Shown here piece after piece: positions 1-36,281 of a stretch of DNA of 36,281 bases. The notes under the pieces are model-generated. The model saw only the letters and a list, made by a program, of their open reading frames with translations. It did not search any database and was not told where the DNA came from. Position 1 is the stretch's first letter, and every line of letters begins with the position of its first letter. The stretch is from a virus. Location of the stretch: positions 1-36,281 of the IMG/VR virus record IMGVR_UViG_3300045611_000199; one strand, 5' to 3'. The position numbers and the translations under genes were made by a program.

Positions 1-2
1 AA

Positions 3-299
3 ACATTGCTAATTAATATAAAGTTCAACGCCATTAAGTTTACAGTATCATATTTTGCAGACGGAAAGTACCACCCAGATCAGCTCTACCCCGATCTCTT
101 CCACGGCCCATTCGATCTGGTCGGGCCTGCGAAACCGAAAAAAAGGAAGGCTAAGGTGAGAGTAAGAGTATTCCAGAATATATATCCCTACGATCATGTG
201 AGTCACCATCTAACTAGGATTGAGGCAGACGAACAGGGAGGAGAGGACAGAATCGACTGCGTAGAACTCACCGGCGAGCGGTGGGTGGAGGAGGATTAA
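3..299 (+). CDS. Hypothetical early protein, 5' end at window edge
   Basis: The frame is open to the left edge, so the gene may begin outside the window; within it the only possible start is a TTG at position 6, giving 97 residues. I do not recognise the family. The first half is aromatic and beta-like, the middle has a strongly basic patch (PKKRKAKVRVRV), and the end is acidic (residues about 74-97). The stop is directly followed by the next gene, whose ribosome site (GGAGGAGG) lies inside the last codons here, so the two are probably translated together. Basic and acidic segments could mean nucleic-acid contact, but this is a guess. The reading frame is likely real because of tight packing and normal codon use. 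Confidence 0.55.
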   Translation, partial: TLLINIKFNAIKFTVSYFADGKYHPDQLYPDLFHGPFDLVGPAKPKKRKAKVRVRVFQNIYPYDHVSHHLTRIEADEQGGEDRIDCVELTGERWVEED

Positions 300-300
300 T

Positions 301-561
301 ATGATGCTACCAACAGATTCTGGCCCGATATACATACCAGTAAACCCTCCCACCTGTCCGTCATGTGGTAAGGATGAGTCAATCAAGAAATTATGTCGTC
401 ATTGTGGATATGAGTATTCTGAAAACGATAGCAGTCTTGTTGTGGTAGTTAGCATCATAGGCGCAGTGCTTATCATCATGATGCTGTCCGGGTTCGTATT
501 ATGGCTAGATAATGGAGGAAGTCAAACAATTCTTGAAATATTAAAAACATACGCCCAATAG
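301..561 (+). CDS. Small zinc-ribbon protein with one membrane helix
   Basis: This 86-residue protein has a CPSC (residues about 19-22) and CRHC (about 32-35) pair, the spacing expected of a zinc ribbon, followed by a single strongly hydrophobic helix at about residues 46-68 (VVVVSIIGAVLIIMMLSGFV) and a short tail. It is therefore likely a membrane protein with a metal-binding head. Known families with this layout are generic and often of unknown role, so no function is assigned. The start follows GGAGGAGG by six bases; a second ATG at 304 is possible. It sits between two small unknown genes upstream of the main promoter at 823, so it belongs to an earlier transcript. Confidence 0.75.
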   Translation: MMLPTDSGPIYIPVNPPTCPSCGKDESIKKLCRHCGYEYSENDSSLVVVVSIIGAVLIIMMLSGFVLWLDNGGSQTILEILKTYAQ

Positions 562-585
562 AAATAAGAAAGGAATAACAAAAAA

Positions 586-807
586 ATGAAATACAAAATA
601 ACCCTATTCTACAAAAAAGAAACTCACACCTTCCACACCTACGCTCAGTCAAAAAACCGTGCTCGTTACAACGCCTTCATCCAATTGGCAAAAAAACTTC
701 ACCTTACATCAGCCTACCCCATTTCTTGTCATTTCCACGCATTTCCTAATGATTGCACTATCACCCTTGTGACAGAAAAAGAACAACAAAAGGAGAAAAA
801 TCCATAG
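586..807 (+). CDS. Small hypothetical protein
   Basis: This 73-residue protein is not recognised. It is basic, rich in His, Lys and Tyr, and looks like a small alpha/beta domain: a strand (KYKITLFYK), a helix with several Arg and Lys (about residues 23-38), then strands ending in CTITLVTEKE. The final ten residues are charged and probably flexible. The start has AGAAAGGAA upstream, a fair ribosome site. It is the last gene before the promoter at 823-851, and its stop at 805-807 lies 15 bases before the -35 box, so it ends the upstream transcription unit. Phages encode many such small host-directed proteins near operon edges, but nothing in the sequence shows a target. Confidence 0.65.
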   Translation: MKYKITLFYKKETHTFHTYAQSKNRARYNAFIQLAKKLHLTSAYPISCHFHAFPNDCTITLVTEKEQQKEKNP

Positions 808-822
808 AAATGAATTTTCTTC

Positions 823-851
823 TTGACATCTCAGAACTTTCATGTTACAAT
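823..851 (+). promoter_or_regulatory. Near-consensus sigma-70 promoter with extended -10
   Basis: The -35 box TTGACA (823-828) is perfect. A 17-base spacer, the optimal length, separates it from TACAAT (846-851), one base off consensus, and TGT directly before it gives an extended -10. Transcription should start near 858, leaving a leader of about 50 bases before the ATG at 907. It lies in the only sizeable gap of the early left end and would drive the operon from 907 rightward. It implies use of the host housekeeping polymerase. Confidence 0.88.
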
Positions 852-906
852 GTGCGGGTTAATGGGATAAAAACCAAATACGAAGAAAAGAAAGGGAGAA
901 GAAAAA

Positions 907-1311
907 ATGCCCGATATTCAAGCAACAGTCTACCGTGCAGTTACCTACTACGGAAGGTGGCATTACAACAACCTTCACGGGGAATGGTACATTGGAATAG
1001 ATCAGAATATAAAAGTAACTCACAAAGGCCCTTTCCTTGGTGAAGCTGTTATCCAAGAGATCCAAAGCAAAATCAGGAGCCTCATGGACACCCATGGTTC
1101 TAACATGGATCGTCTTGTCAACGCCCGCATAGACTCCCTCCACGAGAATGAGTTTTTAGAAAAGGGAGGAAAAGTAACTCAAATCCCTAAGAGAAAACCC
1201 TCCGCGGAGAAGGAAAAACCCCCCGCAAACACCAAACAAGCCCTTCAGACAGTTTTAGGAAATCTCTCGAAGGAAGAAAAAGAAGCTTTGAAAAAACGTC
1301 TTGGACTTTAA
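907..1311 (+). CDS. Early protein with C-terminal LSKEEKEALKKRL helix
   Basis: This 134-residue protein is the first gene after the promoter at 823 and starts after a strong site (AAAGGGAGAAG). Its family is not recognised. Residues 1-83 look like a compact domain with aromatic strands (YYGRWHYNNLHGEWYIGID) and a long helix. Residues about 84-110 are a Lys/Pro-rich, probably disordered linker, and the last 18 residues form a predicted charged helix ending LSKEEKEALKKRLGL. The same linker-plus-helix plan recurs in the proteins at 2104 and 6995, although their first domains differ, which suggests a shared docking tail. First position in the operon suggests immediate-early expression. Confidence 0.8.
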   Translation: MPDIQATVYRAVTYYGRWHYNNLHGEWYIGIDQNIKVTHKGPFLGEAVIQEIQSKIRSLMDTHGSNMDRLVNARIDSLHENEFLEKGGKVTQIPKRKPSAEKEKPPANTKQALQTVLGNLSKEEKEALKKRLGL

Positions 1312-1327
1312 AAAGAAAGGAGAAGAA

Positions 1328-2059
1328 ATGATTCCTTCTAGCATAGCTCACATTCGAGTAAACCTCGATGATGAAGTCTCAATCTACGACTTCTTAAACC
1401 TCCTCCATCATGGGACGATGGACATGGGAAGAAGCAAGGCCCTTTCCATTTTTGTAAAGGTAATCTGCCGCTCCCTCCGTGACGCCAACAAAGTCCCTAC
1501 TTACCCCAACGAAGAGGAGCTTTTTACAAGAATCTCCAAACTTACAAAAGAATACGTAATGCCTTCCGCATCCCTATCAGGCGCCGAAGAGCACTTTGAA
1601 GCAAATAGTGAAAGGGTTGAGAAGGAAGAAAACGAACTCCTCATCTCCCCCTCTCATATTCAGAGACAAAAGGAAGTTAAGGAAAAAATGAAATCTTTCT
1701 ACTCTGAAGTCGAAGATGAGATTAAAAAGGTAAAAGAATCTTCCCTCTTAACCGCCTTGTCAGACTTCAACGAAAAAGAAGAGGAAACAAACATTGTCCG
1801 CATCTCCCCAAACAACACTCCTTGGAACGATCAAGACATGCTTTCAGAAGACGATCTTATAAAAATCGCCCAAGATAATAGCCAAATGAGAGCCGTGAGT
1901 GACCTCATCGGCCCCGAGCCGACAGAGCTACGAGTATACGCCGTAAGAACAGCTTTGAAAAACCTCTCCCCTTCCTCTTGGCACCGCCCAGCGACGATGG
2001 AGATAGTCAACTCTACCGAGCAGATTTTTCTAAACTACGTAAAAAGGCAGACTTGTTAA
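1328..2059 (+). CDS. Hypothetical acidic early protein
   Basis: The ATG at 1328 is chosen because AAAGAAAGGAGAAG stands just upstream; an earlier in-frame ATG at 1301 overlaps the previous gene and has no ribosome site. The protein has 243 residues and no recognised family. Residues 1-80 look folded (a strand, then helices including LHHGTMDMGRSKALSIFVKVICRSL). Residues about 95-170 are charged and helical, probably coiled coil, rich in Glu and Lys. The end (about 185-243) is helical again. The central coil suggests an oligomer or scaffold-like role. It lies between two genes of the tail-helix group. A regulatory or replication-associated job is possible but unsupported. Confidence 0.78.
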   Translation: MIPSSIAHIRVNLDDEVSIYDFLNLLHHGTMDMGRSKALSIFVKVICRSLRDANKVPTYPNEEELFTRISKLTKEYVMPSASLSGAEEHFEANSERVEKEENELLISPSHIQRQKEVKEKMKSFYSEVEDEIKKVKESSLLTALSDFNEKEEETNIVRISPNNTPWNDQDMLSEDDLIKIAQDNSQMRAVSDLIGPEPTELRVYAVRTALKNLSPSSWHRPATMEIVNSTEQIFLNYVKRQTC

Positions 2060-2103
2060 AAAGAAGAAGCAGTTCCAAAAAACTATATAAAAGGAGAATT
2101 ACT

Positions 2104-2484
2104 ATGTCAGAAGAAACAACAATCGGAATGGTAACAGAGATGGTAAACGTAGCAGCATCTGGGGATGAGGGCGCTAGAAAGATCGCAATCCCATTCAACT
2201 TTGGCTCAAATCTCGAAGAAGCCGTTGCCCTCTTCGGCGAGGAGGCTGTGTTTGAATCTTACAAAGCTGACGCTGTTGTTGGTTTGCAGGGCTTTGCGAG
2301 AAGGATGCTTAAGCTCGACGGAGACAAGGCAATGTCCAACGAGGACATCCTTGCCAAGTGTACCGAATGGAAACCTGGTTCACGTCCGAAGAAGAGCGCA
2401 ACTGACAAAGCCCTCGACATGCTTAACAAGCTCTCCGAGGACGACAAGCTCAACGTGCTCAAGGCCCTGGGTCTGGTGGATTAG
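2104..2484 (+). CDS. Probably highly expressed small phage protein with C-terminal docking-type helix
   Basis: The start at 2104 follows AAAAGGAGAATTACT; the frame is open further upstream but that part overlaps the previous gene. The 126-residue product has a helical domain with FGSNLEEAVALFGEEAVF and VGLQGFARRMLKL, then WKPGSRPKKS, a basic linker, then a final helix LNKLSEDDKLNVLKALGL. From memory this resembles an uncharacterised family found in other phage early regions (FGEEVVF then WKPG), which I cannot check here. Codon choice differs from its neighbours (many AAG, GAC, CTC, GAG), as in the capsid gene, and a terminator follows directly. Both suggest an abundant product, perhaps a DNA- or host-protein-binding one. 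Confidence 0.85.
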   Translation: MSEETTIGMVTEMVNVAASGDEGARKIAIPFNFGSNLEEAVALFGEEAVFESYKADAVVGLQGFARRMLKLDGDKAMSNEDILAKCTEWKPGSRPKKSATDKALDMLNKLSEDDKLNVLKALGLVD

Positions 2485-2510
2485 TTCTCCACCGCAGAAA
2501 TACAAAAAAA

Positions 2511-2545
2511 AGAAAGGGAGTCTAAAAACTCCCTCTCTTTTTCTT
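2511..2545 (+). terminator. Rho-independent terminator after the 2104 gene
   Basis: GGGAGT (2516-2521) pairs with ACTCCC (2528-2533) around a short A-rich loop, and is followed by TCTCTTTTTCTT. The flanking A-T pair extends the stem. It lies 30 bases after the stop at 2484, and the next gene's ribosome site comes just after it, so read-through to 2569 is probably partial. Confidence 0.7.
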
Positions 2546-2568
2546 ATAAGAAAAAGGAGAAAAAAGGG

Positions 2569-2862
2569 ATGAAAAAATTACTAATCCTCACAACTCTCAT
2601 CCTCCTTCCTCTGACTGCTTTTGCAGTAGAACAAGGAAAGAAAAACTACGATCTCGAACTCAACCAGCTTTCGGCAAATCTTTCTGAGATAGACTGCCAA
2701 ATCAACGGATTGAACGCAGCAACCACGGCGGTCCAAGAAGAGATATTGAAAAGAAAAGGAATCCGCCTGAACATCATCCAAGAAATCGACCGGGTTTCCA
2801 AACTCAGGGATGTTGAAGAAAAGAAAAGAGAAGAGAAGAAGAAAGAGGAAAAAAAGAACTAG
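2569..2862 (+). CDS. Secreted coiled-coil protein with Sec signal peptide
   Basis: The 97-residue product opens with a classic Sec signal: MKK, a hydrophobic core (LLILTTLILLPLTAF), and an AFA cleavage site before Val-20. No lipobox cysteine follows, so it is probably cleaved by signal peptidase I and released. The mature part is a long amphipathic helix (about residues 30-80, heptad-like LNQLSANLSEIDCQINGLN) ending in a Lys/Glu-rich tail. This fits a periplasmic coiled-coil protein. A spanin is one idea, but spanins normally keep a membrane anchor or lipid and sit with lysis genes, whereas this is among early genes; an envelope-level exclusion or host-modifying role is another. The start follows AAAAAGGAGAAAAAAGGG. 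Confidence 0.75.
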   Translation: MKKLLILTTLILLPLTAFAVEQGKKNYDLELNQLSANLSEIDCQINGLNAATTAVQEEILKRKGIRLNIIQEIDRVSKLRDVEEKKREEKKKEEKKN

Positions 2863-2874
2863 CAGGAGGCTCAA

Positions 2875-3207
2875 ATGTCACGGGTGTATATAATAAACAA
2901 AGGCGGTCATAACTTCGATGACGCAAAACGCTACGGGGACCTTGTTTTTTGCTCCGAAGGAATCCAAAACCGTTTCGCAGTCGATGCAATGTATCGCATG
3001 TTCGTGAAAGAGCTTGGAGACAGCACCCCAGATGATTATCTTCTCCTCACATCTCTAAGCATTCTTTGCACGATTGCTGCGCTCGTGTGGGGTAGAATGC
3101 ATGGAAGGGTGAAACTCCTCCTTTACAAAAACGAGAAGTATGTCTGCCGAGAAATAATAATCGACGAACTTCTCGAAAGAATTGCGCCTTTCAAGGAGAA
3201 TAACTAA
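2875..3207 (+). CDS. Hypothetical phage protein
   Basis: The 110-residue protein begins after CAGGAGGCTCAA, a strong ribosome site, and its stop overlaps the start of the nuclease gene at 3207 by one base (TAATGG), so they are translationally coupled. It has a mixed alpha/beta pattern: a strand (SRVYIINKGG), helices around DAMYRMFVKEL, the phrase DDYLLLTSLSILCTIAALVWGRMHG, and strands RVKLLLYKNEKYVCREIII. The hydrophobic stretch at about residues 54-76 could be mistaken for a membrane helix, but the regular alternation and following strands fit a buried helix of a soluble domain. The family is not identified. Coupling to the nuclease suggests a related role in DNA processing. Confidence 0.72.
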   Translation: MSRVYIINKGGHNFDDAKRYGDLVFCSEGIQNRFAVDAMYRMFVKELGDSTPDDYLLLTSLSILCTIAALVWGRMHGRVKLLLYKNEKYVCREIIIDELLERIAPFKENN

Positions 3208-4157
3208 TGGAAGATCTTATCACAAACCGAACAATTCACATTGTTCAACGCTCTGAGTATGATAACTCAATGATAGAAGCCTACGTCCGTTGCCCGCGGA
3301 GGTTCTACTACGCCTATTGCCGCTGCATAAAACCTGAGAAAACCTCTCTCCCTCTCATTTTCGGAACCTGCTGGCATAATGCAATGGATAGTATGTGGAT
3401 CTACTGGAACGTTGATAGAGCAATGGAAGCCTTCCTTGCAGAATGGGACCCGAAGATAGACGAAATGGCCGCCTATCCTCGTACCCCTGGAAGAGCAAAG
3501 GAGATGCTTATCAGGTATAAGGATCGCTATGAAAACGTAAACAAGAGAGACTTTAAGAAGATTTTGGCAATCGAACTCGGTTTTCGTGTTCCCCTATCTG
3601 ACGAACCCAACTACCCTGTCTACATCGGCCGCATGGATAAGGTTGTTGAACGTGAAGATAGCAGGATCATCATCCCAGACCACAAAACAACTATTTCTTT
3701 CAAAGGAAACTGGGAAGCTTCCTTCTCTCCCAACGGCCAGATGGACGGATACGGATATGCTGGGAGGTTGAACTACGGCGATCTCTACCACGGGGTTCTT
3801 ATCGACGGAGCCTTGACTCAAAAAACCGACATGGATTTCAAGCGCATCCCTCTTCTCCGTGACGACATCACTCTGGATGCTTGGCTCATCGAGACGTGCG
3901 ACTGGATTGACCTTATTCAACAAGACTGCAATCTCATCCAAACTGGTTTCTATGGCTTCAAACGTCGTTGGGTTGCATGTTCTGACTACTCGGGTTGCCC
4001 TTACCATTATGTTTGCAAAATGTGGACCTACCCGTGGGAGAAGGAACGCCTCCCTGACGGCTACATAACGAGTGTCTGGAACCCTCTTGCGGAGAACAGT
4101 CGGGTTCAGGAGAAGTGGAAAAAGGAACTTAATCTCTTCTATGGAGAAACGGAATGA
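3207..4157 (+). CDS. PD-(D/E)XK exonuclease, RecB/Cas4-like with four cluster-type cysteines
   Basis: This 316-residue protein matches the RecB-type PD-(D/E)XK nuclease fold (PDDEXK_1/Cas4-like). The conserved blocks are GTCWHNAMD (His-57), GRMDKVVE (Asp-144), IIPDHKTT (Asp-158 and Lys-160, the core catalytic pair) and QMDGYGYAG (Gln-178 and Tyr, the QxxxY-type block). Cys-29 in CPRRFYY and Cys-258, Cys-264 and Cys-270 near the end (CSDYSGCPYHYVC) are placed like the four ligands of the 4Fe-4S cluster in Cas4 and AddB. It likely resects DNA ends using metal ions. The next gene, a DnaQ-like exonuclease, overlaps by four bases, and a Sak4-like ATPase follows, so it probably feeds strand annealing. 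No Cas genes are nearby, so this is not evidence of CRISPR. Confidence 0.88.
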   Translation: MEDLITNRTIHIVQRSEYDNSMIEAYVRCPRRFYYAYCRCIKPEKTSLPLIFGTCWHNAMDSMWIYWNVDRAMEAFLAEWDPKIDEMAAYPRTPGRAKEMLIRYKDRYENVNKRDFKKILAIELGFRVPLSDEPNYPVYIGRMDKVVEREDSRIIIPDHKTTISFKGNWEASFSPNGQMDGYGYAGRLNYGDLYHGVLIDGALTQKTDMDFKRIPLLRDDITLDAWLIETCDWIDLIQQDCNLIQTGFYGFKRRWVACSDYSGCPYHYVCKMWTYPWEKERLPDGYITSVWNPLAENSRVQEKWKKELNLFYGETE

Positions 4158-4744
4158 GAAAACTAAACGAAATTTTCATCGACCTTGAAACAACTGGTCT
4201 CGACCCTTGGAAGAGCGGCATCATCCAGATGGCAGGGTTTATCTACGTGGATAGGAAGGAAAAGGAAGATTTTAACATTAGAATAAAACCCTTCCCCAAC
4301 GACATCATCTCTGACGAAGCCCTTGCAGTGAACCGCATTTCTAGGGAGGATCTAAAAACAGACGCATTCCTCCCTCCCGAGATCGTCTTCAAGGCTTTTG
4401 AGAAAACCCTCGGCGAATACGTGGACAAGTTCGACAAGAACGACAAATTCCACTTTTACGGTTACAACTCCGCCACCTTCGACATGCCTTTCCTCAGATC
4501 ATTCTTCAAAAAGAACGGGAGCAACTTCTTCGGAAGTTGGTTCTACACCCCTTCCATTGATGTAATGATCATCGCCGCAGAGTTTTTCAAGGACAACCGT
4601 CATACCATCCCGGACTTCAAACTTGCAACTGTTTGCAAAGCCTTAGGGTTAGAATGGGACGAAGAAAAAGCCCATGAAGCTATGTATGATATTACAAAAA
4701 CCTTTGAGCTTTATCAGACGATTACAAATGCGAGGGTGAGATGA
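4154..4744 (+). CDS. DnaQ-like 3'-5' exonuclease (DEDDh)
   Basis: The 196-residue protein has all exonuclease blocks of the DnaQ/RNase T superfamily: ExoI FIDLETTG (Asp-10, Glu-12), ExoII NSATFDMPFL (Asp-110) and ExoIII HEAMYDI (His-174, Asp-179), making it the DEDDh type. It should remove nucleotides from 3' ends of DNA or RNA with two metal ions. The length fits a single-domain exonuclease. The fused polymerase at 8948 already has its own proofreading domain, so this enzyme is more likely used in recombination, end trimming or nucleotide scavenging. It overlaps the nuclease gene upstream (ATGA) and the 28-residue gene downstream (ATGA), so the three are co-translated. Confidence 0.92.
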   Translation: MRKLNEIFIDLETTGLDPWKSGIIQMAGFIYVDRKEKEDFNIRIKPFPNDIISDEALAVNRISREDLKTDAFLPPEIVFKAFEKTLGEYVDKFDKNDKFHFYGYNSATFDMPFLRSFFKKNGSNFFGSWFYTPSIDVMIIAAEFFKDNRHTIPDFKLATVCKALGLEWDEEKAHEAMYDITKTFELYQTITNARVR

Positions 4745-4827
4745 TTTACATTTTTCGAACCTTAGAGGTTCTAGCACTTGTTTATTGCTGCTACTACCTC
4801 TACAAAACACTGAAAGAAGAAAAATAA
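4741..4827 (+). CDS. 28-residue single-helix membrane peptide
   Basis: An ATG at 4741 overlaps the exonuclease stop as ATGA and opens a 28-codon frame ending at TAA 4825-4827. The peptide has a hydrophobic middle (LEVLALVYCCYYLY) flanked by Arg and by a Lys/Glu tail (KTLKEEK), the plan of a tiny single-pass membrane protein. The gap between its neighbours is otherwise unexplained, and the tetranucleotide overlap matches the style of this operon. No family is known to me. It is short enough that chance cannot be excluded. Confidence 0.45.
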   Translation: MIYIFRTLEVLALVYCCYYLYKTLKEEK

Positions 4828-4849
4828 GAAAAAAAGGAGGAGCAAGAAA

Positions 4850-5095
4850 ATGGCTATTGAGTTTGGAACAATTCTGGACCGTCACATCTGCATATACGGA
4901 ACATCTAACAATGGTATTATTGTTGATGTTGGATGCCAGAGGTTTGTGTTTACAACCAGATTAGCGGCAGCAGAAGCAGTATACGACTACCTTGTCGATC
5001 CTAAAGGCGTTGAAGCTAAATATGACACATGGATAATCAAAGCTGAAAAAGATCCTATTCTTTTTTCAGACGCTCCGCAAACAGCACCGAGGTAG
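4850..5095 (+). CDS. Small hypothetical protein
   Basis: The 81-residue protein starts after AAAAAAGGAGGAGCAAG, one of the strongest ribosome sites in the window. It looks like a small beta-rich domain (TILDRHICIYGTSNNGIIVDVG, CQRFVFTT) followed by a helix (RLAAAEAVYDYLVD) and a polar tail. The family is not recognised. It ends four bases before the Sak4-like gene, so it is expressed with the recombination module. A small accessory or inhibitor of the neighbouring ATPase is possible but only by position. Confidence 0.7.
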   Translation: MAIEFGTILDRHICIYGTSNNGIIVDVGCQRFVFTTRLAAAEAVYDYLVDPKGVEAKYDTWIIKAEKDPILFSDAPQTAPR

Positions 5096-5099
5096 AAAA

Positions 5100-5945
5100 A
5101 TGCCAAACGCAAAGGATATAAAAATCGAAGGCTCGAACTACCTCTTCTTAGGAGTAGTAGGAAGCGGCAAGACAGTTCTCTGGAGCACTATTCCAGGCCG
5201 CAAATTCTGCTACAACTTTGATCCGGGTGGTTTGAAAAGCGTCCGCGGAGTGGATATCAACTACGAGGAATTTCTCCCCAAGGACATCTCGACAAAGATG
5301 ATCACAAGTGGGATCTCCGACACCTACCCTCCGCTTTCACAGAGAGTCTACAACCAATGGGAGAACGACTTTGAAACCCGTTTGAACTCCAGGTGGTTTA
5401 CTGACAAGAACGTAACCCACAAGGACTCTGACGGGACGGAAGTCCAAGGAGGGGTCGATGTCGTAGTAATCGACTCCGCATCCACTTGGACCAACATGAT
5501 CATAGACGAACTCCAGATAAGAAACAACAGAGTCGGCCTCCCACCGGATTTCGAGCACGAGTTCCACACTGCTATGAACCTTATAAGCCGTGTTGTTAGA
5601 ACTCTTACCAGTCTCGGAATAACTGTGGTAATGTGCGTCCACGAAAGAACCATCCAGGACAAAGTAACCCAGAGAGTAATGAGCGAACTCGCCCTCGTCG
5701 GCCAACTTCGCCAATCTATCCCCCTTCTTTTTGACGAGATCTACCACCTGGAAGGAAGGGACGAAGGAGGAAAGGCCAAGTTCAAAATCCTTACAAGACC
5801 TACCTCCATCTACCAAATCGCAAGAACCCGTGTTGGTAGGGGCATCTACGAACTGTGGGAAGACGTAACAGTGGACTTCTCAAAACCCATCGAGGGACAG
5901 GGAATTGCAGCACTGATGCTAAAAGCAAAGAAGGGAAAGAAATAA
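5100..5945 (+). CDS. Sak4-like recombination ATPase (AAA_24, RecA fold)
   Basis: This 281-residue protein has the RecA-type ATPase core of the phage nucleotide-binding AAA_24 family, to which Sak4 single-strand annealing proteins belong. Walker A is GVVGSGKT (residues 18-25) and Walker B is VVVIDSAS (Asp-125). A further strand-end block is VVMCVHE, where the polar residue at the strand end fits a sensor, and the C-terminal part (RPTSIYQIARTRVGRGIYELWED) is typical of the family. It likely binds single-stranded DNA and promotes annealing with an SSB-like partner, probably the product at 6013. The start is at 5100, four bases after the preceding stop, with GAGGTAGAAAA as ribosome site. A 17-bp dyad follows at 5960. 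Confidence 0.88.
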   Translation: MPNAKDIKIEGSNYLFLGVVGSGKTVLWSTIPGRKFCYNFDPGGLKSVRGVDINYEEFLPKDISTKMITSGISDTYPPLSQRVYNQWENDFETRLNSRWFTDKNVTHKDSDGTEVQGGVDVVVIDSASTWTNMIIDELQIRNNRVGLPPDFEHEFHTAMNLISRVVRTLTSLGITVVMCVHERTIQDKVTQRVMSELALVGQLRQSIPLLFDEIYHLEGRDEGGKAKFKILTRPTSIYQIARTRVGRGIYELWEDVTVDFSKPIEGQGIAALMLKAKKGKK

Positions 5946-5954
5946 CGGAACCAA

Positions 5955-5981
5955 CTCACTGTTCAAAAACTGAACAATGAG
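5955..5981. promoter_or_regulatory. Dyad element copy 1 (TGTTCA-N5-TGAACA)
   Basis: The core TGTTCA-AAAAC-TGAACA occupies 5960-5976 and the symmetry continues outward to 11-base arms at 5955-5965 and 5971-5981 with one mismatch. It lies 15 bases after the Sak4-like stop and 37 before the next start. No U-run follows, so it is not an ordinary terminator. It is one of four exact copies in the window and is probably a protein-binding operator or an RNA hairpin signal. Confidence 0.8.
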
Positions 5982-6012
5982 ATAAAAACCTAATAAAAAG
6001 GAGAAAAGAATT

Positions 6013-6411
6013 ATGGCACCTTTCATCGAAATGGCAATCGGCGACGCAAAAGAACCTAGGGTACTCCCGGAGAAGGAGTACGAACTCAAAGTCCTAAAGG
6101 TTTCTGTCGGTCTCTCAAGTGGCAGGGGTGGCAAGGAAAAGAGGAACCAGATGGTTCTTATGCTCGGCGTCCCTGGGTATGTTACAAAGCCCATCTACTA
6201 CTACCTCGGTCTCGAGACAGCCCATCTTGACGACGCGGCAAAGAACATGCGCTACCTAGAAACCAAAGCTCTCTGCAAGATGTTCAACGTCCCCTTCGAC
6301 GCAGACGGTTTCAACTCCGACGATTTCATCGGCGCAGATGGTGTTGGTCTCCTTCAGGTAGAAAACAGCGACGAGTACGGCGAAAGCAACAAGCTCAAAG
6401 TCCGGTTCTAA
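6013..6411 (+). CDS. Putative ssDNA-binding partner of the Sak4-like ATPase (DUF669-like)
   Basis: The 132-residue protein starts after AAAAAGGAGAAAAGAAT. Its layout, a beta-rich first part (LPEKEYELKVLKVSVGLSSG and MVLMLGVPGYVTKPIYYYLG), a helix with KALCKMFNVPFDADGF and a final strand block (GLLQVENSDEYGESNKLKVRF, acidic and ending on an aromatic), resembles the phage DUF669 group often found beside AAA_24 ATPases and thought to bind single-stranded DNA. The similarity is by eye only. Codon use is of the highly expressed type (AAG, CTC, GAC), as expected for a stoichiometric DNA-binding protein. A terminator-like structure follows at 6468, and dyad copy 1 precedes it. Confidence 0.65.
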   Translation: MAPFIEMAIGDAKEPRVLPEKEYELKVLKVSVGLSSGRGGKEKRNQMVLMLGVPGYVTKPIYYYLGLETAHLDDAAKNMRYLETKALCKMFNVPFDADGFNSDDFIGADGVGLLQVENSDEYGESNKLKVRF

Positions 6412-6415
6412 AAAA

Positions 6416-6493
6416 CGGGTATAAAGGAACTGAGATGTAACAAAACTACCGGATGTGCCCTAACCCGAAAGAGGGGGAGTCCTTGCCAGTTCC
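6416..6493 (+). other. Intergenic segment with competing RNA pairings
   Basis: In the 108-base gap, CGGGT (6416-6420) can pair with ACCCG (6463-6467), and GGAACTG (6426-6432) is perfectly complementary to CAGTTCC (6487-6493). The two pairings cross, giving a possible pseudoknot, and the second would compete with the terminator stem at 6468-6506. I recognise no known riboswitch or tRNA. Confidence 0.4.
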
Positions 6494-6506
6494 CTCCTCC
6501 TTTTTT
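6468..6506 (+). terminator. Imperfect Rho-independent terminator
   Basis: AAAGAGGGGGA (6468-6478) can pair with TCCCTCCTCCTTT (6491-6503) with two single-base bulges, followed by the remaining T residues of a TTTTTT run (6501-6506). It lies about 57 bases after the stop of the 6013 gene and just before the ribosome site of the 6520 gene, so it may attenuate the downstream genes. Confidence 0.55.
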
Positions 6507-6519
6507 AAAGGAAGAAAAA

Positions 6520-6819
6520 ATGAGCGATTGTAACGGCTGTTTAAACTGTATTGTGAAAGCGGTAGGGGAAAAAGAGTACTCTGAGATATTCTCAAAACTC
6601 TCTGGATCGTATAAGTCGAGTAAGGTTTTTAAAAATGAGAAAAAACGCCAGATTGTATACTGCTCAAAAGGCTACTGGAACCGTCCGTATCTTGTCTTGC
6701 ATGATCAAAAAAATGGAAGGGTTTTTTATAACAAGTTTGGAGAAATAATAATAAGTAAAAAAATAAGCCTACAAGAGTGTGAGGACGAACAAAGGGAGGA
6801 TGAAGAATGTCAGGCTTAA
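6520..6819 (+). CDS. Hypothetical protein with N-terminal cysteine cluster
   Basis: The 99-residue protein starts with MSDCNGCLNC, three cysteines at residues 4, 7 and 10, which could bind zinc or another metal with Cys-48 and Cys-87. The middle has strand-like segments (RQIVYCSKGYWNRPYLVLHD, GRVFYNKFGEIIISKK), and the end is very acidic. The family is not recognised. AAAGGAAGAAAAA precedes the start. Its 3' end overlaps the following small gene by 13 bases, whose ribosome site (GGGAGG) lies within it, so translation is coupled. Being next to a ribbon-helix-helix-like protein, it could take part in regulation, which is inference from position. Confidence 0.68.
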   Translation: MSDCNGCLNCIVKAVGEKEYSEIFSKLSGSYKSSKVFKNEKKRQIVYCSKGYWNRPYLVLHDQKNGRVFYNKFGEIIISKKISLQECEDEQREDEECQA

Positions 6820-6998
6820 GACGAATGGAACTATGGCTTCCAGCAGAGACACGATCAGAAATGCATAAAAGAATCCCTTACGGACTGCGTTCACAAGTCA
6901 TTGAAGAGCTTTGTAAGGCAGTTATAAAAGACACGGATAGCCGTCCTGTTTCTGTCGTCGTGACAGAAATCCTCGACGGCAAATGGAGGATGCCGTGA
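6807..6998 (+). CDS. Ribbon-helix-helix-like small DNA-binding protein
   Basis: The 63-residue protein has a strand RRMELWLPAE followed by two helices (about residues 13-25 and 28-41, LRSQVIEELCKAVI), the order of the Arc/MetJ/CopG ribbon-helix-helix fold, in which the strand pair enters the major groove. A short beta-like tail (RPVSVVVTEIL) follows. Such proteins bind short palindromes as dimers and often regulate their own operon, which makes it one candidate to bind the TGTTCA-N5-TGAACA dyads, one of which (5960) lies 850 bases upstream. The fold call is by pattern only. Its stop overlaps the next gene (GTGA). Confidence 0.5.
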   Translation: MSGLRRMELWLPAETRSEMHKRIPYGLRSQVIEELCKAVIKDTDSRPVSVVVTEILDGKWRMP

Positions 6999-7237
6999 AC
7001 AAAGAAGATTTCGTAATAGAAAACATTCAGAAAACAGTCCTCGACATGACGGATGACGAACTAATGGAACAGGTAAAACTCATCCGCAGCCGCCGTTTCG
7101 TTCCGAAAACTGCTGTGGTCGAAAAGCGTGCGGCGAAAAAGAAACTCAACCTTGCGGAAAAGCTTAAGAACCTTACGCCTGAACAAAAAGAGAAACTCAA
7201 GCAACTTCTAACAGGAGGTATTTCAAATGGCAGGTAA
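6995..7237 (+). CDS. Small protein with basic linker and C-terminal LTPEQKEKLKQLL helix
   Basis: The start is taken as GTG 6995, which overlaps the preceding stop as GTGA and has GGAGG five bases upstream; an in-frame ATG at 6983 has no ribosome site. The 80-residue product begins with an acidic helix (VIENIQKTVLDMTDDELMEQVKLIRS, broken by a Thr-Asp pair), then a basic linker (VPKTAVVEKRAAKKK), then LNLAEKLKNLTPEQKEKL, the same type of terminal helix as in the proteins at 907 and 2104. The family is not recognised. Its 3' end overlaps the methyltransferase gene, so the two are made together and may interact. Confidence 0.68.
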   Translation: MNKEDFVIENIQKTVLDMTDDELMEQVKLIRSRRFVPKTAVVEKRAAKKKLNLAEKLKNLTPEQKEKLKQLLTGGISNGR

Positions 7238-8591
7238 TTCTCCAATGCCCTCTGTATGCGTTCTTCGCATAGATCAGATAACTGTCCCTCAACGTTTCCG
7301 TGAAGACTACGGTAACATGATCGACTTGATCGCTTCGATCAAATCAAAAGGTCTCATCTCTGCCCTCACCGTGGATGAGAAACACAATCTTCTCGCCGGC
7401 GGCAGACGTTATAAAGCCTGCTTAGAAGCCGGAGTCGAATACGTCCCGGTGAATGTTAAAAAACAACTCTCTCCTGTCGACCGCCTTGAAATCGAACTTG
7501 ATGAGAATCTCCAGCGCAAAAGCCTCACATGGCAGGAAGAAGTTCGACTCAAGGAAGCAATAGATGATGAGAAAAGAAAGGAAGACCCCAACTGGTCTTT
7601 GAGAAAAACAGCAGCTTTCTTTGGCGACAGTGTTGGAAGTATCCACCGGGACCTCGACATTGCAAAAGCCGTGAAGGCAATCCCAGAACTTGCTCAAGCG
7701 AAAACAAAAGACGAAGCAGTGAAAAAGATCCAGAAAATGCATGACGACATAGTCCTCGCAGAGTTCGCCAAAAGGCAGGTTGCAAAAATCTCTGTTGTAG
7801 AATCTCAGAAAGAAGGAGAGGAAAAACCTTCTGATGAGCAAAAGAAAAGAGAAGGAGCCATGAAAATCTTCGACTCCTATCTTGTGGGAGATGCTCGTTT
7901 TCTAATCGCAGAGTGTGCGGATGCATCTTTTGATTTCGCAAACGTAGACCCTCCTTATGGCATCAACCTCAATGATGTCAAAGCCTCCCAAAGAGGAGGG
8001 GATGAGAAAACTATAAACCTTGATGACTACGCCGAAGTCGACCCGGATGAATATGAGAGTTTTACTATCCATATAGCCGACGAGGTTTTCCGAGTTCTCA
8101 AAGACAACACCTGGTGTGTCTGGTGGTTCGGAATTGAGTGGTATGAGATGGTTAAGAGAATCCTCACAGAAATAGGATTCTCTGTCGATCTCATCCCTTG
8201 TTTATGGATAAAAGACCGCGGCCAAACGAACCGCCCTGATTGCTACTTCGGGAGAGCTTATGAAACCTTCTTCCTCGCATCAAAAGGCAAGCCTACAATT
8301 CTGAAAAAAGGCCGTCTCAACACTTTCTCCTACCCCATCGGCGATTCCGGGAAGAAAATCCACGCGGCAGAAAAACCAGTGAAACTTATGCGAGAAATCT
8401 TCTCTTCTCTCGCCCTCCCAGGAAGTAAAATCATTTCCCCCTTCCTTGGCTCTGGAAACGATATCATTGCTGCAATTGCGGAAAACATGACCTGCACGGG
8501 TTTCGACTCCTCAGAAAACAATAAGAACAAATTCATCTCCGTAATCGCCACGACGATAGGCTTGAAAGGGGAGGGCAAGGATGAAAAATAG
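7227..8591 (+). CDS. ParB-HTH domain fused to a beta-class DNA methyltransferase
   Basis: The 454-residue protein has a ParB/sulfiredoxin-type N domain (residues about 10-105) with GGRRYKA at 58-64 and ENLQRKSLTWQEE at 93-105, then a helix-turn-helix (about 122-148, WSLRKTAAFFGDSVGSIHRDL). After a charged linker comes an N6-adenine or N4-cytosine methyltransferase: DPPYG (241-245, motif IV), HAAEKPVKLM (379-388) and FLGSG (406-410, motif I). Motif IV before motif I is the beta-class order. Motif I reads SPFLGSGND instead of the usual DPFxGSGTT. It probably modifies phage or host DNA, directed by the ParB-HTH part. ParB-methyltransferase fusions are known in phages. No ParA and no restriction enzyme are present. 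GGAGG precedes the start. Confidence 0.9.
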   Translation: MAGNSPMPSVCVLRIDQITVPQRFREDYGNMIDLIASIKSKGLISALTVDEKHNLLAGGRRYKACLEAGVEYVPVNVKKQLSPVDRLEIELDENLQRKSLTWQEEVRLKEAIDDEKRKEDPNWSLRKTAAFFGDSVGSIHRDLDIAKAVKAIPELAQAKTKDEAVKKIQKMHDDIVLAEFAKRQVAKISVVESQKEGEEKPSDEQKKREGAMKIFDSYLVGDARFLIAECADASFDFANVDPPYGINLNDVKASQRGGDEKTINLDDYAEVDPDEYESFTIHIADEVFRVLKDNTWCVWWFGIEWYEMVKRILTEIGFSVDLIPCLWIKDRGQTNRPDCYFGRAYETFFLASKGKPTILKKGRLNTFSYPIGDSGKKIHAAEKPVKLMREIFSSLALPGSKIISPFLGSGNDIIAAIAENMTCTGFDSSENNKNKFISVIATTIGLKGEGKDEK

Positions 8592-9000
8592 TTACATCTA
8601 CCTAGCAACTCCCTACTCCCATCCTCTCAAATATGTTCGAGAATATCGCTTCAACACCGCGTGCAAGATTGCTGCACAGTTGATGAGCAAAGGAGCAGTC
8701 GTATTCTCCCCTATCGCTCACACTCATCCAATCTGTGAGGTAGGAGACTTTGATTACTCGTACAGCTTTTGGAAAACCTATGATGAAGTAATGCTTCTTA
8801 ACGCCGCAAAACTCCTTGTCGTTCTCATGCCTGGGTGGACAGAGTCAAAAGGCGTGCAAGAAGAAATAAAGTTCGCTACTAGACACAATATCCCTGTCCA
8901 ATTCATGGAATGGGAAGACGTAAGGGAAATCTTAAAGGAGGACAAGAATGAGTTTGATGAGCGACCTAACTCAACAAATAGCGATAGAAGTTCCTCCTGA
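8581..9000 (+). CDS. DUF1937 family, nucleoside deoxyribosyltransferase-like
   Basis: The 139-residue protein matches the DUF1937 pattern: YLATPYSHP at the start, VVFSPIAHTHPI in the middle, and LLVVLMPGWTESKGVQEEIKFA near residue 100. This fold is related to nucleoside 2-deoxyribosyltransferases and appears widely in phages, so a role in nucleotide salvage or modification is plausible, though not demonstrated for the family as far as I know. The first 11 bases overlap the methyltransferase gene. The last 53 bases overlap the polymerase gene in another frame, so its final 17 residues (NEFDERPNSTNSDRSSS) are probably a non-essential tail. Confidence 0.85.
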   Translation: MKNSYIYLATPYSHPLKYVREYRFNTACKIAAQLMSKGAVVFSPIAHTHPICEVGDFDYSYSFWKTYDEVMLLNAAKLLVVLMPGWTESKGVQEEIKFATRHNIPVQFMEWEDVREILKEDKNEFDERPNSTNSDRSSS

Positions 9001-11323
9001 GATCAATCCTTTTGCGAAAATTGTTCTTATAGGAGAAGCTCCGGGAGAGCAAGAGATCACGGAGAGAAAGCCTTTTGTAGGCCCTGCTGGCAATCTTCTT
9101 GACCAATGCCTTCACGTTGCGAGGATTGCAAGGAGTGAGTGCATTTTAACTAATGTGATAAAAATCCGTCCTTTGAAGAATGACATCTCTCCTTATTTCA
9201 AAGATGGAAAGTTCACAGAAGCAGGAAAACCGTGGGTTGAGAAACTCCGGTTGGAGTTGGAAACCTACTCTGACGCTACCATCTTTGTCGCTGTAGGAGG
9301 AACCGCTCTTACTGCTTTAACAGGAAAAACTGGGATAACAAAATGGCGCGGCTCTCCTATTCCCTGCACCCTTATCCCTGGAAAAACCGTTATCCCAACA
9401 ACCCATCCTTCTCACTCCATCCGCCCCGGCGGATACCTCGACCGCTACGATATTGTCTGTGATCTCAAGAAAGTAAAATGCTGGTCCCTTCACGAACCAA
9501 ACTACAAACCTATTCACAGAGAACTCGTTGACAGACCAACTTTCCAAGAAGCGAGAGGCTATCTTGAGTTCCTTTTGGAAATGAAACTCCCTGTCGTCTT
9601 CGACATCGAGACTCCGAAAAACATCCAGTGGATTCGGTGCATAGGGTTCTCTCACCAGCCAACTTTTGCAATGTGCATCCCTTTGAGTAACTCCTATTGG
9701 AGCGAGTGGGAGGAGTTCTACCTTATTCGTCTTATTGGAAAGATCCTTGCTGACGAAAATATTCCAAAAATCGCTCACAACATGGTGTTTGACTCCCACT
9801 TCCTTTTAAAAATCTACAAGATGGTCACCCGAGGAGAACTCCACGACACAATGGCCGCGGCGCAACTGCTCTGGCCAGACCTTTCAAAATCCTTGGAATA
9901 CCTAACAAGCATCTACACAGACATCCCTTACTACAAAGACATGTCAGATAAGGATTTGTACCTATACAACTGCTGGGACTGTGTAGCAACGTTTGAAATC
10001 TGGCCTGTTTTGATGAAAGAGATTGAGGAAAAAGATCAAAGAGAAGTCTACAACGACGCAGTTACAAAATGTCTCCCCGTGGCCCTTTATATGCAGGCAA
10101 GAGGAATAAAAACAGATGTTGAAGGGATAAAGAACGAGCATAAAAAAGTCTCCCAGGAGATAGAAGAGAAGGAAAAGCTGCTTGAAAAACTTGCTGGTCA
10201 CCCTCTCAACGTTAAATCTCCTAAACAAATGGCACAATATTTCTATGTTGAAAAAGGTTTTCCTCCTTATACAAAAGGAGGCAGCGTTACAACAGACGAA
10301 ATAGCCTTGTTACGCTTACAAAGAAAGGGTTCTATTGAAGCGGGTCTTGTCCTTGACCTCCGCGGATTGTATAAACTCCGAGGAACTTATTTAGAAATCC
10401 AACTTGATCCTGACAACCGATTGAGAGGGGAGATGAAAATATCTGGAACGGTTTCAGGAAGATGGGCTTCTTCCCAATTCCTTGACGAAACAGGTGCGAA
10501 TATGCAGAACCTGGACCCGAGGTTTAAAAAATTCCTATGTGCTGATGAGGACCATCTACTTGTTCAATTCGACAAGAAACAAGCCGAATGGGTTCTTGTT
10601 GCTTACCTCTCTGGGGATTATAGCATGATAACTGCGGTGGAAAAAGGAGTCGACCTTCACAAATGGACAGCATCTTTGATGTTCGACAAACCCATAGAAC
10701 TTATTTCAAAGGAAGAAAGAAAGATCGCCAAGAGCTGTAACCATGGACTCAACTACGACATGGGCATCCAACGCTTTGCTCTCTTGCAACAGGTCTCAGA
10801 CAACGTTGCCCGAGACTGGTACAACAAATACCACGAGGCTTATCCGGGAATTAAGAATTTTTACCACAAAGAAACTCAACACCAGCTCCGTGAATCCCGG
10901 ACTCTTTCCAACCTGCTAGGGAGAAAAAGAACCTTCCTTGACCGCTGGGGAGACGAGCTTTTCAAAGCTGCATACGACTTCAAACCCCAAAGCACCGTTG
11001 GTCATATTATTAGTAAAACCCTCGGGAGCAGTTATAAAAACAAAGACCTGGTTACCCAAACCCACGACTCTGTTCTTATCCAAGAACCTTACAAACACAT
11101 AAAAGCCCTCGCTTTAAACATCTACTGGATGATAAAGCGCTTAGACATTCCTCTCTTCTACAAAGGAAGAACCTTTGTCGTAGAAACTACAGTTGAAATT
11201 GGCTTTCGCTGGGGTTCGTTGGTAGAAACAACAATATCCTCCACGGACACCATTGACGACATCGAGGAAAAACTTCGAGTTGAGGTTTACGACAGATTGG
11301 GGATATCATGGGTAGATTACTAG
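8948..11323 (+). CDS. Family A DNA polymerase with fused N-terminal uracil-DNA-glycosylase-like domain
   Basis: Residues about 25-175 of this 791-residue protein are a family 4 UDG-like domain: GEAPGEQE (29-36), FVGPAGNLLD (43-52), NVIKIRP and THPSHSIR (152-159). The CxxC and third cysteine that hold the iron-sulphur cluster in family 4 are absent. A 3'-5' exonuclease follows: DIE at 219-221, NMVFD and the YNCWD block. The polymerase part has GTVSGRWASS, motif A with Asp-542 (QFDKKQAE), motif B RKIAKSCNHGLNYDMG with His-599 where Pol I enzymes have Phe-762, and motif C THDS with Asp-707 followed by Ser rather than Glu. Phage SPO1 polymerase has a similar fusion. AAAGGAGG precedes the start. 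This is the replicative polymerase. Confidence 0.95.
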   Translation: MSLMSDLTQQIAIEVPPEINPFAKIVLIGEAPGEQEITERKPFVGPAGNLLDQCLHVARIARSECILTNVIKIRPLKNDISPYFKDGKFTEAGKPWVEKLRLELETYSDATIFVAVGGTALTALTGKTGITKWRGSPIPCTLIPGKTVIPTTHPSHSIRPGGYLDRYDIVCDLKKVKCWSLHEPNYKPIHRELVDRPTFQEARGYLEFLLEMKLPVVFDIETPKNIQWIRCIGFSHQPTFAMCIPLSNSYWSEWEEFYLIRLIGKILADENIPKIAHNMVFDSHFLLKIYKMVTRGELHDTMAAAQLLWPDLSKSLEYLTSIYTDIPYYKDMSDKDLYLYNCWDCVATFEIWPVLMKEIEEKDQREVYNDAVTKCLPVALYMQARGIKTDVEGIKNEHKKVSQEIEEKEKLLEKLAGHPLNVKSPKQMAQYFYVEKGFPPYTKGGSVTTDEIALLRLQRKGSIEAGLVLDLRGLYKLRGTYLEIQLDPDNRLRGEMKISGTVSGRWASSQFLDETGANMQNLDPRFKKFLCADEDHLLVQFDKKQAEWVLVAYLSGDYSMITAVEKGVDLHKWTASLMFDKPIELISKEERKIAKSCNHGLNYDMGIQRFALLQQVSDNVARDWYNKYHEAYPGIKNFYHKETQHQLRESRTLSNLLGRKRTFLDRWGDELFKAAYDFKPQSTVGHIISKTLGSSYKNKDLVTQTHDSVLIQEPYKHIKALALNIYWMIKRLDIPLFYKGRTFVVETTVEIGFRWGSLVETTISSTDTIDDIEEKLRVEVYDRLGISWVDY

Positions 11324-12585
11324 ACAACTGGCTATCATCATTCTTGGACTTCACAGACCGCACGGAGCCGCCGCAGTCGTACCTTCTATGGTGTGGGATC
11401 GCAACTATAGCAGCCGTTCTTGAGAGGAGAGTCTACTTGAGATGGGGAACAATAACCATCTACCCCAACCTCTACACCGTACTCGTTGGCCCCAGTGGTA
11501 TGTGTCGAAAGGGAACCGCAATCGGGATTGGTAAAGAGCTAATGGAAAAAGTTGGGATAAACATGGGGAGTGAGAGTATAACAAAGGAAGCCCTTTACAA
11601 CAAACTTGACGGAGTAACTGCTCCGTTCGATGATGTTTCAAAAGGCAAACCTTCTTATCAGAGCGCTCTAACAATAATCTCTCCGGAGCTTTCCGTCTTT
11701 CTAGGGGAAAAGGATGCCAAATTCCTTGCAACCCTAACCGACCTTTACGATTGTGCTGACAAGTGGATTTATGAAACGAAAGGAAGAGGAAAGAATGAGA
11801 TAACCGGCGTCTGCCTAAACATCATAGGAGCAACCGCACCTGACTGGCTTCCAATGATTCTACCAATGGAAGCGGTCGGTGGGGGTTTTACCTCCCGTGT
11901 AATCTGGGTCTGCGAGGATAAGAAACGTCAAACTGTTGTCGACCCAAGAAGAACAGAGACAGAAATCCTTCTCCAAGAAAAACTCATCCACGACCTGGGG
12001 CAGATAAAACTTCTTTGTGGAGAGGTCTTCCTAACAGAGGAAATGATCAAAGAGTATACCGACTGGTACATCGTGGAGGATCAAAAAACCTACCGTGCAA
12101 ACGACCCCATGCTCGGGTATCGTTCAAGAAAACCTACTCTTGTGAAAAAGCTCTCTATAATCTGCTCCGTTGCACGATCGGATGATCTAATTGTAACAAG
12201 AGGAGATTTTCAAAAGGCTCTGAAAATCATGGAATACACCGAGGATAAGATGAACGTAAGGTTCGGAACCTCAGGGAAGTCGAGGTTTGCAGAAGAGACT
12301 CTTATTGTTCACAACTATCTTATAAACAACCGCACCGCGGATAGAGATGATCTTCTGAAAGCCTTCTACCTAGACCTTGACCCTTACACATTAGACAGAG
12401 CAATAGAATCATTAGAACACATGAAGGAGGTAAAAACCCACATCGGGATGGATGGGAGAAAGACTACTTACACATACATCGGAAAAGCTACGAATGCTTC
12501 AAAAGCCTATCATCATGAGAGTGAAGTAGGCGGGACAACAGGAAAAGCAGATGCGGAAGGAATAATAAAAGGGGAGGAAGAATGA
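11308..12585 (+). CDS. DUF3987-like replication ATPase, probable helicase
   Basis: The 425-residue protein overlaps the polymerase gene by 16 bases. The P-loop is GPSGMCRKGT (61-70), an unusual form with Arg before the Lys-Gly-Thr, seen in DUF3987-type phage and plasmid proteins. Later blocks are LTIISPELSVFLGE (Walker B region with Glu), CLNIIGATAPDW (sensor) and GGGFTSRVIWV (a likely arginine finger). The last 100 residues (EETLIVHNYLINN, DDLLKAFYLDLDPYTLDRAIESL) look like a winged helix for DNA binding. It probably unwinds or remodels DNA at the phage fork beside the polymerase. No primase domain is visible here or elsewhere, so priming may use host DnaG. The family assignment is by motif only. 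Confidence 0.72.
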   Translation: MGRLLDNWLSSFLDFTDRTEPPQSYLLWCGIATIAAVLERRVYLRWGTITIYPNLYTVLVGPSGMCRKGTAIGIGKELMEKVGINMGSESITKEALYNKLDGVTAPFDDVSKGKPSYQSALTIISPELSVFLGEKDAKFLATLTDLYDCADKWIYETKGRGKNEITGVCLNIIGATAPDWLPMILPMEAVGGGFTSRVIWVCEDKKRQTVVDPRRTETEILLQEKLIHDLGQIKLLCGEVFLTEEMIKEYTDWYIVEDQKTYRANDPMLGYRSRKPTLVKKLSIICSVARSDDLIVTRGDFQKALKIMEYTEDKMNVRFGTSGKSRFAEETLIVHNYLINNRTADRDDLLKAFYLDLDPYTLDRAIESLEHMKEVKTHIGMDGRKTTYTYIGKATNASKAYHHESEVGGTTGKADAEGIIKGEEE

Positions 12586-12944
12586 CAGATCATGATGTTA
12601 TAAGAAAGAGACTTTATGAACAAAAAGGATTGTGTTCTTTCAACATCGAGAGGGACTTTAACTGCCTGATATGTGCGATAATTGAAAGAATACTTCCATT
12701 TTTCAACCTCATGTACCACCGAATCCTAATGGGAGAATATCGCTATGGTCCTATTCCTGACTATCCTGTGAACTGGCTGAGAGATGTGGAGAGGACAATC
12801 GGGAACTATAAAAGAACTGGCAACACGGAATTCTTAGTCGACGCGGCGAATTATGTAATGTTAGAATTCCTCCACGGCAACCATCCTGAAAAACACTTCG
12901 CCGTAAACGATGACGGCGAACATTCTGAAAGGAGAGCGAAATGA
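12582..12944 (+). CDS. Hypothetical all-helical phage protein
   Basis: The 120-residue protein overlaps the ATPase stop (ATGA) and is thus coupled to it. It appears all alpha. The phrase RTIGNYKRTGNTEFLVDAAN followed by YVMLEFLHGNHPEKHF recalls helical phage proteins with an E-x3-D-x2-N pattern that can look like all-alpha NTP pyrophosphohydrolases (MazG type), but the full metal-binding set of that family is not clear, so I assign no activity. Its place beside polymerase and ATPase would suit a nucleotide-pool enzyme. Cysteines at about 18, 28 and 31 are in the first helix region. Confidence 0.65.
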   Translation: MTDHDVIRKRLYEQKGLCSFNIERDFNCLICAIIERILPFFNLMYHRILMGEYRYGPIPDYPVNWLRDVERTIGNYKRTGNTEFLVDAANYVMLEFLHGNHPEKHFAVNDDGEHSERRAK

Positions 12945-13237
12945 TAAGATACTGTGAAAACTGTGAATTTTACTACCAGGCATACAATTATGGCGGATAC
13001 TGTCGGTTTGACCCTCCTAAGAAGAGAGAAATTGAGGTCTCACATAAGCACTGGTGCGGAAAGTTTTTAGATAAGGATATTACTGAGAGCCTTAACGCGA
13101 ATATAGTAAAGTATCAAGCTATTCTTCAAGCAATAGAAGACTGCTTAAAAGGAATAGAACCCACAGGTTTCGCTGCGACATTTGATATTGTCCAGAACGT
13201 TTGGAAACTAAAACAACCTACCCTGTTCAAAGATTGA
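12941..13237 (+). CDS. Small zinc-binding-type protein at the end of the early operon
   Basis: The 98-residue protein begins with a Cys cluster: YCENCEFYY (Cys-5, Cys-8), GGYCRFDPP (Cys-21) and HWCGKF (Cys-39), the plan of a small zinc-binding phage domain also seen in other phages but without known function. A helical tail follows (residues about 50-95). It overlaps the previous gene (ATGA) and is the last rightward gene. The stop TGA at 13235-13237 lies within dyad copy 2, whose right arm supplies the stop codon, and the bidirectional terminator follows at once. Confidence 0.72.
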   Translation: MIRYCENCEFYYQAYNYGGYCRFDPPKKREIEVSHKHWCGKFLDKDITESLNANIVKYQAILQAIEDCLKGIEPTGFAATFDIVQNVWKLKQPTLFKD

Positions 13238-13240
13238 ACA
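13224..13240. promoter_or_regulatory. Dyad element copy 2 (TGTTCA-N5-TGAACA)
   Basis: TGTTCA-AAGAT-TGAACA. The TGA of the right arm is the stop codon of the last early gene, and the element abuts the bidirectional terminator. The placement at the end of the rightward operon parallels copies 1, 3 and 4. Confidence 0.8.
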
Positions 13241-13274
13241 AAAAAGAGGGGAGCTTCCTGCTCCCCTTCTTTTC
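13241..13274. terminator. Bidirectional terminator between converging operons
   Basis: GGGGAGC (13248-13254) and GCTCCCC (13260-13266) form a 7-bp GC-rich stem with a TTCCT loop. Rightward it is followed by TTCTTTTCT; leftward the complement ends in TCTTTTTT. It can therefore stop both the early rightward and the late leftward transcripts. Confidence 0.9.
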
Positions 13275-13276
13275 TA

Positions 13277-13492
13277 TCAATTCTTACATTTCGCAATCCC
13301 TTGCATTCCTTTTATACATTCCGATATTGTTCCCTTAAAGTTACTCTTGGGGTAATTACAAGAAGGCATTATCTTATGAACTTCCTCTTCTGTTGGCTTA
13401 CTCAAGCCAAACCACTTGACAACGTTCTTTTCCCCATCCACCAAGCACCATTCGACTATCCCTGTTTCTTTATTAAACCTTCTTACTAACAT
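13277..13492 (-). CDS. Small hypothetical protein, last late gene
   Basis: The product has about 71 residues from ATG 13492; a GTG three bases upstream is also possible. The ATG overlaps the stop of the 1254-residue protein as TGATG, with AAGGGGG upstream. The start (LVRRFNKETGIVEWCLVDGEKNVVKWFG) looks like two or three beta strands, with a helix afterwards (TEEEVHKIM) and three cysteines in the second half. I do not recognise it. It ends just before the bidirectional terminator. An opposite-strand frame here (13301-13489) is less likely because the leftward one has a ribosome site and fits the operon. Confidence 0.65.
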   Translation of the reverse strand: MLVRRFNKETGIVEWCLVDGEKNVVKWFGLSKPTEEEVHKIMPSCNYPKSNFKGTISECIKGMQGIAKCKN

Positions 13493-16400
13493 CACAACCC
13501 CCTTAACATCTGTGCAATCATCCTTTTCTTTTCCACTTCCTGCTCATTGTGGGTTTTAAACATCTTATAAATCTGTGCAGAACCCGGGACACCAACCATC
13601 TGACCGATAGTTTTTGCTGCAAGAGCATCACCTACCTTTCCTTGAATAACTCCCGCCAAGTTCTGAGCAACTTCTACCCCCGGACCACCCCATGTGGAAC
13701 CGTAGCGAATGGGTCCACCTACAATTGGCATATCCTCCGCAAATTCCAATCCCCCTCTTAAAAGAGCCTTCCCCACTCTTTTAACAGCCCCAGTATTAAG
13801 AGCTTCTTCCTCAGAAGCTGTAAGAGAACGCCCTTGAACAAGCTCAGCAATGGCAGCCCCTCTTTTCGCCTCCTGTTCTTCCAACGATTTCTTAAACTCC
13901 TTCACCGGCTGCGGGAATGGGGAGAACATAGGAAGAACATAATCCGTCACATCTCCTACCTCATCATTCATCGAGTGGATCGCTTTTGAAGTATTTTCAA
14001 AAACATCCTCGAAGAGATAAGAAAAAACTGCGGTGGCAACTGCCAGTCTTACAACCTTCTCCGCTCTTGCTTCTGTAAACTGCGGGTTCTTCCAACCAAG
14101 AACATCACTTGTTAGAAAACCCCAGTTATTAATTGTAAAAGTCTGGAGGAAGGTGAGAAACTTTCCACCTGGGGTTCTTTGAATATAAGAAATATGCTCC
14201 GCTCCTCCAACTCCCTGAGAAAGATTCACTATCTCGTCAGCATATGTCTTAATCTTCTCCCCCCGGATCCCAATTTCCTTCGCCCTCTTCTCTGCTGCCA
14301 ACCACGTTACTTCTGCAGTAATCCTGTCAAGGAAAGAAAGAGGCTTCAATCCTGCTCTTCCTAAAACATCCCGAATAAGAACTCCCTTATCCACTACATT
14401 CTGAACGGCTCGACCAACAACTGTTTTCTCTCCTGCCGTAAGTTCCCGGAAAGCAGCTCTTCTATCTGCTTGGCTCTTTGCAGTTTCAAGAATCGCCTCC
14501 GGAGAGCGTGTGATAATCGCGTTGCTTTCTTTAAAAACTCTCTCCCTCAATTCCTTTCTCGTCTCCGTTGCTGTACCAAGAGCCCAGTCTGCAAGAGCGC
14601 TCATTACATTATTACTCCCACAAGCAACCACGGTGTTACGAAGAGAGGAGACTTGAACAAGAGCACTCCGGATGTTATAAGAAAGAACCGCGAACATTAT
14701 GTTTTCGTTCAATCTCGCGGCAACCTTCTGGAAACCCTCATAGTTCTCATCCGTCCTCTGCTTCCCCGAGTAGAAATTAATTGTCTTATCAAGCCAATTA
14801 ACCATCCTCATGTTAACATTATCTCTCCGCATCTGCTCAACAATAGCTCTTTGCTTTGCAAGTGCGGGAGTTCTATGAATATACTTAGTCATCGTATCCA
14901 AGTAATCCAGATAAACCTTCTCCCCATCAAGGAGAAAAGGAAGCTCACTCTTCTTCTGCCTCTCTGTGTATTTATTCGTCGTATCTCCGAACCGCAAAAT
15001 CTTGGTAATATCCATCGTTTTCGCGGTCGAAATGTCCAAACCTAGTTTTTCTGCAAGAACAAGGTCCCTGATGAAAGGAAAGTATTGACCCTCTCCAACA
15101 CCCTCTGGTGCAGATACAGGCTCTTTTCCAGCTGCCGCTCTTGCGTCATTAAAACGATTAAGGAATGGCACGAGACTTTTGAGGATGTAGTTTTTAAACC
15201 CTTCCTCCTTTGCTGTAAGCGTGATCTCATTTGGATCTACCCCCTGATTTTTGAGAGCTGTCAAACTCTCAGGCTGATCGGCGAGGATTTTGACTTGAAT
15301 CCTATACCACTCGTTTCTTCCGATTCCAAAATCTTTCTTGTTCTTATAATACTCATCCTTCCTTTCCATGAGTTCTCTTTTATAATCCGCGGTTGCTTTT
15401 ACATTCGGGGTGTGGAAATAATCAATAAAAACTTGTCCGTATTCACGGAGGATACGATAAGGAACCTTGAAAATTCTAAGAGGCTCCTTTTGCATTTCCT
15501 TCGCGGAGTATATTTTCATGAGATCCTTCTCGCTCATTTTTGTAACGTACTTTCTTTTCTTATCCCCTACTTCAATCACATCGTCCTGTTCTGTGAAACG
15601 GAGATCACGAAGTTTTTCTCTCAAAAGAGAAGCCTCCGCGGGAGTTATCCGATCCACTTCACGTAGAGGCATACTCCTTCTTCCAAGAACCTTCCTCGCA
15701 AGATTAAGAAAATCCTGGTCTCGAGTGATGTTAGACTCTTTTGCAAGCTCCCTTAAAGCAGAATACTCCTCCGGGGAGATTCTTCTCTTCGCAAGGTTCT
15801 CCTTCTCAAGTGCTCTTATCCTTCCTTCGATCTCCTTCTGCTTCAACAACCTCCCGAAGATTCTTCCATTCTCCTCTCGGAGAATATCAAAAGGATGGTT
15901 TAATAACTGCGCGGGGTCTCCTGTGTAATCTATAAAAGTTGAAACCTCATCCCCGTAAGTTTTTCTTACTCTTAAAATAGCATTTTTAAGAGCTTGAGGA
16001 TTGTCAGCCCTTATAGTAATTCCATCATCTTTCTCCGCCTTAAAATCAAATACGTCTTTTTCCGCGGGAGTGGTTAAGTCAATAGAATGCATCGTTCCTT
16101 TAACTACCTTTGTCAAATCTCCTACATCACTGACTTCCCTCCCTAAAAACTCCTTCAACGACCCTACATCTTTCCTCGCCAGAGCAATTCCAAAATTCAA
16201 ATCCCCCTCCGAACGAGCTTCTATAATCCTCTCTGTAAGAGGATCCCTAAACATCAACCCAACAGTCTCCCCCTCCGTGCTTCTGATCGAACCAGCGTAC
16301 TCAACTCCAAACTTCTTCATTACTGATTCCCCGAAGCCTTTTACATTATTCCCTACATCAAAAAGCCACTGTTGATCCGGGAGCGGGTTCCCTTTCTCAT

Positions 16401-17256
16401 CAAGAGGAAAAACAAGTTCCTGCCACCTATCCCCGTAGAGTTCATAACCCTCCTTATTCAGCTGCTTCATCTCCCCTCGAGCCCGTGCGACATACTCTTC
16501 TCTTGTAACATGAGGGATGTGGTTTTTCAAGAAGTAGGAATTCAAACCATAGTCAAAGACTTTTTGAAGGATCGTTCTTTCATCAGAAAAACTTCTCCCC
16601 ATCAACGCATCCTGTGCCCAGTTTCCAATTCCTATTCTAGCAACAAGAGATAAAACAGGATGCCCGGGGACGTCAATTGCTCCGAGAACAGGAAAAGAAG
16701 CACCAAGGGCAAAAGACCCTCCGAGTCTTTCTACAAAACCCTCCGTGTCCGCGGAGAGCGCAGAAGCTAGTGAAAGTGTTGCTCCTTCCTCCATTGCCGC
16801 TTTAACGAATCCTCTTAAACCATAGTTATAAGCCTCCGGAAGCGCCCTCGTTATCGCAGCTTTCACGGGGGCAGAAACAGCCTTGGCGATTTTAAAAGGA
16901 GAAACAAGAAACCCTCCCAGTTCTCCAACTGCTGCACCTACTTGCCCCACCTGGCTCTGCTGGTTTTCTAGCAAATCTCTGAAGTCTTCCGAAAGAACTC
17001 TGGGAATATTCAGAAAGGCCGAGTCTGCAAAGTGCATCGCGAATTGGGAAGAGAAATCCTTGAAAGGAGTTTCTCCTACCATCGGAATATCCGCGGAGGA
17101 AGAAGTTAGTCTCCTCGGCCCTTCCATTCCAGAGTCTGTTACAAGAAAAGGATTCCTATAATCCCCTCCCGTAGCTTCTGTTATATAAGGATTCTTAAAA
17201 CCACTTCCTGGCGAAACAATAAGCGGGTTAGAAAATCCTTCTCTTAAATTAGCCAT
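13492..17256 (-). CDS. Very large probable virion/ejection protein with LPD38-like C-terminal region
   Basis: The 1254-residue protein follows GGAGGG at 6 bases. Its first 45 residues contain three short repeats of the NP-[LYF]-[IL]-[VT] type (NPLIV, NPYIT, NPFLV). Residues about 90-240 hold Gly/Ala-rich helices that could touch membrane. The middle (about 480-800) is long, charged and helical. The region near 1020-1090 (PGGKFLTFLQTFTINNWGFL) resembles the large polyvalent protein-associated domain LPD38 found in giant phage proteins. With the two upstream genes it makes a trio like the internal ejection proteins of podoviruses. I see no peptidase or lysozyme motif I trust. It is too irregular for a tape measure, and no sheath or tube genes are present. 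Confidence 0.75.
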   Translation of the reverse strand: MANLREGFSNPLIVSPGSGFKNPYITEATGGDYRNPFLVTDSGMEGPRRLTSSSADIPMVGETPFKDFSSQFAMHFADSAFLNIPRVLSEDFRDLLENQQSQVGQVGAAVGELGGFLVSPFKIAKAVSAPVKAAITRALPEAYNYGLRGFVKAAMEEGATLSLASALSADTEGFVERLGGSFALGASFPVLGAIDVPGHPVLSLVARIGIGNWAQDALMGRSFSDERTILQKVFDYGLNSYFLKNHIPHVTREEYVARARGEMKQLNKEGYELYGDRWQELVFPLDEKGNPLPDQQWLFDVGNNVKGFGESVMKKFGVEYAGSIRSTEGETVGLMFRDPLTERIIEARSEGDLNFGIALARKDVGSLKEFLGREVSDVGDLTKVVKGTMHSIDLTTPAEKDVFDFKAEKDDGITIRADNPQALKNAILRVRKTYGDEVSTFIDYTGDPAQLLNHPFDILREENGRIFGRLLKQKEIEGRIRALEKENLAKRRISPEEYSALRELAKESNITRDQDFLNLARKVLGRRSMPLREVDRITPAEASLLREKLRDLRFTEQDDVIEVGDKKRKYVTKMSEKDLMKIYSAKEMQKEPLRIFKVPYRILREYGQVFIDYFHTPNVKATADYKRELMERKDEYYKNKKDFGIGRNEWYRIQVKILADQPESLTALKNQGVDPNEITLTAKEEGFKNYILKSLVPFLNRFNDARAAAGKEPVSAPEGVGEGQYFPFIRDLVLAEKLGLDISTAKTMDITKILRFGDTTNKYTERQKKSELPFLLDGEKVYLDYLDTMTKYIHRTPALAKQRAIVEQMRRDNVNMRMVNWLDKTINFYSGKQRTDENYEGFQKVAARLNENIMFAVLSYNIRSALVQVSSLRNTVVACGSNNVMSALADWALGTATETRKELRERVFKESNAIITRSPEAILETAKSQADRRAAFRELTAGEKTVVGRAVQNVVDKGVLIRDVLGRAGLKPLSFLDRITAEVTWLAAEKRAKEIGIRGEKIKTYADEIVNLSQGVGGAEHISYIQRTPGGKFLTFLQTFTINNWGFLTSDVLGWKNPQFTEARAEKVVRLAVATAVFSYLFEDVFENTSKAIHSMNDEVGDVTDYVLPMFSPFPQPVKEFKKSLEEQEAKRGAAIAELVQGRSLTASEEEALNTGAVKRVGKALLRGGLEFAEDMPIVGGPIRYGSTWGGPGVEVAQNLAGVIQGKVGDALAAKTIGQMVGVPGSAQIYKMFKTHNEQEVEKKRMIAQMLRGL

Positions 17257-17307
17257 TTATCCCTCCATAACCAATCAGAAAGTTTTTTCGGCTCAGGATA
17301 CTTTTTG

Positions 17308-18564
17308 TCAACGTCTGCTCTTCTGCATTATCGCTTCGTCCTTTATCTGAACAAGAGCCTTCTCTCCATAGTTCTGTCTTATCATTGCCTCAAACGTTGC
17401 GAGGTTTTCCTGCGCGGTGTTCCTATACTGGGCACCGTAGTGGGAGATCGACATCTGAGAAAGCCCCTTCGGCACTTTGTACGCATCAGGAGGTGCAATA
17501 TCAGCAGGGTTGTTGCTAGTAGGGACAGCAACTCTCTTCGCCTCTACCCAGTCGATTGTAAACTGACCCTCTGGAAGAGGAATAATCCCAAGTCTTTTGG
17601 GACTATTAGAAAGCTCTGCTCCTTTGTTCGCCTCGTTTATGAGGAGATTGTACTTCCCAGCTGCAAGATCCGCGGAGAACTGTTCAGCAACCTTACCTCC
17701 CTGCATCAAAGATGTTGTTGCAAAACGAGAAAGATCTTCAAGCGCCTTGCTCGAAGTGTTCAAAGCTGCTTGAACAAAGGGTTGTTTCTTATACATCTCC
17801 ATCTGCTGTTTCTGGAGTTCCAGTGTTTCAAGAGTTCTGTATTTCTCAAGAGAAAGCTGCTGCCTTTCAAGCTCCGTCCTAGCTGCAGCTATCTTTTGAT
17901 CAATACTCCTAGCATACATATCATTTGCTTCTTTTCTCTGACTCTCACTTACGTTGTAAGCAAACTGAACTCTTTCAAAAGCATTGCGGGATTTCATCAA
18001 ATCCATCTGTTCGTCTGCTCTACCCTCTGCCTTATCTGCTCTATCTTCAGCTCTTTGCGCTCTCTCTTCCTCAGACAACTTCACCTGTTCTGCAAGAACC
18101 CGCGCTTCGGATGCTGCAATATCCTCACGAGACAGACCAATAGGAGCTTTTGCAGTTGCGGGGTTGTCTCTGAAAGCAGCCTCATATTTCTTCGCCGCCT
18201 CTGCTCTCCCCATTTCACTCCCAAGCGCCCCAAGCTTGTAACCAACTCCTTTCTCTCCCTGAGGATCAAACGCTTGAGCGAGCTTTCCAAGAATCATCGC
18301 AGTCGAAGCTCCCGGGGTTTCATTAAACCCGCGAATCATTCGAGCAACAAGACCCTCGTCTTTTGGAGGCTCTCCTGTTTGCTGAACATAAAGAGGATCA
18401 ACAGGCTCCTGAGCTTGCTTAGCAGCAAACTTTGTTAAAAAACTCGATTTCTGCTCAGGCTTTGTCGCAAGAGCTGTAGAAGCTGCAGGCGTTGTTGAGG
18501 ACAATAACTTATGTAACCGACCAAATATATCTTCCGGTGATTGATATGTAAAGTCAAAAGGCAT
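17308..18564 (-). CDS. Probable internal virion protein with long coiled coil
   Basis: The 418-residue protein starts after AAGGAGGAGAAAAA. Residues 1-90 are Ala/Thr/Pro-rich. A long coiled coil covers about residues 140-280 (LSEEERAQRAEDRADKAEGR and further heptads through LQKQQMEMYKK). The C-terminal part is mixed with a YGAQYRNTAQENL helix. This shape and its position between two other large proteins in the late block fit a podovirus ejection protein. Family assignment by motif is not possible. A run of Ala/Glu/Arg in the coil shows repeat-like composition (AEDRADKAEGRADEQ). Confidence 0.68.
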   Translation of the reverse strand: MPFDFTYQSPEDIFGRLHKLLSSTTPAASTALATKPEQKSSFLTKFAAKQAQEPVDPLYVQQTGEPPKDEGLVARMIRGFNETPGASTAMILGKLAQAFDPQGEKGVGYKLGALGSEMGRAEAAKKYEAAFRDNPATAKAPIGLSREDIAASEARVLAEQVKLSEEERAQRAEDRADKAEGRADEQMDLMKSRNAFERVQFAYNVSESQRKEANDMYARSIDQKIAAARTELERQQLSLEKYRTLETLELQKQQMEMYKKQPFVQAALNTSSKALEDLSRFATTSLMQGGKVAEQFSADLAAGKYNLLINEANKGAELSNSPKRLGIIPLPEGQFTIDWVEAKRVAVPTSNNPADIAPPDAYKVPKGLSQMSISHYGAQYRNTAQENLATFEAMIRQNYGEKALVQIKDEAIMQKSRR

Positions 18565-18576
18565 TTTTTCTCCTCC

Positions 18577-19602
18577 TTATTTTGAACCAAGATATCCGCT
18601 GAGGCCACCGAGTGCTGCTCCTACCGGAATGCTCCAACCTCCAGTAGCAGCTGCTATTCCTGGGTTTGCCCCTACTGCCGCTCCTCCTAAAGCTCCGGAA
18701 ATGGTAGCAGCCGCGGCATTTGTCTTTGTCTGTCCGCTTGCTCCAACTCCTCCGTGCATAGCACTATGAACTTGAGCAAGAGCTTGCAAAGGCTCAAACG
18801 GCCACAAAGCCCTATCGTGCATGATACTGGTATACATAGTATCATACTTCGCAAAAGCCATGTTCTCATCGTTCACAAGATTATGCCTCATGGAGGCAAC
18901 AACCTTCTTTTTTTCTAAGAAAGCTAGGCAAATTTGAAGAGCATTCTTGTTCTGCTCAATTTCAAAAGAGGCGTAAAGATTTCCAATAGAATTTGAAAGA
19001 ACCTTTGCCATGTCTTGTAATCTCGCCTTATGTTCTGAGTAAGCCTTTGCTCTTAACTCTGCGTCAAACTTGGCAACTTCATTATCGTAGTCTCTCCAGA
19101 TAAGAGCCCTTCCAATATGAAAGCCTACTGAAAGAACCGCTCCAACATCTCTCATCCCAGTTTCGAATTTAGGAATAACTCCTAGTTCGATATTCTCCCG
19201 AAGGGTTGTAGCGTGCTCATTAGTGGCAATAGCAATATAAGGATCGTCTGGGGACTCGCTCTCCCTCCATTCGTCATATAATTCTATAACTCTACTATAC
19301 AACGGATAAGAACGAAGTGCAGTTCCAAAAGTCTCTCTTGTCTGAGAAAAGATTGTCATAGGATCATAATTCTCAAATGTCGTAATCTTATCCTGAACCT
19401 CACTATACTTTGCTGGCTGGCGGAGAGAATAATCCGGAAGAGTTTGAGAAATCGTCTGTGTTCTGCTCAGGTTCGGTTTAACAATATTATCCCAGAACCA
19501 GGCATTCCTCTCATCCGTTGCGGCCATAGAGGTAGAACCTCCCCCTCCACCACCTTTAAAGAAAACAATCTCAGTCATCCCAAGCTCGTTTAGAATTTTC
19601 AT
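18577..19602 (-). CDS. Probable internal virion protein with glycine run and glycine-zipper tail
   Basis: The 341-residue protein carries FFKGGGGGGSTS at about residues 14-25 and ends in a Gly/Ala-rich tail (about 290-341: ISGALGGAAVGANPGIAAA, then PVGAALGGLSGYLG), a glycine-zipper pattern able to insert in membranes. The middle is helical (ALRSYPLYSRVIELYDEW; KAYSEHKARLQDMAKVLSNS). Glycine runs at the start and a membrane-active tail recur in podovirus ejection or core proteins, so it probably helps DNA cross the cell envelope. AAGGAGC precedes the ATG at 19602; a second Met at residue 9 could also start it. The next gene downstream begins 12 bases later. Confidence 0.7.
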   Translation of the reverse strand: MKILNELGMTEIVFFKGGGGGGSTSMAATDERNAWFWDNIVKPNLSRTQTISQTLPDYSLRQPAKYSEVQDKITTFENYDPMTIFSQTRETFGTALRSYPLYSRVIELYDEWRESESPDDPYIAIATNEHATTLRENIELGVIPKFETGMRDVGAVLSVGFHIGRALIWRDYDNEVAKFDAELRAKAYSEHKARLQDMAKVLSNSIGNLYASFEIEQNKNALQICLAFLEKKKVVASMRHNLVNDENMAFAKYDTMYTSIMHDRALWPFEPLQALAQVHSAMHGGVGASGQTKTNAAAATISGALGGAAVGANPGIAAATGGWSIPVGAALGGLSGYLGSK

Positions 19603-19603
19603 C

Positions 19604-20104
19604 TCACAGCTCCTTTTCTAAAGTAGTCCATGCCTTCTTATACCCCAAACCAAGAGCTTGAATCCACTCATCTGTTGTTCCAATATCCGCCTCAGCCCGG
19701 ATGCTTTTACAACCTGTGAGACGGGCATACCCCTCAAGAGCTTCTTGTCCTTTTCTTATATGTTCCATTGCAAGACCGTTGAACCCATAAAGAGCGTAGA
19801 TGTAAAGAAATCTTACCCCACTCCTACTCGGAGCTTGGTCGACATATGAGATAATAAACCCTACAAAGAGAGCATTTTCCTCCTCCATTGTATACCCAAC
19901 CCACAACTGCATCCTTCCTGAAATAATGCCAGCAAGGACTGAGTTTACATAATCCGGATCCGTGGATGCAAGAAGAGGTCTCATGTCAACAAGTCCATAC
20001 TTCACATAAGCCCACACCTTTTCAATATCCCTCGGATAGATTCTTAAAACAACAAACCTCTCCTGTTCAATTTTTGAACATGTTAGGTGCATAGGTGTTT
20101 CCAT
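19604..20104 (-). CDS. GNAT-like protein within the virion gene block
   Basis: I choose ATG 20104 (AAAGGGGAG five bases upstream) over an earlier in-frame start at 20173 that would overlap the previous gene by over 100 bases. The 166-residue product has a GNAT acyltransferase-like order: a strand-helix N part (CSKIEQERFVVLRIYPRDIEKVWAYVKYG), strands LWVGYTMEE and ALFVGFIISYVD, then RFLYIYALYGF and a helix (GLAMEHIRKGQEALEGYARLTG) followed by SIRAEADI. The acetyl-CoA pyrophosphate loop (R/QxxGxG/A) is not clear, so it may be a structural relative or modify a virion protein. The start overlaps the upstream gene's end by 38 bases, and dyad copy 3 lies inside this overlap. Confidence 0.68.
   Translation of the reverse strand: METPMHLTCSKIEQERFVVLRIYPRDIEKVWAYVKYGLVDMRPLLASTDPDYVNSVLAGIISGRMQLWVGYTMEEENALFVGFIISYVDQAPSRSGVRFLYIYALYGFNGLAMEHIRKGQEALEGYARLTGCKSIRAEADIGTTDEWIQALGLGYKKAWTTLEKEL
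20064..20080. promoter_or_regulatory. Dyad element copy 3 (TGTTCA-N5-TGAACA)
   Basis: TGTTCA-ATTTT-TGAACA on the plus strand, TGTTCA-AAAAT-TGAACA in the leftward sense. On the minus strand the TGA at 20069-20067 is the stop codon of the 20067 gene, and the element also lies 25-41 bases into the GNAT-like gene, so it is retained in spite of two overlapping frames. Confidence 0.78.
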
Positions 20105-20633
20105 ATACTCCCCTTTTATCACTATCTTTCCAGAGAACGCCATAAGATATGAAAATTGATTTATCTCTATCAATAGCCTTCCCAGAGAATTTAAGTTTGA
20201 ACGACTGGCCGGCGATATACAAACTACATGTTGGATTCATCCCTAGCGAAACTACTCCAATAAGATCAAACGACGTAAAACCACTGAACTTGCGATACAC
20301 CTCAATATCTAATCCTACCAGATTGTTGTGAGAAACAACGATTCCTGAGAGAATCTTGTTCTGAGCTATTCCAAAATCAAACGGAACAGTTGTTAGAGAG
20401 AACGATCCTTCTGCTGGGCCTGTAAGGTTTCCAAGAAATCCGGGCTGAATAATACACAAAGTTCCGTTGTTATTAACAACCGCGTTCACGTTCCTCGCCA
20501 GCATTCCTACTCCAAACGCACTTGTTACAAGTGTCTTCCCTCTTGGGGTTCCTACATTATAAGGAGCATTTACCGGCGTAGTTCTTATTGTTCCAACAGG
20601 AAGAATTCCAAGCTGGTCACTAGAACGAGACAT
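20067..20633 (-). CDS. Minor virion protein, unknown
   Basis: ATG 20633 is favoured because GGGAGGG stands upstream; a longer frame reaches 20705 but would overlap the previous gene more. The 188-residue product is beta-rich: repeated short strands such as GTLCIIQPGFLGNLTG, KILSGIVVSHNNLVGLDIEV, TSFDLIGVVSLGMN and CSLYIAGQSFKLKFSG, typical of a structural beta-sandwich. It overlaps the upstream gene by 14 bases. No family is recognised; a tail or head accessory protein is inferred from position. Its stop codon lies in dyad copy 3. Confidence 0.7.
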   Translation of the reverse strand: MSRSSDQLGILPVGTIRTTPVNAPYNVGTPRGKTLVTSAFGVGMLARNVNAVVNNNGTLCIIQPGFLGNLTGPAEGSFSLTTVPFDFGIAQNKILSGIVVSHNNLVGLDIEVYRKFSGFTSFDLIGVVSLGMNPTCSLYIAGQSFKLKFSGKAIDRDKSIFISYGVLWKDSDKRGVYGNTYAPNMFKN

Positions 20634-21516
20634 AAACCCTCCCTTCTGTTGAGTTATATGATAGAACAAACTCTGATCCAAGACAGAGGTAATCATTATA
20701 ATCAATACATTCGATTTTGTCTAATGAGACCATCCACAGTCTCCTATCCGACCCAACAAACACATGGAAAGTATCCGTGCCTGTTACAGCGAGAGAGTTC
20801 GCTATTCCAGGAATATCGTCAAATCTTTTAAACCCATAAGAAGCTGGATAATCACGTGGGGTAAGAAGGCCAACTCCCTCAGACCCATACACCATTACGT
20901 ACTGCATTCCTTCAGTTGTGTAGTTTGTTCTTCTGAGAAGTTTCAATGCCAGAACATCTCCAATCCCATCTGCAACAATCCCACCAGCAGAGCTAGAACT
21001 TGGCTCAAAGTTAACTGTCCCAGGCGCGGGCCATATGATCAGGTTACTTCTCAATTCTCCCCATGCCCATACGTTTCCGAGAAGAAACTGTCCTCCAAAC
21101 GCTGCGCAAGAACGGAAGACAGGGATCTCTTCATTGTACGTCAGTGCTCCTTTAAGAATCTGAAGAACAATTCTAAAATTCGACAGGATAGTAAAATCCC
21201 CAATCTCCGCAAAGCTCCAGGGATAACCATCGTTTGGGATGTCTTTCATTCTGATAGCAAGTCCTGTTAAGGAACGAAGTCTTGCAATAGAGTTTCTTAA
21301 AAGAACATGCTTCCCGTCATGACAGTCAATGTATTGTGGAAAAGGATGCGATGCTGTAAAAGTAAAACTACTTGTTGAGGATGGAGGTAAGAATACACTC
21401 ATCCCTTCTTTCACCGCAACCATCCCGGAGATGTCCTCACACAAGGGAACGTTTAGCATTCCTGGGCTTGCAGCGAGTCCTTTAATAGGACCGAAATCTA
21501 TTCTACTATCTCTCAT
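20620..21516 (-). CDS. Putative tail or neck protein, beta-rich
   Basis: The 298-residue protein overlaps the previous gene's stop (ATGA) with AAGGAGC upstream. It is beta-rich with several similar strand groups (FRSCAAFGGQFLLGNVW, MQYVMVYGSEGVGLL, FHVFVGSDRRLWMVSL), as in a propeller or layered tail-hub fold. No enzyme motif is visible. Following the adaptor and a repeat-bearing protein, it probably belongs to the tail tube or nozzle. Podovirus nozzle proteins with propeller folds exist, which is the closest analogy, but I cannot confirm it. Confidence 0.7.
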   Translation of the reverse strand: MRDSRIDFGPIKGLAASPGMLNVPLCEDISGMVAVKEGMSVFLPPSSTSSFTFTASHPFPQYIDCHDGKHVLLRNSIARLRSLTGLAIRMKDIPNDGYPWSFAEIGDFTILSNFRIVLQILKGALTYNEEIPVFRSCAAFGGQFLLGNVWAWGELRSNLIIWPAPGTVNFEPSSSSAGGIVADGIGDVLALKLLRRTNYTTEGMQYVMVYGSEGVGLLTPRDYPASYGFKRFDDIPGIANSLAVTGTDTFHVFVGSDRRLWMVSLDKIECIDYNDYLCLGSEFVLSYNSTEGRVYVSF

Positions 21517-22664
21517 TCGTAGCTCCTTGTCAGACGGAGGACAAAAGAAACAATAAGATCTGTTCCACTACTCCCTGTGACACTGACCCAAAAAGTATCG
21601 CCAACGTCAATATCATCGTATTCAGTAACCGCGTCTCTATCAGTTGTAGAATTCTGAGGAATGGTAAGCTCAGTGATGTTTGCACAACGAGTGTGGATGA
21701 ATTTTACCGACACAGTTGAACTCGGAGCACTTGCAAGAACTGCTGTAAAGTTGATTGCTTCCATATCGACGATATTCCCAACTCCAACCTGGAAAGGAAT
21801 AGTCCATGCGTAGGCCTTGGAATTCGTCGCTACAGTTCCTGGAATGTAGTGCTCGAAAATAACATAATCCTGCATAGTCCGCATCAGAGTTCCAAGTTTG
21901 TTCAACTCACTTTGAACATCATCCACGGCGCCGAAATAAGTATCCGGGCTGGTGTTAATAACTGAGCTTGCAGGAGGAGATGGAAGCTCACCCAATGCAG
22001 TCAACGCATCATCAATATCCTGTATCGCGGCTTGAACGTCAGCCGCGTCGATATTAGCAAGACCACTATCGTTGATTCCGACAGTAGACGCACCAGAAGT
22101 CTGACTCAAAGCTGTTACAAATCCTAGGAGGGTTGTAATTGCGGAGTTAACTGTCCCATCCCCGTGTGCAATGTTTGAACTACTCAAGTCAAACAACCAC
22201 TCACAAACTGCCTGAAGAGCTGTTTCGACATCACCATTCTGACCAATGATATAAACAGGCTCAGAATAGGTATACTCGATAGCATCCGCTCCAAGAGCCG
22301 CATCCACTCCAACCATCGCGAAGAGACGATCAAGAGCTTCTTTTACATTATCAACTGGAACTCCCTGAAGTGTGTAGTCAATGTCATCTGGATCAACGGC
22401 AAACCCTCTTCCCCAAGTAGTTCCAAGATCCACATACAACTTCTCGTTCGTCTCATCATAATACACTCTTCCAGCAACACCTGCTGAAGGACGTCCTCCA
22501 AGTCCATCTCCGGTAAGGATATTAATCGTCCCGTCATCCTCATGGCTTTCCTCTCCAAACGCGACGATATCTTCGCATAATGTAAGTAAGATGTTATAAA
22601 GAGTCGCGGGGACCTCAACATCGTCCTCAATAAAGCTTAGGTTCCTTATATTCTCAAGTCCCAT
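21513..22664 (-). CDS. Structural protein with five ALxxL helix repeats
   Basis: The 383-residue protein follows GGGAGG. After a beta-like N part, five similar short units occur near residues 104, 144, 171, 207 and 246: DNVKEALDRLFAMVG, DVETALQAVCEWLF, VNSAITTLLGFVTALS, DVQAAIQDIDDALTALG and DDVQSELNKLGTLM. Such 30-40-residue repeats of acidic-start ALxxL helices are common in phage fibre shafts. The C-terminal part (270-383) is a beta-sandwich (VSVKFIHTRCANITELTIP, TFWVSVTGSSGTDLIVSF), a probable decoration or tip domain. The gene sits between adaptor and tail genes, so it is likely a tail or neck fibre. Confidence 0.75.
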   Translation of the reverse strand: MGLENIRNLSFIEDDVEVPATLYNILLTLCEDIVAFGEESHEDDGTINILTGDGLGGRPSAGVAGRVYYDETNEKLYVDLGTTWGRGFAVDPDDIDYTLQGVPVDNVKEALDRLFAMVGVDAALGADAIEYTYSEPVYIIGQNGDVETALQAVCEWLFDLSSSNIAHGDGTVNSAITTLLGFVTALSQTSGASTVGINDSGLANIDAADVQAAIQDIDDALTALGELPSPPASSVINTSPDTYFGAVDDVQSELNKLGTLMRTMQDYVIFEHYIPGTVATNSKAYAWTIPFQVGVGNIVDMEAINFTAVLASAPSSTVSVKFIHTRCANITELTIPQNSTTDRDAVTEYDDIDVGDTFWVSVTGSSGTDLIVSFVLRLTRSYE

Positions 22665-22667
22665 TTT

Positions 22668-23291
22668 CTACCCTCCCATCTGGTTTGGTAAGCTTTCAAG
22701 CTCTTCTTCGATAGTGTCAAAGTACTCGCTTTTCAGATCCAGAATTGCATCTTCTCGAAGAGCCGCAGATTCGCTGTGATTTCTAAAACGCTTTTCAACA
22801 ATCGACGCTGCCATTTTCATCACAGTTTCTGGATATTTTCGAGTGATGTAGTTCTCAACATTCTCCTCTGTTATTTCATCATGCCAGAGGATTCCTCTTG
22901 CAGTAAGTGTTCCTGTAGTCGCAGGAGTTGAGAAGAGAAGAATTCTATGAGTCAAACTCGTGCCGTCAATTTGGTCATAACACCAGTAAGCCAGTTCGTC
23001 TATTGTCTCTCCTCTCTCCTGTGCAGCAATACACCATGCGTAGTCTCTTTTTAAAACCTCCGCATTGCCATTGAAGAGATTATGCAAAATCCGAACACTC
23101 GAGGGGATAACTGCATACTGCTGTCCGGCGGTCACGGTAATACTAACCTCTCCCATGTTCGGTTTTAGCAGCGAAGTTTTATCAAGCTCCCTCACTGCTT
23201 GGTTTACAAGGCTATCAACTTCCTGCGGATCAATAATCATAGAGCCGAGGTAGTTAGATAGTAATTTCTTTCTTATCTCATCTCTTTCCAT
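22668..23291 (-). CDS. Head-tail adaptor-like protein
   Basis: The 207-residue protein has the layout of podovirus head-tail adaptors (gp4/gp6-like): an N-terminal helix set (RDEIRKKLLSNYLGSMIIDPQEVDSLVNQAVRELDK), a beta insert (GEVSITVTAGQQYAVIPSSVRILH) and a long C-terminal helical part (RKYPETVMKMAASIVEKRFRNHSESA). Similar proteins are often next to the SU10-type capsid gene, as here. It should sit between the portal ring and the tail. The start follows GGAGGG. The capsid gene's terminator (23301-23331) lies just upstream, so this gene is read by leakage through it or by its own promoter. Confidence 0.72.
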   Translation of the reverse strand: MERDEIRKKLLSNYLGSMIIDPQEVDSLVNQAVRELDKTSLLKPNMGEVSITVTAGQQYAVIPSSVRILHNLFNGNAEVLKRDYAWCIAAQERGETIDELAYWCYDQIDGTSLTHRILLFSTPATTGTLTARGILWHDEITEENVENYITRKYPETVMKMAASIVEKRFRNHSESAALREDAILDLKSEYFDTIEEELESLPNQMGG

Positions 23292-23300
23292 AATCCCTCC

Positions 23301-23331
23301 AAAAAACTCCTGGGAGGGTCTCCCCTCCCAA
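23301..23331 (-). terminator. Terminator after the major capsid gene
   Basis: TGGGAGGG (23311-23318) and CCCTCCCA (23323-23330) form an 8-bp stem with a 4-base loop. Leftward it is followed, after GGAG, by six T residues (AAAAAA at 23301-23306 on the plus strand). It directly follows the capsid stop and would lower expression of the tail genes below the capsid. Confidence 0.85.
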
Positions 23332-23348
23332 GAGATTCTTGTTGCTAA

Positions 23349-24617
23349 CTACGAAACAGGAGCCAGACCGATTCCATCGAACCAAGCAAAAGCTTTCTCG
23401 AAATGAAGCTCAAAGCCAAGCTCGGTCAGGAATTCAGAGGTCTCACCGTCAATACCATTCCCCTGACGCTGTGGGAGATACTTGGTATCGTCCATGATCC
23501 TCTGGATGATATACTTTGGCTCGACCAGGATCATCATGTTCCTCAGACCAGCCTCCATACTGAAGAGGGGATGGGTCTTAAGGTTGATTGTTCCGAAAGG
23601 AGTCTTCCACTGCTGAATGTCAATGCCGTAGGCAACGGTCTTGTCAGTCAGCTGGAAGTTGCCAGAGTTCTTTGCAAGATTGGTAATCCCTGCAATAGCC
23701 CCGGACCCGCACAGTGCGAGTTTCTCGTTCGACCCGTAGCGGAAGCACTGCTCGAGCTTATCATCAAGCCATGCCTCTCCGCCGGTCAACCAGTTGGTCA
23801 TACCCGTTTCTGTTGCGAAGTTGAACTTGTTCGTGGTGATGAACTGACGAAGACCCATTGTAGTTCTCAAAGGCATGCTGCTTGCATCCACACCGGTGTA
23901 GCGGTAGCCGAAGATGATTGCTCTTTCCAAACCGATGGAGTGAAGTTCGAGACACTCTCTCTTTGCCTCCTTCACAGCATCTCCTGTCCTCAATCGTGTT
24001 TTCTTCGCCGTCCTGGTGGAGGCTAGGGAGTCACGGAAGATCTGTGTGTAGTTGTAATTCTGGGTCGGATCGTAGCCTACTGCAGTAGGAGTATCTGCAC
24101 CTTCGCCGTATGCTGAGCCGACGATGTAGGCTACGTCGAATGCGGCACTAGCGGTTCCAGGATCGGCTTCAATTGCTGTTAGAGTAACATAGGAATTTGC
24201 TCCGTTGATTACCGGAGCCGCTGTTACCCGGCACATCATCTTCTTTGCAGCATACAGCGCTGTGGCATCCATGAGAAGAACCAGGTGGCCAAGTTTAAAC
24301 TGATTGGCCTCTGCTGCAGTCATCTTGGCATAAAGAACCGTGCCAGCGGTTGCATCGTCGTCGTAGTTCCCAGAAAGACCAGTGTCATCCCACAAGGTGA
24401 CATCCGCTCTCATCTGAGCAAGTTCCTTGTCGAACCAATGAAAAACCGGATCGTCAGTAGGCTTTGACGACATCATTGAAAGGATCGCCGTCAGCGGCGC
24501 TTTGCCGTTGGGGTAGAGGGAGAGAATTGTTTCACGCCAATTCTCCGGCCTCCAAGTATAACGTGGATTGTCAGTTGTTACGAACAGTGATGCATTTCTC
24601 ATTCCTAAAAATGGCAT
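23349..24617 (-). CDS. Major capsid protein, SU10/DUF5309 type
   Basis: The 422-residue protein matches the SU10-type major capsid family (HK97-fold lineage): an N-terminal block with NGKAPLTAILSMMSSKPTDD and FHWFDKELA, a central beta part with ATAGTVLYAKMTAAEANQF, a helix-rich block with RTAKKTRLRTGDAVKEAKRE, and a C-terminal region with PFGTINLKTHPLF and MILVEPKYI. It forms the shell. Its codon choice is GC-richer than its neighbours, as expected for the most abundant protein, and a strong terminator follows it. A scaffold gene is immediately upstream. The start follows CAGGAGGATATT. Confidence 0.92.
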   Translation of the reverse strand: MPFLGMRNASLFVTTDNPRYTWRPENWRETILSLYPNGKAPLTAILSMMSSKPTDDPVFHWFDKELAQMRADVTLWDDTGLSGNYDDDATAGTVLYAKMTAAEANQFKLGHLVLLMDATALYAAKKMMCRVTAAPVINGANSYVTLTAIEADPGTASAAFDVAYIVGSAYGEGADTPTAVGYDPTQNYNYTQIFRDSLASTRTAKKTRLRTGDAVKEAKRECLELHSIGLERAIIFGYRYTGVDASSMPLRTTMGLRQFITTNKFNFATETGMTNWLTGGEAWLDDKLEQCFRYGSNEKLALCGSGAIAGITNLAKNSGNFQLTDKTVAYGIDIQQWKTPFGTINLKTHPLFSMEAGLRNMMILVEPKYIIQRIMDDTKYLPQRQGNGIDGETSEFLTELGFELHFEKAFAWFDGIGLAPVS

Positions 24618-24629
24618 AATATCCTCCTG

Positions 24630-25598
24630 TTAGATTAGTTCGTCTATCTCTTTTTGTAGCTCCGATTTCTGAGCAGGAGTAGGCTTCTGCTCAGTTCTCG
24701 AAGACTTGGTCCCGATAAGCCCACTTGCTTGTGCAGACTTCTTACTCGGAGGAGCTGGAGCCATCTCCTGCGCTCTCTCCACCAGGCGAAGTTTGTCTCG
24801 CGAAACTTTTGCGGTCTCTTCCAGGATTTCTTTCATCCCCCAACTTGGATTCTTCGCTTCAATCGCCTGGGCCTGTACTGCCACGAAATCCTTAAACGGC
24901 ATGAGGTCTTTGTTCTGTCCATAGAAGTCGTCGATTACTCTATTCATTCTCAGCTGTTCATCAACCAAGGAGGTGATGAAATTAGGAAGCTGAGCGAATA
25001 CAAGCTCGACTGCGCTTCTCCGGACAGCATTCATTGCCGAATTAAAAATTTCATGCGGCTTATCCATTGCTAAGTCGGCCTTCTCTTTCGGAAGGTACTC
25101 GACATCCTCTCCTTTCGCTAACGAAGGAAACTCAAGGTCTGCCTTTTTGGTAGGCGTTTCAACCTTCTCCGCCGGATCGCCTGATGACCTCTCAGGCTCT
25201 TTCTTCACCGGTGTTGGTCTTACCCCACTCGTTAGCTCTTGGATTACGCTCCTCAGACTTTCGATCGTCGCCGTAAGTTCGGCGACTTTATCTGGTTTGT
25301 CTTCAGCCCCCGCGGTTGGTTCTTCTTTAACCTCCGCAGCGGACTTTGTAACGTCAGTTTTTTGTGAATCCTTAACCGGCTCCCCAACAGATGACTCCGG
25401 TTCCTTTCTTTCCTCTGCGAATCCTCCTTCGTCGGTTTTCTGACTATCATTTTTCTTCTCCCCTTCTTCGTCCTTTTTCTCTTCCCTTTCTTCAGGGATT
25501 TCAGGCGCAAAGCCTGAGATCAGGTCCAGAATTTCTTGCTGTTCCTGAGGTAAAGTTGACACATCGATTTTTGTTGCCCCGTTCTCATTTGGTTCCAT
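24630..25598 (-). CDS. Scaffolding protein
   Basis: The 322-residue protein is acidic, low-complexity and highly charged (EEREEKKDEEGEKKNDSQKT), with a central helix-rich part (AELTATIESLRSVIQELTSG) and a basic C-terminal end (SKKSAQASGLIGTKSSRTEQ). This composition, and its place directly upstream of the capsid gene, marks a procapsid scaffold; the basic tail would contact the capsid protein. It is not cleaved or fused to a protease as far as I can see. The start follows GAAAGGAGAGAAAG and overlaps the upstream gene by 14 bases. Confidence 0.86.
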   Translation of the reverse strand: MEPNENGATKIDVSTLPQEQQEILDLISGFAPEIPEEREEKKDEEGEKKNDSQKTDEGGFAEERKEPESSVGEPVKDSQKTDVTKSAAEVKEEPTAGAEDKPDKVAELTATIESLRSVIQELTSGVRPTPVKKEPERSSGDPAEKVETPTKKADLEFPSLAKGEDVEYLPKEKADLAMDKPHEIFNSAMNAVRRSAVELVFAQLPNFITSLVDEQLRMNRVIDDFYGQNKDLMPFKDFVAVQAQAIEAKNPSWGMKEILEETAKVSRDKLRLVERAQEMAPAPPSKKSAQASGLIGTKSSRTEQKPTPAQKSELQKEIDELI

Positions 25599-25824
25599 CT
25601 TTCTCTCCTTTCAATTCCTCTATAATATACCCTGGAAGAGCGAGGACGAAGCGGAGTTCCTCCAATCCTCCACGGCATTTTTCAGGAGTTATCGGACGCC
25701 CATCAGCATCCGTGCCGGTTTCGAGATCGTTCCTTATAAGTTCGATTCTTTCCTTAAGAATCGCTTCAACCTCTTTCCACCCCGGTGAGTTCTTAAACTC
25801 TTCCCATGCAGTTGATGTGTTCAT
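25585..25824 (-). CDS. Small conserved-looking head-region protein
   Basis: The 79-residue protein is helical: AWEEFKNSPGWKEVEAILKE, then ELIRNDLETG, then LEELRFVLALPGYIIEEL. Similar short proteins are often placed between portal and scaffold in podoviral genomes. No function is known to me. The start follows AAGAGGAGAAAAATT; the end overlaps the scaffold start. It may help scaffold or portal assembly, by position only. Confidence 0.68.
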   Translation of the reverse strand: MNTSTAWEEFKNSPGWKEVEAILKERIELIRNDLETGTDADGRPITPEKCRGGLEELRFVLALPGYIIEELKGEKDGTK

Positions 25825-25840
25825 AATTTTTCTCCTCTTA

Positions 25841-26752
25841 TTAAATCGCTCCGTTTACCATGTCTGTCCATGCTATCGTCGGACATGAGGGCTTATTTAC
25901 TAATACTCCAAAATTCCGAACATTTACAGTATGACCTGACGCTGCCCATCCATATAAGGATAGTCTATCTCCAGGGTACACATACACATCATCATAGTAT
26001 GTTTGATAATAAGTTTCTCCAGTGCTCCACGCCGTACCTGCGGGAGCGGTATTAATATACACTCTAGTATTTGCTGACCGTGCATAAGTTCCTGCTCTCA
26101 TTTCCCACTGTACTCTTACAGACCCTGATCGTGGCATGATTCGATAGAACAGTTCTTGCCAACTAGCCCATGAAAAAGCTGTTTCTTGTCTAAGTAACAT
26201 TATCTCACAATAAACACCTATACTATAAGGCTCAAGTTTTGCCCTAGTTACACTTCCCTCTCCCAACTGTGTTGCACCAACTCCCAATGGGGTTATAGCT
26301 ACGGTCACATTTCCACTCGACAAACTTCCTGAAACTCCTATTCCAGATCCTGCAACAACTGTGTTTGTACAAGCAGCAGCAAGAGTGGCATTAGGAACAG
26401 TTCCTATCGCCTGAAAAGATGGAGCTGAACCTACCCCGTTTGCCTTAAGAACATACCCAGCAGTAGCGCTTGGAATTCTTTCCCACCCCGTGGAAGATGA
26501 TTTAGCTACTAAATCCCCCGCCGCTTGATTTGTAATTCCCGCAACGTAACCAAGATCGACCCACGAGCCTCCTCCAATGTGCCTTTCAAGTCTTCCTGTG
26601 TCAGGATTATGGCGAATAGCATTTGTGGGAATATTACTTACTCCTGTAAGCGAATACATCATGGTCATCGCATCGACATCTCTTGCTTTCAAATCTGCAA
26701 GAAGATCCAAATACTCCGATGTCGAAAGTGGGTTACTCCAGTTTGCTCCCAT
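25841..26752 (-). CDS. Tail fibre protein
   Basis: The 303-residue protein starts after AAGGAGAGAGC. Residues 1-40 are helical (YLDLLADLKARDVDAMTMM), a likely attachment and trimer-forming part. Residues 40-170 show fibre-type shaft phrases (GAGSGIGVSGSLSSGNVTVA-like: VAGSGIGVSGSLSSGNVTV; GVGATQLGEGSVTRAKL), as in many phage fibre tips and domains of the GDLVAKSSS-type. The last part (about 180-303) is a beta-sandwich with aromatic strands (YYQTYYDDVYVYPGDRLSLYGW), a plausible receptor-binding tip. It follows the FN3 tail protein in the operon. Confidence 0.78.
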   Translation of the reverse strand: MGANWSNPLSTSEYLDLLADLKARDVDAMTMMYSLTGVSNIPTNAIRHNPDTGRLERHIGGGSWVDLGYVAGITNQAAGDLVAKSSSTGWERIPSATAGYVLKANGVGSAPSFQAIGTVPNATLAAACTNTVVAGSGIGVSGSLSSGNVTVAITPLGVGATQLGEGSVTRAKLEPYSIGVYCEIMLLRQETAFSWASWQELFYRIMPRSGSVRVQWEMRAGTYARSANTRVYINTAPAGTAWSTGETYYQTYYDDVYVYPGDRLSLYGWAASGHTVNVRNFGVLVNKPSCPTIAWTDMVNGAI

Positions 26753-26764
26753 TGCTCTCTCCTT

Positions 26765-29314
26765 CTAATAACCAGTCACGGTCCAATCGTAACGGCCGCT
26801 AGTTTTTGTTCCACTCCCATTCCTTAGTTGTAGGCAGAAGAACTCGGGGTAGATTAGATCCCTGAAATCTACCACAGGACTAAGGGTTGTTCCATCACTT
26901 GCTCTTCCTGTTACAACCAAAGAGATCACGTCAATAAAACTCTTCCCGAAATAAGCTACAACTCCTCTTGTTTCCACATTATCCGCAACAGCATGTGCGG
27001 ATCCCCCAACGTTCAACGTCTCATTATTCTGAAACGCTGTAACGCTTATGGAAGAAAGAACAAGAGTCCCAGCTGCGTTACTACTTCCCCAACTTCCGCT
27101 TGTTAGAAGAACATCCTCAACATAAGCAGTTGCACCGCTCGTTGCGCCAGTGATGGTATCTCCGGGTTCGATCTCAGAAGAACCTCCGTCGAAGTCAATA
27201 ACTCCTGTTGATTCATTTGTAGTTGAAGAATAATCCCCACTCCCACCATCATACTTCATTCTGATGTCAAGAATTGCACTTATTCGGAGGAACAGAGGAA
27301 GCTTCGTTGCAGTCACGGGGGTGTACTCAACTCTTATCTTCACATAATCAAACCCTTCCGCAATAAGATCAGTAGGGTCTTCTGTCCAGTCATAAGTCAC
27401 TCCGCCATCACTCAAGCCAACGCTTACGACGAAATCAGTTCTATCTACTGTGGTGTCAAGACTACTCCATTCCACATTCAGACGGATTCTAGTAGTAGGG
27501 AATAAAGCTCCTAATGAGAATGTTTCCTCATAAGAAGCTTCTACGCTAAGAATCGCGGGTTCAAGAAAGAAGTTCCATCCATCACTAATGAAGTCTGAAA
27601 GGGTCACATTAGAGTTATCAGTAAAATGCTCCGCGAAGGTTTGCGTAGCATCTACTCCAAGAACAAGACGACCGTCTTCTATTACAAAACCTCCTGTTAA
27701 TGTCCCATTACTCCAGTCACAAACAAGACGATCTCTTATCGTATAATCCGCGGGTTCGTCAACAAGCGCTTGGCAAGAGACATAATTCCCAGTATGCTCT
27801 GCAACATCTGTTGCAGCAATCCAATATGTGTAGGTTCCAGAAGCTCCTTCATAGATTTGAGCATAAGTCCCTTTGATATTCAAAACAGTTGTTGCGGTTC
27901 CAAGAGTAGCTCCTTTTTTAACCACATAGTCAGCAATAGGAAACTGTCCTGTTGCAGGGTCCCAGGTTATTAGGACATTATTATCTATTACCGTAACAGA
28001 CACATTTGAAACAGTTCCAGGTGCAGTTATCATTATACTCGCAGAAGCTGCACTTGTTGAATAGTTCCTTCCCCTATCTCTTGCTTTTATGTAAAACGTA
28101 TTCTGTCCTACCGAGAATACATCAAGAAGGAACTCTGTTGTTTTTGACTGCGTTATAAGATTACTATCCTTCGTTCCCCAATTCGCATCGTTCAGACGGA
28201 TTTCATAAAACTCAATATCAAGCTCCGTCCCCGGAGTCCAGGTGAACTTGAGTTGTCCTGTCATTATAGGCTCAACAGAAAAGCCAGCAGTTGTAGAAGG
28301 AGGAACAACATCTCCTTCCATGTCATTACTCGTTATTGCACTATGATTTCCTACAACATTGTGAGCTTCTAACTCCCAATATACATGCTCACAAGAACCG
28401 TCTTCTATCCACATCTGTCTTGTGTAAACAAGAGAACACTCTTGAGTTTTTACACTCCTCAGAAGGTTTGTAAGAAGAACGTCACTGTAAATATTCACCT
28501 GGTAGTAATCCAAATCACGGCAGACTGCTGGCTGCCATCTTCCTGTCAAATTACTTCCGTCGAAGACAAGAACAAGAGAACCAGGGACAAGGAAAGGAGG
28601 GTTATTTGTAAGCTCTATCGAGTCTGCTGTGTCAGAACAGTAATCTCCATTTCTATTCACTGTTTTGATATAGAAAGAGTAGCTAAAAATCCCTGACCAC
28701 GGGTTGGCCCATATGTAGGATGTGGCCAGTCCTCTATAAATCAGTCCAGATTCAGAACCCCAGTTGAGATCAGTTCTTATTTCATAAGCCCCCAGATCCT
28801 TATTCGTAACAGGTCTCCAGGCAAGTTCGATATTTCTTTCAAAAGAACATAACTCGTCAAAGAATTCTGTAAAATCTGGAGAAACAAGATCTGCAGTTAC
28901 AACAATAACAGCCTCTGGGCAGTCTGCCCAAAGAAGCTTTGCTCCATCTGGATTCTCTGTTTGGATTTTAATAACGTAGCTTCCAGCTCCAGGAACGTCG
29001 AATTCGCAATAGTTATCAAACACAGGAACTGTTCCTATGTATTTGTAATCCCCGGAGTCTTTTGAATACCACACGTTGTTTTTAAAACCTATTCTCTCAT
29101 GATCTGTGTTAGTAAAACTCACCTCAACCACAGGGATGTAGGTTCCATCCCTTAAGAATTTATAACCTTCTTCAAGAAGCAAACCCTGAACAGCTAAAGG
29201 AGACGAATCAATAGGAAGCTCCTTTACCTCCTGAGCTGCGTAGTGTTTTCCAGCGCACAAATTCCGTGTGCGGAAGATTACGTCTCTGTAACTCTTATCA
29301 GGTCTCAGTGTCAT
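26765..29314 (-). CDS. Large tail protein with multiple FN3-like repeats
   Basis: The start is ATG 29314, sharing a base with the portal stop (TGATG); a GTG at 29317 is also possible. The product has about 849 residues. Its N part (1-130) is unique and beta-rich, then several FN3-like units follow (e.g. ELAWRPVTNKDLGAYEIRTD; LKFTWTPGTELDIEFYEIRL; VLITWDPATGQFPIADYVVK), each with the Trp and Tyr/Leu core. The last third is a separate beta-rich region (about 540-849) with Asp/Gly-rich repeats. Such multi-FN3 proteins serve as fibre or hub proteins that meet cell-surface carbohydrate. It lies between portal and fibre genes. Confidence 0.82.
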   Translation of the reverse strand: MTLRPDKSYRDVIFRTRNLCAGKHYAAQEVKELPIDSSPLAVQGLLLEEGYKFLRDGTYIPVVEVSFTNTDHERIGFKNNVWYSKDSGDYKYIGTVPVFDNYCEFDVPGAGSYVIKIQTENPDGAKLLWADCPEAVIVVTADLVSPDFTEFFDELCSFERNIELAWRPVTNKDLGAYEIRTDLNWGSESGLIYRGLATSYIWANPWSGIFSYSFYIKTVNRNGDYCSDTADSIELTNNPPFLVPGSLVLVFDGSNLTGRWQPAVCRDLDYYQVNIYSDVLLTNLLRSVKTQECSLVYTRQMWIEDGSCEHVYWELEAHNVVGNHSAITSNDMEGDVVPPSTTAGFSVEPIMTGQLKFTWTPGTELDIEFYEIRLNDANWGTKDSNLITQSKTTEFLLDVFSVGQNTFYIKARDRGRNYSTSAASASIMITAPGTVSNVSVTVIDNNVLITWDPATGQFPIADYVVKKGATLGTATTVLNIKGTYAQIYEGASGTYTYWIAATDVAEHTGNYVSCQALVDEPADYTIRDRLVCDWSNGTLTGGFVIEDGRLVLGVDATQTFAEHFTDNSNVTLSDFISDGWNFFLEPAILSVEASYEETFSLGALFPTTRIRLNVEWSSLDTTVDRTDFVVSVGLSDGGVTYDWTEDPTDLIAEGFDYVKIRVEYTPVTATKLPLFLRISAILDIRMKYDGGSGDYSSTTNESTGVIDFDGGSSEIEPGDTITGATSGATAYVEDVLLTSGSWGSSNAAGTLVLSSISVTAFQNNETLNVGGSAHAVADNVETRGVVAYFGKSFIDVISLVVTGRASDGTTLSPVVDFRDLIYPEFFCLQLRNGSGTKTSGRYDWTVTGY

Positions 29315-31248
29315 CACGCAGCCCTTGCAGGTGTTATAGGAACAAGGTTCCCTTTTTGTACCTCAGAGGAAACGCTCTCATTAGGAACAACTGCGGCCTT
29401 TATCTCGAAGTCGTTCAAATTCTTTGCCCCCATCAACCGAGCCATGTGTTTGAAAATCCTCACGATGTCGAAGCGCTGAGCAAGTAGCTCGTTTGACGCA
29501 ATAGCTTGGAAGAGCTGAACCCAGCTTTCAAGGTTTTCTACCCCTTTGGATGGAAGACTTCCGTCTTTTATGATAACGTCAATAGGAGCGGCAATGCTCA
29601 TAGGGTCGATGACAATTCCCTCTCCGTATTCTGAACGATACTCATCAGGAAGGTTTCCCAAGACCTTCATATAAACCGGGTTGCTCATGAATTGCTGAGT
29701 ATGTTTTAGCATCAAGTAGCCCAGGTCGTACATGTACTGGAGGGAGATCATTTTACTTATGTGTTCTAATCTTGACATTGCACTCATAGATGTTCCACGA
29801 TACTCTGCGGCACTTCTTCTTTCCCCTCCTTGCCGCATAATCCCCATCGTTGAATCCGTCGCACTCGAAACTCTCTGCATTATGTCCATAATAAAGGATG
29901 CGTCGGAAATGTTGTGAGCAGTAATGTCAGTTACTTGGAGCTGTTTTACAGCTGTTTCAACCCCGCGCCCCCAAGCTGCACGGCGCATTCTTATCAACCT
30001 CCCCGGGCCTTCTTGGTTAAAGTCGTTCATGTTTATCAGCGAGGGGTCCACGATTAGACTATCGTTAATTGCTTTTCTCACGTTTGTCATATGAGAGTTA
30101 AAGAGCCAATCTAACGAGGTCTGTAATCCCAGCAACATCTCAAGACGAGAAACCGGAGTTACGGAATAGCCGTCAAAGTCTGGGGCGTTTACTGCAACCG
30201 GGAATTTGTTGTGATCAAGGTCCAAAGGAAGGGCTCTCACAACAACACTCTCCGCGGCAATGGTGAAGAGCCACTTCTGGGGATATTCCTCATCCGAGAG
30301 TTTATAGTCCTTAGGGATAAGTTTCACAAACATATTGATAAGAGGGATGTTCCCTTTTCTCGAAGACCCCTTTACATCGTGTTTGTCCCTTCTGCTGTTA
30401 TCTCCCCCGAAGACTCCTGTAAAAGACTGGTCTTTGAAGATTTTCAAATACTTTACATTAAAAAGCGTATTGTCGTTTCTTTCTCCATCAAGGAGTCTCA
30501 TGTAATTCGTGTCTTCTATCCACCCAAAATACTCTCCGTTTTGGAACTCCGTGATGGAAACGTTTGCGTCAGGGAGGAGTTTATAGGGGTCTATGTTGTC
30601 AATCCTATTCCCCTCAAATTCCACACCCCATTCACGGGAGATGTTATTTCCTGCGTTGTAAAGCTGTCCTGAAGAGTCGGTTATCACCCCTTGTTTTATA
30701 GTCCTCATCCACCCTTCTTTCTTATCCCAAAAGAGAGAAGAAGCTCCAATGCCGTAAGCCAAACCGCTTCTCATACAGGAGTGAATAGCAAGAGGAGCTT
30801 TGAACCATTCACACTGGCGGTTTATCACGTATTGTAAGAGTTTCGCGGCAACATAGTCTTCTGCTCTTCCTTCGTAAAGGAATATATCCCCGTCGAGGAA
30901 GGAGATAGTCAGATACGTCATCAACGTCTCAAGTTGAGCGTACATGGAAGGAACAACAATGGAAACAGGAGTCCTACTATCTACCTTCTGCTGGTCAACC
31001 TCTTTCGAGTCGGCCGGCTTGTACACCGTGAGAACTTCATCAATAGAATTCCACGAAGCATGCCTCTTGCTGATGCAGTCAAAAGAATCTCTTGCCAAGC
31101 CCATCACAAGTTTGATAAGCTTTTGATGCTCCTCGCTGTCAGGACGAAGAACAATTCCCTCAGGGTACCTTTCCTTATAAAACTCGGTATAGTCGTCTTC
31201 TGAGCTATATCGGATATTTGAATTTGATCCTTGTATAATCACGGGCAT
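29314..31248 (-). CDS. Portal protein
   Basis: The 644-residue protein shows the order of podovirus portals: a charged N-terminal helix region (YTEFYKERYPEGI), a clip/wing part with SMYAQLETLMTYLTISFLDG and YINRQCEWFKAPL-like helices, a stem region (GLQTSLDWLFNSHMTNVRKA), and a long C-terminal crown helix (about 470-560; AMSRLEHISKMISLQYMYDL). It makes the 12-mer DNA channel of the head. It follows terL and a small membrane protein in the operon, and the next gene starts on its stop codon. GGGGAGG precedes the start. Confidence 0.9.
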   Translation of the reverse strand: MPVIIQGSNSNIRYSSEDDYTEFYKERYPEGIVLRPDSEEHQKLIKLVMGLARDSFDCISKRHASWNSIDEVLTVYKPADSKEVDQQKVDSRTPVSIVVPSMYAQLETLMTYLTISFLDGDIFLYEGRAEDYVAAKLLQYVINRQCEWFKAPLAIHSCMRSGLAYGIGASSLFWDKKEGWMRTIKQGVITDSSGQLYNAGNNISREWGVEFEGNRIDNIDPYKLLPDANVSITEFQNGEYFGWIEDTNYMRLLDGERNDNTLFNVKYLKIFKDQSFTGVFGGDNSRRDKHDVKGSSRKGNIPLINMFVKLIPKDYKLSDEEYPQKWLFTIAAESVVVRALPLDLDHNKFPVAVNAPDFDGYSVTPVSRLEMLLGLQTSLDWLFNSHMTNVRKAINDSLIVDPSLINMNDFNQEGPGRLIRMRRAAWGRGVETAVKQLQVTDITAHNISDASFIMDIMQRVSSATDSTMGIMRQGGERRSAAEYRGTSMSAMSRLEHISKMISLQYMYDLGYLMLKHTQQFMSNPVYMKVLGNLPDEYRSEYGEGIVIDPMSIAAPIDVIIKDGSLPSKGVENLESWVQLFQAIASNELLAQRFDIVRIFKHMARLMGAKNLNDFEIKAAVVPNESVSSEVQKGNLVPITPARAA

Positions 31249-31249
31249 A

Positions 31250-31480
31250 TTACATACCTCCCCTTTCCAGAGAGTTGATCCTCGTTTCCATTCTTTCCAT
31301 CCACTTTGTCAGTCCCTCAATCATGTGGTTGTGAGAGTCAAGGAACATTTTAAACTGATCCGTGGTCACGTAGCAATCCTTTGACTTCGCCCATCCGTCT
31401 ATCATTTTGAAAATAATAGTCACAATACTCGCCACCACAGTTATTATTACCATCGCACTTCCCACACTCACTGTCAGCAT
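31250..31480 (-). CDS. Small membrane protein, holin-like
   Basis: The 76-residue protein has one N-terminal membrane helix (about residues 5-25, SAMVIITVVASIVTIIFKMI), then a positively charged turn (GWAKSKD) and a helical charged tail (MIEGLTKWMERMETRINSLE), which could form a coiled coil. This is compatible with a small holin or holin-associated protein, or an i-spanin, but no endolysin lies nearby, so the lysis role is only inferred. It is placed between terL and the portal, a spot where small lysis-like genes do occur in phages. GGAGGG lies ten bases upstream of the ATG. Confidence 0.62.
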   Translation of the reverse strand: MLTVSVGSAMVIITVVASIVTIIFKMIDGWAKSKDCYVTTDQFKMFLDSHNHMIEGLTKWMERMETRINSLERGGM

Positions 31481-31500
31481 TTACCAAGTCCCTCCGCCTA

Positions 31501-31519
31501 GTGTTCAATAATTGAACAC
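31501..31519. promoter_or_regulatory. Dyad element copy 4 (TGTTCA-N5-TGAACA)
   Basis: TGTTCA-ATAAT-TGAACA at 31502-31518, extended to a perfect 19-base palindrome by one base on each side. It lies in the 44-base gap between the terL stop and the holin-like gene and is not followed by a T-run. Confidence 0.8.
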
Positions 31520-31524
31520 AATCT

Positions 31525-32985
31525 CTATGGTGCAAGCTGGTATCGTGGAAGAGGAATATAATCTTCTTTTTCCAAAAGCATAGTATATTCATCTTCCTCA
31601 CTAAAATCCGGTAAGCCAGTTACAGAAAAGACCATGTTCTGGATGTCAAACACCTCTAATATGTAAGCAAAGTCATCCATTACGTCATCATTTCTTGAGC
31701 AAGGAAACGCGGAAAGTTGTTCTTCTAACTTCCCACTTATAGAAGGAGATGGGTTGTGATACATTATCCCTTGTTTGTAGAAAGGATTCAGTTCTTTAAT
31801 CCTATCTTCCTTCTTTCCTCTTGCATGCAGCTCTATAAGGTTGTAGTATTTTCCTCTTGTTGAGAGAAAGGTTTTGAAAGGAGTGGTTATAAAAAGATGC
31901 AAAGAAGTTACTTCCACACCAATATCACTCGTCTTCCATCTATCTGCCATATCAGCCGCATGTTTGTAGATTTCATCAGGTTCCATTCTTGCACTAATGC
32001 AATCCACAAACATGATTCTGTTATGAGTTGTGTCTACCCCCACGCAAATTACTGCGGAGAAGTCCGAGGACATTTTTACCGTCTTCGCAGGATCAACCAG
32101 CACGACGTAACGGACTGTAGGAAGCTTTATCCAATCTGGATCGTAAACTTTAAAATACTCGGGCTTGAAAATAGCATCCTCGGAGGAGATCGGAAGATTC
32201 CTATATTCTCTGTAAAGAGTATCAAGCATTCCCATGTTTCTATACTCTTCAATCATCTTCTTTATCTCTGCATCACTCTTGTACTCGGGATAATTACTCT
32301 TCCCCTCCGCATTAAACAGTTCGATTCTTTTTGAGTTCCAAGAAGGATTCTCAAGAAGCTTTGTAAGCAACGCAGCTTGGTGGAGAACAGTACCGATAAG
32401 AACTATCGATCCTCCGTCCGCAAGAGAGTTGATAACATCTGCGAACAACCATTCTTCAAGTTGAGCTCTTCTCTCAGGAGATCTAACTGCCTCAGGATTC
32501 TCGAGGTCGTCAATGATAATAAGTTGAGGTCTTGCATGACCACTCTTAGTTCCTCTAATCTGCTGGCCTGCTCCTTTTGCAACAACTCTAACTCCATTTG
32601 AAGTTTCAATAACATCCTCAGCCCATTTGTTGCCCGCAAGATCTCCAAAGACTTTAAGGAGGAGCTCATTGGTTTCTATCTCCTTTTTCAACGTTCCAAG
32701 ATCTTCACAAGCCTTCGTTGCTGTGCAGGAAATAATACAGATATAGTCGAGTAGTTTCCAACAAATTTTTCTTAGTGGAAGAGTCAACCCTGCCGTGGTT
32801 GTTTTTCCAATCCCTCTTGGAGCGGCAAGCGCATTTTTTTGAGAAGAACTATCTATAACAGCAAACATATCCTTGTGAACCGCTGGATTAAACGGACGAG
32901 TGTAATGATTAGGAAGGAAAATCTTCCCAAACGCGCTAGTGTGCTTAGCACTCTTTACAAGAATCTCATCGCCTATGCTAATCAC
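31525..32985 (-). CDS. terL: Terminase large subunit
   Basis: The product has 486 residues from GTG 32985, chosen because AAGGTGAGG lies six bases upstream and the start overlaps the terS stop (GTGATTAG); a GTG at 32997 would give four more residues. Walker A is APRGIGKTT (residues 55-63), Walker B is LIIIDDLEN, and the nuclease half has VDPAKTVKMSSDFSAVICVGVD and RNDDVMDDF, the acidic residues of the RNase H-like nuclease. It is the packaging motor ATPase and the enzyme that cuts concatemers. It follows terS and precedes the portal region. Confidence 0.95.
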   Translation of the reverse strand: MISIGDEILVKSAKHTSAFGKIFLPNHYTRPFNPAVHKDMFAVIDSSSQKNALAAPRGIGKTTTAGLTLPLRKICWKLLDYICIISCTATKACEDLGTLKKEIETNELLLKVFGDLAGNKWAEDVIETSNGVRVVAKGAGQQIRGTKSGHARPQLIIIDDLENPEAVRSPERRAQLEEWLFADVINSLADGGSIVLIGTVLHQAALLTKLLENPSWNSKRIELFNAEGKSNYPEYKSDAEIKKMIEEYRNMGMLDTLYREYRNLPISSEDAIFKPEYFKVYDPDWIKLPTVRYVVLVDPAKTVKMSSDFSAVICVGVDTTHNRIMFVDCISARMEPDEIYKHAADMADRWKTSDIGVEVTSLHLFITTPFKTFLSTRGKYYNLIELHARGKKEDRIKELNPFYKQGIMYHNPSPSISGKLEEQLSAFPCSRNDDVMDDFAYILEVFDIQNMVFSVTGLPDFSEEDEYTMLLEKEDYIPLPRYQLAP

Positions 32986-33472
32986 TAACAACCTCACCTT
33001 CGATTATTTCACTAAGATCTACTGAAAACGCTCTTCCCACAATCTTATCAACATCTTCCTTTGAAAGACTTGCATGAAGATTTTTTGACTCCACCTTCTT
33101 AACTGCTCCATGCCCCGCACGGTCAAGGATGTCTTTTGCAACATCAACCTTCAGGCGTGGAGTTATTGTTTTGTCATCCTTATCCTTAAGAATCCCTTCC
33201 AGAACATCAAGAGACCTTGCAGAAAGTTCATCAATCCTTTGTCTTGCAGTAGTAATATAGTTATTAGCTTCATTCTGAAGAGTGTCAATTCTTTCACGAA
33301 GAGCAGGAGAGTTTTTACACACACTTACCCATGCCCGAGTCATACCCATAGCGTTAGCTATATCACCAGGACGGTCTCCACGGACTACACGTCTGATAAG
33401 CTCTTGATGTCTATCACTAACACGCTTAACAGAGTGCACTCGTTCACGGTTAGGGGGCAGATAGCGTGGCAT
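32978..33472 (-). CDS. terS: Terminase small subunit
   Basis: The 164-residue protein starts at ATG 33472 after AAAAAAGGAGAG. It carries a helix-turn-helix (about residues 22-45, VRGDRPGDIANAMGMTRAWVS) typical of small terminases that bind the pac or cos site, then a long helical oligomerisation part (RIDTLQNEANNYITTARQRI and ELSARSLDVLEGILKDKDD), and an acidic tail at the end. Position directly before terL and the layout support the call. The frame is open further upstream to 33754, but that part overlaps another gene and looks unlike protein. Confidence 0.82.
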   Translation of the reverse strand: MPRYLPPNRERVHSVKRVSDRHQELIRRVVRGDRPGDIANAMGMTRAWVSVCKNSPALRERIDTLQNEANNYITTARQRIDELSARSLDVLEGILKDKDDKTITPRLKVDVAKDILDRAGHGAVKKVESKNLHASLSKEDVDKIVGRAFSVDLSEIIEGEVVSD

Positions 33473-33488
33473 AAAACTCTCCTTTTTT

Positions 33489-34067
33489 CTAATTCGTTGT
33501 AGTATAAAGTTCTGGTTGAAAGAGCAACTGATCTGCGCCGATCGCGATCCCAACTTTCCTTTCAACATCTCCAGAACCCGAGGGTGCTGTTGTGGTAAGA
33601 CCTCCCGCAGTTGTTGATACATAAACAGCTGATCCCCTAGTCCAGTTCCAAGTGTCATCTCTTGCCGTTCCACAAACCAACGCATAGGTTGTTGCACCAT
33701 CTGCAGTTGTGGCCATAACAAGAAGAGCTGTCGCGCCCATAGTAGAAGCAGCATCTGCGTCTGCTTTATAAACCACAGGAGCAGAAACTCCTGTCGAGCT
33801 GGTTACATAAACAACATTCCCTGCAGCAAGAGTCTCTCCTGCTTCCACTAACATTCTCACCCCTTCACAAGAGTGGTCGTTTGTAGGAGTAGAATCGATC
33901 CAAAGGTCTTTTACTACATAATCCTTCAACCTTAGGATTTTTCCGTTTGCGGAAGCAATAAAATCACCATAATCTCCTGTTTTGACATTCACCGCGGCAT
34001 CGACTATTACTACTCCAATAAGCAAGATACCCAAGATTCCTAAAAACCACTTCTGAAACTTTCTCAT
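33489..34067 (-). CDS. Virion-type beta protein with N-terminal membrane or signal helix
   Basis: The 192-residue protein begins with MRKFQKWFLGILGILLIGVV, a hydrophobic helix that may be a signal peptide (VDAAV after it) or an anchor. The rest is beta-rich and Thr/Ala-rich (GETLAAGNVVYVTSSTG; GATALLVMATTADGATTYAL; AVYVSTTAGGLTTTAPSGSG), resembling head-decoration or tail-tip domains of the DUF2190-like kind. A secreted form of a virion-type domain is unusual. It lies between an Ig-like protein and terS. AAAGGAGGGG precedes the ATG. It might be a decoration protein whose N-terminal helix anchors it, but this is inference. Confidence 0.65.
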   Translation of the reverse strand: MRKFQKWFLGILGILLIGVVIVDAAVNVKTGDYGDFIASANGKILRLKDYVVKDLWIDSTPTNDHSCEGVRMLVEAGETLAAGNVVYVTSSTGVSAPVVYKADADAASTMGATALLVMATTADGATTYALVCGTARDDTWNWTRGSAVYVSTTAGGLTTTAPSGSGDVERKVGIAIGADQLLFQPELYTTTN

Positions 34068-34083
34068 TTAACCCCTCCTTTGT

Positions 34084-34527
34084 CTACGCCACAGCGTAGA
34101 ATTTTAAGTTCTTTACATAAAATTCCGCTTCTCCTGCAATCACCCTACTTCCCGCGTCATTTGCCACAACAGTTAAGGTGTGTTTCTCAAAAGAAAGCAC
34201 ATCATTACAGATGGACTGGACCGAGTTCTCCAAAATAAGCTCTGTAACGCTTTCGGCACTAAGATTTCCAGCTCCTAACTCAGTTCCTGAGTTGTTGTCA
34301 TTTACCTTCCACGTCGCACTCGTAGGGGTAGAGAGCACTCCATCACGGTCCCAGAATTTTATCAGGAATTTGAAAGGAGATCCTTCAACAGCCATAGCAT
34401 TAATAAGAGCAGAGATTTCGATATTCGCTAGCGGAGTAGTAGATACCTCTTCCGCCGCTTGAGACCATTGATCGTCCTCAGTACTCGCATGAATATCATC
34501 TGTTACATTTACATATTCATCAGCCAT
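34084..34527 (-). CDS. Ig-like beta-sandwich virion protein
   Basis: The 147-residue protein starts after AAAGGAGC. After an acidic N-terminal part (DDIHASTEDDQWSQAAEE), it has Ig-like strands (PFKFLIKFWDRDG, SATWKVNDNNSGTELG, SFEKHTLTVVANDAGSRVIAG), such as occur in phage head and tail decoration proteins. It may bind the head surface or a fibre. The family is not recognised. The end contains a 6-bp hairpin (34084-34099) spanning the stop codon. Confidence 0.68.
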   Translation of the reverse strand: MADEYVNVTDDIHASTEDDQWSQAAEEVSTTPLANIEISALINAMAVEGSPFKFLIKFWDRDGVLSTPTSATWKVNDNNSGTELGAGNLSAESVTELILENSVQSICNDVLSFEKHTLTVVANDAGSRVIAGEAEFYVKNLKFYAVA

Positions 34528-34548
34528 AAAATAGCTCCTTTGTAATTT

Positions 34549-36281
34549 TTACTGAATAATAACACCACTAAGCACACGCCCACTGTTTGATACCATAGTA
34601 TTACTCCACGAAAGAGTATACTGCCCATCAGCCGTTGCTGGAGATAATTTGTGCGTGTAGCTAGCGCCTACCTCACTTTCATTACCCTGAGTATCTACAG
34701 CTGTCACACGGTATTGGGTTGTTCCGCTAGTATTCCCTAACCAGTCAATCCAAGTGTTTCCGTGTAATGTAGAAATAGAAGCTACTCTATTAACTTGATT
34801 GATAGTTGGAGCAGCCCCGTCCTCCGCATAGATATTGTAGTGCCTAACCATAGAAGGCTGATAGGTGCTGGTTATCTTCTGACTTATATTAGATAAACAA
34901 CCCGGATCGGATGGGTATGCAGTGTCCTGAGAGCCAGTACCATTCCCACCGGAAACAGTAATAGTATAGATATTTCCCACTTTATGACTCTCAAGTCCAC
35001 TAGTCTCAACGCTCGTTGTTGCGATGTACCAGGTGCCATTAGAGAGCGAAAATGTTCCGGTCTCATATGCATTCCCCGACCAGGCCCCTGTTTTGAAATT
35101 AAACCTAGACCAAACTGTGTTGGTTACTGTGCCTTCTATCGGTGTCCAAGTAATTTTATCAGTAGATTTCCATATCCTGAATGATGCTACCTCACGGGCT
35201 GGAGGGATGTTAGAACCTCCTGTAGGCCATACCCTGTCGCAGTATTTTGGATCTGTAAGTTGTATAGTTGCTGTACCACTAGATACAGACAATGACGATA
35301 TTGTCGGAGGGTACGGGTAGTATGCTACTGAATAAACTATGCTCTGATAATCATCGTCATCGGAGTCACCATCGTAGTCCGAGTGAAACAGAACGGTATT
35401 AAATAGAACCTTAGTACCATCTGGTGACTGTATCGCCATAGGAAAAACATTATAGTTATTCAAAGGTGAAGGTCGCTCAACATCAGCAAATCTATGCTGT
35501 GCTACGGTGTTAGTTTTCCCGGTTTGTGTTGTGTTTTTATATGAGTTTTCGACTAGATAATCCGTTCCAGTAATATCCGTACCAACTAGGTAATCACTCC
35601 ACGCTGTCCAGGAATGATGCTGTCCATCATACTGATTATAATTGAGAGGATAATTACCATTGTTGCTATCATACCACGGAGGATTGCCTCCTGTTGTAAC
35701 ACTAGCCAATACAGAACCAGGGTTGCAATTCCAACCCCAGATACAGCCATCCCCTGCGTCCTGAGAAGATCCCAGAATGAAGTACTGCCCCCATCTATCA
35801 AACGATGGGTGTCCTAGATACCCAAGATTTTCAGGATTATGAGGGGTATATGCATTTGTAAGATCCTCATATACATGCTTCAAATCCCCAGAGCCAAAAG
35901 AGTCTCCGTCCCAATCAGCGTACTGAGGGCCTCCGTCAGTATAGGAACCTATTATTTTTGTCTGCCACCAGCAAGAATTATTCGAGGAGTATTGGAAAAA
36001 TAGATTGTTATGGTCACCCGTGGCATGGTAAGCTCCACCGTGGATTGAGGTTTCTGTTGAATTACTATGATTCCCATAAGGATCTGCCGCAGGACCAAAG
36101 AGTCTACCCATACCCCACGCACTATCCACGGCAGGTGAGCCGTCTAAGGCTATCCGATAGAGATAGACAGAATTTACTGACGTATTAGGACAGGATGTAC
36201 ATGCGTGAGTAGTTATAGTTGTCCCAACAATTGCACTATCATCTGCGGCAATAGAACCTTTTATCGGCTCTATAGTTCGAC
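34549..36281 (-). CDS. Putative receptor-binding protein with TolB-like propeller and FN3-like domains (5' end outside window)
   Basis: The frame is open to the right edge, so the start lies outside; at least 577 residues are present. The first visible part looks like a beta-propeller of the TolB/PD40 type: phrases HPSFDRWGQYFILGS and QSPDGTKVLFNTVLF match the (P/S)xFSPDGxxIxF repeat signature, each closing a blade. An Asp-rich loop follows (DYDGDSDDDDYQ, possibly calcium-binding). Then come two FN3-like domains (about 265-400 and 410-505 counted from GTG 36129; REVASFRIWKSTDKITWTPIE and VRHYNIYAEDGAAPT). Propeller plus FN3 suits cell-surface adhesion or sugar binding, so it may be a tail fibre or spike. 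Location at the head of the late operon is unusual for such a gene. Confidence 0.65.
   Translation of the reverse strand, partial: RTIEPIKGSIAADDSAIVGTTITTHACTSCPNTSVNSVYLYRIALDGSPAVDSAWGMGRLFGPAADPYGNHSNSTETSIHGGAYHATGDHNNLFFQYSSNNSCWWQTKIIGSYTDGGPQYADWDGDSFGSGDLKHVYEDLTNAYTPHNPENLGYLGHPSFDRWGQYFILGSSQDAGDGCIWGWNCNPGSVLASVTTGGNPPWYDSNNGNYPLNYNQYDGQHHSWTAWSDYLVGTDITGTDYLVENSYKNTTQTGKTNTVAQHRFADVERPSPLNNYNVFPMAIQSPDGTKVLFNTVLFHSDYDGDSDDDDYQSIVYSVAYYPYPPTISSLSVSSGTATIQLTDPKYCDRVWPTGGSNIPPAREVASFRIWKSTDKITWTPIEGTVTNTVWSRFNFKTGAWSGNAYETGTFSLSNGTWYIATTSVETSGLESHKVGNIYTITVSGGNGTGSQDTAYPSDPGCLSNISQKITSTYQPSMVRHYNIYAEDGAAPTINQVNRVASISTLHGNTWIDWLGNTSGTTQYRVTAVDTQGNESEVGASYTHKLSPATADGQYTLSWSNTMVSNSGRVLSGVIIQ

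Follow-up and report, generated by a model that had tools for sequence, protein, structure and literature searches.

Dispersed dyads as candidate recognition sites of a ParB_N-HTH-methyltransferase fusion in a group of phages

Four exact copies of the dyad TGTTCA-N5-TGAACA were present in the stretch of viral DNA analysed here (36,281 nt, hereafter the window), and related phages carried multi-copy dyads with arms of their own. The arms tracked the HTH of a ParB_N-HTH-methyltransferase, one half-site base followed HTH residue 136, and the sites were intergenic and evenly placed. Taken together, this argues very strongly that the dyads serve as recognition sites of the Noc/KorB/ParB kind, dispersed and parS/NBS-like, to which a dimer of the protein encoded at 7227 binds via the HTH. 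Whole-genome dyad arrays for ParB_N-N6_N4 methyltransferase fusions are new here; literature searches found no published description of such sites. The fusions thereby gain candidate target sites, together with a specificity position and a rule that links residue to base. Each of these can be read from sequence, and therefore the function of the fusions becomes directly testable.

The four dyads of the window

An exact-match scan of the 36,281 nt located the four copies, and none occurred in 100 dinucleotide-preserving shuffles of the window, which confirmed both the positions given in the initial annotation and their non-random nature. When two mismatches were allowed, a single weak additional match was found in the window, at 22165. 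The pooled PWM scored the four dyads at 23-28 bits and the rest of the window at no more than 9.0 bits, with 15.7 for the best shuffle. The density was one dyad per about 9 kb, and that in relatives averaged about one site per 3 kb.

No strand is assigned to the copies. Copy 1 (5960..5976, TGTTCAAAAACTGAACA) is intergenic, 15 bases 3' of the stop of a Sak4-like gene; its counterpart in the relative L009, at 7684, likewise lies just 3' of the Sak4-like gene and differs in sequence. Copy 2 (13224..13240, TGTTCAAAGATTGAACA) closes the rightward replication block, and its TGA is the stop codon of 12941-13237; the counterpart in L009, at 15470, lies 17 nt past the primase stop. A genuine terminator-like hairpin (13246-13268) adjoins copy 2. 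Copy 3 (20064..20080, TGTTCAATTTTTGAACA) is at the end of the gene 20705-20067, whose TGA stop it contains, and upstream of the 19604 gene; in L009 a site at 23055 is found at the opposite end of the orthologous gene. Copy 4 (31502..31518, TGTTCAATAATTGAACA) is located in the gap from terL to the small gene preceding portal, and relatives had a site just after terL in 8 of 39 cases and before portal in 14 of 40. The contexts described earlier, two copies in gaps and two containing a TGA stop, were thus correct. The spacers in the sense of local transcription (AAAAC, AAGAT, AAAAT and ATTAT) were also as annotated, but the proposal that their similarity makes orientation matter failed, since the element is palindromic and the spacers of relatives are neither A-rich nor directional.

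Dyad arrays in related phages

About 58 relatives were gathered, mostly chosen by portal or capsid similarity. Megablast of the window against phages gave no match, and IMG/VR scans that used TerL, the methyltransferase or MCP as a single query returned few or zero relatives; profile scans of IMG/VR had a better yield, with at least 400 homologues beyond those compared here. Counting of exact arms overlooked dyads in about a dozen methyltransferase-bearing genomes, and a palindromic weight-matrix search found them in most of these. Nearly all relatives with a ParB_N-HTH-N6/N4-methyltransferase had several copies of a dyad of their own, in the same register, 17-23 bp long with a variable centre of 5 bp (sometimes 6 bp). 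Carriers in culture include Microcystis phage Mel-JY34 and Vibrio phage VS-ABTNL-3; Desulfofustis phage MD01 (OP947158) is of interest with the pink-berry metagenome, for which PacBio kinetic data exist. The arms varied among phages (TGTTCA, TGGTTA, TGTTTA, TGTCCC, TCACCA and others), and within each genome the arm sequence was conserved, beyond mere pairing. Two more distant ParB-fold/methyltransferase phages showed no comparable array: Vibrio phage 1.213.O had CRP-like sites, and Halorubrum virus HRTV-28 gave a weak, GC-driven signal.

The data from 40 genomes showed that 332 of 507 sites were intergenic (33 expected) and that 275 of the 507 were within 30 bp of a stop codon. The gene-end position of the window copies was therefore conserved in related phages, where it reflects intergenic placement across the family. 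In the favoured explanation, the sites lie in intergenic gaps since they are not tolerated within genes. Their density was 4.2 sites/kb in tandem gaps, 3.0 in convergent gaps and 1.3 in divergent gaps. The coefficient of variation of the spacing was 0.54 (0.97 by chance), with 39 of 39 genomes under the null mean, and the even spacing extended through early and late blocks alike.

The proximity of 275 of the 507 sites to stop codons, and the hairpin next to copy 2, would suit an RNA element, that is, a terminator or a processing hairpin at gene ends. However, TTTT followed only 3% of sites, compared with 6% of control gap positions, which bore out the earlier view that ordinary termination is unlikely. 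The arms were fixed within a genome instead of covarying as pairs, and they covaried with a DNA-binding helix. A processing hairpin, as suggested previously, was rejected because arm sequence beyond mere pairing is conserved per genome and tracks the HTH of a protein, and we consider an RNA element of any of these kinds hardly credible.

The stoperators of mycobacteriophage L5 are asymmetric, oriented and repressor-bound. The dyads resemble them in being short, dispersed through a phage genome and close to gene ends, but they are palindromic and undirected, they covary with the ParB-methyltransferase, and no repressor was identified. With the even spacing and the depletion of divergent gaps added, the stoperator reading of the initial annotation was not upheld.

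Covariation of the arms with the HTH

The candidate dyad-binding protein, a fusion of 454 aa, is encoded on the plus strand at 7227..8591 (Pfam PF02195 and PF01555). On the same strand, its ParB NTPase-type domain (residues 12-110, 7260..7556) carries the boxes GGRR and ENLQR, the HTH spans residues 123-150 (7593..7676), and a beta-class-like N6/N4 methyltransferase domain (residues 216-440, 7872..8546) carries the motifs DPPY and FLGSG. Residues G58, R61, E93, N94 and R97 were invariant in 40 homologues, with ParB box I (GxRR) and boxes II/III (ENxxR) present. In PDB profile searches, residues 1-201 matched Noc/ParB, with Noc best (E about 1e-20), the methyltransferase part matched CcrM/DpnA, and KorB (8qa8) was matched weakly. 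The AlphaFold2 model had a pLDDT of 87.6 with residues 1-5 disordered, and the best Foldseek match was CcrM. DPPY followed by FxGxG and a CcrM/RsrI fold place the window protein with the beta-class N6/N4 methyltransferases.

Of 45 dyad-positive genomes, 43 had the fusion gene, against none of the 11 that were dyad-negative (Fisher 5e-10, with near-duplicates counted), and it was the best marker of dyad presence among all gene families. The two dyad-positive exceptions, G006 and G050, are contigs that end beside, or are without, the replication region. The HTH could not be isolated by per-column mutual information, which was too noisy across all proteins; therefore, distance-based and sliding-window tests were used. 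Motif similarity correlated with HTH identity (rho 0.46); with ParB_N and the methyltransferase rho was 0.24 and 0.08, respectively, and across a further seven proteins it was 0.02-0.26. The HTH correlation was 0.60 among proteins at least 45% identical elsewhere. In partial Mantel tests the arms tracked the HTH only (r=0.41, 0 of 2000 permutations), and the best 22 of 3603 sliding windows over eight proteins were all at residues 115-161.

HTH residue 136 went with the base at half-site position -6: it was Q in 3 of 3 genomes with A there and H, R or K in 7 of 7 genomes with G, and the rule is Q for A, H or R for G, and otherwise T. G022 and G037 are examples with H, and G025 with Q. Out of sample, the rule was correct for 21 of 22 new loci (p=9e-5); G012 and L346 were exceptions. 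In the window, codon 136 (7632-7634, plus strand), the specificity position, encodes Val. By computed covariation and the residue 136 rule, the HTH appears to read the palindrome in its own genome. Specificity diverges rapidly because the protein and its sites change together, which amounts to an unusually clean joint specificity switch between a DNA-binding protein and a whole site array inside one phage group.

Of the two binders nominated in the initial annotation, the 7227 protein is thus strongly favoured by these sequence comparisons, through gene presence and HTH covariation, and the ribbon-helix-helix protein encoded at 6807 was discarded, as no relative has a homologue. Dispersed intergenic palindromes might also be stoperators or operators of some other phage or host regulator, the 6807 protein included, and host regulator sites do exist in phages, such as the CRP-like sites of Vibrio phage 1.213.O. 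However, the motif shifts among related phages track the HTH of the ParB-methyltransferase and not other proteins, 6807 homologues are absent from all relatives, and the dyads have no orientation preference, which makes another regulator highly improbable.

Proposed clamp loading and methylation

Canonical parS is a 16-bp site with the sequence TGTTTCACGTGAAACA. The likeness between dyad arms and parS that had been noted was borne out, as the outer arms TGTT...AACA stand at a near-identical distance from the centre and the phage protein has ParB_N boxes. In contrast to ParABS, the phage sites have a centre base extra or missing and are many and evenly spread; TGTTTCACGTGAAACA itself was not matched by these 17-23 bp sites with their variable centre of 5 bp (sometimes 6 bp). 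The C-terminal ParB dimerisation domain was not found, the C-terminal half being an N6_N4 methyltransferase, and a ParA partner ATPase (PF13614) was above the cut-off in 0 of 16 genomes.

Another parallel is Noc of Bacillus, a ParB-fold protein with an HTH and, as in the 507 sites of 40 genomes here, many short palindromes across the genome. Nucleation of Noc takes place at NBS sites, which are 16 bp long and scattered, and is followed by spreading; substitution of R89 or N121 abolishes CTP binding and spreading (PMC8429893). The phage protein appears to have conserved R and N residues at the equivalent positions. The present system differs in being phage-borne, in having a methyltransferase in place of the ParB-type C-terminal domain, and in its 17-23 bp odd-centred site, whose specificity varies per phage. 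KorB of plasmid RK2, also a ParB-family protein with dispersed operator sites, is a CTPase that loads at OB sites as a CTP-gated sliding clamp, and its repression reaches promoters at distances of up to 1.5 kb (PMC11790492). The phage protein differs from KorB in carrying an enzyme.

In the mechanism that we propose, a dimer of the ParB_N-HTH-methyltransferase would bind the palindrome through the HTH, and nucleotide binding would turn it into a closed clamp, able to leave the dyad and slide along DNA. Such an NTP-gated clamp is reasonably probable, as Noc, KorB and ParB are homologous to the phage protein. The clamp would then carry the methyltransferase across the whole phage genome and methylate it, most likely against host restriction. 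We place a little less than an even chance on this step, which is suggested by the fusion to an enzyme and by sites spaced evenly over the genome. The chain from dyad binding through clamp to genome methylation is favoured slightly, with the purpose as its weakest link. More tentatively, a processive methyltransferase loaded as an NTP-gated ParB-type clamp at evenly spaced, phage-specific sites could methylate only DNA with its own sites, the address code of recognition helix and array being rewritten per phage. If clamp methylation is true, it would be a new form of self-DNA marking, in which a sliding enzyme loads only at the phage's own address sequence.

The same binder could instead act as a KorB-like long-range transcription regulator that loads at dyads, slides or stalls, and silences or coordinates units; the methyltransferase would then be secondary, or merely a dimerisation module. 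Repression of promoters from OB sites by KorB (PMC11790492), the profile match to 8qa8 and the apparent catalytic alteration of some methyltransferase domains agree with this. However, phage sites, unlike OB sites, avoid divergent, promoter-rich gaps and are enriched in tandem and convergent ones, and their spacing is even across early and late blocks; we regard this role as unlikely. The binder could also have a structural role, with phage DNA organised, condensed, tethered or segregated during infection by means of the dispersed sites. Precedents are dispersed centromeres on plasmid-like phages and the scattered NBS sites on the Bacillus chromosome from which Noc, the best match of the first 201 residues, spreads (PMC8429893), and the even spacing would fit. 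This role is quite unlikely given the lack of ParA above the cut-off in 16 genomes, the loss of the dimerisation domain to the methyltransferase and a gene layout that appears lytic. For local epigenetic marks, with the HTH steering the enzyme to bases near the dyad without sliding, a sequence-specific HTH fused to a methyltransferase would suffice. This is very unlikely, as the aligned half-sites have no fixed methylatable base common across phages outside the variable arms, and the invariant NTP-clamp boxes would be unneeded.

In the 2025 PNAS survey of ParB-fold proteins, the same ParB_N-N6_N4 domain pair is reported, ParB-fold/DNA methyltransferase fusions are phage-enriched and without known function, and nothing beyond a possible part in anti-defence or phage-host interaction is proposed; its text, as searched here, makes no mention of target sites (PMC12704722). 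Nucleotide binding was found there for some ParB-fold fusions only, and the bacterial SAM-methyltransferase fusion among those tested bound ATP, not CTP (PMC12704722). Motif IV was altered in some members that keep their sites (DIDYP in G002, DPDFA in G032 and DPIY in L012), and methyltransferase catalysis may therefore not be universal. In L012, a Vibrio phage, the HTH is degenerate, yet a dyad with an even spacer is present in four copies.

Dyad arrays in the window and its relatives

The window, 36,281 bases long and an entire IMG/VR virus record, carried TGTTCA-N5-TGAACA at 5960, 13224, 20064, and 31502 and no further copy. Dinucleotide shuffles of the window contained none, and a pooled weight matrix recovered the identical four sites (23-28 bits), with no other above 9. 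The initial annotation, which had flagged four dyads at gene ends, was borne out in each detail checked. Early and replication genes run rightward up to 13.24 kb, and structural genes then run leftward. A strong bidirectional terminator-like hairpin, GAGGGGAGC-TTCCT-GCTCCCCTT, with a T-run on both strands, lies at 13246-13268, directly 3' of the second dyad copy, and separates the convergent gene blocks.

The nearest annotated phage was Desulfofustis phage LS06-2018-MD01 (OP947158, L009), with protein identities of 34% for TerL, 37% for the capsid, and 40% for the ParB-methyltransferase encoded at 7227-8591 of the window. IMG/VR profile scans with portal and capsid alignments, picked irrespective of the dyad, yielded 46 contigs, each 30 kb or longer. 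The window's dyad occurred in relatives G031 (11 copies), G036 (9), G019 (7), G002 (4), and G009 (3), and the reversed control pattern was absent from all of them. In L009, TGTTCA-N5-TGAACA was absent and the array was instead one of GTCCCA-N3-TGGGAC, with six exact copies vs 0.003 expected; the full site, GCTATGTCCC-N5-GGGACATAGC, shares register with GCTATGTTCA-N5-TGAACATAGC of G002.

A palindromic weight-matrix search, with the shuffled version of each genome as its own control, revealed that nearly all relatives have a multi-copy dyad, typically of 7-18 sites (scores of 15-183 vs about -10 in shuffles). The variable centre was 5 bp in nearly all and 6 bp in G015, G016, and L012. The half-site was akin to CTnTGTTCA yet variable among phages (TGTTCA, TGTTTA, TGGTTA, TGTCCC, CGGTCA, AATTAA, TCTTAC, TCACCA, TGGGGA, and others). 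The dyad of L012 (Vibrio phage VS-ABTNL-3), CAATCG-N6-CGATTG, was even-centred and lay at 174, 6569, 23360, and 38801, with three of four copies intergenic; the HTH of its ParB-methyltransferase appeared degenerate.

Other phages carried different palindromes. EBPR podovirus 3, which has no methyltransferase, contained a repeated compound palindrome, GCGG...GTATC-N1-GATAC, unrelated to the dyad, near 9398-9436, 13813, 29050-29093, and 38969. Vibrio phage 1.213.O (MG592583) had about ten CTGTGA-N6-TCACAG palindromes (1736, 4888, 5982, 7628, 12394, 14189, 15754, 30580, 32633, and 39003), nearly all in annotated gaps, which look like host CRP/FNR-type operator sites dispersed over the phage genome.

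Placement of the sites

Placement was analyzed for 507 sites in 40 genomes with mechanically called genes. The data showed that 332 sites were intergenic (33 expected) and 275 had a stop codon no more than 30 bp away (40 expected). Site density per kb of gap was 4.2 in tandem, 3.0 in convergent, and 1.3 in divergent gaps, and promoters are therefore not the target. Spacing was far more regular than random gaps (CV 0.54 vs 0.97), and in all 39 genomes the CV fell short of the null mean (combined p 3e-32 by Fisher's method).

Dyad positions were partly conserved though dyad sequences differed. A dyad stood just 3' of the capsid gene in 28/41 genomes (1.2 expected) and just 3' of primase in 13/39. 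The window had no dyad after its major capsid gene, and all four of its sites had neighbours at related junctions in L009. In most of the genomes with a capsid-end dyad, it lay about 45-75 bp past the major capsid stop, and the dyad sequences were unrelated.

The ParB-methyltransferase as predicted binder

All predicted genes were clustered, and dyad-bearing and dyad-free genomes were compared. The best-separating family was the ParB_N-HTH-N6_N4 methyltransferase, present in 43 of 45 dyad-bearing genomes, which include five near-duplicate contigs, and in 0/11 dyad-free genomes (Fisher 5e-10); the runner-up scored 41/45 and 3/11. Of the two exceptions, the end of contig G006 adjoins a DNA polymerase gene, and contig G050 has no replication region. 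The 64 kb contig G044 encoded two ParB-methyltransferases (2186-3619 and 46367-47707); for most of its length it duplicates G022 (99.998%), and the remainder is an 18 kb stretch, unrelated in appearance.

Among 37 non-redundant genomes, dyad-arm similarity correlated with HTH identity (residues 123-150; rho 0.46). Correlations with the ParB domain (0.24), the methyltransferase domain (0.08), and seven other proteins (0.02-0.26) were weak. A partial Mantel test that took the remainder of the protein into account gave r=0.41, with 0/2000 permutations equally high, and rho rose to 0.60 among pairs whose other domains were at least 45% identical. When 28-residue windows were slid along the eight proteins (n=3603), the top 22 all fell within ParB-methyltransferase residues 115-161. 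On computational evidence, the HTH of the ParB-methyltransferase very probably recognises the dyads.

Residue 136, where the recognition helix begins, matched the base at half-site position -6: A went with Q in 3/3 genomes from three separate clades, G with H, R, or K in 7/7, and T with other residues, with a single Q exception. Gln-adenine and Arg/His-guanine are classical contacts. Because the rule was found post hoc, it was tested as Q to A, H/R to G, and the rest to T on new loci recovered by protein profile. It was correct in 21/22 loci at a motif score of at least 6 (p=9e-5; always guessing T, 16), in 18/19 at 10 or more (p=0.0013; 15), and in 10/11 at 20 or more, a small sample (p=0.055; 9). 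The window protein agrees, with V136 and T at -6.

Fold and possible action of the protein

The AlphaFold2 model (37-row alignment, mean pLDDT 87.6) showed a ParB fold, an HTH, and a methyltransferase as successive units. In a profile search of PDB sequences, residues 1-201 aligned with Noc (E 7e-21) and the C-terminal half matched DpnA, CcrM, and a DNA cytosine-N4 methyltransferase, and CcrM was the top Foldseek match of the model. The nucleotide-binding boxes GxRR and ENxxR were conserved; in 40 homologues, G58, R61, E93, N94, and R97 did not vary. A ParABS partition system was ruled out, since no ParA was found above the family cut-off in 16 genomes.

By analogy with Noc (PMC8429893) and KorB (PMC11790492), binding at the dyad would load the ParB-methyltransferase as a nucleotide-gated clamp that then slides off, and the fused enzyme and even array suggest that the clamp may carry methylation genome-wide. 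Readings in which the same binder is instead a KorB-like long-range transcription regulator or a Noc-like organiser of phage DNA are less likely. A 2025 ParB-fold survey found phage ParB-N6_N4 methyltransferase fusions enriched, with a role described as unknown, perhaps anti-defence (PMC12704722). Motif IV was altered in G002 (DIDYP), G032 (DPDFA), L009 (DFPY), G005 (DTPY), and L012 (DPIY), in which the ParB boxes were largely intact. Since some members with altered motif IV retain sites, catalysis may not be universal in the family; such members have possibly lost catalysis and retained site binding.
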